Below, one piece after another: positions 1-64,000 of a stretch of DNA of 64,000 nt. Source of the DNA: Scenedesmus sp. ARA3 (taxonomy: Eukaryota; Chlorophyta; Chlorophyceae; Sphaeropleales; Scenedesmaceae); NCBI GenBank assembly GCA_004335835.1, contig RWJK01001664.1, forward strand, positions 1 to 64,000, given 5' to 3'. The stretch's first letter is position 1, and every line of letters begins with the position of its first letter. Made by a program: the position numbers and the translations under genes. Under the pieces are notes generated by a model. The model was not told the DNA's origin. It searched no databases and worked only from the letters and a program-made list of their open reading frames with translations.

Positions 1-106
1 ACTCAAAAGTACAAGCTTTGACACTGGAATGGACGTCAGTGAACAAAGTGGACACACCGACAATTACCAGTGAAGCCGGCGCTTTTATACTTCCGGCGAG
101 CTATCG

Positions 107-275
107 TATGTCAGACATGCAGGCAGTGACTGTATGTCAGACATGCGGGCAGTGACCGTATGTCAGAGATGCGGCCAGTCTGACATGCGGCTAGTCTGAC
201 ATGCAGCCATTTCTGACAGCAGCCATGTCTGACATGCGGCCATGTCTGACATGCGTGCTTAGCACTGACCGTATG
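107..275. repeat. Degenerate TGTCAGACATGCGG minisatellite
   Basis: About eight copies of a unit around GTATGTCAGACATGCGG, some followed by CAGTGACC, lie in tandem with drifting spacing and substitutions. TGTCAGACA is itself a near-palindrome. No function is implied; this looks like an ordinary decaying minisatellite. Confidence 0.7.
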
Positions 276-1515
276 TCAAACTCCTGGCATACACAGTTCG
301 AAACCTGATCAACTCACAAAAACAACTTGCCTCCTATAATCAACTTTTTACAATTACAAGTCTAATGCTTCAACACGTAGTCAGTCTAGAAGCTGGTGCC
401 AACAGAGGGCATGCCAGCGCTATGTCGCTGCTGCTTCATGTTCTGTGTGTTTGCCACACAATGTGATGTGGCATCACACTCTCTCGCCAGTAGCACCCCA
501 CAAGTTTGGCACATGCTGCGCTGTGCAGCTACACCCAAAGGTTGGGTGTGCACATGCATGGTGGCTGCGCACTTGTGTACAAGCGAGCACCCGGAGCGTG
601 GCTAAGCGCACTCAGAGGCAGGCCAGCACATGCACACGCGCAGCGGACGTTCTGCTGTGCCTGGCAGGTGCTATTAGGTGGTGGGCACATAATAAACAGC
701 TGGCACACGATGTGTGTGTAAGCACGCACAGAGTTGCTACACTGGCTGAAGAGGACCGCCAGCATGCAGCAGCAACACGCAATCGACCACACACCGCTCC
801 AAACAGCACAGGCACGTGCCATGCGCACACACGTATTTGTCATAACAACGCTGAGGTTTAGCAGGCAGTTTCAAATGTGACAAAACCCTGCAGCCAGGGA
901 AGGCATTTGAGCTGCACATGGCAGCAGCATGTGTGGCGCGGTCAAAGTAACAGCAGCAGCAGCATGCTTCAGGCTGCAGCAGACCAGCAGACCCTTCTGC
1001 TTGGTGCTGCAGTACTGCAAATCGGTGCTGCTGCAGAACAGCCAAATGCTGCTGAGAAAAACGCCAATGACAGCACTTGCATGCAGGCTGCTGGCTGCTA
1101 CTGAATTACAGCACCCTAAACCTTACACAGCTGCCAACCACAACCACCATGCTCACCATAAACGAAGTGTAGCAGCATGAATGATAGGACTCAAACGCGC
1201 CAAGAGTGCAGCTCGGCAGAAGAACGCGTCAACAGTGTCAGCCATGCTCACCCCAAAACCAGACACCATCTGATTTGTTTGCTGTGGCTACACGCAGCAT
1301 GCAGAAAGGCAAGCTGCAGTAAAGCCTTACACAGCCAATGCAAGTTGAGCTGCTGGTGTGTGTGCCAAACACGCTGCCACACATGCAGCTGCAGGTGCAC
1401 CAACAAAGAAGCGCCGCAATGCAGCACATAACACTGCTGCTGCTGCTGCTGCTAGCCTATAATCGTAGCAGCAACTGGAAGGAACCACGGAGGCGGCACC
1501 CTCACATGCTGAGGC

Positions 1516-1552
1516 GTTATAACTAGTTATAAGTGTTATAACTAGTTATAAC
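1516..1552. repeat. Paired TTATAACTAGTTATAA palindromes
   Basis: Two copies of the perfect 16-nt palindrome TTATAACTAGTTATAA sit two bases apart, so the whole 37-nt block is itself nearly palindromic. The surroundings are GC-richer. It could form a cruciform, bind a dimeric factor, or be the footprint of a mobile element; the sequence alone does not say which. Confidence 0.75.
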
Positions 1553-2392
1553 AACGGTTACGGCCTCGCACTATGGCAAGGCTTACAAAAGATCAAGCAA
1601 GGGAGTGGCGTGGCAGGCAGCCGGGTCAACCTTCGGTCAAACTAACACGGCCGTCAGCAAAGTGCACGACTCGATCTTCCGTGGAAGACTCCACAACTTT
1701 CACAATCGACCTTAGCTGAAAATGCTGAGAGCCAATGTAAACACAGCACTGCTGCCTTCATGCTGTGCCAAAAAAGCCTTGACGTGTTTGCCCAAGTGCC
1801 AGAAAGACCTTGTCAACACAGCAGCACATGGCAGCAAATTGTCTTTACATGGCATCTAGGAGCGGTCGCCAATGGCGCAGGAAATACACGCAGCATGGTG
1901 GTCGCCGCGGCCATCCGCAACAAGCGGGTGTGCACAAGCAGCAAAGCATGGGTCAGCGACTATGAAATCATAGCCAGCTGCGACACATCATCACACATAT
2001 CCAGCAGGACAGACTGATCAGCTGCCTGCAACTGCATGCATCTGCAGCACCACATGAAAGCACACACAGTCTTGCATCACGCACCATCCACATACATACG
2101 CACAAAAGCAACACGCGCACAGCCGGGTCGAGGACGTTCCTGACAGCAAGACAGATCACATGCACATAGCACAACTGGATCAACTCCTGCAACTGCAACT
2201 GCACAACGCTGCGCCTCTAGGCAGCCCGCAGGTCAACCATGCTTCAAAGCCACGCAATAGAACTGCCAGGCCAAGCGCAAGCAGCACCACCGAGGGCTCA
2301 ATCAGAACTGCGCAGCTGCTGTATGTGCCAACACAAGTGCCACAGCCACATCCGCGGCATGCGTCACGAGAGCCATGCACATGCGCAGAGCC

Positions 2393-2770
2393 CAGCAGAA
2401 GGGTTTTGGGGTTCAAATGCCCCACTGAACCCTGCTCAGGCGTCAAACGAGGGCTTCTTGCGGTCAGCAAAGCGCACGACCAGGCCCCCGCAGCCGAGCT
2501 GCTTCACCAGTGATGCGTTGTCGATGAATTCCAGCCAAAAGGCCAGCTCCCTGCAAGCCCCAGTAGGCTTGAGTGACCTGAACACTGCAGGGCATCTGGC
2601 GGCCCGCTAAGCCCTGCTCAGGCGTCAAAGGAGGGCTTCTTGCGGTCAGCAAAGCGCACGACCAGCCCGCCGCAGCCGAGCTGCTTCACCAGTGATGCGT
2701 TGTCGATGGAGTCCAGCCATGTGATGGCCCGTTGTGCTTGCTCCACGCTGCCATACTCCACAAAGGCCCT
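2393..2770 (-). repeat. Two echoes of the RRM gene's last exon and 3' flank
   Basis: Two partial copies of the terminal exon of the RRM gene lie just past its stop codon, one ending near 2630 and one near 2441. Both keep the residues around VVRFADRKKPSF and the adjoining CGCCTGAGCAGGG stop region. The outer copy also repeats the flanking GGGTTTTGGGGTTCAAA stretch that lies between the real stop and the first copy. The copies lack the upstream half of the RRM, so they are relics or optional alternative 3' ends, not separate genes. Confidence 0.85.
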
Positions 2771-2869
2771 AGCCTGATCAGGCCCAACCTCAGCCCAGCC
2801 CAGGGGTCAAAACCCCGGCTCCTGGCGGCCAGCAGGGTTTTGGGGTTCAAAGGCCCCACTGAACCCTGC

Positions 2870-3606
2870 TCAGGCGTCGAATGAGGGCTTCTTGCGGTCC
2901 GCAAAGCGCACGACCAGGCCCCCGCAGCCCAGCTGCTTTACGAGTGACGCATTGTCGATGGAGTCCAGCCAGGTGATGGCTCGTTGTGCTTGCTCCACAC
3001 TGCCATACTCCACAAAAGCCTGCTCGCGGCTGCGGCGGCTCTTCTTGCTGATCAGCAGCTGCAGCAGCAGCAGCGGCAGCAGGAGACATTGACACAGCAG
3101 GGACAGAAACGTCAGCACAGCAGTGTGGAGTTGGTGTGACGCATGTAGGGATCATAAATCAGCAGGATCACACCTCTCTTCCCAGATAGATGTCTCCTGC
3201 AAGACTGCTGAATTCTGCTCGGATGCTCGGCGCAAAGACCGCCACACACCCACCGCATCACTGCACAAACACTCGCTGCACGTGTCACCGCAAGCACTGC
3301 CAGCACTCACCCGCACGCTCACAAGCTCCCCATAAGGGCTGAAGAAGTCGTGCAGGTCCTTCTCAGTGACCCACCAGCCCAAAAAGCCCACATACACACA
3401 AGTGCTTGGGCACGCATCAGCCTTGCTGCGCAGCCGTGCATTCTGTGCAGCAGCGTCCAGATCATTCCCTAGCTCAGGATCACCCCCTGCTGCATCTGCA
3501 TCTGCTGCTGCTGCTGGGCTAAGGCCGCCGCTCAGCGCGTGCTGCAGGGTGCTTGCCAGAGCGGCGCTGCTGCTCATGCTGCTGCTTCTTGGAAGGCTGC
3601 TGCCAA

Positions 3607-3638
<32 letters not shown>

Positions 3639-3820
3639 GGGCTGGGTTGTGTAGCTGCACTGCTGCTGCTGGCAGCTGATTTGGCAGCACCTGCTGCTGC
3701 TGCTGCTGCTGCTGGGCTGTCCTGGTCGCAGCTGTCATCTATGTCAGCTAGCTCCTGCTGCTCCTTGCTGGGTGAGGCATCTGCCTCATCATCACCCCAA
3801 GTGTCTGTCCACCTGCAGCA

Positions 3821-3852
<32 letters not shown>

Positions 3853-5584
3853 GGCAGCAGCATTGGCATGAATTGTCAGGCACGAGTGAACCTTCGCTAA
3901 TCAGTGAGCTAGTGACACCACCAGTCAATGAGTGGGCACATACAAACATCAACTCAGCAGTGACACAGTCCGGCAAATTCCATTGTTCCGAACAATGCTG
4001 CGATTGAGTATAGTGCACAGCAACCAGCAGTCACTCACTTGGGAGCAGAGCTGCAGAAAGCCAACTGCTCTGCAGCTTCATCTGCTGCTGCTGCTGCTGC
4101 TGCCGTTGCCGCCGCCGCTGCTATCGCCGGACTACGCCCGCCTTCCCTGCTGATTGCCGCACTGCTGCTGTTGCTGCGCATCAGCACCCTTGATCCTTCC
4201 CTATCCTGTTCTCTATCCCTCTCCCTCTCCCTCTCCCTCTCCCTCTCCCTGCTGCTACTGCTGCTGCTCATCAGCTGCTCAGGTGGAGCAGAAAGTGGAG
4301 CAGCAAAGTGCTGCTGTAGCTGACCCATATCACCCCTGCTGCTGCTGCTGCCAATGCCCCCTGCAGGCATTGACATACTTCCACCATAATGCGCCGCAGC
4401 AGCAGCAGCGGCAGCAGCAGCAGCAGCAGCAGGAGGCACTGGTACAGGAACCGGCTTGCCTCCCCGGACAGTACTGCCAGCTCCTTGCAGCGCAGAAGCA
4501 TCTGACAGTCCTTTCATTGCTGCTGCTGCCACCCAGTCAGACTGCTGCTGCAGCTGCACCTGCGCCTGCGCATGCAGCTGCAGCTGCTGCAGCTGCTGCA
4601 GCCGCATTACTGCTAGCACCTGCTCCTGATCAACTAGCCCGCCAGCTCCCATCAGGCCAGGAGCTAGCCCTGCTGCTGCTGCTGCTGCAGCTGCTGCTGC
4701 TGCAGCGCCGATGCCTGCTGCTGCTGCTCCACGCGCATTTGCAGCACTCAGCAAGTGGTCAAAGTCATGCACGCTGCCTCCGCCTAACAGCCCCGCTAGC
4801 TGTGCATTGTGTGCTGCAGCAGCAGGCGAGAACTGCTGCGGATCAAGTGTCAGCCCTGCCGACATGTTTGCAGCAGCAGCAGCTGCAGCAGCTGCCATAA
4901 CCGCATTCGCATTCGCCATGAGATCGGATCCTGCCGGCAAACTCCCGGCCCTGCTGGCACCCATGAAATCCGCGGCGGCTGCAGCAGCAGCAGCAGCAGC
5001 CGCAGCGGAGCCGTGGTGATCTGCTGCACTGCCTGCAGCACCTGCGCTGCCGGCCACATGCTGCATTTGATCTAACATTGCAGATCCCTGTCTGCTGCCA
5101 ATCATCAAAGGATGCTGCGCCTCCCAGGAGGCCGGACTCAGCCCGAATGCACCAGCACCACTGCCAGCACCGCCAACAGAAACTGACAGTTGCGCCAGCT
5201 GCTGCTGCGACGGCCAGCTGTCATGCGGCAGCCCCCCAGTTGTAGCATGCCGGTAGCCGCCGCCATGACGGCTGTGTGAACCAGCCTGCGCGATCGGCCG
5301 TGGCGCGGTAGGCCCGCTCGGAATGCGGCTGCTGCTGCTGCTGCTGGCGGCGGCTGCTGGCAGCACGCCGCCCGTGCTGCTGCTGCTGCTGACGCCGAGC
5401 CAATCTGTAGCTGACATGTTAGAGATGGACAGGGATTGGCTGCGCATTGGTCGGTTGGGCGCTGGGAATACCTCCATGTCTTTGGTGAAGTCTTGGCTGC
5501 TGCTGCTGCTGACGCCGCCGCCCGCCGCTGCTACACTGCCAGGGCCTATTCTAGCGCCGGCAGTATAGCTGCTGGACATCCCTG

Positions 5585-5617
<33 letters not shown>

Positions 5618-7340
5618 TCTCAGCGCCTTCGCTGCTGTGGGTGCCGGCGCGCTGGTGCAAGCCAGATGCCAGGGACAGTGAGTGTGACAGCTGCTGCGAC
5701 AAGTCCCGCTGCGAGTGTGGTGACAGGGATGATAAGTGACCCTCCTGCAAAGCAGATAACAGCCCCGCTGATGGACTGCTAGCTGCTAAATGGCTCAGCA
5801 TGTGAGCGCCACGCATTGTATGCTGCTCCAAGCCGAGCGGGGTGTGGCTGCTGCAGCTGTGGGCGCGCGTCATGGCTTGAGCCGGCGAGGGGATCGGGGT
5901 GCTGCTGCTGCCGAGGCGCACAGCACCGCCGACGCTGCTGCTGGCACGCGGCAGGGAGGGAGGCAGCTGCTCATCGTCCGCTGCTGCTGCTGCTGCTGCC
6001 GCAAACACACTGTGAGTGTGACTGCTGAGCAGGTTGCTGTTGCCGGCTGACGATGAGAGAAGGCCCGAAGGCGGTATCAGCAGGCTAGCTGTTCTGCGGC
6101 GGCTGCTGCTGTCCAGTGGCCGGACAGGCAGGCCAGCGTCTGCTGCTGCTGCTGCTTGCTGCTCCCGGCTGCTGTGTGGCTGAGTCCTGCAGTGCAATGG
6201 CGGCAGTGGCGGGATGTAGCATTAGGAAGTGTGTGTGATGTGAGTGAGAGGCTTTATGGACAGCAGGGGCATGAGGAGGCTGGCCGGCAAGAACAGAATG
6301 TGCATTGAGCAACAGGCAAACAGTGTGGTGATGCAGGAACAGTAGCTTTGCAGGCTGCAGAAGAGCACCCTGTTGCTGCATCAGCAGTGTCTACAGCACC
6401 GATCCACAAATGGAGGCAGGTTTTGCATCATGACGACACATCGGCAATCCCAAACACAGCCTAAACAAACAGTCCCAAACACAAGCTAGACCGCTCACAT
6501 GCCTCCAAATGTCAGCTCTTCGTCAACATGCTGTACAAGGCTTCCTGCAATGAGTGCTGCTCAGATTGCCAACCAGGCTCACCTAGCCTTTGCAGACGGC
6601 GACAGCAGCTGTTGCTCCCGGTCAAACGACCAGGATTGACTGCGCAAGTCTGGCGCGGCAGACGCAGACCTCTCAATTGCTGCTGCTGGCGCTGCTGCTG
6701 CTGCTGCTGCTGTGCCGCTGCCGGCAGCAGCTGCTGCTGCTGACAGCACTCGCCGCAGCGTGTCGACATGCTCGGCCAGCAGCTCCTGAAGTTCAGCTGC
6801 AGGCTGGTGCTGCAGCAGCAGGCTGCGGCCATCTAGCAGCTGCTCTGCTGACCCTGCCGCCGCATCTGCTGCTGCTACTCGTGCTGCAACTGCAGCTGTG
6901 TCCTGCAAGTCCTGCAGCAGCTGCTGCAGTGGCTGGGTCAGCTCTGACGTCTGCCGCTGTAGCTGCTGGTTGCTGTGCTTCAGCTTTTCGTTCTCTGCCT
7001 GCAGCCGTGTCGTGCTGTTGACCTGGAGCTGCTCCGAGAGCTTGCTCTGCTCCTCCAGCCATACGATATGCACTTGCAGCCGCTTGATTTCGTTGGCCTG
7101 CGACTGCTGCTGCTGCTGCTGCTCCTGCAGGTGACCTTCGAGCTCCGAGACACGCGACTGCAGCTGCGAGATTTCTAACAGCTTGGATCCCAACAATTGC
7201 TCGAGCTGCGACGAGCGATCGAGGCTGCTGCTGAGACCCCCGGATGCTGAGTGCCCACCGGCAGATGAGGCAGCGGCATGGAGGCTGCTGAGCTCATGGC
7301 CAAAGCTGCCGAATTTGTTCAGCAGCTCTGATTTGAGCAT
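2870..7340 (-). CDS. Coiled-coil and RRM RNA-binding protein
   Basis: Exons on the minus strand are 7340-6583, 6186-4039, 3812-3311 and 3058-2870; phases match at all three junctions and give 1198 residues. Residues 40-150 are a Gln/Leu-rich coiled coil. Residues 250-1100 are low complexity: poly-Ala, poly-Ser and poly-Gln runs plus an Arg-Glu dipeptide run encoded by a GAGAGG-type repeat. A single RRM closes the protein (about 1106-1190). Its RNP2-like strand is VYVGFL, its RNP1-like strand is REQAFVEY, and an intron splits the domain. The protein probably binds RNA; the disordered middle suggests a condensate or scaffold role, which is inference. The ATG is the first in frame but an upstream exon is possible. 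The exact family was not recognised. The last exon is echoed twice downstream. Confidence 0.8.
4208..4252 (+). repeat. (CCCTCT)n hexamer tract inside a coding exon
   Basis: A run of CCCTCT units on the plus strand reads on the minus strand as GAGAGG. It encodes the Arg-Glu dipeptide stretch of the RRM protein, just after a poly-Ser run. RE/RD dipeptide regions occur in splicing-related RNA-binding proteins, so the tract may be functional as well as unstable. Confidence 0.8.
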
Positions 7341-8041
7341 GTCGCAGTCAAGACACCCGGTGCCGCATATAGGCTGTGCGCACTACTCAACACCGCCAGA
7401 GGCAGAGGGCCTTGGCGTTGTTCAAGGCCTGCAGATCCCAATGTGAACGTTGAAACGGCGTTTGAAAGCGTCTAAGAGGGCTGCCCGAGGCTCCGGGTGA
7501 GGTCAGGGACCAGATGCACACCGACACAAGCTACTAGTAACGACATTATGAGCTTTGCTATGCTTAGTGTAAGCGAGCATCGTAAGACAGGTGCGAGACC
7601 GGGCAACGAGGGCTTAGCGAGCATGTCATCGACATTTAAAGTCCCGCTGCGTTGTGCAAGTTGCAACGTGCAACAGATGCTGAAGAATTTCAGTTACCAA
7701 GATCTACAAGTCGTTAATTTCATCAACAATGGTGTCAATCGTTTAGCTACGGGCTGGGCACCTGAGGTCCCATCTCACAGCCGGCAGTCAAACATTCTGC
7801 ATTCAGAGCCGGAGGAACAAAGCACTACTTTAGCTTCACATAAGATGTTTCAATGTCTGTTTGAGCAGCCAGCTGTGACCAAGCTGCCGTCAAAGGGCGA
7901 ACAACCAACATAGCACCACGCTGCAGATCTGGCAGCCTGCTGAGCAGACCTGTTGTCAATAGCAGATCCGCTGGCGTGGCAGGGGTGGCATGGCATCGAA
8001 ACCAGCAGCAAAGCCCGGCACGGCCATTGCCGTTGATTTCT
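7341..8041. other. Intergenic stretch
   Basis: This lies between the start of the RRM gene (reading left) and the stop codon of the fucosyltransferase gene. It should hold the RRM gene's promoter and the fucosyltransferase 3' UTR. A 138-codon plus-strand frame at 7497-7913 has no domain-like composition and I do not call it a gene. Confidence 0.5.
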
Positions 8042-11000
8042 TCACCAGTTGAAGTCCACGTCTGCGGGTGACGTGTAGTGTGCGTCAAAGTACAACGCAT
8101 TCGCTTTGCAGCGCACGGTGGATCGCAGCTCATCAATCAGCCTGCAGCACAAGCAGAGCAGTACAGCAACAGCAACTAGTCACGCCGTGATCTTGCCAAA
8201 AAATATTGAACATAAAAAGTGCTGCGCATGTCACTCAGCAGGCAGCAACCACTTGAAGGCTAGCAAGGTCGCCACCTGCACGTCAGAGTTTGACACGGGG
8301 GTGAATCTGCCTGCTGGCAAGTGCCCCTTGATTGTAACACAACATACAAGCAATCACCGAAGTGCTGGTTGCCTCATGATTCAACAGTACTGGCTGCCAC
8401 AGCCGCAGACTCACCTGGCCCAATTTGAGTACACAGATGCCACATATCCGTCACACTGCATTGCCAGGTCGAGGTTCAGCAGGCACTTGATGACCTCAGC
8501 TGACAGCCCGTAGTCAATGCCGTCATAACTGTCATTTTCCAGTTCGGTATATGACGTGCGCCAGCTGGCGGCGGCGCTGCTGTTGGTTGTGTTGCTGTAA
8601 TATTGAATTGTCACAGGATCTTCTGTGCTCAGAAACAGTTGGTTGGTCAATGCCGGGTCTGTCTGGCGTAACCGCTTTGTAACGGCCTCGTATTCTGCAT
8701 CTGAAAACACTGGAGACTCATCCCACTTGTCACCGTGCCTGCAGACATTCAAGTGAATGTGATCAAGGATGAGGCAGCAGGTCAACAGTGAGTGCATCTT
8801 GGAGTTGGTAAAATCATTGGAGAACCGGTGCAGTGTTTGCAAAGATGCTGACCGCAGCAGGGCTGCCCAAATCCTCGCCAAGCGCACGTCACCCCTCGGC
8901 TGTTACACCTCTTCGCACATGTCAGGTGTACACCATACACAGGCTTGCCAGCAGTTCTGATGCTCACTCCAGGAGGGCGCGCAAGACAGTCTTAAGCCAT
9001 CTATTTCCACAGCAAAGCAGCAGATGCTGCTGGCAGCCCCACCCACCTTATGTAGAGGCTGATGCAGCCAGGTGCCAGCTGGCTACCCCTGAAGCGCCTG
9101 CAGTGCACATGGTGCAGCATGTCATACTTGTGCAGCTTGCGTACTGTGACATTTGTACAGCCTGTCACAATAACAAAACTGAGTAGCCATGTATGTGCAC
9201 CTTGTGAGATGCTGCAGCAACCCACATGGTGCAGCTTGGCAGCTTTCAAACGCACCAGGCGCTACACCAAGCCAGTGCGCCACACACAGCCTCAAGCAAG
9301 CCAATTATACGAACATTGCTTTTGTGCAGTGGCACAACACGATGGCAGTGCGACACAGCTACTGGGCCACAGGCCACTGCCCAACGCACCACAAAGCCTC
9401 CGGCACACTTGCCTACACCTACCTTGCTTGTCGCCGCTGCATCTCTGCAAGTGTGCGTGCATTCGGGCGCACAAGGTATGCCACGCCTTGACTGCGCCAC
9501 CAGTAGTGTAAGCTGCGAGAGGGGATGCCCGTGTTTTGCAGCAGCTCCAAAAACTGCTTTGGCACAGTCAGCCGCATGTCAACCATCACCTGCATAGACT
9601 TGACTTGCAGGACACGTGCATCTGCCAGTGTTGTCAAGTTAGCGCCATCTGTAGCGTTCGATGCGCTTAGTAGTTCACTTTTGCTGAGTTTGCAGCTGCT
9701 GATGGGCTCGAAATAGCAGCTGTCCAAGGTGTTCTGAGCGCCGCAGTAGTCACTGTCTGCAAGCCAGTCCTCATGTTTGACCAGGATGCGCCCAGTTTCC
9801 AGTGCGGCTCCCAGCGCAACTGTGAACGAATGAAACACCGAGCCGATGCCACCTGGGGTTGCGCAGTTGCAGCATGACAAAGCCAAAGAGCGTGGTCAAC
9901 TGATCTGGGGTGCTTGCACTGTCCAACCCAACAGAATGTCTTTCACCCAAGCAGTCACGTGCTGCAGTGCACTGCATCTGGTTGCTGCTGCCATGATGCA
10001 CTGGCAGCGACTGCAATATTGCCGTCCCAGCGCAACCTGCTGCAGGCACAAATCTAACCCTGCTTGCCTGCAGGAAAGCTTGCAGGAGAACCTGCAGAAA
10101 TCCTTGCTGACCGCAACTCCTCACCAGGCGGATCGCTGAGCACGAGGAACTTGGCTTTGCTGCAGTCCTGAGGGTGCTGATGCTGCCAGATCGCTTGCTG
10201 CGCCTGCAAAAGTTGACAGTAGCAGTACTTTTGCATCATCAAAGGTCTTCAGCCACAAATAAATCCCGACACAAGATTAAGAGCAAACCCGCTGTATGTA
10301 CTAGAACTGTCAGATGAATGCAAGGAAGCGATTTTGAACAGTGCGCCTGGGCTGCACTGACGTCCTTTTGGAATCGCTCTTGCAGGCTGCTCACCTGAGC
10401 TGTGTAGGGCAGTACTCCGCCCACGCCATTCTCTTTTGCTGCATTCATCCAAGATCCCTGCACCAGCTGCTGGGGGCAGGGGTCTGTCACTGTGCTGCTA
10501 AAGATGTGGTGGGTCCGCCACAGCGGCGGCACGCGGCAGGCGTCACGCAGCACGTCGGCTCTGCTTGCCTGCTGCTGCTGCTGCTTCTGCTGCTGTAGCA
10601 TGTATCTGCTACCGCCTGCACGGCACAGCAGACAGGTGACAGACAGATGCAACGCCTGTCGCATGCAACAGTTGCACCCAGCCCACTACACAACTGGTGA
10701 AAATGCTTGATAAAAAAGGCCAGGCCACACAAGTGCTGGTGTTGCTGAACGCACAGCGTAGTGCAGCAATGTGAGAGGTGATATTCAAAGTTTTAGGTGG
10801 TCTAACCGACACCAACTGCTTGCAGGAGGCAGCCTGCAGGCACCTGCCACTGCATCTGCCACCGCCGTGCATATTCTCACCATCATCTTTGATCTGAGGC
10901 GTCCTAGCCTTGCGCAAATCAGCAACACCCGGCTGATGCTCCGACTGCCACCGGTTTTGATGCAGCAGAGAAGATAGGGTGATGCCAATCAACACGCCAG

Positions 11001-11058
11001 CCAACAGCAGCAGCCATGAATGCGCAGGGGGTCGCTGCAGTGCTCTATGGTGGGCCAT
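8042..11058 (-). CDS. GT23-like (FUT8/NodZ-type) Golgi fucosyltransferase
   Basis: Seven minus-strand exons (11058-10881, 10615-10395, 10203-10125, 9852-9423, 9097-9047, 8738-8415, 8141-8042) join in phase to 460 residues. Residues 14-33 are one hydrophobic signal anchor after a short basic/polar tail, the type II topology of Golgi glycosyltransferases. The lumenal part carries family-like segments: QQAIWQHQHPQDCSKAKFLV, then GIGSVFHSFTVALG, then ISLYIRHGDKWDE, whose Arg-His-Gly-Asp matches the GDP-fucose-binding Arg region of the FUT8/NodZ fold, and near the end SNWARLIDELRSTV. The likely reaction is transfer of fucose from GDP-fucose to a glycan, possibly an N-glycan; acceptor and linkage cannot be read. 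The protein is shorter than animal FUT8 (about 575 residues) and has no SH3 domain. This gene shows no clear exon echoes. Confidence 0.82.
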
Positions 11059-11547
11059 ATTCAGCCTGAAAGGTGCGAGCGTTGTAGTTGTGTGCTGCTT
11101 GACGATTTGTGAATCACCATCTTCTGGCACAGTGTTAGTACTACAGTACCACGCTGCAGCAAGTAGGCACCAGGCACAGCAGGTGAGCGCTTGGGTGACT
11201 GGCAACCACACAGACCTATCAAACTGCAAAGTAATACTACGGAGCATCATCTGCTGCGCATACACAAGGGCCACCGGCCGCATTCAATAGGGGGATGACT
11301 ACCCACCTGACAGCTTTGCCACTTGACATGTGACAATTCCAGGGAGGCCACTTCAGCCTGCTTGATGTCGTCGATGCCATCGTGTGTATTAGGGTGAGAG
11401 ATAAAGCGTTGCATAGCGGCCTGCCACCGCCTGATTGAGAGAGTTGTGCCCACCACCTGTTCGCTCCTGATTGATGCGAGCCCCAGCAGATCTCATTGAG
11501 AGTCATTTTACATTTGATCAATAAGTATAAAACACGATTGTCAACAA
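11059..11547. other. Divergent intergenic region
   Basis: About 490 bases separate two genes transcribed away from each other, the fucosyltransferase (-) and the STT7 kinase (+). It must contain both promoters. I see no clear TATA box or repeated operator. The short frames in it are not protein-like. Confidence 0.55.
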
Positions 11548-13800
11548 ATGCTGCGTGGTGCCAGCACAACTAGGATCGCCTGTGGTAGTAGCAGGACAGC
11601 TAGCCTGTCAAGCAGGGGGCCATGCCTTCCTGCAAGGTTATGTGGAAGTTCTAGGCAACGCAGGGTGGCGGTATCTGCGCTGCTGGACCCCACCGACTTA
11701 CTGCAGCATGCCCAGGCTCTAGTGCAGCACATGCCGCTGGCCTATGAGCCAGTGGCCGCTCCCTGCAGCCTCATGAACTGCGGAGATGTCGTTCACAGAA
11801 GGTAAGCGCGCGCAGATGCAGCAGCTCGCAGCTGTTGTGCCTCGGCACACCCTGACGTGGCAGCCTGGCTCGTTTCGCAGCACGCTGGATCCGGTTTTGC
11901 GGGGGGAGACGCGTGGCATCGACTGGAGGCTGCTGCCTGTCGCAGCAATGGCGGGGCTGTACCTCTTCGCCACACCTGGTGAGGGCAGCTGGGGGAGACA
12001 CCATCAGTCACTTGCAGGACTGCTGCACATGCAAGGCAGCTGACCCATTGGCGCCCAGACGCCTCAGAAGCGCTGGCATGCATGTTGGTGTGCGTTTGCT
12101 GGCGTTATTGGCAGCAGCGCAGAGCGGCAGGCAGCACCATGGCTGCAATCACACCAGTAGTGCTGGGCGGTGCATCGCAGTGTGCATTCTGGGCAGTGCA
12201 TGTGGCTGTTAGTTCAAACCGGCAGACACAGCTGGCGTGGCACCAGATGTACTGCTACTGTTGTTTGTTGACTGTCCTCGACAATCAAACTTCACGCGCT
12301 GTCATGTCATGCACTGGGCGGCACTGCGTGGCTGCAACGCGCTTTTGGTATGCAGCAGGCTGCGATGTGTGCTTGCAGCATTTGATACCGCATACCACCC
12401 GGCTGCATTATTATCGCAAGTTTGCGAGGTTTGACCATGTTTGACTATGTTTGACTGCTGTCCTGCAGGCGTGCTGCCTGGCGCGGTGGACTACTACATC
12501 ACAGGGCCGCTGCAGCGCCGCAGATCAGCAGCCATTACCAAGGTGCGGCGTGTGCAAATCCGATCAGCAGCAGCTCTGTACTTGCAGTGTGTTCAGCGTA
12601 TTCAGCAAGTGGTTGCGTGTATATTTGAGTATGAGTAGTTCTTTGTCACTGTGCTGGTCACATGTGGTTTGTGCGGCATAACGGCAGCAAAGCTTCATGC
12701 TTGCAATGTGTACAGAATATCCAGGCAGTGGTCAATGCTGCCTGGATTGCTGCTAAATGCGGCGGCCCAACAGCAGTGTCAGGATCGGCGCATGGTGTGG
12801 GAGTGGTCGCTGCTTGCAGCGCTGTCCTGCAGCGCTGTCCTGCACGATGGCGTGCCGCTGGGCAGCTGTCTGGGCTGCACGCCAGCCTTGTTACACAACG
12901 ACTTCAACAACAACAACAACAACGTTATTATAACTTGAATAGCTGAATGACCGGAGTACCTTCACACACTGACATACAGGACGACCTGAAGCTGGGCAAG
13001 CGCCTGGGCTCTGGCGGCTTTGGCAGCGTGTACAAGGCCACACTCACCAACGAGGACGGCAGCACAACGCCAGTCATTGTCAAAAAGGTGCGCAGCAGCA
13101 GCAGCAGTGGCAGCACAGCAGGCGTGAACCAGCAGGCGTGAACCAGCTGCGGTACACTGGGCAGTGCTGCTGCTCCTTTCACACAGCCTACGTATACCAA
13201 CATGCGCTGCTGCCGCTGCTGCTGCTGCTGCTGCTGCTGCAGGCCAAGGAGTTTGGCGAGGCGGAGGTGTGGATGAACGAGCGCATGAGCCGCACCGCAC
13301 CCGCCAGCTGTGCGCAGTTCCTGGGCGGGTTCCTGGACACACCCGAACAGCCGCAGAAAGTGGGGCCGGCAGGTGCGGTTCAAGGCTGTACTGTTAAACC
13401 CTTGCATTATGGGGGGTTTTGTAGGGCCAGCCGCGCGCAGTTCGTGGCGGGGTTCCGGGACACGCTCGAACAGCCGCAGAAAGTGGGGCCGGCAGGTGAG
13501 GGTATACGGCTATCGTTGAACCCTTGCACCATGCTTGTTGAGATATGGCAAGCTGCTCGCAGTTCCTGGGCAGGCCTGGGCACGCCAGAAGTGTCGCACA
13601 AGGTGGGGCCGGCAGGTGTGGTTGCAGCAGACGCATTGTGCTTTGCTGTGCGCTGCAGCAAGTGGCGACCTGCGGTGATGTTGTTGATGTCACAGCGGCG
13701 CTGTATTTACGTAGTATTGATTTGCAATGTGTTATATGTGCGCTGCTTTGCAAGTTTGCTGGCATGCGGCGTTGCTGACGCTGCGCACCTCTGCACTGCC

Positions 13801-13850
<50 letters not shown>

Positions 13851-14899
13851 CACCTGCAGGCGCTGCCGTGGGCCTTGGCGGCGAGTGTGTGTGGCTGGTG
13901 TGGCTGGACGAGGGAGAGGTGCGGACCTGTTTTACAGCAGCAGCAGCAGCAGCATGCATTTGCTGCACTTGACACTTGGCGAGTGTGTGTGGCTGGTGTG
14001 CCTGGACGAGGGAGAGGTGCGGCACACCCCTGCAGCAGCAGCAGCAGTGTCTGCAGCGGCAGCAGCAGCAGCACCGTCTGCAGCACTGTCTGCAGCAGTG
14101 TCTGGGACACCACTCGCAACACAACCTTGATGCACCAGCGGAGCATTTGGCGTGAAAGCGGTGTTGCCCGAGCCCACCTCTTCTTTTCACCTTTTTTGCC
14201 TGCATCCACCTGCAAGCGTTGGCGCTTTCCTGCAAGTTTTCACGCTTTCCTGCGAATGTTCGCACCGCAGTTCACGCTGTACGACCTGATGACAAAGCGC
14301 GAGTTCCCGTACAACTTGGAGCCGCTGCTGCTGGGCCGTGAGCTGCGGCTGCAGAAGAACAAGCGACGGCGGCTGGTGACGCTCAAGCTGGTGACACAGC
14401 AGCTGCTGGAGAACCTGGACACCGCACACGCCACCGGCATAGGTGTGTTATGTTTGTTATTTTCATGTTGTTTGTGACTCAATTGTTTCGTGGATGGAGA
14501 GGCTGGTGACGCGCCACTGGCCCAGGTGTGTATTTTGGGGCGACGGCAGTTTGGTGATGCACTGCTTTGTGATGCACTGCTTGGTGAGCTGCGGCCGCAG
14601 AAGGGCAAGCCGCGGCGGCTGGTGACGCTCAAGCTGGTGACACAGCAGCTGCTGGAGAACCTGGACACTGCTCATGCAACCGGCATAGGTGTGTTACATT
14701 TGTTATGGTGGTTCAGCAGCAGCAGCAGCAGCAGCTTGTGGTTGAAGATATGTTGTTGGCGGAGAGGCTGGTGATGCAGCAGCTGATTGGCTGCTGCTGC
14801 TGCTGCTGCTGCTGCCGTTGCAGTGCACCGCGACATCAAGCCGCAGAATGCTATTCTGTCGATGCACTTGCATGCACTTCTGGGCTTTGATTGGACTGC

Positions 14900-14932
<33 letters not shown>

Positions 14933-15869
14933 AGTGCATCGCGACATCAAGCCACAGAATGCCATCCTGTCAGTGGCTGACCGCCGCCTGAAGCTCATTG
15001 ACTGGGGCGCAGCAGCAGACCTGCGCCTGGGCATCAACTACGTGCCAAACGAGTACCTGCTGGACCCCAGGTGATAATAACTTGTTATGTGACACACCTG
15101 TCACATGATGTTCCATTGCTGAATGTCTCTGGTTGACAGTAGTATGCATGCAATGAAATGGCTGGGGCGTCAGTGAGGACCTGCGCCTGGGATAAACTTT
15201 GCGCCTGCTGGACCCCAGGTGCAAGTCATAATCATAGAAATAGAAACCATAGAAAAGAGAAGCCACACAACCTGAGCAGGTACGCGCCGCAGCAGCAGTA
15301 TGTCATGTCCCGCCAGACCGCCGTGCCTCCCACATGAAGCGATAACGCGCTGTTGACATGTTTGTCTGTTCTATTTTATGTCATTGTGTCTGTGTACAGG
15401 TATGCGCCGCCGCAGCAGTACGTGATGAGCCGCCAGACTGCCACGCCTCCCCCCAAGCCAGTGGCGGCTCTGCTGAGCCCCGTGCTGTGGCAGATGGAGC
15501 ACCCCGACAAGTTTGACATGTACAGCGTGGGCATCCTGCTGCTGCAGGTGAGCATGCTGACTGTTACAAGAGTTATGTAATAACAGAATAACAACACGTG
15601 TAACGTGTTGGTCATTCTAGTTGTGGCAGATGGATCACCCGGACAAGTTTGACATGTACAGCGTGGGCATCCTGCTGCTGCAGGTGAGCATGCTGACTGT
15701 TACCACGGCACAATAACAACAAAGTAACGGGATTTGTAGCGTGGTGATCATTTTACTCGAGATAAATGAAGCCCCTCATCAAGTTGTGCATGTAAAGCGT
15801 GGGCATCTTGCTGCTGCTGTTTTCACGAGTTGATGAGATAGAAGGCTGCTATGGACACCGACTGACCAG

Positions 15870-15908
<39 letters not shown>

Positions 15909-18151
15909 CAATCTGTTCAAATCTCGGCTGTGTGCAGATGGCGTTCCCCAACCTGCGCAGCGACAACAGCCTCATCGCCTTCAACAGGCGGCTGCAGGAG
16001 CTGGGCTGGGACCTGCCGGTGAGAGTCTTGGTGTTAGTAACAAGATAACATGATCTTGAGTGTGTGTAACTTGATTATGAGGACGGCCTCATCGCCTGCA
16101 TCAGGCGGCTGCAGGGAGCTGGGTTGGGACCTGCCAGTGAGGCACATGATCAGTTGCTTGGAACTTGCGCTTACCTGTGTATGTTGTCCCTGACACCTGC
16201 TCAGATATCCTATGCATGCTCCCTCTGCTCTGTGCAGAACTCTGACTTACGCTGCTATGTTTCAATTGCTGTTGTTTTTGTGTTATTTTGTGCAGGCGTG
16301 GAAGCGCGAGGTGGTCCGCAAGCACCCACGCGGCCTCCCCAAGGACCTTGAGGAGGGCTTTGAGGTGCTGGAGGCAGAGGGAGGTGCCGGCTGGGACCTG
16401 GCCTGCCAGGTGAGGTTTAGTGTTGAGGTGCAGGTCTAGGGTTTTGCAGGGCTCAGGGTGTTGCGGTGTAGAGTTTCGCACCCAAAAGTTGCCATTGTGG
16501 TTTGGTCAAGGATCGGAGGAGGGCTTTGAGATTCCTGAACCCTGCTGCAGCTGGTGTTCAACAACCCCAGCAAGTGAGGCACTGCTCCCCAGCTGGTTTT
16601 AATACAGCTGCCAGCAACAGCAGGCAAACACCTGACACCCCTGCAGGCACACACCATGCTCGCTGCAGTCCTGTACCCTCACTCCTTCGCTGTATGCACT
16701 GCTGCACTTGTTCTTTTCCTAAACCCTACTGCAGCTGGTGTCCTACAACCCCAGCGACCGCCCCACAGCAGGCGAGGCGCTGCTGCACCGCTGGTTTGAG
16801 CAGATGCCGGTGGTGGCAGGAGCAGCAACGCCAAGCGGCACTGGCAGTGTGTTAGTGACAAGCTCTGTGGCGGCTGCTACTGCTGTGCGCAGCATCAGCA
16901 ACAGCGTGGGGAGCACGGTCGGCACCGTGGGCAAGCGCGTCACTGAGGCACTGCCTACAGGTGGGTGTTTAACAGTTGTTATGATTACTATAATGATTGT
17001 TGTAACAGTCATAGCAGTCCCCTGTCACACGTACTGTTTCAAAAGCGTCAGCAACAGCGTCGGCAGCACGGTCGGCACTGTGTGCGAGCGCCCAACGAGC
17101 GCAGCGAGCTGGTAGTGCCAGGCAAACCCCTCTGCCAGTGAGCATTGGTTGTTACCATTGTTGTTATCACATTGGACAACAGGTCGAATACCTGTTTTGT
17201 CCCTGCAGGCTTGCTGAAAGAGGCGTCGATTCAAAGCGGTTAGGAGGGCCTGCCTGAGGCGTGGCTGGCCGAGGAGTTTTGGCTGCGACAAACCACAATT
17301 GTGTTACAAGATATGTTACTAACAGGTTTTTAATGTTCAATTTTATATTACTGTTATTTCTGCAGGCTTGCTGGAGGAGGCATTCATCCACAACAGCCAG
17401 GAGGGGCTCACTGAGGCGTGGCTGGCTGAGGAGTTTGGCTGGGACAAGCCCGCGCCCCCACCACCCGGAAGGGGCCAGCAGCGCGAGACAGTGGCGTGGT
17501 TCATGGACCGGCAGGTGCGGCGAACACAGAATAATCGGCTGCTTCTGTATACTTTGTACCATATATACTTAGTGGAGGCCTCGCAGCTTGTGTGGGTGTG
17601 CATTTGGCGGTTACACAGTGGCCTGGTCCATGGACCGGCAGGTGCGGCTCCCTGTTGCTGGGCAAAAAAGATTTTGAGGTTGCTTTCCGTACCTGCAGGA
17701 GGCGTCATAGCTTGTGTGGGTGGGTGGGTGTGCATCTGTGTTTTACACATGTGTGCGCACAGCTACCGACAGTATGAACTTCTTATTGTCTGACAATGAT
17801 GTTCTTGCGCTGCACTGCTCTGGCACCGTATTGCAACCGCAGAGTGAGCTGCAGCGCAAGCTGGCAGCGCGGCAAGCCAAGCTGGTGGGCGATGTGCGCA
17901 AGACAATCCGCGGCGTGGCCCGCAAGCTTGGAAGCTCCCCGAGCCCAAGCAGCAGCAGGCCAGGCACTCCCAAGATCAAAGGCGCTGCTGCTGCTGCCAA
18001 CGCCGCAAACGGCAACGGCAGGGCGTCACCCGCTGACTCTGCTGCTGCTGCTGAGGGGAATGGGAATGGGCGGGTGAGGCCTGCTGCTGCTGCTGCTGGC
18101 GGTGCTGTTGATAGGGTCAAGGAGCTGATGAATGTGCTGCGCTCCAAGTGA
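11548..18151 (+). CDS. STT7: STT7/STN7-type thylakoid state-transition kinase
   Basis: Fourteen exons (11548-11801, 11881-11978, 12469-12542, 12980-13087, 13243-13372, 13860-13918, 14271-14442, 14935-15070, 15400-15547, 15938-16018, 16296-16409, 16735-16960, 17366-17514, 17843-18151) join in phase to 685 residues. Order: Ser/Arg-rich plastid transit peptide; CSLMNC (Cys73, Cys78), matching the two conserved lumenal redox cysteines of Stt7/STN7; one membrane helix ending in FATPGVLPG; kinase domain about 147-480; basic Ala/Ser-rich tail. Kinase motifs: GSGGFG loop, VIVKK lysine, VHRDIKPQN, then DWG where most kinases have DFG (STN7 has DLG), [26 protein letters not shown]. Stt7 phosphorylates LHCII when plastoquinone is reduced and so drives state transitions. 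STN8/STL1 is the nearest alternative, but the cysteine pair and the segment after DWG favour STT7. Its introns are full of exon echoes. Confidence 0.92.
13427..13616 (+). repeat. Two echoes of STT7 exon 5 end
   Basis: The exon 5 end, encoding [20 protein letters not shown] and followed by its GTG donor, is repeated at 13427-13497 and 13555-13616, both downstream of the true exon. The nearer copy is closer to the original; the farther one has more substitutions. Each keeps the GGGGCCGGCAG|GTG donor context. Confidence 0.9.
13803..13859 (+). repeat. (GCT)n tract forming a 3' splice site
   Basis: An uninterrupted run of about sixteen GCT triplets runs almost into the CACCTGCAG acceptor of STT7 exon 6, where a polypyrimidine tract would be expected. 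Confidence 0.8.
13979..14018 (+). repeat. Echo of STT7 exon 6
   Basis: A second copy of the segment encoding [13 protein letters not shown], with Trp changed to Cys at one site, ends in the same GAGAG|GTGCGG donor. It lies downstream of the true exon. Confidence 0.88.
14574..14692 (+). repeat. Echo of STT7 exon 7 end
   Basis: About 115 bases repeat the exon 7 end ([20 protein letters not shown] and the ATAG|GTGTGTT donor) downstream of the true exon, at high identity. Confidence 0.92.
14790..14863 (+). repeat. Echo of STT7 exon 8 start
   Basis: A (CTG)n tract, a TTGCAG acceptor and the coding bases for [13 protein letters not shown] lie upstream of the true exon 8, which has the same CTG tract and start. 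This is an acceptor-side copy and is therefore upstream. Confidence 0.9.
15278..15325 (+). repeat. Echo of STT7 exon 9 start
   Basis: GCAGGTACGCGCCGCAGCAG and the following bases ([13 protein letters not shown]) copy the acceptor and first codons of exon 9, about 120 bases upstream of the true acceptor. Confidence 0.88.
15618..15815 (+). repeat. Echoes of STT7 exon 9 end
   Basis: The exon 9 end ([20 protein letters not shown] with its CAG|GTGAGCATGCTGACTG donor) recurs at 15618-15700, and a fainter copy at about 15770-15815. Both are downstream of the true exon. Confidence 0.88.
15868..15909 (+). repeat. (CTGC)n microsatellite in an STT7 intron
   Basis: A run of about ten CTGC tetramers lies shortly before the exon 10 acceptor. 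It is a simple repeat, likely variable in length between strains. Confidence 0.85.
16083..16137 (+). repeat. Echo of STT7 exon 10 end
   Basis: The bases encoding [16 protein letters not shown] are repeated after the true exon with a one-base insertion, ending in a GTGAGG donor-like site. Confidence 0.85.
17041..17290 (+). repeat. Echoes of STT7 exon 12 end and exon 13 start
   Basis: One intron holds both kinds of copy. At 17041-17090 the exon 12 end ([13 protein letters not shown]) is repeated after its exon. At 17206-17290 the exon 13 acceptor and start (GLLEEA to AEEFGW) is repeated before its exon, with a stop-generating change. Confidence 0.88.
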
Positions 18152-21100
18152 ATCTGATTGTGAAGTTTTTCAACTTTAAATAATAGTTTGGAAGTAAGGA
18201 GTAGTATTGGTGTGAAGTTCTGCGTGTGCGAGGGGCATGGGGCGTGAAGTTTGGTGTGAAGCAGGGAAGTTCACGGTGCGAGAAGTGTGAGGTGTGTCGC
18301 GTGGCGAGTTACGTGATGCAGGCAAGGTGTGAGAAGTGTGAGGGGAGGGCGCGGCGGGGTTACACCTGCGCGGGGTTACACCTGCGCTTACGGTGGGAGG
18401 GATGTATGCTACTCTAGCTGTCTTTTGCCTGTTGCACCATCAGCTGCTGGTGTTGCGAGGGCTATGGGAAGCTCCTGGTTTCTACCACAGCCTGCAGCAC
18501 ACCTGCCATTCTCTATCGCTGCTCTAGGCGTCCTTTTAAGTGCCGTAGCTGCAGTGAATGTCGTTTGCTGTTGACTAGAATGTTTGAAGCGTCAATATGG
18601 TGCAGCGCGCAGCAAGAGGGTGGTAGTCGCTGCGTCCAGAGGTGCGGCGTCGCCACAGCTGCTGCTGCTGCTAAGTTGCCCGTGCGTGGGGCACGCCGCG
18701 CGCGCCCGCGTTCGCGCAGTTTTGTGCTCGGTGTTTCGTTGTGTGGCATTGTGTGTGGTGGTGGTGGTGGTGGTGGTGTGGTGTCTGCGTCAGGGCATGG
18801 CTGTGGAGCGTGTGCTGCGCGCAGGCAGCTGCAACGGATTCAGGTGTGGGTTTTGGGCATGGGTTTGGGGAATCGGCTGTGGCCGCAGTAGCCGAGGCAA
18901 CAGCAGCGCACCGCGTGTTGTTATGCTGTGTCAGCTGTGCTGGCTGAAGCATGCGCTGTGCTTGCTCAAGCATCAGCTGGTGTTGCTGAAATGCCAGCTG
19001 CTTTTGCGGCCAGGTCACTGGTCACAAGGACAGTGTACATGCGTCAGTGCTTGGGTCTAGTACTATCATGCTGCGTGCAGTTCAAACCTTCCAGCTCGTT
19101 TGCTGTAAAAAAACCACAGCAGAAGAGCAACAGAGAGCGAGCGGCGAGTTGTCCGTGGTGTGCCTAGTTGCAGGAGTGTGTCAAGGCACATATACGCTGT
19201 GTGGCATAGTCAGAGACACACATGCTGTCTGTGCCAATCGTTGAACTGTTTGGAACAGCTTTGACTGAGAGGCAGTAAGAGCTGGCATGCATAGCTGTTG
19301 TGCTTGGGTCTGCGCTGCGTTAGGTCATGTTGCAGTTCTTTTGCGGCCAGAAGGTAATGGCGTGACAACCTGCACAGCACAGCAGGCGTGCGCGCTGGTT
19401 TACTGGCAGTGCAGTGGGTGTTGGTGTTGTTGGGTGGCGCTGCTGGTGTCTGGCCCTTGTAAGCGCTGCTGTTGCACCTATTTCAATGCTGCGTGAGTGC
19501 TGCCTGTATCTGCTGTGTTTGCTGCAGCGCTGCGCTGCTTTCCGTGCAGGGAGCGACAGGCGGTGCTGCTGATAGGACATCAGCGCACCAGCCAATTTTG
19601 GCTTGCAGTGGCGTTGGAGTGTGTGCGATGTTGACTGTTGTCAGCACCCAGCAATTATAGCCTGCTTGCAGCAGTGGCATGCTAGTGATGAAAGCAGAGT
19701 AGTGAGGTGTTTGGAGCAGAGTTGCAGGAGGCACTGAGGACACGGTCTGAGCAAGTAGTACACATTTCATATGAGTGGAAGGGGTGCGGCGTGGCCTGTG
19801 TTGCGGCAAGCGTTCCGATGTCCTTTGTGCGTCTTCAGGTTTCTTTCTTTGCCCTGATCAGGGTTTATCGTGATACCAGGCAGCGTTCAGTCATCCTGCG
19901 GGTGTATATTGGCGCTTTGCGCTCCTTGGTTGCGGCTCATCATCATGTTACCCATCAAGCCATAGCATCAACGCCATCGGCCCCGCGCTCCTTGGTTGCG
20001 GCTGTTTGGTTGCCCTGTTGGTTTTGGAATGGTGTTCATTTTGGCTGACATCCGTATGACTGCGCATCCTGCGGAGCAAAAACAGTCCCGTGTATGTGTG
20101 GTTTGCCAGCTTGATCCATAAGTATGGTGTGACTGTACGCAAGCACCATGTTTTGCGCGGTACTCTGTAACTTACAGTACTGAGTACATGTACGTCTTGT
20201 CTTGTCCTGTGCATACTCAGCATGCCGCAAGCTGGCATATCTGGCTAGCCATTTAGCGATGCTGCGATACTCAGCTCTTGTACAGGCGACGCAGACCTAC
20301 GCGGCAGCAGTGGCAGGATTCACACATTACCCGCCCCCTTGAATGCTTGAGTTCAACACAAAGTGACCAACAAAACGTTGCCAATATAAGCCCTGCACAA
20401 GCACACAACGGATGCAAGGGACTTCCACTGACTTCTGTGCTGCCGATATAAAGCCCGCATGCTACCCGCTTCCGCTGCGCTGTTGGTGTGCGTCCAAGGT
20501 TTTTGATATCAGTGCCTCTGCTCGGACTGCAAACAGGCTGCTGATGCCCAAAACACACCGCTAGCTTGCTTGCTGTCTAACCACAAGTAGATACATGCAC
20601 TGCTTGGCTTGCTGAATGCGGCTGCTGCTGTGCATGGCGGCAAAAGCCGAAACCACTGTGCACAAAACAAAGAAAGAAAGAGAATACCTGGACACGGCAC
20701 GACGTGCCCGCGCCTGTGCCTGCACAAACCACCCGCGCCCAACACAGCACGCATGTGCCTGCCTGCCTGGCGACGCTGACGCAGCAACGCTATACACCAA
20801 ACTTGAACCGCACACCAAGCTGAAGCGTCTTGCCCCTCGCACGACAGAAGAGAGAGAGGGAGCATGCAACAAGGACAGCCCGGCACATGAAAGAACCACG
20901 CAAAACCTGGCCGCCTGCAGCCGGACTGTGCTACGGCGTTGCAAGCAACTGCACCTCTGCACCACCCCACTCTGCCTCAGCCGCAAAGTGAACTTCAGCA
21001 GAGAAACGATGCTTCCAAGATAGCTGAAACCAGCTTGACCCGCACAAAAAGGAACACAGCCAATGCCACGGCGACGCCCTGAAGCAATGCTGCTGCAGCT

Positions 21101-21603
21101 GCCATCAAAACCAGTGCCACCTGCAGAGGCGCCGATCAGAGGCAAAAAGCGCAGCCTCCAGCTGTCAGCCAAAAAAAAGCCTTGTTCTTTGCTGCGAGCC
21201 AGCTGCACAGCTAGCTCGTCCGCAGTACGCACACCACCACATCCCCACGGCGACACAACACAACACAGCACGCGCAGCTGCAGCAGAAGCACCAGCGGAC
21301 TTCCGCCGCTGCACTCCGCACACTGTGCTGCCTTGCTCTGGCCATCCCTCAGCTGTGCAACCAGAGCCCAACTGGACGACCAACCAGCCACAAATTGGGA
21401 TCGGAGGTTGCGCGACCCCAACTGCTGCACACTTGACATTGTGATCCATCTGACAGCCTAGCCTATCCATCTTGGAAGCCTACGCCACACGAATGCCAAG
21501 ATGTTGCACTGCCAAAACCGTCAGCGCCAGCCGTCCGCCGCCACCACCACCACCACCACCACCACCGCCGCTGCCTTCATCAACAGCCAACACATCACAA
21601 TAC

Positions 21604-21644
<41 letters not shown>

Positions 21645-21678
21645 AGACTTCAGCACAACAACTCCAGCATACAACCCC
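18152..21678. other. Gene-poor region between convergent genes
   Basis: STT7 (+) ends at the left and the G3BP-like gene (-) ends at the right, so this is a convergent intergenic stretch of about 3.5 kb. It contains GT-rich simple repeats, including a (GGT)n run near 18760, and a few long but composition-driven frames such as a 292-codon minus-strand frame at 20561-21439. I see no domain, transit peptide or phase-consistent exon chain in it. Confidence 0.5.
21540..21645. repeat. (CCA)n and (CTG)n microsatellites
   Basis: A run of about ten CCA triplets near 21543-21570 is followed by about fourteen CTG triplets ending near 21645. They lie just past the stop codon of the G3BP-like gene, so they would fall in its 3' UTR. 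Confidence 0.85.
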
Positions 21679-24600
21679 TCATGCCCGGCCATCAGACTCG
21701 CCCCTGCCCCCTGACCTACCACCACCCCTGGGGCCACCCCTGCCTCCCCTGCCACCCTCTCCAAGCCTAGATGGTCCCCCTCCCATGCCTCCAGATGGGC
21801 CGCTGCTGCTGCCACCGCCGCCGCTGCCGCTCCTGCTGCCGTCCATGCCTCTACCCTCACCGCGGCCCTCGCCACGCGGCTTGCCCCTGCCGCCTTCTGC
21901 GTAGCCACCTGTTTTCGCAGACAGCAGCACAACAAGAAGCAAAGCTTCGGACAAACAGTTTTGAGTTGACACATGTATCGGCCGAGCGGCCCTCGCCACA
22001 CGGCTTGCCCCTGGCACCCTTCGCAGGCAACCGCCTGCACAAAAGATTACGCAAATGGATCACATCAGCATCAGCATCAGCATCCGAAGTGCCAGCCCCT
22101 GCCTCCCTCAGCGTAGCCACCTGCACAACAAATGGGCCAAATGAATGACATCAGCAATAGAATTAGCATCCGAAGTGCCAGCCCCTGCCTCCCTCAGTGT
22201 AGCCGCCTGCATAACAGACGAGGCAAAACGAAACATCATCAGCAATAGAATCAGCGTCCGCAGTGGCAGCCCCTGCCTTCCTCAGCGTAGCCGCCTGCTG
22301 CCGCATTCACAGCACAGCAGCACAATCGCACGTGTCAGCAAAGCTTCAGACATACAGTTAGGGTTTGATCAAGTAGCAGCCGTGCAGCATGCCAGGGCGG
22401 CAGCACCAACCACAGAGCAGCAAGCCAAGCTGACGCCACGGGCCCTTGCAACAACCCATCCAGCCGCCGCCAAAGGTCCGCCGCTTCTCACTGCCTCGCC
22501 TACTCCATATGCAGAAAACTAGGAACTCCCTGCCGCCCCTGCCGCTGCCAGGCGTGATCATAAACGCGACACCACTCAAACAATAAGACATATCTCACCT
22601 GGCCTGCCGCCGAATGCGCCGGTGGATCCCGAGCGCCGGAACTCCCCACCCCCTGCCGCACGCCGCCCCTGCCGCCGCCAAACGAGGTCACTATATGCAA
22701 ACACTAAAGGGAAAAAAGTACAACCCACATGGCCTGCCGCCGAACGTGCCCGTGGACCCCGAGCGCCGGGGTCTCTCGGCCGCCCCTGCCGCAACTAAAC
22801 ATTGTCACAAATGCAACACAACCAAAACAGACAAACTATAGCCCACCTGGCCTGCCGCCGAATGCGCCGGTGGACCCCGAGCGCCGGAACACCCCGCCGC
22901 CCCTGCCGCCACCACACGTGATTCAGCACCAGAAACAAAACAGTTTCAATAGCACGCACCTGGCCTGCCGCCGAATGCCCCCGTGGACCCTGAGCGCCGG
23001 TACTCTCAACCCCTCCGTCACCAAATGTGAATCAGCACCAAAAACCAAACAGGTACTACACCCCTGGCCTGCCGCCAGATGCGCCGGTGGACCCCAAGCG
23101 CTGTAACTCCCCGCCCCCCTGCCACACGCCGCCCCTGCCGCCGCCAAACAAGGTCACTAAATGCGGACACAACAACGAAATACAAGAAAGTAATACCCAC
23201 CTGGCCTGCCGCCGAACGCGCCGGTGGACCCCGAGCGCCGGGACTCCCCGCCGCCCCTGCCGCCGCCACACGTGATTCAGCACCAGAAACAAAACAGTTT
23301 CAAAAGCACGCACCTGGCCTGCCGCCGAATGCGCCGGTGGACCCAGAGCGCCGGAACTCTCCGCCGCCCCTGCCGCCGCCGCGGCCGTCGCCGCGGCCGC
23401 CCATGCCAGCCGCCAGGCGCTGCACCTTGGGGATCTTTGGCAGCACAGATGCGGGCGTACCACCTAGGATCAAGCTGCGCTTCTGGTAGTCCGCTAAAGC
23501 CTGCGTGGAAGCAGCAATGCAGCACGGCAGCAAGGTTGAATTTGGGGCAGCATGGAAGCACCTTGGGGATCTTGGGCAGCACAGATGCGGGCGTACCGCC
23601 CAAGATCAGGCTGCGCTTCTGGTAGTCCGCCAGGGCCTGCACGACAACAAGGAAGAAGTGCAGCAGCGAGGTTTAGAGCAGGTTTAGAGCAGGTATCATA
23701 ATTGCTGAGGCAGCACGCCCCACAGGATCACACTGCACTTCCAGTAGTCAGCGAGCGCCTGCAGTCAAGCACAAAAGAGTAACACGGCCGCCCATGCCAG
23801 CCGCCAGGCGCTGCACCTTGCGGATACACTGCCGCCCATGCCAGCAGGTGTTGCTGCTGGCACCTTGGGCAGCATCGCGGCAGGCACGCCACCAAGAATG
23901 AGGCTGTGCAAGGCGCCATGCACGCCGTGAGCAGCAGCCATGCACGCCGTGAGCAGCAGCCTCCAACCATAAGTTCAAGCGAGCCGTGTTGCATGTTATG
24001 TGTACTTGTTACTTGCCAAATATAACATGTCATATGCCCGGCCTCACCTTCTGAGCAGCAACCTCTGACTCAAAGTCAACATATGCCGTGTTGGTGTCAT
24101 GTGTGCGGCTGGGGATCACCAGGATGTGTGCAATGGGCCCATACACCCCAAACACTGACTGCAGCTCGTCACGTGTTGTGCTGTTGGGAATGCCACGCAG
24201 GTAAATGCCCGCAGCTTCACTGCCTGCTGACTCCCCAGAATCCTGCTGCCGCTGCTGCTGGGGCTGCTGCTGCTGCTGCTCGCGCGCGCCAGCGGCAGCG
24301 GCAGCAGCAGCAGCGGCGGCGACTGCAGCTGTGACTGATGCCTTCTCGCTAGCAGCAGCTGCTGCTGCAGAAGAAGGCTCCGGCCAGCCAGCAGCAGCAG
24401 GCTCATCAGCAGCAGGTGCTGCTGCTGCTGCTGTTTCTGCTGCAGCCGGGGCTGCTCCTGCTGCTGCTGCTGGCGCAGGACTGCTGCTGGTGGTGCTGCT
24501 AGCTGCAGCCGGCGCAGCGGCAGCAGCGCCTGCTGCTGCTGGTGCTGTGCGTGCTGTGCTGCTGCTTGCTGCTCCTAGGCGGCCTAACTTGACACGCTCG

Positions 24601-25942
24601 GCATATGACAGCGGCTGAGGCGGTGATGTGTTTGCTGGCTCTGCTGCTGCTGCTGGTTGCGGCTGCTGTTGCTGCGGCTGCTGTTGCTGCTTTGGTTGCT
24701 GCTGCACAGGCTGCTGCTGCTGCGGTGGCTGCTGGGGTTCTGCTGCTGGGGGAGTTCCCGGCCCTTGATCGCCTGGTGCTGTCGCTGCTGCTGCTGGTGC
24801 TGCTGCTGCTGCTGCTGCTGGCTGCTCAGCAGGGGGTGCTAATGCTGCTGGAGCTGCTGCTGGCTGTGCTACTGCTGGTGCTGCTGCTGCAACCTCTACT
24901 GCTGGCTGGTATGCAGCAGGCTGCACAGTCGGCTGCTGCTGCACAGGTGCTGCTACTGCTGCTGCAGGATACAGCGCGCCTGCTGCAGCTGCAGCTGCTG
25001 CTGCTGCTGACTGTGGTTGCACCAGCGGCTGCTGCTGCTGCTGCTGCTGCTGCACAGGCGCTGCTGGCACAGCTGCTGCCAGAGCTGCTGCGTCTTCTGC
25101 TGCTAGGAAGCCGTTTTCACCTGCTGCTTTGGCTGGTGCTGCTGCTGCTGCTGCTGCTGCTCCTGCTTCTATGGTTTGGTGCAGGCACAGAATGTCGTTG
25201 AGCACGAAGAATCCCTTATCCTGAGGGGCTAGGAAGAAGATCTGCGTGTAGCGGCGCTCAGCAGCCTGCAGGAGATGTCAACAACAGCAGCATCACACAT
25301 TAGCGCCATCGGTTACACCAGCTGCTATTCAGCAACAGCATCCCCCCAGTGCCACGGGCAGCTAGCCAGCAGAGATAAATTATGATCGAACATGCCAGCT
25401 GTGATGCTTGTGCAAGCAAAGCCAGCAAGACATGCATGGCAAGCCGCAACAACAGCGCACCCGTCCCGCCTGCTGCTGCTGTTGGGCTAGAAACTGCTAG
25501 AGCTGCTGTGCAGCGTGGCTCACCTCGTTGGGCAGCACCAAGCGGCCGTCAACCTGAAGCAGCACGCCAGACTGCAGCGAATACTGCGCCTCTGAGTGCT
25601 CTATAGTGATCTTGGCGCCCTGCACTGTGCTGTTCACCTTCTCCTGAATGTCCTGCAGGACGCATCGCAGCGGGCTTAGGGCGTCAGCTTGCTAGTCGGG
25701 TAAAGTATTTCAGACGTTCGAGAGCGATCACACACCTGTGTGGTGGACACAGTCGTTCTAGTCTCTACCCCGCCGTGGTTGCGGAGGACAAGCGTGAACT
25801 GGCTCTCCTCCTTGTAGAAGCGGTTCAGATACTTAGGATGCTTGGCAAGGACTTCATAATAGCGTTTCACAAACTCATTTGCGACCCATGCTGCGTCTGG
25901 TTTCGGCCCAGGCCCAGTGCTGCTGCCGCCGACGTTTGCCAT
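21679..25942 (-). CDS. G3BP: G3BP-like protein: NTF2, RRM and RGG domains
   Basis: Five minus-strand exons (25942-25736, 25652-25524, 25265-24048, 23500-23314, 21908-21679) join in phase to 656 residues. Residues 14-130 are an NTF2-like domain (WVANEFVKRYYEVLAKHPKY start, later TIEHSEAQYSLQSGV). A long Ala/Gln/Pro low-complexity linker follows. An RRM covers about 463-537 (IYLRGIPN as RNP2, NTAYVDFES as RNP1) and crosses an exon junction. The C-terminus is RGG-rich. This order is that of G3BP/Rasputin and the plant G3BP-like family, which nucleate stress granules through NTF2 dimerisation, RRM/RGG RNA binding and a disordered middle. The ATG sits in a good context (ACCCATGG). The two last introns are arrays of exon echoes. 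The start used for exon 4 is one of several near-identical copies. Confidence 0.86.
21985..22305 (-). repeat. Echoes of the G3BP-like last-exon start
   Basis: The last exon begins GTGGCTACGCAGAAGGCGGC. Near-copies of this start, with the preceding acceptor-like region, occur near 22093-22130, 22170-22216 and 22262-22300; a copy of the slightly later bases lies at 21990-22030. All are upstream of the true exon in the sense of transcription. Confidence 0.85.
22595..23300 (-). repeat. Array of six 56-nt mini-exon-like echoes (RGG exon end)
   Basis: Six copies of the 3' end of the RGG exon, spaced about 100-150 bases, follow the true copy at 23314. Each reads on the minus strand as a CAG, about 56 bases encoding in one frame GGGEFRRSGSTGAFGGRPG, then a GTGGGT- or GTGCGT-like donor. 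Between copies lie short AT-richer spacers. Several copies keep both splice-like borders. The 56-nt length is not a multiple of three. Confidence 0.9.
23540..23765 (-). repeat. Echoes of the G3BP-like exon 4 start
   Basis: The bases for ALADYQKRSLILGGTPASV with a GCAG acceptor recur at 23555-23645 (intact through PKIPK) and at 23712-23762 (degenerate). A shorter piece of the same exon recurs near 23785-23830. All lie upstream of the copy used in the gene model. The intact copy could be the real exon instead. Confidence 0.85.
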
Positions 25943-27064
25943 GGGTAGAGGGTCTCAGCAAGCAAAAAGCGATTGATGTAAGTCAGATCAAAAGACGTGC
26001 AGAGCCTGAGACAGCCAGTCTGCCTAGATCAGAGACACAGATGCTGCAACAGGACTCGTGCGCGCTGTGAAGGCGTGGAAGACCAATGCGGCTGTTGTGT
26101 CTTTAACACACGGTGCGAGAGCGTGATCAAACCTGAGTTCACGCGACCAAGCCAGCAGCAAGCGTGTTTAACAGTGGGGTACAGCACGAGCAGCTGCGTC
26201 TATGCGTGCCCTGAATATTTGCTGTGAAAAGACGTTATAATCAATAACAAACGGGATAAACGATGTGCACAGCTCCAAAATCATGGCGAGTACTGTAGTG
26301 CCTACTTTCCAGGGCGCTGACAGCCTGTAGTGCACGACCTTTTCACCAACCCAAAGGATGGAGGTGCTGAGCAGTGACACCATGCTGTATGATCAATCCT
26401 TCAGGACGATCCCAACGATTTCATGACTGATTTGCTGCAAGCTGAGCAACCGCAGGTACAGCACCAGCAGATGACGCAGTCAACAGCCTTCAAGGCTTTG
26501 TCAGGCTGTTGCACCAGACTATGGCTGGCAGTAAAAACTGCCAGAACGCCCAGCGCAAACATAAAACCTCAACAACGGCAATTACACTGCGCACAGTGCA
26601 TGGTGCAGCAGCGCACACGCATGCCTGTGCCAACCATGTCTTGCCCAGCCTGGGCCGCCCAAGCTGAGCGGCTGCCCAGCAGATCACAAATCCAAATAAA
26701 GTTTACTGCGCACAGTGCATGGTGCAGCAGATGCAAAATGCGTTCAATTTGCTGATTCTCGGGCCATGCTGTGCAACGCCAATTAGGTAACGCATCAGGT
26801 ATGCCAGCATGGCGTTGCTGAGGACTGGTACAGCCACTCCCCGTCATGCCCGCCCTCAGCGCTCTGTACAGCTCTTGCGCCTCACTGCATGGCCGGTACC
26901 TCTTCGTCAGCATGCACCGCACTTCTCCCGCAGCTTCATGCAACTGTGTAATACCAGAAAACGACGAATGCTTTTTCCAATGCACAAGATGCGCCGGCGC
27001 ACTCAATGGCCTGTCTTGCACTTGGCACCAAGGCCCTCCACGCTGTTTCTCCTTTCCACAACTG
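25943..27064. other. Intergenic region with a faint echo of the CLPF last exon
   Basis: This lies between the G3BP-like start codon and the CLPF-like stop codon; both genes read left. It should hold the G3BP-like promoter and the CLPF 3' UTR. Near 26855-26910 the minus strand reads RYRPCSEAQEL, resembling VYRPGSEEQEG at the CLPF end, a probable decayed copy. Also seen: a repeated stretch around TGCGCACAGTGCATGGTGCAGCAG at about 26585 and 26708. Confidence 0.5.
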
Positions 27065-30000
27065 TCACTCCTCGTTGTCCCCGCCCTCCTGCTCCTCGCT
27101 GCCGGGCCGGTACACATCCCGCCTCCGCGCGCTGTACTTGTCCCGAAGCTGCCTGCAGGGCAGCATCATCACCATCACGCTGACATGACAATCTCTGGAA
27201 GCAACGGCACCGTTGGCCATGCAACCCAGTGAAATGGCGCGATCAAAGACCAACAATTCACTGTGTTGCAGGCATTGCAGATTTTGAAGGCAAAAACAAA
27301 TCAGGCAGCAAGTGTCTTGACTGGTGCTTTGAAAATCATGAGGTACGTTGATGATCATGAGGCAGCAACCGCCATAGCAGCTCACCTGCAGGGCAGCATG
27401 TCGCCTCGTGCATCCTGGCCCAGGAACAGAACGTAGCTGTAAGGGTGCTGCAGCGGGTCGGGGCCGTACACCTGCGGGGAAAGAACAACAGTGAAGATAG
27501 AGTTATGCAGTTTGCATGAAGCGTAAGGCCAAAACAGGCATCGAAATGGGCGTCAAACTTACTCATCCTGAGTCTAGTACATTTGTAATAAGCAGAAGTT
27601 CTACAGTTGTAACATACATCATGACAGCTTGTGAAAACTACTACTCACCCTTCACACAGCACTCTCATCATCATCAACACCAGTAGGATGTTGGATTGAC
27701 AGACTAGAATGCTCTTGTTTTCTGTTGTATTTCCTGTTGTTTGTAGCTTCTTGTTGCTCAGCAGCCGCTGACGGCAACATTTGTTATGTTTAATGTGCAG
27801 ACCTAACCCCTCCCTCCCGTTAGCTGCATTGTTGCTCACCAGCTGCTGTCTGCACAGGAGTGTGTGGGTCGGCATGTCGCGTTCACCTTTCCTGCAAGAT
27901 GAAGCTAGCAAGCATAAAGAGGCCGCAGTACAGTTTGAACAATGCAAAGTGCCACACAAGCACCTACCTGGCCCCAGCTGGCCCCTTCATCCTCCAGCTC
28001 TGGTGCAGCCAGCAGCTCCTGCGCCACGTAGGCCACCGGCGGCTGCGCTGAGTCGTAGCTCCAGTCTGACACCTCCACCAGCAGGTGGTAGAAGGGCTGG
28101 CTGCATTGTTCATAAGTGTGCAGGCGCAAAAGTTGTGAAGCAGATGCAAGCATGAACTGAGGGAGCACAGTAGGAGGCAGGAGCATGTGCAGGTGTCGTA
28201 GCGCCAGTCTGACACCTCCACCAGCAAGTGGTGGAAGGGCTGGCTACAGTTTCATAGTTGGGGTGCCAAGTGCAACAGTGTTGGACAGCAAGAACCACAA
28301 CACAGAGCAGATGCTTTAGCAAGGAGATTGTGCCAGTGTATTGCAGACCCTGGCAAGCGCCTGCTGGACAGCTGAATTGAGTGTGCAACTGTAGCATCAA
28401 TTCTGCTGAGCTGAACACTGACAACCAAGCAGAATGCAGCCAAACACCGCCTTTGAATGCCCACCTGAGGCCTTTCTTGAGCTCCCCTGCGTGTGCTGCC
28501 GCCTGCCATGCCTCGTCCTCGCAGCAGCCCACATCCCAGCCCACCACCACCCCCCGGTAGCCGTGCTGCCTGCAAGCCAGCAGCAGCAGCAGCAGCAGCA
28601 GCAAGGCTTGTTGCATGTGAGGATGACAAGATACAGATCAGACGATGCATAACACATACTAGCAGTCAAATTCACCACCACTGAGCCAATCAGCGCACGT
28701 GTGCATCGCGCGCTGCCTCAGGCACAGCACCACCACCTGTGCAGCTGGCACTACTACACTCCCCCATAACAAAACATCGTATTCAAAACATCGCCAGCCA
28801 TCGCACCTGTGCACCACGCGCTGTCCCAGGCGCAGCGCCACCACCTGAGGTGCAAGCACTACTGCACTCACGCATAAGTTATGCGGCATAACACATGTTG
28901 CTCTCGCAAACTTGCCCACACAACCGCTACTCAGGTCACCTGTGCACCACGCGCAGCCCAAGGCGCAGCGCCACCACCTGCAGAGCAGGCAGCTGCTCCG
29001 CAGCCAAAGCTGCTGCCTGCTTGGCCTGGCGGTCCAGCGCAGCAAGCATGTCGCGCACCTTGGCTGCATCAGCGTACCTGCAGGGACAAGACCGAGGCCA
29101 GACCGCGTTAAAAGGCTGCAGGGATGGACCCGGCTATGCAGGATTACTGTGCGGCACGCTTGGGCGTGTTGTGATGATCGTTGGCACTGAGGCGCAAGAT
29201 GTGCTTGCTGTAGCAACATTGCAACCTGCCTTGCCGATTTATGCATCTGCCGACGCTGCGCTTATCAATTGCCATGTGGCAGGCTGTGCATGGCAGTTGA
29301 GTGGCTCACATGCACACATAACCAGAACATCGTTGATGAATTGAATTGGCATGCACCCACCACTCCTCCTACACCGCGCGCTGCATCTCGCTGCGCAGCC
29401 TTAAGCCCTCGCTCATGGTGTCGCGCAGGTCACGCAGGTCCAGGCTGGCCTGTGCTGCGCCTAGTTGCACTTCACATGCAGCTAAACCACCAAACCACAT
29501 ACCGCACGCTGCATCTCGCTGGCGCAAGTTGAACAAGCACAGAAAACAACAGGCTTTTCGCTCAGCTCAGCCACCAGGCCAGGAACTTGCCGCTCCTCTT
29601 GCACCGCGCGCTCCATCTCGCTGCGCAGCCGCAGCCCCTCGCTCATGGTGTCCCTGAGGTCCAGGCTGGCCTGTGCTGCGCCTGCTTGCACTCCACACGC
29701 AGCCAAGCCACCAAACCACACACCGCGCGCTGCACCTCGCTGGCGCAATTTCGACAAGCACACCAAACGATAGGCTTCTCGCTCGAGTACGCCGGCAGAA
29801 AAGGAACTTACCGCTCCTCCTGCACCGCACGCTGCAACTTGCTACGAAGCCGCAGCCCCTCGCTCAAGGTGTCCCTCAAGTCCAGGCTGGCCTGTGCTGC
29901 GCCTGCTTGCACTCCACATGCAGCTAAACCTCCAAACAACACACCGCGCGCTGCATCTTGCTGCCGCAAGTTGGAAAGCACAGCGAACGACAGGGCTTCT

Positions 30001-31471
30001 TGCTTATGTACGCCAACACAAAAGGAACTTACCGCTCCTCCTGCACTGCACGCTGCATCTCGCTGCGCAGCCTCAAGCCCTCGCTCATGGTGTCCCTCAA
30101 GTCCAGGCTGGCCTGTGCTGCGCCTAGTTGCACTCAAGATGCAGCTAGACCCCCAAACCACATACCACGCGCTGCATCTCGCTGGCGCAAGTTGAACAAG
30201 CACAGAAAACAACAGGCTTCTCGCGCAGCTAAGCGACCAGAAAACGGACTTACCGCTCCTCCTGCACAGCGCGCTGCATCTCGCTGCGCAGCCGCAGGCC
30301 CTCGCTCATGGTGTCCCTCAAATCCAGGCTGGCCTGCGCTGCGCCTGCCCCAAGAGCATCTTCTTCGCTCATGCTGGACTGCACGGACACGGCCTTGCGC
30401 TCCTGCATGTCGCGCAGCGCAAGGTCGACCTGCGCTTGCAGGAAAGGGCGGGAAAGCGGCAGCAGTGATCAGCGCTGAATACAAAGGATGCTGCGTGCGT
30501 CCTGCAGCCGCACCACACCTGCCGCAGATCAGCATGTAAACAAAAGGAAGATGCACCTGATGGTATAATACAGTTGAACCTGCTGCTCCCTCAGCTCCGG
30601 CACTGCTGCCCGGCCCACACCACACCTGATGCTCTGCCAGTCAAACAAACTCGCCGCACAAGTTTGACCGCTGCTCACCGTTTCCCGCTTTGCCCTGATC
30701 TGCTGCGCTGCCTCATATGCTTCATAGTTGAGCGCCCGCTGCAGTTGAGCGTCCAGCTCCAGTTGGAAGATGAAGTACACGATTTCCTCGTTGACAAGCG
30801 CGGAGCGCTCACACTCGCGCTCGCCTGCACGATCAAATGTACACATCCATGCATGTGATTGTTGTGGTGTCACGATCTCCAGATGTCCAAACTTCAAGTT
30901 GGATGGAGGGCAGCTGCATGGCACAGTGATGGGTGCAAGGCAGGCAGCCGCACCGCTTGCGGTTGCACTGCTGTGCATGATGTGGGTTGGTGTTGATGCA
31001 GATGAATTGACAGGTAGCAGACAGGCAGGGCACTGCAGGCGCGTGTGCATGTGAAAAAACCATGCAACTGGAACACAGTTCAACTGCGCATGCCACGACC
31101 ACCAGCATTCTGGCTGCGATACTTCCGGCCACGCCGTGTCATACAATGCATGGCTTATGCCCATGCTACTACTGCTGTTCTGCTGCTGCTGCTGCTGCTG
31201 CTGCCCCCTGTTTTGAATAATACAGAAGAAGCCCCACCTGCGGATGTCCCCTGCCTACGCAGAGCCTTCCAGTTAGGACTTTTCCATGGCCATGCTTCGG
31301 TGCTGCTGCTGCTGCCGCCACTGCTGCTGCTACTGCTGTTGACTGCAACACGTCGATGGCGTTGGTTACGCCACCGGTTCTTTGCTGCTACTGTCAGCGG
31401 CTGACTGCCTGCGGCTGTTGTAGCGTTTCTGGGCAGGGCTGCTGCTGCTGCTGTTGTTGAACGCAGGCATC
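27065..31471 (-). CDS. CLPF: CLPF-like plastid Clp adaptor (UVR plus YccV domains)
   Basis: Eight minus-strand exons (31471-31238, 30824-30679, 30429-30254, 29077-28940, 28569-28465, 28100-27968, 27471-27386, 27152-27065) chain in phase to 367 full codons. The true start lies further upstream and was not found. The first exon is Ala/Ser/Arg-rich like a plastid transit peptide. Next comes EEIVYFIFQLELDAQLQRAL, then a UVR (UvrB/UvrC-type) helical motif containing SEMQRAVQEERYADAAKVRD. The C-terminal half is a YccV/HspQ-like domain with GYRGVVVGWD, QPFYHLLVEVSDW, VAYVAQELL and LPCRQLRDKY. Arabidopsis CLPF has the same UVR-YccV order and delivers substrates to the plastid Clp protease with ClpS1. 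EXECUTER proteins also carry UVR motifs but lack this C-terminus. Introns hold several exon-echo arrays. Confidence 0.82.
28185..28255 (-). repeat. Echo of the CLPF YccV exon start
   Basis: A CTGTAG acceptor and the bases for QPFHHLLVEVSDWRYD copy the start of the 28100-27968 exon, about 150 bases upstream of the true acceptor. One Tyr has become His. Confidence 0.88.
28695..28860 (-). repeat. Two echoes of the CLPF 29077-28940 exon end
   Basis: The exon end encoding VVALRLGLRVVHR recurs at about 28800-28855 (VVALRLGQRVVH) and, more degenerate, at 28697-28742 (VVLCLRQRAMH). Both are followed by GTG donor-like bases and lie downstream of the true exon. Confidence 0.87.
29370..30140 (-). repeat. 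Four-copy array of the CLPF UVR exon end
   Basis: The end of the 30429-30254 exon (AAQASLDLRDTMSEGLRLRS to QEER plus donor) is repeated four times downstream with a period of about 215-240 bases. The copies begin near 30120, 29905, 29675 and 29460 in the sense of transcription. Identity falls with distance: the nearest keep a GTAAGT donor, one has GCAAGT, and the farthest has a stop codon and no good donor. The simplest acceptor of each copy (AG before GCGCAGCACAGG) would need phase 1, but the true exon ends in phase 2, so they do not chain. Confidence 0.9.
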
Positions 31472-32900
31472 CTGCAGATGCTATGCTGCAGTTTCTATGT
31501 AAAGGTAGCTGCTGTGGGTTCTGCTGACGACCGTGAATGCCCACGTGCCCTGCAGGATGGTGCAGAGCAGCAGCACAGCAGCAGGCACACTGTAGCGGAT
31601 GCGAAATGATGTATGAGGACAGGATCGCCGTCCGTGTAAGCTCATGGTATAACAATGTCGATTGAGCATTGGTTTTTCACCTGTATGACCTCGCAGCATC
31701 ATCACTATCGCGGTGCGCCTTGCTGTTCACAGATCACCTGCTGCTTACGCCACGCAAAAGTCTTTGCGTGTCGATCGTCCAGTTCACAGAAATTCGCGAA
31801 GGTTCGCTTAATCTGTGTATGGCGTGCATTGGCGTACGCTTCACACTGGACAGTGGTAAGCCCTGAACACAGCTACCAACCAGCTGCAAACTGGCACCAA
31901 CTGGGCTGACGTGGTTGTTCGTCAAAGGTTTCCTTGACGCTGTGTTTTGCACTTTCAATTTATGACAATATAATGTCACTGGCACACTACCAAGTTTTTG
32001 AATCACGGGCCTTGCACAGACTGATGTTCTTGCAGCACTGGCAGCCCATGTGATCGTGCCAGTGTGTTGGCCACGCGGAAAATGTGGCTGGTGTCCTGTG
32101 CTCAATTTTGCATGTGCACAGGCGCTTGATGATGTAGGCTGCTGCTTTCAGCGGCAAACGTGCAATGTGTGAAGGCAGTGACAAAATGCACCGTGGCAGT
32201 GCCTGAAGTGCAGGCTGTACTGCTGGCAGTGGCGTGCCACGAAGCCGGCACCTGTGAATAACAACTCATTGTCGAGCCCAAACTGCTTACTACAGGCTGA
32301 CGCAGAATACTCCTTAATCCCTCGTGCAAAGCACAAGCGTGCACATCAGACCACTGCAGCGCTGTGCTGCAAACTGGCTAGCTGTCATTCTGTGAACAAT
32401 CTGACAATTGCACAGTACTGCTTGTGCTCTTGAGCAATACATTGTAGCCGGTCCCTCTAGTTCGACAAACCAGGTAGGCTACATCTGTAACCACAGTGCA
32501 GGACAAGAAGAAGGAAGGCACTCCAGAAAGCAGTTGTTGACACCTTGACTGCAATGCACGTGCAGTCTCCTGCCTTGCTACAGCCAGTACATGTACTGCT
32601 GCGCAGGATCAACGTTTGCACGGCTCGCACGCACGTGTTAGGTTCAGAATAAACCAATATGATTATTGTCGTAACATATGACACCATTCTACCGACCTGT
32701 AAATGTAAATACGTACGTCTGTCACGATGATGGGGGTGAAGTCATGCTTCGGCCACTGCCTTGACGTGACGTCTCGTCAGCATAAAACGGCCTGACCTGA
32801 ACGCTCATTGGCATTCGCAGTTGCATCTATCGTTTTTCAGCCTCGATCAGTACACAATCCGTCTACAAACAGCCGTTCAACAGCAAAACCGACTTGCAAG
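31472..32900. other. Divergent intergenic region
   Basis: This region separates the CLPF-like gene (-) from the ELIP-like gene (+) and should contain both promoters plus the missing first exon of CLPF. A minus-strand frame at 32148-32336 is rich in Cys and His, but I found no zinc-binding pattern I trust. No clear regulatory repeat is visible. Confidence 0.45.
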
Positions 32901-35900
32901 ATGTTGACCCAGCGCACAGCAGTTGTTTCCGGCCGTGCAGCGGCCCGCTTCGCTCCAGCGCTGCCCAGTCGTCCTGCACTGCGCTCTGTCGTGCGCCGCT
33001 TCAAGTGCGTGCGGCTAATCAGCTTGTCTTGGCTGCTGCTATTCTGCTGTACAGCAGTGCACCTCATTTCTGGTGGCAGCTGCCACGTGAAAATGCAGCC
33101 AAACCAAGTGCATTGAGCTGTTTACAGAGCAGCAACTACTATTCAAAGATCCTTCCTTCTGACTTTGCTGTTTGACTGTGTCCTGCAGGGAGGAAGACAA
33201 CCTGCATGAGGCTATTGAGGAGGCTGCCTCCCACAAGCAGGGCAAGGTCACTGACACCAAGCTCAGCCCAGAGCAGCTCGAGGAGGTGAGGTTTCAACAT
33301 TACTCATTAGTAACCGATAATAGCTGCCCAGCTAGTGGCTTATAGTAGTGCATTCTAGGGTCCCAACATGCAAGGTAAGGTCACTGACACCAAGCTCAGC
33401 CCAGAGCAGCTCGAGGAGGTGAGACAAGGCAACTGACACCAACAGCTAGCTTATGGCTGCAGCCACAGCCAGTAGCCATAGGCAGTGCTGTATCTGGCGC
33501 CTGTAGCAATGCTTCTGACAGCCGAGATCAAGCTGAAACATCCCAAGGTGCAAGCTGGTGGGGATGCGGGTATCATCTCTTGCTGTGCTCCCGCCAGCTT
33601 TATTGTTGCAATGTTGGCACATCCTCTCACGGTTCTGGCCTGTGCCGGCTTTAGGTGGTGCCAGGACGCACATGCAACTGCCTTCTCTGTCTTTCAGTCA
33701 TTGGCAACGGTCTGAGTTTGGTGAAGCAGCTTCTGTTGTTGGTGCTGCGGGCATCCAGCCTGTCGCTCAAGCCTGTGCAATGTTGAAAGCGCGGCCTGAT
33801 CGACAAGCTGAATGCCGGAACTGGGCTTCATCTGTGGCTGCTGCCCACTGCATGGTGCTGGTACCAGCTGCAGTGCAACCACAGAGAAGTGTAGCAGCAG
33901 CCGTGCTCGCATACTGTCTTTGCATGTAATGCCAAGGACAGGATACTGGTGGGCTGGGCATCACAAACAAAGCAACAATTATGCTGCCCTAGTTTCCATT
34001 CAGTAGTAGCTCTTGCAATCTCAGCGAGGTGTCAAGGATAATGCTGGGTTTTTGGCGATGGTGCTGACTGCTGTTGCCTGCTGCTGCCCTGCGCGCTGTG
34101 CACCACCCTTTTACCCTGTCCCCTGCAGGTGTACCGTGCTCCTGCAGGCAAGATCAGTCCCAGGATGGCTGAGATGAGGGCAGACCTGGGCAGCGGTGAG
34201 TGTGGATGTCACAGCACAGCATTACGGTCTTGCCCGTTCCAGACTATGGGTGTGCGTGGTGTGTGCTGCACATTCAGGGCTGACCGTGTGGCTGTTCCAC
34301 TGCACAGCTGCTCTCACACTGGCTCTCCTGTCGCTGCACCCTCCTTGCAGCTGCCTCCGACCCTGCAGTGGCAGAGTATGCCGGCCCCCTGCAGACGCTG
34401 CAGGCCTTTGATGGCCCCATCCCTGAGACCTTCAACGGGCGGCTGTGCATGCTGGCGGTGCCTATTGCCCTGCTGGAGGAGTGGGCACACGCCAACACCA
34501 TGGCGCAGCAGGTACGCCGTTATGGGATCTTTTCTGTTCTGGTTTTGTGTAGATCAGGACTGTGATGTTGGGCGCTCGCACTGCTGGAGGAGTGGTTACA
34601 TGCCAACACCATGGCACAGCAGGTACGTCATAATCCACATGATGCTAACCAAATGTTTACAGGTTTATGTAGGCTGTGCATGCTGGCCGTGCCCATTGCA
34701 CTGCTGGAGGAGTGGGCACACGCAAACACCATGGCACAGCAGGTACATTGTGTGTGAACATATATCAGACTGTAGTATCGGCTGCTTGCACTGTTGGAGG
34801 AGTGGGCGGACGCTAACACCATGGCGCAGCAGGTACGTTGTGTGTAATTGGAGTGTACAGATGATAAAGTTTTGTGTTTAGGGTTGACTATGAGCGCGAT
34901 GTGGAGTGGAGAGGAATGAGATGTCAATTGATCTTCGCATTTTACAACGTCAGGTGCACGGCAGTGTTGCGGTAGCATTATGCAACAGCAATATCATTGT
35001 TGACATTTGTGTGTCTGCAAGTCAAGGTTACGGCATTTGCTTTCAGCCGTGGACAAAAGCTTTTCAGGTTGCTACCACCCATTTCAGCAAAGACACTGGG
35101 CGGCCAGGTGCCACTGCACTCCAGAGATGCTGACGCACAGGGTCTCAGGATAGCAGTGGCATGTGGCAACCAGCCTCTTGCAGCAGTGCCCACAATTGCA
35201 GCCAGTAGTTGCTGTTACAAAGAGGTTGATAGATGAGTAGGACGAGTGTGATGCTTCCAGCTGCTGTGAGGTACGCTCCTCCCCCTATCAACAGACATTA
35301 GTTAAGATTTTCCAGCAAATAGGCTGGCGGCAGTTGAGGCTGCAGCTGCTGAAGGGCATACGCCTGTGTAACACTGGTGCAACCTATGCTCACCAGGCGG
35401 TTGAAGTTCATTTGCTGCTAACAGCGCCCAGTAAGTTGCAGCATAGCAGCTTGCTGCTAGTGCCAGAAGCGAATATGGGTGCTTACCATTGTGCTGTGTC
35501 CTGTTTTGCATTGCAGGTGCAGGCGCACCCGGAGCGCGTGATCGGCATCTCGCTGCTGATCCTCGTCGCCACATGCGTGCCAGTGTTTAAGTAAGTTATT
35601 ATGGGGGATGGTCGATTGTAGTGTGCTGTGTGCAGCATCTTCCTACTCATCCTCATTGCTACATGCATGCCCGTCTGTGCGATTGTGGGGTGCAATTTGC
35701 CCGTCTGTGTGATTGTGTAAGTGCGATTGAGGGGTGCAAAGCTGGAAGCAGTATGCACCTGGCATGCCTGATGCATCAAAGGAGTGCAGTACCATGATGG
35801 AGCAGCTGCTGCACGATGATGTCAATGCTGTATTTGCACAGCAAGCGCGACAGCCGTTGTGAGCAACACCTGAAGCTGCTGCTGCTGCTGTTGCTGCTGC

Positions 35901-36304
35901 TCAGGGGCTACACACGCAAGGAGCCGTTTGCCAACAGCATTTGGTCGCCCATGGCTGAGAACTGGAACGGCAGGTGGGTCACTTGTAATTATCAGTGTCA
36001 GATGATTTGCTCGAGACATTTGTGGGCTGTAGGCTTGCTTTGCTGAGTTATGCTGGCATAATGGCCATGATCATCCTAAACGTACCGGCTGGTGCTCATT
36101 TCATATCTGTACACGTGACTTCTGACAAAGTTGCTGCTGCTCTGCATTGCTGTTGTGTTTCTCAATTTGTACAGGCTGGCCATGCTGGGCTTTGCCGGCA
36201 TGGTGGCAACTGAGATGATCACTGGAGTCAACGTGCTGCAGGCGTGGGGGCTGCAGCCCCTGGCCACCCTGGCATCCACTGTCAACCCCGTCACAGGCCT
36301 GTGA
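32901..36304 (+). CDS. ELIP: ELIP-like three-helix chlorophyll-binding protein
   Basis: Seven exons (32901-33004, 33189-33285, 34129-34195, 34351-34511, 35517-35590, 35905-35973, 36175-36304) join in phase to 233 residues. The first 35 residues are basic and Ala/Ser-rich, a plastid transit peptide. Three membrane helices follow: about 114-136 with PETFNGRLCML, about 147-167 (ERVIGISLLILVATCVPVF), and about 185-210 with AENWNGRLAMLGFAG. Helices 1 and 3 carry the E-x-x-N-G-R motif (Glu115/Asn118/Arg120 and Glu186/Asn189/Arg191) that ligates chlorophyll in the LHC superfamily. Three helices with this spacing mark ELIPs, thylakoid photoprotection proteins made under high light; one- and two-helix relatives (OHP, SEP) would lack helix 1 or 3. 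Exons 2, 4 and 5 are echoed downstream. Confidence 0.87.
33377..33424 (+). repeat. Perfect echo of ELIP exon 2 end
   Basis: About 48 bases encoding KVTDTKLSPEQLEE plus the GTGAG donor are repeated without a mismatch about 90 bases after the true donor. Perfect identity suggests a recent duplication. Confidence 0.95.
34565..34850 (+). repeat. Three echoes of ELIP exon 4 end
   Basis: The end of exon 4, encoding CMLAVPIALLEEWAHANTMA and the CAG|GTACG donor, recurs at about 34573-34630, 34672-34750 and 34780-34840. The middle copy is longest and includes LCMLAVPIALLEEW. All are downstream of the true exon and keep a GTAC donor. Confidence 0.93.
35637..35690 (+). repeat. Echo of ELIP exon 5 end
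   Basis: The bases encoding LLILVATCVPV are repeated with about 80 percent identity roughly 50 bases after the true donor. Confidence 0.8.
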
Positions 36305-37570
36305 TTTGCGTGTTTGAATCCTTGCAAAACAGTGTGAAAGAAGTTGGTAGGATTGATCCAGCATTGCCATCTTGGGCTGTCCATGAGGGTATAGCCCACG
36401 GAGGCTTTGCTCTGTTGGACGTTCCATGATAATCATGCACGGACCGTGTGCACACGTGTGTGCATACTGTTTCTCGGGCCAGACAAGGTGATCTGAAGGG
36501 TAGTCCGGATGAAAACAGTGTATTGTGAAGTGCAGTTGGTTCTTGCGCGGGGGTATGCGAGTTGTGAAGTTGCTGTGGAGCAGTACTTTGTTTTGGTTGG
36601 TGGTGACGCATGTCACATATGGTGCTGATGGTACAGCAATGCTAAGATCGGTTGGTGAATTGTGCGATCAATTTTGGCGCAGTGATGCGAAAGAGGAGCG
36701 ACAGCGAGTGTGGCAGTGCATGGCCGGCACAGCACGAAGTATATGCAAGGCAGGAAGATGAGGAAGGGAGAGGATGGTGCACGTTGGTGACAGAGAGCAG
36801 GAATGCTCAGAGGAGGACTCTGATTACGGTTGTGATTAGGGTTTGCACCAGTGCTGCCAGGCTTGGATTCTGATAGCATGATGTTGGTCAGCAGCAGCAC
36901 CTCCCTCAATGGATAGGGGATGGTGACGTGAAGCTTTGAACAAGTTACCAAGTCCGAGATGGCAATTTTTGATCCATTTGCATACGATGAGAAAAATATG
37001 TGTACACGTGGCTGGCACTGTCAGTGCAGCAGAAAAGGCCAGAAAATGGTCCTAACTGTCACCCTGATGCCTTCACATCCCGCATGACGGCACCACAGCA
37101 CCACATAACCAGTGGACAGATGACCCAGAACAGCAGCAAACAAGTAGCACAAGCGTTATCAACCACATTGAAGGTACTAGTACAACTGGCGCACAGTCAC
37201 TGTGCAGTAGTACTGCTGTTTGTTTGTTGCTCTCCGGCATTGCCACATAATGCCTAAACAACAGCCAAGGGCACTCTTCAAATAGCAGCACACAACCAAT
37301 TTCAACATGCCCTGCGCCAACAAAGGGTAACATTATAATGATGATGGCATGCCGTTGCTCTCCGGCATTGCCACATAATGCCTAACCACCTTTGCATCCG
37401 TGCTGCGCCACACAGCTGCAAAACAGCCTGCTGAGTTATCACACTGCAACTGCTTGCACCTGCTGCATTGCAGCAGGCCAACCTGTATAACAGGCAACAA
37501 AGGACACTCGCCAAACAGCAAGCAGCAGAAACAGTCCCAAGGCCACCTGCGCCAGCTGCTGAACCGCTGA
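36305..37570. other. Convergent intergenic region
   Basis: ELIP (+) ends on the left; the echo tail of the LRR gene (-) begins on the right. No gene is seen. A motif of about 30 bases (CTCTCCGGCATTGCCACATAATGCCTAA) occurs twice, near 37231 and 37355, inside a longer imperfect duplication. Confidence 0.5.
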
Positions 37571-38265
37571 TTACATCCGAACCCGCGCTGTGTGACGCAG
37601 CACAGCTGCGACTGCCTGCGCAGACACCCCGTGCAGGTCTGGCGGACACAGTTGCCTCAACTGCCCCAGCCGGCTCAGGTGCTGCACACAAAACAGGCAA
37701 CAGCACTCACAAATCAATGCAGTGCAACCCAGCTTCAAGGCTGCTTGGCATGCGCACAGAACAATTGCGCAGCCTGAGCCAGCTGCCATAACACAATATA
37801 CAATTACCTCCCAATATGTGCTGTGTGCTGCAGCACAGCTGCGACAGCCTGCGAAGGCATGCCCTCAACGTCTGGCGGCCACAGCGACCGCAATTGCCGT
37901 AGCTGGTGGCTCAGCTCCCCCACTCCCCTGTCAGTCAGGCCGTGGCAGAAATCAATCTCCAGCCCTACAAGGTATCTGCACAACAAACAAACAACAACAC
38001 TCCGATATCATGCTTTGCATTTTTCATGCTAGGCTGTCCATCTCTACAATGCAGCGCGAAACCCGTTCCAAGGCGACCTGGGCCAGCTGCCAAACCCCCT
38101 CAACACCGCATCCCTGACGTGCGGCGCAGCACAGGTGCGACAGCCTGCGGAGATATGCCCTCAACGTCTGGCGGCCACAGGTGCCTCAACTGCCGCAGCC
38201 TGCTCAGCTGCCCCAATCCCCTGTCAGTCAGTCCGTGGCAGAAACCAACCTCCAGCTCTTTAAGG
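37571..38265 (-). repeat. Three decaying echoes of the LRR gene's 3' end
   Basis: Past the stop codon of the LRR gene, three further copies of its last segment follow in order. The nearest (38265-38100) encodes FCHGLTDRGLGQLSRLRQLR and ends RRTSGMRC and stop. The second (about 37980-37804) encodes FCHGLTDRGVGELS and ends QHTAHIGR and stop. The third (about 37680-37571) keeps only QLRQLCPPDL to RHTARVRM. The first two begin after a TTGTGCAG acceptor-like site preceded by a TTGTTTGTTG tract. They could serve as alternative terminal exons or be relics. Confidence 0.9.
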
Positions 38266-38349
38266 TATCTGCACAACAAACAACAACACTCCAAAACAAT
38301 GCAGCGCGAAACCCGCTCCAAGGCGACCCGGGCCAGCTGCCGACTCCCC

Positions 38350-40341
38350 TCAACACCGCAACCCTGACGTGCGGCGCAGCACAGCTCTGACAGCCTGCGA
38401 AGAGATCCCCTCAACATCTGGCGGCCACAGGTGCCTCAACTGCCGCAGCCGACTCAGCTGCTGCACTCCCCTGTCAGTTAGGCCGTGGCAGAAGTCCAGC
38501 TCTAGCTTTGTCAGCTGCGGCAGTGCCCTGGACACTGCAACCAAGCTTGCATCACTGATGGTGTGGTTGTCACTCAAACTGAGCTGCTGCAGGCCTGTCA
38601 GGGCCATCACTAAGTTGAAACAAGCAGCGTCATCAAAGTCGCAGCTTGACAGGGCTAAGTTTGTCAGCTGCGTCAGCACTGTCAGCGGCTCAAGTGACTC
38701 GAGGCTCAGCCCTTTGCACTTCAGAGCCAAGCTCCGTAAGTGGCGCAGGCTGGCAATGGCAGCGGTGACAGGCAGCATCTTCAGCGACGCGATATGATTC
38801 GGCTGCGTCAGCTGCTCCCATGTTTGCTCAAGCTCTGCAGGCAGCTGCCCTGGCAGCAGCAGCACCTCCTGCTGCTCTGCTGCACCCTGCTGCTGCTGCT
38901 GCATGCCTGGCTGCAAAGCAGCCGCGGCCGCGGCCGCTGCTGCTGCTGCTGGCTCCTGCAGCAGCAGGCGGTCTGTTGGCTCTGTGCACTGCAGCTCTAG
39001 CTCTTGCAGCTCACACAGCGACGCCAGCACACCAGCCAAGTCAGTAGGCGTCACAGGCAGTGCGCTCACCTCCGGCGATGGGTGGAAGTATAGGAATTGC
39101 ATGCTCAAGCACGTCAGCCGCGACAGCTGCCTGATGTGCTGCATCGTCGCTGCCTGCATGCACCCTGGCTGCAACCCGTCGATGCGCAGCGAGCGCAGCT
39201 GCCCCGCTAGCAGCGGCCACACAGCTGCTACTGCGTCTACTGCGGCTGCTGTTGCCACTGCGTCTGCTTCGCCTACCTCGTCTGCGAGGTGCCCAAACAT
39301 GTAGTCGAGCCCTAGATGTGTCAGGCCTGGCAAGCTTGACAGCTGGCTCAGCTCTGCTGCATTGGCAACAGCTGCTGCGCTGCGGCACCAGGTGAGGTCT
39401 AGGTGCTGCAGCTGCTTGCAGCCCAACACTGCTGCTAAGCTTCCGCCAGCGTCTAGCTCTAGCTCCAATAGCTGCTGTGGAAGCTGCGATGCAGTGTTTG
39501 CTTGAGCGTTGTACGCGCCCAGCTTTGTCAGTGCTGTCAAGTGCATAAGCTGCAGCTGTGGCAGCGCATCATGCTCAAAATACATGTGCATCTCTAATGC
39601 CTTGAGCTGTGTCGGCAACTGCAGTTGCAGCTGCTCAAACTGCGCTGTGCTGAAACAGGATCTTGACTGCAGCTCCAGGTGTGTTAGTGCTGTCAGTGCT
39701 GGCAGCACATGCTGCAGCTGCTCTGCTGACAGCACTGGCGCAAGCACCAGCGACTGCAGCTGGCTGAATGCTGCTATACATGCCATGCCTGCAGTTTTGA
39801 GGCTGCGGGACAGGCTGCATGGCCCCTTCAAGTGCAGGCTCAGCAGCTTGCTGCTGGGCACTGCTTGCAGCAATGCATCAGCTGAATCTTCAGCAGGCAG
39901 CAGCTGCAGTGCCCGCAGCTGCATGCTACCCTGGTCACGCTGCTGCTGCTGCTTCTGCTGCTTCTGCTGCAGCTGCACCAGTGCTGCTGCAATGCAGAGC
40001 TGCGCCTCTTCCAGCTGGTTTTCTGCAGTCTCACCATAAAAGCCGTACATGGATGGCTCCTGATGATGGTATCCAGGCAGGATGCTTAGGCACCCCATCA
40101 GCTGCCCATACTTTAAAATCCATGCCGCGAAGCACTGCGTGTGCTGGCTGCTGCTGGTGGTAAAGCTGACATCGAGTAGGCCCCGAACTTGCTGCAGTAC
40201 TGCTGCTCGCATGGCCTTGCTGGTGCAGCAGAGCTGGAGCACTGCCCGCAGGTCTGTGTGCACGCTGCTGTGTTGTAGCACCAGGGGCAGCACTGGTGAT
40301 TGGAGCAGGACTGCTTGCTGATCTACTGCAAGGGTTAACAT
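38350..40341 (-). CDS. Leucine-rich-repeat protein with F-box-like N-terminus
   Basis: A single open frame of 663 residues. Residues 14-50 (LPLVLQHSSVHTDLRAVLQL and following) resemble an F-box helix pair or a related N-cap. From about 150 onward there are irregular leucine-rich repeats of 22-26 residues (patterns such as LQSLVLAP, LTHLELQS, LTKLGAYN, LQHLDLTWC), interrupted by poly-Ala and poly-Gln runs. The last repeats read LTKLELDFCHGLTDRGVQQL, the AMN1/FBXL type of cysteine-containing repeat. Substrate choice for a ubiquitin ligase is the usual role of FBXL proteins, but the F-box assignment is weak and the function stays open. The ATG chosen is the first in frame; an acceptor-like TTGCAG at 40326 allows an alternative start from an upstream exon. 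The 3' end is echoed downstream. Confidence 0.78.
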   Translation of the reverse strand: MLTLAVDQQAVLLQSPVLPLVLQHSSVHTDLRAVLQLCCTSKAMRAAVLQQVRGLLDVSFTTSSSQHTQCFAAWILKYGQLMGCLSILPGYHHQEPSMYGFYGETAENQLEEAQLCIAAALVQLQQKQQKQQQQRDQGSMQLRALQLLPAEDSADALLQAVPSSKLLSLHLKGPCSLSRSLKTAGMACIAAFSQLQSLVLAPVLSAEQLQHVLPALTALTHLELQSRSCFSTAQFEQLQLQLPTQLKALEMHMYFEHDALPQLQLMHLTALTKLGAYNAQANTASQLPQQLLELELDAGGSLAAVLGCKQLQHLDLTWCRSAAAVANAAELSQLSSLPGLTHLGLDYMFGHLADEVGEADAVATAAAVDAVAAVWPLLAGQLRSLRIDGLQPGCMQAATMQHIRQLSRLTCLSMQFLYFHPSPEVSALPVTPTDLAGVLASLCELQELELQCTEPTDRLLLQEPAAAAAAAAAAALQPGMQQQQQGAAEQQEVLLLPGQLPAELEQTWEQLTQPNHIASLKMLPVTAAIASLRHLRSLALKCKGLSLESLEPLTVLTQLTNLALSSCDFDDAACFNLVMALTGLQQLSLSDNHTISDASLVAVSRALPQLTKLELDFCHGLTDRGVQQLSRLRQLRHLWPPDVEGISSQAVRAVLRRTSGLRC

Positions 40342-41033
40342 AACAGCAACAGCAACATAGCAGCTATTATAAGATAGTCTGCTGCAACCAGCCTCGTCTA
40401 ATACGTATGTCAGGTGGGTGTGCTTGTAATGGGAGTGAGTTGCTGCTGCTCTGCTGCTAACAGCTGCTGCTGTTGTCACCAGAAGCTCAAGCACGGCTTT
40501 CAGCTGCAGTGGGTTACAGCAGACTTAGGCAACCCAACGGTGTGTGATCCAACGGCTGCTGCTTGCTCTGACAGCGCTTATGGCTTACCTGGAGGCATGC
40601 TCGACTGCTGCTCCTGCACACCCAACTGCAGTTGGAAGAGGCAACCAGGAACTATACTATCGTTCAAGCCAGCTGAAAACCGCTTTACGTGCCACTCAAG
40701 TGAACGTGACTCCCTGTTCCGAAATTTGAAAAGCGTGCTCTCAAACTGCCGATGAATTGCAGTGATGCTGTGCAGATCCAGCCGATTAACACCTTCTCAC
40801 GGCCAGTATCAAGTATGGCGTGTCGCACACTCAACCAAGCCCTGAACAACGCCCTCAGGGCAACACCCCTGCCAGTGTCATGACACTTTCAATTTACACT
40901 TCCTCCCAACTGCTCCAAACTGCAAGGATGGAAGAGGGCATGAAGGGGACGTGCAGGCATGCACTTACATAATTCAAACGCCGCCTGGTTTACTCGTTTC
41001 ACCGTAAACCGTCGGTGCCAAGGTTCTAGAGGC
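40342..41033. other. Intergenic region between two minus-strand genes
   Basis: It should contain the LRR gene promoter and the HEATR6-like 3' UTR. No other gene is visible. Confidence 0.5.
40965..40969 (-). terminator. Possible TGTAA poly(A) signal for the HEATR6-like gene
   Basis: TGTAA on the minus strand lies about 65 bases after the HEATR6-like stop codon. TGTAA is the usual green-algal polyadenylation signal. Five bases are easily matched by chance, so position is the main support. Confidence 0.45.
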
Positions 41034-42123
41034 CTATGCGCTCAGCACGCTATTCCCTGCAGAACCCCACAGCAAACTCAACCCACGCAGTGCTGCTGCA
41101 GCTGAGGAGTGCAGCCCTCCATCTGCCGCACTTTCAACTGCTACTGGCGCGGCTGCAGCTGCAGCTGCACCTGCTGGCTGCTGTGCTCCCTTGACTTCCT
41201 GACTGCTAGTCAGAGGCCTTGGTCCGCTGCTGCTGTTGCTGTTGCAGCCTTCCTGCTGCCCAAAAGGATCATTTGGCAGCTGGCCGTGTGCACCATCAGC
41301 TGATGCTGTATCCTGCACTTGACCTGGCAGTCCCCTCTGCTGCTGCTGCCTGGGTTTATCGCTGGTGTGGCTGATAGTCAACCCCTTCACAGCTCCCTGC
41401 AGCTGCCCTGCTCCCTCAACTGCCTCAGCATCAGCATCCGCAGCAGGCACGCCTGCCCGTGCCACCAGCTGCAGCAGCTGCTGCTTGCGGCGCTGCAGGG
41501 GCTGCTTCAGGCGTGGCACGTCTGACTGCTGCAGCAGGCTCAGCAGGTGCAGCAGGCTGGTCTGCAGCTGCGCAGCCAGGCCAGGAATGTACCTGTGCAG
41601 TGCGGCAGTGCGGCAGGCAACAGGACGTCAACAACAGCAGGACACCATGTTGCAGGAAGGGCAAGAAAGAAATACGCTGCCAGCCCAAGCCGCAGGCTCA
41701 GCAGGTGCAGCAGGCTGGCCTGCAGCTGGGCAGACAGCCCAGGAATATACCTACGCAATGCAGCAGCATGGGGCATCATAGCAGGCAGCCAACTGTCAAG
41801 CGCAGCTCAAAAGCACAATACCACAGCAGCATAGTTGGGTTATGCTGCCAGCCAGCGCATTCCCCCGGTCACCAGCAAAATGACCCAATGAAGCAATGGG
41901 TGCACAAACAGCGTACCTGAAATTAGGAAAGGAGCCGCCCTCCTCAGCACCAGCACCAGCACCAGCAGCCTGCACTGCTGCTGCTGCTGCTGTTGCCTTC
42001 CAAGGCATCCAGCGCTGCCAGCAGCACTACCCATAGCCCCCAGTGACAAGAAAACCCAAATCAATCACTGAATGCACAAACCACACGAAAGCGCACCTGA
42101 AGTTGGGGAAGGAGCCATCATCG

Positions 42124-42155
<32 letters not shown>

Positions 42156-44630
42156 TGCAGGACCACCACTGCTCGCCTCAGCACTGCTGCTGCTGCTGCT
42201 GCTGCTGTTGCCTTCCAGAGCATCTAGTGCTGCCAGCAGCACCAGCACAGCATCAGCAAAGCACTCCCCATAGCCCTGCCTGCTACCGACGGCCGCCAGC
42301 GCTGCTGCTGCGTGCGTTTTGATCTTGAGGTTGCTGCTGTCGCGCACCAGCACGATGAGTACTAGCAGCAGCGAAGGGATGGCAGCGGTCACCTGAGCGG
42401 CAGCAGCAGCAGCAGCAAACAGCGCATACGGCAGCATGCACGGCGATTCAGGCTAGACCGAGAGACCAAGAGGTTTGATGTCACCAAGCAGAGCCAAATC
42501 ATGCAGGCAGTGGTCCGGCATCAGCAGCATCACTGCAGCAGGGATGCGTAAGCACACACATGACCACAATTATATAGTTTCACATCAAGAGGCACATAAC
42601 AGCGTCACTGCTCACCTCAGGACGTGGGTGTAGGCAGCTGTTCTGCAGCAGCCCCGCTGCAGCATACGCCGCATTCCACACCACCTTGGGGCTGCGGGAC
42701 GCCAAACAGGACTGCAGCTGACCCACTGCGCTGCGCAGCCAGCCGGGTAGCCACGCCAAGCCAACGTCTGCTCTGCAACTGTCTCCGCCTGCTTCTGCAG
42801 CAGCAACTGCTGTACTGGCGGTACCATCAGCGCTGGCTGCAATACTGCTGCTGCTGCTGCTACTGCTTGCGAGACCCCAGTCGGGTTGCCAGCCAGCCAG
42901 CAGCGCGCCGACCGCGCGGATGCCATTTGCCCGCACCTTTTCACTGTCAGCAGCAGCAGCGAGTGACGCCTCGCACAGCACCTGCAGCGCTGGCGCAGAA
43001 ACAGCAACAGCGCCGTCACGCGCGTCCCTTACTGCTGCTGCTGAAGTGCTGCTGCTGCCACCGCTAGCTTTCAGAGCATCGCATGCATTGGCTAACGCCC
43101 ATGACGCACTGAGCCGCACCGATACAGTACTGTCCCTCACGCACTTTCCCAGCGGCAGCAGCAGGGACTCCTGCAGCTGCTGCTGCCGCTCCACATTCAG
43201 CATCCCAGGCAGCAGCACGAGGCTGCCCAGCACTTTACATGCTGCTGCTCTGGCAGCCGCAGCGCTGTCTCCCTGTGCAGCTTTGGCTGTAGCGGCCAGC
43301 AGCTGCTGCTGCAGCGCTCCTGGCAGTGCCAGCCACACTGCAGGCGGAATGTCTGCAGTGACAGCAGCTGCTGCGGAGCGGATCATGTAAGAAGGGTGCT
43401 GCTGCAGCTGATCTGACAGCAGCAGCTGCAGCGCCTCAACCCACAGCTGCACAAGGGCGTGCGCTGTGCTCTGCTGGCGAGCTGAGGCATTGCTGTCGAC
43501 GATGGCGCTGCTGCTAGCACTTGCACTTGCGTGACTAGTTGCTGCTGCTGCGGTGTCCTGCAAGCCAGCCAGCTTGGCTGCTGCTGCCAGCCAGTCACCT
43601 ACAAGCTTTACTGCATGCTGCGCTGCTTTATCTTCAGGGCTGGTGCTAGCAGAGACCTCATCAGTGCCGTTAATGCTGCTGCTGCCACCCCTGCTGCTGC
43701 TGCTGCCGCCGTTGGCCACAGGCGTGCCCCTAGGCGTCCTAGGCACCTGCTGCGTTGCTGCTAGGCTGCACTGGACAGCAGCCAGCACTGCTGCCCAGCT
43801 AGGATAGGCCACATTGCTGCTGCTGCTGCTGCTGCTGCTGCTAGGAGTTGATGCACTGCCCGGCAGTGCTGCTGGGTAGTTGATGCAGCAGCCTCGCAGG
43901 GCAGCAAGGGCTTCAATGCGCAGCAGCGGCTTTGGCGAGACAGCAGCAGCCAGCAAGCCTGCCACCAGGCTGGAAGCTTCGCTGCTGCTGCTGCTGCTGC
44001 TATATGGCGCGTCTGCTGACATGCCAGCACAGTGATGTGCACTGCTGCAGCTGTTGCTCGGCAGCATGAGCCGCGGCACTGCAGCCTCACTACTGCTGCT
44101 ACCCGCCCGCTGTTGCGGTTGTGGTTGCGACGCGCTCCCTGCCGCTGCTGCTGCTGCTGCTGCTGCAGCTTTGTTTTGTTTCAGCCATGCTGCAAGTGCA
44201 GCACTAGGCTTCTTGGTAGATAGAGCTTGTGCTAGCACCGCCACTGCTGCTGCAGTAGCTGCAGACACCTCTTCTGGTGCCAGAGCGCTGCTGCTGCTGC
44301 TGCTGCTGCTGGTACCAGCAGCAGCGCCTGCTGCTGCAACTGTGTCATGCTGCTGCAGGTGTTGCCACAGCCCCCATGTCGCCCCCACTACATCTACCAA
44401 AAGGTGACCTGGTAGCCTGTCATATGGCGCTACAGCTACCAGCACGGATAGCACGCGCAGCAGCGAGCATAGCAGCGCACCTGAAGGCACCAGGATCTCC
44501 TGCTGCTGCTGCTGCTGCCCTTGCTGCTGCTGCTGTGCTGGTCTGGCTCCCTGCACTGCTGCCAGCAAGCCTGCGTGCAGCGCTAGCAGCATGTGTCCCA
44601 GCGATGTGGACACTGTCGTGAAGCCTCTGC

Positions 44631-44664
<34 letters not shown>

Positions 44665-47600
44665 CAGCAACAAGAGGAGGCAGGTGACATGGCAACTTGG
44701 CTTGGGCCACATATTAACCCTTCCTGCAGCTAACAGTGTGCTGTTGGCACACAGCAGCCCATCCATCCTGAAATGAGGCAGTGCCTGAAAAGGGATAGGA
44801 CACATGAGCTCTTCACTGCGATGGAAAACTTCGGCAAGTCGCTTGGTGGCCAACCTGATGTGGCCTAGGAGTTCCCACATGGTGTGATACACTGGCCTGC
44901 TGCATGCAGCTGCTGCCGCGCAGCCCACTGCATTCGGTGCCGCGTTGTGCCTTCTGCCGCAGCACAACCAACGCCTAGTGCACATGTGCTGCACACAGCA
45001 GGGCCAAGCCGTCACTGCCCCTGTATCTTGGAGGGTGACAAGCAGATGACAATGCCATGCTGCGCTCACACACGCTGCCACAAAGCCCACCTGACTGCTG
45101 CTTTGGGTGCAGATCGCGCCTCCGCCACTGCCAGCAGCGCCCTGGCTGCAGGACCCTCCAGCAGCGCCACAAGCAGCGCAGCAGCCAGCAGCCGCACCTG
45201 CAACAGTGCGGAAAGCACAGCGGATCATGAGATGTAACAAAATGTTGTGACTGCAGGACCCTCCAGTAGACCCGCCAGCGGTGCAGCAGCCAGCAGCCGC
45301 ACCTGTAACAGTGTGTAAAGCACAGCAGTTTGGCATAATGAGAAGTAACAAGATGTGGCCGCTGGGCCTTTTAGCAGCGCCACCAGCAGCACAGCAGCCA
45401 GCAGCCGCACCTGCAACAGTGCAAGTGGGGTGCAGAGTTTGGCAAGTTGTGATGTAACATGTGGCTGCAGGACCCTCCAGAAGTGCTGCAAGCAGCGCAG
45501 CAGCCAGCAGCCGCACAAGCCTGCAGAGGCAAATGCCAGTGCGCGCCCCACCTTGTTGCAAGGATCGTTCATCAGCAGCGTCAGCAGGTGTGGCACATGC
45601 TGTGCAGATCATCTTGTTGCAAAAATACAGAACACCGTCGGCAGGTGTGGCGCATGTCCTCAGTTTAGGATAACTCATCAAGGATAACTCATCAGCTTCG
45701 TCGGCATGGTAAAGCTTATGTTGCGCAGCTCACCTTGACGCATGGGTCATACAGCAGCACCGTCAGCAGGTGTGGCATAACATTGAATTGTGCAGCTCAC
45801 CTTGATGCAGGGGTCATACAGCAGCACCGTCAGCAGGTGTGGTGACAGCGGCCGGGCCTGCAGCGGCTGCTGGCTCGGCAGCAGCGCAGACAGGTACGGG
45901 TGCAGCAGCTTGGCATCTGCTTGCGCAAGCGCCTGCAGCAGCTGCAGCAGCGCCACACGCACACAATACGCCCTGATAGGGTCCTGCTGCAGCAGCAATG
46001 CCTGCTGCTGCTGCTGCTGTTGAAGGCGCAGCCTCGCGCTGCTGCTGTCGCGGCTGCTGCGGCGGCTGGGGCCCTGTTCACTGTCACTTGTGTCACTCCA
46101 CTCGCTGCAAGACTCTACGTCACTGAACAGCTCTTGCTGCTGCTGCTGCTGCTGCGGTTGTGCTGCATTGCCTGCAGGCGCTGCGTCTGATGCTGCTGCA
46201 GCTGCACCACGCGCATGGGGTGGCCTATAGCGAGACGGACTGCTGGTTGGGGTGCCACTGTTGCTGCTGCCGCCGCCCACACCACTCACTGCTGCTGCTG
46301 CTGCTGCCGCTAGGGGCACTGGAGGTGCTGCTGCGCCCTGCGATGATGACAGCGTACTGCTGCCAACAGAGCTGCTGTTGCTGTTTGCAACGCCTGACAG
46401 TCGTTGCTGCACTAAGCTTGCACGATCTGCTGCCACTTCTTGCTGTTGCTGCTGCGGCTGCGGCTGCTGGTGTGTGCCATATGTGAACAGCTTGCGCGCT
46501 GCTTCTGTGATGGGTGCTGCATAGCTCTGCAGACCCTGCTTGTCCTCTGCAACTGCATACTGCAGTGCCGCCAGCAGCGCTGCGTAGTACTTTGCATGCT
46601 GCGCATCTTCCTGCAAGCGGTTGCTGCTGCCGCTGCTGCTGCCACCGCTGCTGTTACCCCTGCTAGTTGTGCCGCCGCCGCTGCTGATGCTGCTACTGCT
46701 GCTGCTGCTGCTGCATGCAGCAGTCAGCGCATCCACAAGTGTGCGCGTGATGTGGCTGACCTCCTCTGAAGACAGGCCGCAGCTGCTAGCCCTCCTGCAC
46801 AGCTGACCCAACACATGCACAGCTGCGTGTGCTACATCACAACTGTGGTCCCGCTGCTGCTGCTGCTGCTGCTGGAGCTCCTGCTGGTCAAGGCCGACAC
46901 TTAAACAGCCACCGCTGCTCCACAGGCTGCTGCCTGCAGCAGGCCGTAGCTGTGCCAGTGACTGCAGCAGTGTCAGCACTGCTGCACGCTCATGCACAAC
47001 CAAAGCAGGCAGCTGCTGCGGCAGCAGGGCACCTATTGCATTGATGGCTGCAACCTGTAGCCGCGCCTGCAGCTCACCTACTTCTGCAGCACTGCCGCTG
47101 CTGCTATAGCTGATGCTGACCGTTCGTCCATGATGCATGTCTGCCCATTGCCGCAAGCAGCTGCACACAGCAGTCGCAGCTTGCGATGGCAGCAGCTGCA
47201 GCTGCGGCTGCGGCTGCTGGAGTTGCTGCTGTTGCTGCGCATGCTTAAGGTGTCTGCTGGACTGCTGCTGCTGCTCTGCAGCTGACAGCACAGTGCTTGC
47301 TAGCTCACAGTAGCTGCAGCAGGCCTGCAACAGCACCAGCAGTTGCCGCTCTTGCTGTTGGTCCTGCGTGCCTGTTGCCTGCTCGTGTTGGCTGCTGAGC
47401 ATGCTGCTGGTGTGGTGTGTCAGCTGCTGCCCTAGCACCACTAGGCCATTGGCCACCTGTTGCAGCAGCACACCACATGGAAAAACACATCATCAGTTGT
47501 GCCTGTGGAGTGAACCTGCTGGGTGCACGTCTTGTGAGTATGAAGACGACCGTCAATCACCAGCTGTGCACCAGCCTCCCATCTGTCTGCAAGCCTACAT

Positions 47601-48156
47601 GCAGCAAGAAAGCCACAGGTGCTGGAAGCCTCACCCCTGCCGTGGCTGCTTCCATGCAGCTGACATGAAGCAAGAAAGCCACAGGTGCCAAACAGCCTTA
47701 CCCCTGCCGTAGCTGCTGTGTATGATGCGGGGTTGGCTGCTGCTGCTGCAGCCAGGGTGCTGGTTGCTGCTGTGATGGACTGCAGGCTGGCTGCCCCTTG
47801 CAGCAGCACTTCCTGCAAGCACAAGGACAGTTCCGGCAGCAAAGCTTGAGGAATTGATGCTTTGCACAAAGAACAGTGCATGAAACCTCGTGTACCAGTG
47901 CGTGTGCACCCACAGACTGTTTGCCAGCTGCTGCCTGGCCAATGATAAAGCAACGCACAGGGGACTGCACTCTTGCAGGCAGTCATGCTCAGATGACCAA
48001 AGTCATACGTCCCATTTGCACAGATCTAGGTGATGAGGAGGGGTGCTGGGCTGCTCCGCTGGCAGGACCATGCGGTCTTGCCTAGGGCTTGCTGACCTGC
48101 TGTAGGGGACCCATGCACTCCCGCCATTCCACAGCAGATCCAGACCGTCTCCACAT
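41034..48156 (-). CDS. HEATR6: HEATR6-like HEAT-repeat protein
   Basis: Seven minus-strand exons (48156-48097, 47812-47702, 47456-45801, 45197-45091, 44626-42616, 42392-42097, 41592-41034) join in phase to 1599 residues. HEATR6-like signposts appear in order: SPSRYRPPHARG; the acidic VESCSEWSDTSDSEQGPSR; SPHLLTVLLYDPCIK running into VRLLAAALLVALLEGPAARA; RGFTTVSTSLGHMLLALHAG; APYDRLPGHLL; and near the end SPKVVWNAAYAAAGLLQNSC followed by LKIKTHAAAALAAVGSR. Between them are helical HEAT repeats with poly-Ala/Ser/Gln inserts. HEAT proteins are protein-interaction scaffolds; the molecular role of HEATR6 is not settled. The first exon (MWRRSGSAVEWRECMGPLQQ) is the weakest part: its donor is GTCAGC. 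Several junctions carry echoes. Confidence 0.8.
41685..41770 (-). repeat. Echo of the HEATR6-like last-exon start
   Basis: The bases encoding YIPGLSAQLQASLLHLLSL with a GTAG acceptor copy the start of the last exon about 160 bases upstream of the true acceptor. Confidence 0.9.
41925..42015 (-). repeat. Echo of the HEATR6-like penultimate-exon end
   Basis: The segment from LEGNSSSS to GSFPNFR with its CAG|GTACGC donor repeats the end of the 42392-42097 exon, downstream of it. The Ala run of the original is replaced by Cys/Trp codons through a frame change. Confidence 0.87.
45240..45535 (-). repeat. Three echoes of the HEATR6-like VRLLAA exon start
   Basis: GTGCGGCTGCTGGCTGCTG with its CAG acceptor and the following LLEGP codons occurs near 45300, 45411 and, lacking a clean acceptor, 45515, all upstream of the exon used (45197). 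The copies are about 110 bases apart and diverge after the first 55-60 bases. Confidence 0.9.
45545..45790 (-). repeat. Two echoes of the HEATR6-like 47456-45801 exon end
   Basis: The exon end SPHLLTVLLYDPCIK plus the AAG|GTGAGC donor recurs at about 45732-45780 (PHLLTVLLYDPCVK, same donor) and 45545-45600 (PHLLTLLMNDPCNK, donor GTGGGG). Both lie downstream of the true exon. Confidence 0.92.
47575..47700 (-). repeat. Echo of the HEATR6-like second-exon end
   Basis: The bases GGCAGGGGTAAGGCTG at the exon 2 donor, with the following CACCTGTGGCTTTCTTGCT intron bases, recur as GGCAGGGGTGAGGCTTCC plus the same intron stretch about 60 bases downstream. Confidence 0.85.
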
Positions 48157-48566
48157 GGCTTGATTCGTGTAACAAACAACTTCTAATACGCTGGCATTGC
48201 TTCTACTCTAGCATGCTGCCTTCTGAGACCAAGGGGTCCCCAAGGGTGGATGAAAAGAACAGTACACTGTGCGCGCCACAGCTGCTGCTGGCTGCGATGA
48301 ACCAAACCACAAACACGCACACCGTCACACAAGTCATTTGGTAGCCGTTTACCTGCGCCAGCAGCACATGCTGACGACTTGAGCCCTTTGTGCCAGAACA
48401 CTCGTTGCTCGTTTGTCCCACGCCGTTAGTATGATCCACAGTAGCCTCTGAAGGTTTGAAAGTATTGAGAAGAAAGTGTATCAAAGGCCACTCGGCGACA
48501 GAGCGTACGGATCATAGCTTTGCATTTTCAAACTCTGGGCCAGCCAGCAAAAGGCATCAACTCGAC
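48157..48566. promoter_or_regulatory. Shared divergent promoter region
   Basis: About 410 bases separate the putative HEATR6-like start (-) from the DNAJC9-like start (+). Such a short head-to-head gap implies a bidirectional promoter. No TATA box or strong repeated motif is visible. Confidence 0.5.
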
Positions 48567-51500
48567 ATGCCAAAACAGGAGAGCCTTTACGAGGTAAATG
48601 TATGGCACGGCCTCCATGTGGCTTCGGCACTCGCTGCCTACATGTTTTGACACCATGTGCCTCTCTGCTGCAGATGCTGGGTCTGGAAAAGGAGGCCAGC
48701 CAGGTAACAGCAGCAGCCTGCACCTATGGCGATGTGCCTCGTTGCATTTTGGTTACATTGCAACCGCTTGTCCTTTCCAGCAGCAGCAGCGGGCAACCTC
48801 TGCCGGTTGCCAGCAAGAGTGAGCAGTGTTGTGCTGTGCCATGCTGTGTGCTGCAGGCAGACATCAAGAAGGCGTACTACAAGCTAGCGCTGCAATGGCA
48901 CCCAGACCGTAACCCTGACCCAGTGAGTAACATAGGCAGTACACTTTGGCAGTCTTTGGATCAATCTGTGAAGGACCGTTGCTCTGCAGCCTCGAAACAG
49001 CTTGCCGGATGCACCAGCTGCCATGACAGCACCCCACCAGCTCCGTAGCTGCGCTAGGCACGCCTTGGAGCCTGGTGTCAAGCCTGCATTGCATACAGAT
49101 GAGCAACAAGATCTGCTAACGGACGCGTGTGGTTGCTGGTCATGCCTTGCAGGAGGCCACCGCCAAGTTCCAGGCCCTGCAGCGCATCTACGAAGTGCTC
49201 AGCGACCCTGTCAAGTGAGCTGCAGGCGGCGCTGTGTGCAATCTAGTCTGCTCAAATACATTTGCAACCTTCAACATGTTGTGACTCAAGTTTTGGTTTA
49301 GATGGTTGTGATAGGTGTTGCAGGGGTTTGAGTTTGCAGCCAGCAATAAATACTGCAGTTGACATGGCAGCTGCTCCCAACCCTTGCTCGCACATCACCA
49401 GTAGCAGCTGCTGCATCTGAAAAGGAGGCAGTTGCAGTGACAATCAGTTACGCTTGTGTGCTGTGCATTGCTGCCACGTTGCAGGCGCAAGCTGTACGAC
49501 AACACAGGCAGCTTGCAGGAGTGTGAGGACATGGTGCAGGTGCGGCAGCTGCCTTTTGTGTCAATGCTGCACTGTACTCCACCTTGAGAGTGAAGAGTTT
49601 GAGTCAGTGATCTTTCCGCGCGCCAGTGCAGCCTTGTTGATTGTGCATGAGTGTGAGGACATGTTGCAGGTGCTGCTTGCCAACGCGCATTGCTTGGTGT
49701 CTCTGAACTCACACGCAGTGCATGTGTGTGGCACTGCCCCTTTGAATCCATACACAGCACACATGCTCAACAGTGTGGTCAACAAAGCAGCCACACCCAT
49801 TGCATGCCCACCGCGGTGTCCCACATGTGCGCCGCGCTGCCCCTGCAGGGTGACAACTTCTCAGAGCTGTACGCCGCCTTCCGCGAGGCCACCAAAGTGA
49901 CAGAAGAGGACGTAGACTCCTTTGCGGTGAGTGGAGTAGCGGCTCGCTGGGCAAGAGCCGGGTCGGGTCGTAGTCGCGAAGTGTGTTGCAGCATGTTTAG
50001 TAATTGAGGCACGGCAGCAGCGCTGGCCAGCTGACAAAGCACAAGGGCGCAACATGATTCCTGTTGTTGACCTATTCCCTTTAGGGCAGCAATGTGTTTT
50101 GACCTGCATGCAATCATGCTTGCGGGTCAAGTACCGCGCTCAGCAGAGGAGCGCAGTAGGGCGGCGCGCCGACCTGCAGCGTCTGGTCAACGTGTACAAA
50201 CGCATCTGAGCACGCATCACTTCTCACTATGTGTGTGCTGCACGCCAATTTGCCTGCAGGTCAAGTACCGCGGCTCTGCGGAGGAGCGTGCAGACCTGCT
50301 GCAGCTGGTCAACAGGTTCAGGGGCGATATGCGCGCCGTGTTTGACTGGCTGATGCTGTCGCGGACTGACCTGGACAGCCACAGGTTCAGGGACACACTG
50401 GAGCAGGCAGTGGCGGCAGGTAGGTCAAAACTCTGCAGGTGCTAGGGTGGAATGGGTTCAGTGATGGTTGTCACGTTTGCAGTTTAATGCCAGCTGATCG
50501 TGCTTGCAGCTAGGCAGCCACAGCTCCAGGGACACATTGGAGCAGGCAGTGGCGGCAGGTAGGGTGGCAGTCATTTGGACGCACCTTGGCATTCTGCGGT
50601 GAACTGCTTGCTGCTGATGCGGCTGCCCGCCACATGGGTGCACCATCTTGTTTCTCACCACCTGCCTGCCTTGCCTGCCTGCCTACCTTGTCTTTCCGCA
50701 CCCAAACACACTGCATCAGCTGCTGGGTGAGCACTGACTGCTGTGCAGGCGAGCGCAAGGCAAAAATGGACTGTTACACCCAAAACATCTGTCACTCACA
50801 CCTGCACACCAATTCTTCTTACACCTCATCAAACCTGGTCTTGCTTCACCCGATCACACCCCAACACAACTGCTTGCAGGCGAGGTCAAAGCCTACAAGG
50901 CGTACAAGGCCTGGTCAGCTTCTGTTGCAGCCACGCCACGCCCCACTGCTGACCCACTCGCACCCCCAAAGCCCAGCAAGAAAAAGAAGGGCAGCAGGCA
51001 AGGAGAAGGGGATGACAGCATGGCCCTGGTGGCAGCCATCAGGGGCAAGGTGAGTGGCTGCGGGTCAGGCGGAAGTTACGACAGCGTGCGTCGCTTGTGT
51101 GGTCAACGGCTATTATCAAGCTTAGGGAAGGCAGTGTTCTGCGTATTGTCCGTATACGCCAAAGGGGTTAATCGTTGTGTATGCGGCAGATGCGGCGAAG
51201 TTGTATCAGCGCCTAAGCCTTCTGGGAGGGCCTTTCAGCCATGTAATGCTGTGACTGATGGTACGCCTGCTTGTAACATGCCTGCAGGGTGGTGCTGCCT
51301 TCAACGGCGTGCTTGCCTCGCTTGAGGCAAAGTATGCCGGCAAAAGCAAGGGCAGCAGCAGCAAAGCCAAAGCAGCAGCAGGCGGCAGCAGCAAGAACAA
51401 GCAGGGCGGCGGCAAGAAGCAGCAGAAGCGGCAGGCAACGCCAAGCAGTGAAGACGAGGATGATGAGGAAGAGGCAGCAGCAGCAGGCAGTGATAGTGAC

Positions 51501-51800
51501 GGTGGCAGCAGCATAATCGCTGATGATGATGACGGCGATGATGTGGCGGCTGCAGCGGAGCCGACTGACGAGGAGTTTGCCGCTGCGCGCGCACGCCTGG
51601 AGCAGCGGATGAAAGGGCAGCAGGGGCCAGGCACAGCAGCAGCTGGCAAGAGAAAAGGGCAGCAGCAGCAGCAGCAGCAGCAGAAGACAAAGACAAAGAC
51701 AAAGAAGAAGCAGGCAGCCGGGGACCAGATGGCAGCAGCAGGTGCTAAGCAGAAGAAAGCAGCTGCTGGGGCCACTGCCAAGCGGCTGAAGAAAGCCTGA
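48567..51800 (+). CDS. DNAJC9: DNAJC9-like J-domain co-chaperone
   Basis: Nine exons (48567-48593, 48674-48703, 48857-48922, 49153-49214, 49485-49539, 49849-49926, 50260-50419, 50880-51049, 51288-51800) join in phase to 386 residues. The J domain spans about 6-70 with the HPD triad at 34-36 (WHPDRNPDP) and the helix YYKLALQ; it would stimulate an Hsp70. Then, in DNAJC9 order: YDNTGSLQE, a FSELYAAFREATKVTEEDVD segment, KYRGSAEERADLLQLVNRFR with GDM, an AGEVKAYKAYK region, and ALVAAIRGK. Human DNAJC9 is also an H3-H4 histone chaperone acting through this C-terminal part. The last exon adds an acidic stretch (SEDEDDEEE) between lysine-rich runs, a longer tail than in the human protein and probably nuclear. 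Exons 5 and 7 are echoed. Confidence 0.9.
49640..49680 (+). repeat. Echo of DNAJC9 exon 5 end
   Basis: GAGTGTGAGGACATGTTGCAG followed by GTG copies the exon 5 end and donor about 110 bases downstream of it. Confidence 0.85.
50120..50205 (+). repeat. Echo of DNAJC9 exon 7 start
   Basis: A GGTCAAGTACCGCGCTCAGC stretch, then CGCCGACCTGCAGCGTCTGG, copies the exon 7 start with small insertions, upstream of the true acceptor. Confidence 0.8.
50510..50570 (+). repeat. Echo of DNAJC9 exon 7 end
   Basis: The bases from AGCCACAG to GCGGCAG|GTAGG at the exon 7 donor are repeated about 145 bases downstream with few changes. Confidence 0.9.
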
Positions 51801-52782
51801 TGCAGTTCAAGGGTGGGTTGAATCATTTTTGTGTGTCATCGATTCACCCGTTGTGGCGCAGCCTGCTGGCTAGCGGCAGGCATGGTGTTTTCAGCGCACG
51901 TGTTGTGCATTGAGGCTCTGCCTCTTCAGCGGCTGCAGCCAGCTGGCGCGGTCTACTTCTGACGCATACGCTCTACACACAGTTATCAATGAGATTATCA
52001 TTGGCTCCCCAAACTGGCGAGGTTATCTGTGTGTAAGTGCCAGAAAGTGAGTCTGTGTCGGAGATTTTGGGGGTCGGGGCGCACGGCAGTGCGCTGTGAG
52101 CAATTCACATTTCTGCATGCCTGTGGGCTGATGTTTGCCTCCAAATCCCTGGGCTGTAGCTGCTGCATCACGTACTTCCTGCTGGTGAGGTAAGCTCTGC
52201 CGCAGCCACTGGTCAATCTATTGCCTGCTTGGCATGCAAGTAGTCACTTGCACTTGAGATGTGCTGCTGCGGTGCAGCAGCCCACAGACAGTCATGGCTC
52301 CAGCAATGGGTTCGTGCAGGACTCCATGAAAGTCTCTTGCGACTGCACTGCTGCTCCAAGACCTTCAGGTGCGAGTAACTGGCACCAATACACTCCGCCC
52401 TGCCAGCTACGTGACGTGACAGTTGCAGAACCCTAGCCAGCACCAAGTTCGCAGGCGTTCCTTGACTGTTCACACGTAGTTTCGTCTTTCTGTTTTAGTG
52501 CTGATCGACAACACACCATCACGCAGGATACGTGTTCAAAAAGATGCGACACCGTTTGTGCCAGGATGTTCGCGGCTCTGGCTGCCTGTGAGCCAGCCTT
52601 GGCTTTAAACAGTACTTCGTTAGTCTGGGGAAGTTCTAGTTGGTGAGTTCTGAGGCAAGCTTGAGCGTCTTGCACGTCAACACTGTTGCTGTCAACTCCG
52701 AAAGACGAGCACTGCCGCTGCCTCTGCGTGCAGTTTGAGGCTCGTGACAAGAGCAGTCGGCTTTTACAGCTGTAGGCGCTTC
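51801..52782. other. Intergenic region between two plus-strand genes
   Basis: It should contain the DNAJC9-like 3' UTR and the promoter and 5' UTR of the GERALERA gene. TGTAA at 52032-52036 is a candidate poly(A) signal. No gene is seen. Confidence 0.5.
52032..52036 (+). terminator. Possible TGTAA poly(A) signal for the DNAJC9-like gene
   Basis: TGTAA, the common green-algal poly(A) signal, lies about 230 bases after the stop codon. Support is positional only. Confidence 0.35.
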
Positions 52783-55700
52783 ATGGCTTACAGCAGCAGC
52801 AGCCAGCATGCTGCTTACTCAGCAGCAAAGCAGCAGCACCACCTCTTGGCACTGCAAGGCGTGCATGCACCCCTTCTGAGCAGCCGTAGACGGTCTCCCT
52901 TACCGGCAGCTGCTGCTAGTCCTTTTCGGTGTCAGCCTAGCATATGTTCCCGGCGTTCGCATCGCTCTTCTGGGCTGATCCACAGCCACAGCGGCCAGCT
53001 ATGGCAACAACAGCAGCTACCCCACCAGCAGCTGCTGCCGCTGGATCCTAGGGCCGTGCTTGTTAGCCGCATCCTCAATAGCAGAGCATATTCGTCTTTC
53101 AAAGAGAGCAGCGGCAGTGGCCAGCCAGCAGTGGCCAGCCAGCAGTGGCCAGCCAGCAGTGGCCAGCCAGCAGAAGCTGCCAGTCACCAGGATACACTTG
53201 CAGGACAAAGCGCAAGCAAACAGCCGCAGCCTGGTGCTCCCTCCGGACACCACCAGCACCACCACCACCAGCAGCAGGAGCTTGCAGGAACTTCCACTGA
53301 TGGCACAACAAGCAGCAGCAGCAGCAGTAGCATCAGCCGACCGCCAGCTGCTCCTGGCAACAGCTCAGCAGCTCCTGAACACAGCGCAGCAGAGCACAGC
53401 CACCAGCAGCAGCATGCAGTACAAGGTCACGGGGCCGAGCATGGGCACGGACACGGAGAGCACGGCGGGGCGCATGGCGCTGCTCACCAGCTGCAGCACA
53501 GAGCCACTGAAAAGATGACCTTCCAGTTTCTGGAGAAGGTGAGTGCACAGCAAAATGGCTGGTACGAGATTGTGCAGCAGCGGCAGCAGTACGCGCAACG
53601 TAACAGGCGACGATCTGGGCTGTGGGGCAGAATAGCAGCAGCAGCAGCAGCAGGGATGGCACAGGTGGTGGAACGAGCAGATGCTCAAGTGTGCAAGTGA
53701 AGCAAGCTGTGTTGCAGCTATAGAGATAGTAAAATCAACTGTGGCTAGGAGTACTATAGACTTGGGCTGGGGCTGTCTTGTGGTAACTGGGTGTTGTGCT
53801 GTCCCTTTCTTGCAGGTGGCTGAAAGGATGACAGAGCGCTTTGGAGAGCGGGTGAGATTTGCGCCGCCTTGCTGCTGCACTGCTGCTGTCTTGCTGCTGC
53901 ACACTCTACTGCACCCTCAGCCAGCGCTGCTGCTGCACTGATGTGCACTGAGAGAGGATAGGACATGTGGGCCCTGCCCCCACCTTGGATAGTATGAGCC
54001 ACTGCACTGCTGCGCTGCACTGCTGCACCCCCTGGCCTGTTTAGCAGTTTTGACAGCAGCAGTGGTGTATGGGCAATGTTGCTGTTCTCCTCACCCCGAT
54101 GCTGGAGCGCTTTGAAGTTTGTTGTGTTCTGTTTGTTCTGAGCAGAGCTAATCTGCAGAGCGGACCTTTGCTTTTTCCCCTGAACCTTGCTTGGTTGTCG
54201 CCCTTTTCATTGCAGGTCACCGAGCGCATTGCGGAGCGCGCAGGAGAGCGGGTGCGCTGTGACAGCTGGAATGGTTGAAGGGCTGCAATATCTACTGCAC
54301 TGTACACCTTAGCCGTGCAGCAGCAGCAGCAGCAAAACAAGAGTCAGCAGCCCTGGATGCATTTACAAAGCAGCGGCTGTGTCAGCGGCTGCTGTTGTGG
54401 CTCACATCACGCGTCCCCTGTCAAGCCATGTTTCATACTGTGTTTTCATTCTTAGCAGACCTTGCCCGACACATGCCTTCGCTGCAGGTGGCTGAAAGGG
54501 CGGGAGAACGCCTGCTGGAACGGGCGGGTGAGCTGTTGCGCTGCTGCGCTTGCTGCACGACGTTCTGTGCGTGCTGCCATCTGTGCATCATCCATGATAC
54601 AGCTACATGCGTGGCTGATGCAAAAGCAGCAGCTAGCGCTGCGTTGCATGCATATATGTCCTGAGCTGCAGATTTAAGTCCTTCGACTCCTGCTTGACAA
54701 ATTCTTTGGTCCCATCACTTGCTTGTTGCTTCAGGTGAACGTGCGCTGGAGCGCGCAGGCGAGCGTGCACTGGAGCGTGCAGGTGGGCAGGGTTGCAGCA
54801 TGACTCATGAGGGTTGCGGGATGACTAATGATATATGATCATTGATAACGGCTGCTGTGCTTCAGCATACTCATCACATCACTCCTGTCAGCGTGTGTCA
54901 AGCTGCCAGACCGCTAGATGGTGGCGTCAAATCGCGTGCCCGTGCAGGTGTGATATATCCGCACTACCTGATGTGTGTTGCTCCTGCACCGTACCTTCCT
55001 GTAGGCGAGCGCGCGCTGGAGCGTGCTGGCGAACGCGCTGTGGAGCGCGTCGGAGAGCGCGCACTAGAAAGGGCAGGCGAGCGCGCACTGGAGCGCGCAG
55101 GTGAGCAGAGAAGGTTTATAAGCATGACTGATTTGCATGTGTTGTGTAGGCCAAGCAGCTGACTTGCTGAGCCTGGGCAGCTTGCAGGAACTGCACAAGT
55201 GGGCTGCAGAAGTACCTGTTTCTTGCCAGGGTTTGTTGCGGCGCAGGAGTTTTGCAGCAGGACTGAGGTATGCCAGCAGCACATGCTTCATGCAGAATAC
55301 ATGCCTGCACGCTGCCTGCCCGTGCCGCGTGGGTCACTCAAATGACTGCCTACCTGCAACACCTGCAGGCGAGCGTGCACTGGAGCGTGCCGGGGAGCGC
55401 GCGCTGGAAAGGGCCGGCGAGCGCGCACTGGAGCGCGCAGGTGAGCAGGCATCACATGTACGGGGCCTGCCAGCAGTTGGGGAGTGGCGGGCGAGCTTTG
55501 CAGTGCAGGGCCTTCAGACCTGCTGATGCTAAGACGTGGTAACATAGTCAGACTGATAGGGACTCAATTGTGTCGACATCGCAAACTGGTCTTGAGACGG
55601 CGGTGGCTGCTGGTGTTCCTGCAGGCGAGCGCGCGCTGGAGCGCGGCGCAGAGCGTGCACTTGAACGGGCGGGAGAGCGTGCACTGGAGCGCGGCGCAGA

Positions 55701-58700
55701 GCGTGCAATTGAGAGGGCCGGCGAGCGCGCGTTGGAACGTGCAGGGGAGCGCGCACTAGAACGCGGCGCAGAGCGCGCCATGGAAAGGGCAGGCGAGCGC
55801 GCGCTGGAGCGCGGCGCAGAGCGTGCACTGGAGCGCGCAGGGGAACGGGCACTGGAGCGCGGCGCAGAGCGTGCATTGGAGCGTGGTGCAGAGCGCGCAC
55901 TGGAGCGTGCAGGTGATCAATTGCTGTCCTGCTGCAGCGTGCATGACATTTTAAGTCTGAAGTTACGGCAAAACTGTACAGCACCTGGGCATAGCAGCAG
56001 CGGGTGGCTGTAGCCCAAAGCACACCAGCTGCATGCCATGGCTTGCGATGCCAGCAGTTGCTTGCTGCATCTTGCAGTTCAGTATTTACGGACGTCAATG
56101 TTGGTCCTTGCTGGCTTCGCATGTCCTGCTGCAGGCGAGCGTGCATTGGAGCGTGCCGGGGAGCGTGCAGTCGAGCGCGGCAGCGAGCGAGCCCTGGAAC
56201 GTGCCGGTGAGCATGCTTGCCTTTTGGTGAGCGCAGTGCTGCACTTTTGATGGGCGTTGGGGCATGTACATCAAAGCAGTAAACGTGCTGACTCAGGATG
56301 AGCCATGACCTGGTTTTGTGGTTTAGGAAAACACACATGCACATGCACCGGAAGCTGCATGCGTGCATTCTCTTGCATGCTGTACAGCACAGCGCTGTGG
56401 CCGCTTCTGCAATTATAGGCAGGCGCAAGTGCCCGCTGGCCACATCTATTGCTGTATGATTTGATTGAGATTGTGCTGCACAGCGTGACGCATCCTGCCT
56501 GCCTTGTGCGTTGTGCTGCAGGTGAACGCGCCTTGGAGCGTGCAGGCGAGCGTGCGCTGGAGCGTGCAGGCGAGCGCGCAGTCGAGCGTGCGGGCGAGCG
56601 CGCGCTAGAAAGGGCTGGCGAGCGCGCGCTGGAGCGTGCAGGCGAAGTGGCATTGGAGAGGGCTGGGGAGCGGGCAGTGGAGCGGGCTGGCGAGCGAGTG
56701 CTGGAGCGAGCAGGTGAGCTGTGTTATTTGTGTTGTGGTATATTTGTATTCAATGCCGGCCTTGCAGCTGGTCCTGCAGGCCTTGCTGATTATTGAAGGG
56801 TCAGGAGTGGGGGTAGTAGCGTGGACGCCACTGCCTTGCTGTAGTAAGCAAGAGCTTGATTAAATCGAGATTTGCGCGAGATTTAAGCGAGACCTTGAGA
56901 CTCATGTGGCACATCAGTTGGTTGCTTGCTATGCTTCACATGATGTTTCAATTGAGTTTTGATTATCTTTGGTGCATTGCAGGCGAGCGGGCTCTGGAGC
57001 GTGCCGGGGAGCGCGCTGCGGAGCGCGTAGGCGAGCGCGCTATCACTCCCCTGGCAAGGGCCGGTGAGCAGCAGCAGCAGCGGAAGCAGCCGTGCCAGAT
57101 CATCAGCTGTGCGACTTGCATGTTTTACACAGCAACTGGACTCACGTGCGTATTGCCAGCTGTTTATGGATGCCCTAATCATCTCACCCAATGCAGAGTT
57201 CTGCTTAGCTTGTCCCGGCGTACACATGGTTTGCACATGCTGCGCTAGCGGGAAATCAGGCAGGTTGAACATGTGAGGATGCGCTCATGTGTGTGCTGTG
57301 TTTGCCCTGCCAACTATGATGCATGTTGCTCTGGATTTGCTGTGTCTGGCTTTTGTTTGCAGGTGAACGCGCGCTGGAGCGTGCTGGGGAGCGCGCAGGT
57401 GCGCCAGCTGCATGCTGTGCTGTCAATGGCCATGGGATCATGTTGTTTACTGTGGCGCTTTCCCTGCTGCAGCTTTGGGTGCTTGTGTATCAACTCTGCC
57501 TGTAGCCCGAGCTTTTCCAGCCACGCGATTGCCAGAGCTCTGCTCAACAACACCGACGCACTGTGCTTGTCTTTGTTCGGCCGCACGTTCTACTTCTGTT
57601 TTCACAGCAGCGCAGCTGTCACTGTTTCATCGAAACCTGTGCTCTGAAACGCACTGTTTTGACTGCACTGCAGCCGAGCGCGGCATCGCCAAGGCTGGCG
57701 TGAGGGCTGGCGAGCATGCAGCTGAGAGAGCAGCGGAGCGCGTGGCTGCACATGCGGGAGAGGCGGTTGCAGCGCATGTGGGTGATGTGGCAGTGTCTGC
57801 TGGGGTGCACGCAGGTGGGTTGCGGTCAAGCAAAGGACGTGGCTCAGCAGTGTGAACAGCGCATCGGATGTTGGTTGTTTTGTTTCAAGTGCAAGCAGGA
57901 GGAGTTGTTGTTGCTGCAAGTCTGCACAAACTTGTGTAACATGTGTTGTTGGGCAAGCCACGGCAGCGAAGTCAGCTGCTTGTGTTTGCAGTGCTCCGCT
58001 TATGCAGCTTGTACTGTAAGGGTTGATGCATCAACGGTGACGCATTCTGCACTGCACCGTCGTTGCGCAGGCGCTGCTGCTGGTCATAACAGCACCCTGC
58101 GCAGGGGCATGGGTAATCTTGTGGAATAGATGTAAGTGTAGTGTAAAGCTTGTTACGAGTGCCCCGCCTGCCTTGTTGCTGTTTGGTGTGCAGGTGCTGC
58201 TGCTGCCGGCCATGGCAGCAGCAGGGGCATGGGTACTCTTGAATAGATGTAAGTATAGTGTAAAGCTTGTTATGACGAATGCCCCACCTGCTTTGTTGCT
58301 GTTTGGTGTGCAGGTGCTGCTGCTGCCGGCCATGGCAGCAGCAGGGGCATCGGCGCCTTCCTGGATAAGCTGGTGGACAGGGCGCTGGGCAGCAGCGTGC
58401 TGCGCCGCTTCATGTCGCCGGCGGTGAGCGATGTGATGATGTATTGTGTGATATGTCACATAATGGGATGTTCAGGGAGGCGCGTCACGTGTGTACACTG
58501 CTGCTGCTGCTGCAGGCGATGAGCTGCGTTGGGCGTGGCGCGCTGGTGGGCCTGCCTGCCACGTTTTGCTGTTGTGTGTGTTATGATCAAGTTGCCTGCT
58601 CGCTCACTTCAACTCCTGCTGCTGCTCCTTCTGCTGTTGCTGCTGCTGCTGCTGCTGCTGCAGGTGATGAGCCGTGTGGGGCGTGGCGCGCTGGTGGGCC

Positions 58701-59041
58701 TGCCTGCCATTGGTGCGCTGTTTGTGGCGCACCTGGCACACCAGGACTGGGACAGGCTGACAGAGGAGCGCGCAGCAGGTAGATGGCTGCTGCAGGCCGT
58801 GTATACATGGGTTGGGAGGATGCTGCTGCATGCCGTCTGACAGATTGCATTGGGAAGCATGCAAGCATATATCCCATGTGCACGCGTCGTTTTGTGAAAA
58901 ACACGCTTTGTATGAGAGGGGAAGTTGCATGTGGGTTCTTTCACTCTGTGAGAGTGGTGACGGGCATCTGTGTTTGAACAGCACTTCAAAAGCCAATGCC
59001 ACCATGCTTGATGCTAAGCCTCGTGCTAAACGGCGTGCACA

Positions 59042-59075
<34 letters not shown>

Positions 59076-59340
59076 AGGCAACCGGGTGTCTGCTGGCGCC
59101 TTTGCTGTTGCGCTGCTGGGTGACCTGCTGGACGTGGCTGCACATGTTGTGGTGGTGGTGGGGCTGCTGCACACACACTTCCAGGTGCGGCTCTGATGGT
59201 CTCATTTCGTGGATTGAGCTACCCTTGACGGTGATTATGTCATTATCAGCCTGCAGTATTTGCTGGTTACGACAAGATCAGCCTGCAGTATGGGTGGCAG
59301 TACCTGCTGCACATGGTTGAAAAGGGCGGCCTGCTCAACG

Positions 59341-59379
<39 letters not shown>

Positions 59380-60218
59380 AGGTGGGTCCCCCGGTTGACC
59401 ACCACCTGCTGCACATGCTGGAGCACGCCAACTATCACGGCTGCTGCTGCTGCTGCTGTTGCTGTTGCAGGTGGGCATCCCAGTTGACCACCACCTGCTG
59501 CTGCTGCTGGAGCACGCTACCTGTTTGCTGCTGCTGCCGCTGCTGCTGCCGCCGCTGCTGCTGCTGCTGCTGCTGCTGCTGCAGATGGGCATCCCATTAG
59601 ACCACCACCTGCTGCACATGCTTGAGCACGCTAAACTATTTGCTGCTGTTGCTGCTGCTGCTGCTGCAGGTTGGCATCCCAGTCGACCACCACCTGCTGC
59701 ACATGGTCGAAAAAGGCGGCCTCATCGTTGCAGCAGTAGGCACAGTGGCAGCCACGCTCGGGGAGATCCTGGCGGTGCGTGCGCTGATGCGCAAGGAGCA
59801 GCACAGCACGCGGCTCAAGGTGGAGGCTGCTGCAGCAGCAGCAGTGGAGGCACTGGAGAGGGCGGAGCGGAGTGGGGCAGCAGCAGCAACAGAAGTGCGG
59901 GAGGATGCAGTAGCGGCTGGTGTGCAACTAGTCGTCACTGAGGCGGATGTAGCAGCTGCAGATGGGTTACAGCCGCTTGCACAGGAGCACGTTGCGGTTA
60001 GTGCAGGGCTACACAACACTACTGCAGCCAATGCTGGTGAGGCGGATGCAGCAGCTGCTGCTGCTGCTGCTGCAGCCCAAGAGGAGGCTGGCAGCTGCGG
60101 GTGGCGGTGGGATGATGGAGGGGAGGGGCGGCAGCAGCTGGAGGGTGAAGGAAGCATTGCAGCAGAGCAGATGGAGGAGTGGGTCAGCAACGCTGCCAGC
60201 AGTACCAAGCAGCAGTGA
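52783..60218 (+). CDS. [14 protein letters not shown] membrane protein, probably mitochondrial
   Basis: Eighteen exons join in phase to 954 residues: 52783-53538, 53816-53851, 54216-54251, 54488-54527, 54735-54782, 55005-55100, 55369-55440, 55625-55912, 56135-56206, 56522-56713, 56983-57063, 57363-57398, 57674-57814, 58314-58423, 58664-58778, 59078-59184, 59250-59339, 59670-60218. The N-terminus is basic and Ser-rich with [11 protein letters not shown], like a mitochondrial presequence and cleavage site, then a His/Gly-rich stretch ([10 protein letters not shown]). Residues 253-630 are a long amphipathic helix of GERALERA octads. The C-terminal third has three likely membrane segments (about 676-693, 710-740, 789-812), the second with the run VVVVV, and an Ala-rich charged tail. 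I recognise no family. Apolipoprotein- or LEA-like repeats and membrane-shaping proteins look similar in composition only. The location is inferred. Confidence 0.78.
53105..53172 (+). repeat. 14-nt coding minisatellite
   Basis: AGTGGCCAGCCAGC is repeated in tandem three to four times inside exon 1 of the GERALERA gene. As 14 is not a multiple of three, successive copies are read in different frames ([18 protein letters not shown]). Confidence 0.85.
54735..57063 (+). repeat. 24-nt octapeptide repeat spread over seven exons
   Basis: The unit GGCGAGCGCGCGCTGGAGCG plus CGCA encodes GERALERA. Exon lengths are 48, 96, 72, 288, 72, 192 and 81 nt; the first six are exactly 2, 4, 3, 12, 3 and 8 units. 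Every one starts and ends in phase 1, with the junction falling inside the Gly codon. The 288-nt exon contains a derived unit (GAERALER) in which Gly is preceded by a new register. Confidence 0.92.
58065..58250 (+). repeat. Two echoes of GERALERA gene exon 14 start
   Basis: The exon 14 start (CAG acceptor, then codons [11 protein letters not shown]) recurs at 58190-58245 with a near-identical upstream intron, and less exactly at 58067-58115. Both lie upstream of the true acceptor. Confidence 0.92.
58512..58565 (+). repeat. Echo of GERALERA gene exon 15 start
   Basis: The CTGCAG acceptor and codons [14 protein letters not shown] copy the start of exon 15, about 150 bases upstream. Confidence 0.92.
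59376..59640 (+). repeat. Three echoes of GERALERA gene exon 18 start
   Basis: The exon 18 start ([12 protein letters not shown] after a (CTG)n CAG acceptor) is repeated near 59380, 59470 and 59584, each preceded by its own CTG tract. All are upstream of the exon used at 59670. Confidence 0.93.
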
Positions 60219-61025
60219 GCTGCTGCATATTTTGCGGCAGACACCTGCTGGTAGCTAGTGTGAGGCCCGTAACGTGATCGAAATGCTCCTGTGATGTGTG
60301 CACAGCTGGTTGCAGCCTTTGGGTAGTTGCATTTGCAAGCGCAGCTGCGGTTGCGGCAGCAGGCTATAATGCCTGCTCCGCTTGCCATGTCTAGAGGGGA
60401 GGCAGCAAGCACCAGCATATCCCCAGTGATCCCTGTGCATCCATGTATGTGTAAGAACATTGATGTTGCTCACAGAGGGTCAACTGCGACCTGGCTCCTG
60501 ACTTGGGTTCCTACCTCCCGGAGTCGTGACTACTGGCAGTGATTATATGACAGATGTAACATGTGTCATGTCAGGCAGCCCACAGCCGACAAAGCAGTAA
60601 TTCTTAGTACAGAGATGTGTATGGTGCAACACCTGAATCCTGCTATTCAATAAAAGGAGTCCTTTTGTGCATTACTTCATGATTCACCCGGGTTGGAGGT
60701 TCGAACCTCAAAGCAAGGCGCACGACAGCACTCCTGGCCATACTGCCAGTTACATCGCAAGCTGCCTGCTTGATTGATCCCGCCACCATGTGACCCACAT
60801 CCAATGTTGTTACAACCCCTTGCATTCACAAGCTGTTGGGCGCTGCAGCAAATGAAAGCAGGGTCTTCTATTGCCAATAGCGGCTCAGCGCCCAGGTTCA
60901 TTCAAGTATATGCACGCCTGCTTACACTTCACGCACTGCTGCAAGCACTCAAAGCTGCGCCCTCCAGTTCAACTGGATCACAGCACCCACAACCATCGCT
61001 TAAGCAGTGAAGAGTGTGCACCACG
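60219..61025. other. Convergent intergenic region
   Basis: The GERALERA gene (+) and the last gene (-) end towards each other here. A perfect 14-base palindrome, GAGGTTCGAACCTC, lies near 60697-60710. No gene is seen. Confidence 0.55.
60555..60559 (+). terminator. Possible TGTAA poly(A) signal for the GERALERA gene
   Basis: TGTAA lies about 340 bases after the stop codon. It matches the green-algal poly(A) signal, but the distance is rather long. Confidence 0.35.
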
Positions 61026-63285
61026 TCACATGCCACCTGCTGTGCCTGCTTTCCCCTGGCTGCCAACCAGCTGCGCAGCAGCTGCATCATCCCGCGCATC
61101 TGCGGCAGCCGTTATCTGGCGTGCCGCACGCAGGCTGTGCTTAAGCTGGCTGGCAAGCCACGCTTTGACTGTACGCCCGCCTGGCAGCCGTTTGTTACGG
61201 TAAACCTGCGCAGCAGCTGCTGCTGACGGGCCGTGCAGCAGCGACAGCAGCGCCTGCGATTGCGCAGCGGTCAACTCCCTGCCACCCAGCAGCCGCAGCA
61301 ACGGGGCGGCAAGCTCCGTTTTGATAGGTCCCTGGCTCATGTATTGCACTGCCTGCTGTGCTAGCTCCACCACAGTTGCTGTTGGCAGACGTGCAGCTGC
61401 TGGCAGCTTGCAGAACTGGCTGATGAGCTTCAGCCAGTCATAATTGTACATCGGCTGGTATGCATTCCTGTGCCGCAGCTGCATCACCAGCCGCAGCAGT
61501 GCCTCCGCTGCTGCTGCTGGCAGCTGCGCTGTTGCTGGCTGTCTGAACAGCGTTGAGACGTTGAGGAATGTCATGAAGCGTTCGCCGGGGGCATGTCTTT
61601 GGTGATCAGAGCCAACAACGTTGAGGGCGACAGCAATCAGGTCCGCTGCGCGGGCTGGTGTCAGGCCTTTCAGCAGCTGCAGCAGCAGGTGAGGCAGCAG
61701 CAGCGGCAGCAGCAGCAGCAGCAGCAGCGCTGAAGCAGGCGCAATGGCACACTTGTGCATTGGCACACTTGCGCATTGCACGTGTTGAATGTATGTCACA
61801 GGCACAAGTTCTGACACATCATGCAAGGTGAAAGGGGCAGTTCTTGTAGTACAGCGTGAAAGTTTCCTGCAAACTCACATGCTCGTTTCCTGGTCCTTCC
61901 AAGCGATCGCAGCAGCACACGCGCCGCAGCTCTGCAGGCAGGTCAGCAGCCCACCCCTCCAGCGGCACTCTAGCATCGCTGAGAGCTTGCACCCACACAT
62001 CAAGCCCCTCAAAGCCTTCAAAAGCTCGAACCAACAGCTGCTGGCCTGTGATCTGCACATGCAGCCCTGCCCACACAAGAGCGTATGCAGCAGCCAGCGG
62101 CACGCCAGGAATCGCCAGCAGCTGCTGGCTGCAATGGTTGACCATAGCTACTGTCACTGATGGCTGGCGCAGCAGCCACTGCAGTGCCTGTATGCTGTTA
62201 CGTTTGTCTGCTGCTGCCGGCGCCGCTGCTGCTGGCGCTGCTGCTGGCGCTGCTGCTGCCTGCGCTGCTGCAGCCACGCTGCGCACCAGCAGAGCACTGC
62301 TCAGCCGTGAGCTGCACAGCTGCTGCAGGGCCAGGCTGCTGGCCCGCAGGCGCACAACATCCTCTGCAGTCAGATGGTGCTGTATGCAAATGTCCAGCAC
62401 TGCCGCTGCACGTACTTGCTGCTGCTCCTCAACTGCTACACCTGGCTGCTCCTCAACCGCTGCACCAGCTGCTCCCCAAGCACTGCACCTGGCTGCTCTT
62501 CAACCACTGCACCTGGCTGCTGCTCCCCAAGCCTTGCACGTACTTGCTGCTGCTCCTCAACCGCTGCACCTGGCTGCTGCTCCCCAACCGCTGCACCTGG
62601 CTGCTCCTCAACCCCTGCACCTGGCTGCTCCTCAACCCCTGCACCTGGCTGCTCCCTGTTGCTGTTGCTGAGCCGCAGCACCTGCAGGATGTGCTGACAC
62701 CAGGCTGCGAGTCGCAGCATCCATCTGCGCACTGCAGCATTGTTCATGTGACGACCTGTAGTACAACACAAGGTGCTCCTCAGGGTTTTGTGTTGTGACT
62801 ATTGTGCGGCTTAACATCTGCGCCAGCACTGGCTGTATCATCCAGCATTAGTAGCACTGTAAGCAGCAGCAGGCTATGACTCATCAGCATGCATCATGCA
62901 CCGTGCATGGGCAAAGCAGCAGCAGCAGTAGCAGCAGCACAACCACGTCCTGCCGTGTTGTGCAGGCGCTCAGACTGCAGCCAGGTGACACTGTATGCTG
63001 ATCTCGATTGCTGTTGCTATCCATGCTTGCTGCTGCTCACCTTCCGCATATTGCTGCTCCTTGGTGCTCTTGCTGCTCAGCACCTGCAGGATGCACTGCC
63101 ACCAGGCTGCTAGCTGCAGCATCCAACCGCCTGTTCACAACAGTGCCAGGCGTGAACAGGTGGTTATGTTCAACAGCTGCGCAGCTGCTGGGGAAAGCCA
63201 AAGGGGCGCAGTGCTTGCCATGTGAGCCATAGACTCTGACAGCAGCACTAGTTTCACCTGCAAGACGTTGTGCAGCCCGTTTCAT
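61026..63285 (-). CDS. Unrecognised helical protein with F-box-like segment
   Basis: Three minus-strand exons (63285-63084, 62405-61879, 61676-61026) join in phase to 459 residues. Around residues 75-100 the segment LDICIQHHLTAEDVVRLRAS resembles the first helices of an F-box. The rest is Ala/Leu-rich and looks helical, for example LQWLLRQPSVTVAMVNHCSQ, MYNYDWLKLISQFCKLPAAA and ELAQQAVQYMSQGPIKTELA, perhaps a solenoid. No catalytic motif is seen and I do not recognise the family. A second first exon is possible: 62841-62682 also starts with ATG and ends in the right phase, but it looks like a downstream echo of 63285-63084 (VHPAG against AHPAG at the donor). Confidence 0.6.
62419..62665 (-). 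repeat. 24-27-nt minisatellite (GTTGAGGAGCAGCCAGGTGC)
   Basis: About nine units of GTTGAGGAGCAGCCAGGTGC plus a few bases lie in tandem upstream of the second exon of the unrecognised gene. In one frame they read EEQPGAGV repeats. The unit GTTGAGGAGCAGCAGCAAGT ACGTGCA just before the acceptor also occurs once inside the array, so the array appears to have grown from the acceptor region. Confidence 0.85.
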
Positions 63286-64000
63286 GCTGTGTTTGAATAT
63301 GCTGCCCTTGCTGTTAAGCACGCAGTCTTAACGCATTATATGTTCAACAAGGCCAAATACACCAAGCCGAGAGTTTTGATCCGAGTGTTGCTGATAGCTT
63401 TTAGCAGGTGCCTCGGTAACCTCGCCGGAAACATTTGAAGCAACTTGCATAGAACCATGTGCAACAATCAAGGCAAGGGTTCGATTCAGTCGGCAACCCT
63501 CGTAAGATGACGAGTCACACACACCGTTCCCGCGCGATCCAAGGTTGCTCAAAAATCAAGGGTTACACGAAGCCTGCGATACAAAGTGCATTCGACTTGC
63601 AGGCTGGGAAACCATCAGAGCCGTTTGGAGCAAGAACTCAGGCACTGCATGGCAATTTGCATGGCATACCAAGCCGAGCCTATGCACGCACAACTGCTGC
63701 AGAGCAGTTGGTACTGTGCCAATACACTCGCAGCAGCATGCTGTAACACTTGGCAGAACAACGCCTGGAGCGTGATAGACTTACAGCAGCTGCAGACAGC
63801 CCTGCAGCACAAGCCACATGGCAGCAGACCTGCTGCTGCAGCTGCCTGCACACGCACCATGACGCCCACATGTGCGACAATAGCAGGTGGTGCCAGCCAC
63901 TACCTACTGTAGATGTGCCCTGTAAACCTTCTTTGCGCCTACAGGTATGTCTGTCGGAAGAACCTGTGCTTCTGGACTGCTGTGCCTGCATGCTCAGCCC
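63286..64000. other. Window end, no gene assigned
   Basis: This is upstream of the last minus-strand gene and should include its promoter. Short frames here (for example 63459-63746, +) have no recognisable features. Confidence 0.45.

Follow-up and report, generated by a model that had tools for sequence, protein, structure and literature searches.

Exon-junction copies in the genes of the window

The window analysed here, positions 1 to 64,000 of the forward strand of contig RWJK01001664.1, belongs to the 87-Mb assembly GCA_004335835.1 of Scenedesmus sp. ARA3, an alga akin to Tetradesmus obliquus. It carries genes for STT7, a G3BP-like protein, CLPF, ELIP and DNAJC9, together with HEATR6, GERALERA and fucosyltransferase genes whose names are taken over as given from the original prediction on this DNA. 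According to that prediction, introns here contain copies of exon-intron junctions, and a filtered self-BLAST, alignment and inspection of STT7 bore this out. We term such a copy an echo, that is, a decayed intronic copy of the end of the adjoining exon with its donor, or of its start with its acceptor. The copies named in STT7, ELIP, CLPF, HEATR6, DNAJC9, the G3BP-like gene and the GERALERA gene were all located by alignment and are given below with other repeats of the window.

2396-3020: RRM gene, whole-exon copies
13303..13372, + strand: STT7 exon end with donor; echoes 13426-13495 and 13548-13615, a GTG donor after each
13880..14022, + strand: end of STT7 exon 13860-13918 with GTGCGG; echo 13978-14022, 98% identical, spacer 53 nt
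14338..14706, + strand: end of STT7 exon 14271-14442 with donor; echo 14584-14706, 91%
14819..14971, + strand: STT7 acceptor-type echo 14824-14860 upstream of exon start 14935; four differences, all synonymous
15281..15452, + strand: STT7 acceptor-type echo upstream of exon start 15400, distance 120
15486..15817, + strand: end of STT7 exon 15400-15547; tandem array, period 136, 2.4 copies
15966..16141, + strand: end of STT7 exon 15939-16018 with donor; echo 16083-16141, 1-nt frameshift
16532..16755, + strand: STT7 acceptor-type echo upstream of exon start 16735, distance 184
17203..17450, + strand: STT7 acceptor-type echo upstream of exon start 17366, distance 157; in-frame stop and frameshift
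17488..17648, + strand: STT7 exon end 17514 with GTGCGGC; echo 17615-17648
23422..23640, - strand: G3BP-like acceptor-type copy 23562-23636 of exon start 23500, distance 136
28052..28256, - strand: CLPF acceptor-type echo upstream of exon start 28100, distance 143
28685..28991, - strand: end of CLPF exon 29077-28940 and two downstream copies
28977-28845, - strand: candidate alternative CLPF intron using the AG|GT of both copies
29359..30348, - strand: end of CLPF exon 30429-30254 with donor; 221-bp tandem array, 4.4 copies, mostly within the intron
33230..33423, + strand: ELIP exon end 33285 with GTGAG; echo 33363-33423, 93%
34441..34845, + strand: ELIP exon end 34511 with donor; three echoes, donors 34623, 34743 and 34833, spacers dissimilar
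37.5-38.5 kb: LRR gene, whole-exon copies
41862..42242, - strand: HEATR6 exon end 42097; echo 41862-42027
45224..45842, - strand: HEATR6 exon end 45801; echo with 67-nt period and more; acceptor-type echoes of exon start 45197
47597..47717, - strand: HEATR6 exon end 47702 with donor; echo, distance 66-67
49514..49676, + strand: DNAJC9 exon end 49539 with GTGCGGC; echo 49644-49676
50104..50288, + strand: DNAJC9 acceptor-type echo upstream of exon start 50260; AG of the echo lost
50376..50563, + strand: DNAJC9 exon end 50419 with GTAGG; echo 50515-50563
54.7-57.4 kb and 62.4-62.7 kb: coding repeats
58064..58353, + strand: GERALERA acceptor-type tandem copy upstream of exon start 58314, period 120-123
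58498..58709, + strand: GERALERA acceptor-type echo upstream of exon start 58664, distance 148
59380..59722, + strand: GERALERA copies around exon start 59471, distance 89 and others

Frequency, locality and patchiness

Echo frequency was measured by aligning each exon flank to its own intron (score at least 36), with mismatched exon/intron pairs as controls. An echo was found in 36 of the 113 introns of the window contig and in 20/202 sampled introns outside it, against less than 1% per side in the mismatch controls. Counted by sides, scores of at least 36 were reached by 35/190 in the window and 8/302 in the first five other contigs; the pooled controls of all these contigs gave 26/4,920. 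The self-BLAST of the window with the low-complexity filter on returned 114 direct pairs less than 1 kb apart and no close inverted pair; about 80 inverted matches less than 1.6 kb apart appeared in the unfiltered comparison and all were removed by the filter. A further, previously unseen 10 kb of the window contig (L018) added nine duplication clusters. The duplication period has a median of 126 bp (interquartile range 107-151 bp), with no clear preference for a codon phase (26, 27 and 19 of 72 across the three phases). In the window contig, 7.5% of CDS nucleotides have a near copy, compared with 1.6% for the other contigs. Echo-bearing introns are longer (median 333 versus 258 bp, p=0.008), and the duplicated excess makes up about 23% of the intron length of the window contig and 14% of that of the whole sample, both upper estimates because clusters outside introns are also counted.

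The copies are local. Segments of STT7, CLPF and ELIP match only the neighbouring exon in the assembly, with the exception of CTG/CAG-rich stretches in STT7 (40 of 77 candidate matches scored), so that for these genes the better matches elsewhere that might have spoken against the original prediction were not found. The absence of other genomic matches excludes a transposable or introner origin for these three genes, and no second haplotype or paralogue of them that could have served as template was found in the assembly.

The same prediction had considered the pattern genome-wide, which did not hold, as cluster density ranges from 0 to 10 per 10 kb between contigs. It is 6 in the window contig and 10 in a 5-kb sample of C400, while no cluster at all was detected in C300 and C500 (40 kb each) or in C200, C800 and C1200 (5 kb each). 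Contamination was rejected as the reason for the cluster-free C300 and C500, whose tetranucleotide profiles match that of the window (0.990 and 0.995). Within the window, self-comparison gave no pairs at 3.0-13.3 kb or 17.7-21.8 kb, in agreement with the statement that the fucosyltransferase gene lacks copies. These results suggest that introns here often grow through short duplications that span splice junctions, though unevenly along the genome.

Side and placement of the copies

Exon ends were predicted to be repeated downstream and exon starts upstream. This describes a tendency and not an absolute law, since exceptions exist: among 404 junctions outside the window contig, the copy lay on the expected side in 26 and on the opposite side in 6. 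The corresponding figures for the 209 junctions of the window contig, 54 and 25, are inflated by coding repeats and by echoes called as exons by our own gene finder, which blurs side counts there. For exons of at least 160 nt in all contigs, the near end matched the intron in 13/124 and 14/130 cases and the far end in 4/124 and 6/130. The side rule is mostly a matter of geometry and purifying selection. It is expected for any duplicated segment shorter than the exon and, as use of an inner splice site would bring intron sequence into the message, it calls for no special mechanism. Most copies are indeed junction fragments, as had been proposed for all of them, but the RRM and LRR genes contain copies of whole exons.

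Clusters fell on junctions in 56 cases and within introns only in 3, where 20.6 and 19.9 were expected. The junction excess outlasts a threefold detectability handicap (p=1e-4, with a null built on our own gene models), and at 90% identity or more the placement was 26 junction, 3 intron-only, 7 intergenic and 7 exon. A preference of duplications for junctions is thus possible, in a count biased by one-sided constraint and by the gene models.

Decay of the copies and use of splice sites

In 32 exon/echo pairs, differences were distributed over the three codon positions as 39:41:85, at about 514 sites each, the pattern of a neutral copy of a constrained exon. Two in-frame stops occur in 496 echo codons and 71 of the 141 changed codons are non-synonymous, with frameshifts also present. 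The codon positions rule out coding selection on echoes as a general rule. GT/AG is kept in 31 of 33 echoes, about 28 being expected at that level of decay (the register of STT7 16960 is doubtful). Only synonymous differences were seen in G3BP 23562-23636, the first downstream copy of the CLPF array, one ELIP echo and one STT7 echo.

Which copy is spliced can be judged best in CLPF. The deposited T. obliquus CLPF protein, which derives from another T. obliquus sequence than the assembly studied, has a single copy of each repeated segment; it fits the first copy of the 221-bp array and the last acceptor copy at 28052..28256 (100% against 83%). One copy is likewise present in an open reading frame of a relative (P0254), apparently from a transcript set. 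The protein thus supports use of the first donor and last acceptor in CLPF, and elsewhere the same choice is presumed, in which case most copies would go unused. One CLPF pair (the candidate intron 28977-28845) may use the downstream copy instead, against the rule that the outermost site stays in use.

Loss of similarity at the splice junction

About two thirds of the echoes show a break at the splice junction: their exon half has some 90% identity to its source, and the adjoining intron half is near random. Identities of exon and intron half were 0.90 and 0.55, respectively, for 48 echoes of the window contig, and 0.90 and 0.54 for 25 echoes outside it, chance level for intron halves being 0.48-0.49. 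Several pairs combine an exon half at 0.97-1.00 with an intron half at chance level. When the intronic ELIP echoes are compared among themselves, their exon-like parts are 0.81-0.89 identical and their spacers 0.42-0.48.

Other units retain their intron side. Similarity spans the whole unit of the CLPF 221-bp array, the intron half is still alike between copies of the STT7 array at 15486..15817, and it is 86% identical in the GERALERA copy at 58064..58353. In STT7, intron remnants were found at 13303..13372 (in register) and 14338..14706 (p=0.036 for each), and at 17488..17648 the intron halves become alike again, in register, about 50 nt further on. In-register remnants were detected in 12 of 27 tested pairs and were undetectable in 15, from which we conclude that many echoes began as junction-spanning tandem duplications. 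This part of the predicted tandem origin stands, supported also by the full arrays, whereas the sharp break is poorly explained by it; tandem duplication with ordinary decay alone does not easily account for a loss of similarity precisely at the splice junction.

The chosen pair of each cluster, local and direct, was seamless in 18 of 76 cases and spaced in 58. At 93% identity or more, 25 of 27 chosen pairs were split by an unrelated spacer, in a set that contains coding repeats and one scaffold-gap case and whose choice favours high identity. At the same threshold, the match extended merely 3-7 nt into the intron at 9 of 18 junctions and 14-115 nt at the other 9. A few near-identical spaced copies outside predicted exons, at 26586 and 37226, look like direct spaced copying.

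Echoes in relatives

In the relative P0005, too, the DNAJC9 exon segment echoed at 50376..50563 has an echo. Back-translation by hand gave 3 differences in 42 nt between the echo and the exon of the window, and at least 7, at determined sites, between the window echo and that of P0005, which is taken from a protein open reading frame. The window echo is thus nearer to its own exon than to its counterpart, which in this one case suggests later homogenization by gene conversion. Two further relatives, P0190 and P0257, have other echoes, 126 and 123 nt away, in copies that include the intron side. Five relatives (96-98%) lack the STT7 intron 15548-15938, and the open reading frames of more distant relatives leave the exon there, so that loss of this intron is as likely as gain.

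Origin of the echoes

Our preferred reading, to which we assign a probability of about 0.5, combines tandem duplication across junctions, neutral decay and gene conversion from the exon. Same-strand tandem duplications, typically of about 126 bp, would be frequent in some regions of the genome, and one that crosses an exon-intron junction would lengthen the intron by the extra copy. Since the message is unchanged as long as the first donor or last acceptor is used, such a duplication would be tolerated. The copy, free of constraint, then gathers stops, frameshifts and substitutions as intron DNA does, and its intron half would erode to nothing. The exon half would stay recognizable for longer, in part through selection on its exon partner and in part through renewal by conversion from that exon. 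The end state would be an exon piece with its splice signal, separated from the exon by an unrelated spacer. Of these steps, the data show the copies, their side bias and locality, their neutral decay and some tandem units; conversion and the disuse of most copies are presumed. Besides the contrast between exon and intron halves and the DNAJC9 case, differences clustered inside exon halves (p=0.014, 18 pairs) are what conversion patches would give. Conversely, conversion between repeats of 40-80 nt lying 100 nt apart has deletion as a competitor, DNAJC9 is a single example from a protein frame, lacking the P0005 exon nucleotides and compatible with two independent origins, and neither the copies at 26586 and 37226 nor the pairs devoid of a detectable intron remnant favour this reading. 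Nor is conversion forced by the numbers: in a neutral-decay model with a generous indel/substitution ratio of 0.6, only 5 of 23 pairs fall beyond the 1% limit. Junction-spanning duplication and neutral decay without conversion, in which echoes would outlast the intron halves solely by virtue of a conserved exon partner and fast intron indels, would fit these numbers and would explain the arrays, the remnants in register, the codon-position pattern and the retention of splice sites. We nevertheless consider it unlikely, given that 12 of the 23 pairs exceed the limit at a ratio of 0.2, that near-perfect exon halves stand beside chance-level intron halves and that the ELIP spacers differ so strongly from the exon-like parts.

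A further candidate is copying limited to the exon, in which a fragment that ends at the junction and comprises exon and 3-8 nt of splice signal would be inserted at a distance of 50-170 nt; templated repair on nascent RNA, its ends set by splicing factors, is one conceivable route. Such copying would directly produce the spaced pairs, the nine junctions with short intron-side matches and the absence of close inverted copies after filtering. The nine longer matches argue against it, and the remnants, the true arrays and the P0190 and P0257 copies would require ordinary tandem duplication as well, which makes it decidedly unlikely. More generally, and still more doubtfully, DNA copying or conversion in this lineage may respect exon boundaries, exon pieces with their splice signal being copied or refreshed up to the junction; if so, RNA processing (through a nascent RNA template or snRNP-limited R-loops, for instance) would mark the genome and drive intron growth. 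Functional alternative or mutually exclusive exons under selection might be suspected from the copies with synonymous differences only, among them the G3BP copy, which combines both splice sites in a 75-nt cassette without any amino-acid difference. Such exons are very improbable as an explanation in view of the non-synonymous changes, stops and frameshifts, the many echoes that consist of an exon end or start only, and the single copy in both the T. obliquus protein and the P0254 frame. Hardly credible, finally, is an assembly artefact in which two haplotypes were joined side by side: the divergence of exon and intron halves resembles that between alleles and one duplicate adjoins a run of N (C100), but echoes carry disabling and non-synonymous changes, a second copy of STT7, CLPF or ELIP was not found in the assembly, and echoes recur in the independent sequence sets of P0005, P0190 and P0257.

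Comparison with known systems

Introner elements are dispersed families that add intron sequence in many genes; the copies in STT7, CLPF and ELIP differ from them in matching the neighbouring exon only. To our knowledge, intron lengthening that is free of transposons is poorly documented, and no published description of such echoes was found in the open-licence literature, a scope that leaves aside most subscription journals. In a five-species comparison, T. obliquus introns averaged 462 bp, the longest of the five, and GC content was 57%, as in the assembly studied (PMC5966456). In rice, break repair is reported to leave short duplications, both tandem and non-tandem (Vaughn and Bennetzen 2014, summarized in PMC7407515; see also PMC8355091). 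Like the echoes, they are local, 10-1000 bp long and include non-tandem copies from within 200 bp; the sections of these sources consulted describe no association with junctions, and the echoes differ further in their narrow period and in the lack of inverted copies once the filter is applied. Tandem exon duplication (PMC9013439) likewise places exon-like copies, some unannotated, in neighbouring introns. A member of that class would be a whole exon with both splice sites and an open frame. Of the echoes listed, largely exon ends or starts decaying as non-coding DNA, G3BP 23562-23636 has this structure. The fractions of CDS with a near copy given there (0.08% in fly, 0.06% in worm, about 2% in human) compare only roughly with our 7.5% and 1.6%, as method and search range differ.

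The AGGT model of intron gain by tandem duplication, reported for a potato RdRp (PMC4974935) and in Drosophila (PMC2891723), shares with our case a local tandem duplication that may cross an exon-intron boundary while splicing preserves the message. In contrast to the new intron between two AG|GT copies of that model, 33 echoes sit within an intron and are accompanied there by an intron half or spacer of their own, so that existing introns are enlarged and the junction is copied within them, dozens of times in one contig. The candidate CLPF intron 28977-28845 could be a true birth of the AGGT type. With dozens of intermediates of differing age, duplication, splice-site choice and decay can be put in order, and the sharp break at splice junctions allows gene conversion to be told from exon-limited copying.

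Gene content and local duplication

The window comprises 64 kb of contig C1268 from an 87-Mb assembly, with a GC content of 57%. Genes were modelled with a small self-trained gene finder (donor (C/A)AG|GTGAG or GTGCG, acceptor TGCAG|G), on top of which STT7 and other genes were curated by eye. Pfam matches were obtained for kinase, NTF2 plus RRM (G3BP-like), UVR (CLPF), DnaJ plus DNAJC9, and RRM domains, and none for the ELIP fragment. Of the seven exon matches between the CLPF-like gene and the Tetradesmus obliquus protein deposited as OEZ85_000506, six show 97-100% identity, and the seventh alignment extends beyond the exon; the source is accordingly T. obliquus or a near relative. At 54732-57397, a 24-nt coding repeat (GERALERA) forms long runs in a predicted protein, spread across several exons.

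The original prediction described partial exon copies in introns, here called echoes: decayed same-strand copies of the adjoining exon end with its donor, or exon start with its acceptor. Self-comparison of the window with a low-complexity filter yielded 114 direct pairs and no inverted pairs less than 1 kb apart; close inverted matches appear too when the filter is off. When exon flanks of up to 120 nt were scored against their own intron (score ≥36), the window gave 35 positive sides out of 190 and five other contigs gave 8 out of 302, versus 26 of 4,920 mismatched controls. In a larger sample, restricted to introns shorter than 1.5 kb and with low-scoring genes removed, echoes were present in 36 of 113 introns of the window contig and 20 of 202 of other contigs (mismatched controls, 0.9% and 0.7% per side). 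A non-coding copy close by, at ≥80% identity, exists for 1,930 of 25,752 coding nucleotides in the window contig and for 1,157 of 73,925 elsewhere. The observation is correct, and the density is striking.

The last RRM exon (2396-3020) occurs in three copies, 90-93% identical, including the stop codon and sequence past it. On contig C100 (10448-10696), identical repeats on both sides of a run of N are probably a scaffold-gap artefact.

Duplication is not uniform across the sampled contigs. Duplication clusters per 10 kb amounted to 6.1 in the window contig, 4.5 in C1100, 2.1 in C700, 1.4 in C100 and 0.7 in C1, with none in C300 or C500 (40 kb each). Short samples gave 10 (C400), 6 (C600), 5.2 (C900), 4 (C1000), 2 (C1400) and 2 (C1500), and none in C200, C800 and C1200. 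By the weaker score test, 2 of 28 introns were positive in C500 and 0 of 48 in C300. Base composition of the cluster-free stretches is the same as elsewhere. In C300 and C500 together, 80 kb of gene-bearing sequence, BLAST at the threshold used reported no direct pair at short range.

Position of the copies relative to their exons

Copies of exon ends were predicted to lie downstream of the exon and copies of exon starts upstream, and this holds as a tendency. Requiring a match of at least 26 of 34, 26 of 404 junctions outside the window contig had a copy on the predicted side, whereas 6 had one on the other side; among 209 junctions of the window contig the counts were 54 and 25. Near exon ends matched the intron in 27 of 254 cases, versus 10 for far ends. 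Geometry and purifying selection account for the tendency: when a segment crosses the junction and is shorter than the exon, its copy can lie only on the predicted side, and use of an inner site would bring intron sequence into the message.

The proposed origin also assumes that the outermost splice site stays in use. In CLPF this agrees with the T. obliquus protein. Within the 221-bp array the protein fits the first copy, the sole one adjoining the remainder of its exon; among the acceptor copies it fits the last, at 28100. The site at 28940 is a possible exception: the first copy in the window encodes Leu and the second Gln, and Gln is found in 10 of 11 ORFs with the motif, T. obliquus included. 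Both copies there carry AG|GT (28977-28845, minus strand, 133 nt), the classic layout of intron birth, and the downstream copy may be in use through these sites, as a candidate new intron.

In the G3BP-like gene, a 75-nt in-phase exon copy (23562-23636, minus strand) encodes the same amino acids as the exon and is flanked by both splice sites; it is possibly a cassette exon adding 25 residues.

Clusters were located at junctions (56), within introns only (3), in intergenic sequence (9) and in exons (8), against 20.6, 19.9, 16.5 and 19.0 expected from random placement. This junction excess is suggestive only, because copies partly in a constrained exon remain detectable longer and missed exons raise the intron expectation.

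Origin of the copies

Tandem duplication across splice junctions, the proposed origin, is partly supported. The shortest period per cluster has a median of 126 bp (quartiles 107.5-151.5, 76 clusters), with no clear preference modulo 3 (72 clusters). Full arrays occur in three genes.

Full tandem arrays
CLPF, 221 bp
STT7, 15486-15817
GERALERA gene, 58064-58353

Of 27 pairs tested against mismatched introns, 12 retain in-register similarity of the intron halves (each at p<0.05, the null sets being small, 21-42); when the null was made by shuffling, 14 of 31 pairs reached p<0.01, some within CTG/CAG tracts. Most echoes, however, break abruptly at the splice junction. Across 48 echoes of the window contig, identity was 0.90 over 30 nt of exon side versus 0.55 over 40 nt of intron side, and across 25 echoes of other contigs 0.90 versus 0.54, with 0.48-0.49 expected by chance. 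The intron side reached 0.70 or more in only 7 and 5 echoes, respectively, and, by hand count, was at most 0.60 in 49 of 73, or 40 of 64 once the GERALERA coding repeats were removed. In a hand-listed set, exon and intron halves gave 0.90 versus 0.52 for donor-type and 0.83 versus 0.59 for acceptor-type echoes. ELIP intronic echoes, compared together, are 0.81-0.89 identical in exon-like parts and 0.42-0.48 in spacers; in the CLPF array the contrast is mild (0.89-0.90 versus 0.78-0.83). In 27 clusters the pair chosen for comparison is at least 93% identical, and in 25 of these an unrelated spacer separates the copies; this set holds coding repeats and one pair around a run of N, and in which pair choice favoured high identity.

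Simulated neutral decay, applied to the 23 of 33 pairs with exon identity ≥0.75, predicted 0.72-0.82 for the intron half and left 5 to 12 of the 23 below the 1% limit, depending on indel rate. The best fit was obtained with an intron rate about threefold the echo rate, leaving 1 to 4 pairs below it.

A near-perfect 125-bp tandem duplication (98%) beyond the window, at C1268:73671-73925, is a clean recent event; its aligned copies share a 5-nt overlap, as would be expected from microhomology. Near-identical spaced direct copies of 26 and 35 nt occur at 26586-26730 and 37226-37388; as these lie outside predicted exons, spaced copying may extend beyond exons.

Fate and conservation of the copies

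The 32 hand-listed exon-echo pairs differ at 39, 41 and 85 sites in codon positions 1, 2 and 3, the pattern that free drift of the echo, with exon change confined to silent sites, would produce. Stops and frameshifts occur in echoes. GT or AG is kept in 31 of 33 (one in doubtful register) against about 28 expected under neutral decay, so no selection is visible on echo splice sites. A few pairs differ synonymously only; for these, single functional copies are possible.

Among relatives, three protein searches yielded 56 ORFs that include an exon at least 80% identical, and echoes were detected in three of these ORFs, a lower bound since ORFs cover only part of the intron. In P0005 the DNAJC9 exon end that is echoed in the window has an echo too (scan); P0190 carries (STT7) an exon-start echo 126 nt upstream (by eye) and a further piece downstream (scan), and P0257 (CLPF) an exon-start echo 123 nt upstream (by eye). 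Scan matches in P0133 and P0174 were read instead as exons split by an intron. The STT7 intron at 15548-15938, with two echoes, is missing in the ORFs of P0162, P0183, P0184, P0185 and P0226; at its site the ORFs of more distant relatives (P0127, P0135, P0139, P0159) leave the exon.

By hand back-translation, the DNAJC9 exon and echo of the window agree at five sites where the P0005 echo differs, the P0005 exon being known from protein only. On this comparison we favour conversion, which would keep the echo similar to its own exon, over two separate origins of the echo with nearly identical boundaries. Clustering of differences within exon halves (p=0.014, 18 pairs) is weakly consistent with conversion. 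Local duplication, a mechanism of a known kind, here acts at splice junctions, and its density looks unusual; the exon-limited similarity reflects conversion or else a novel way of copying.
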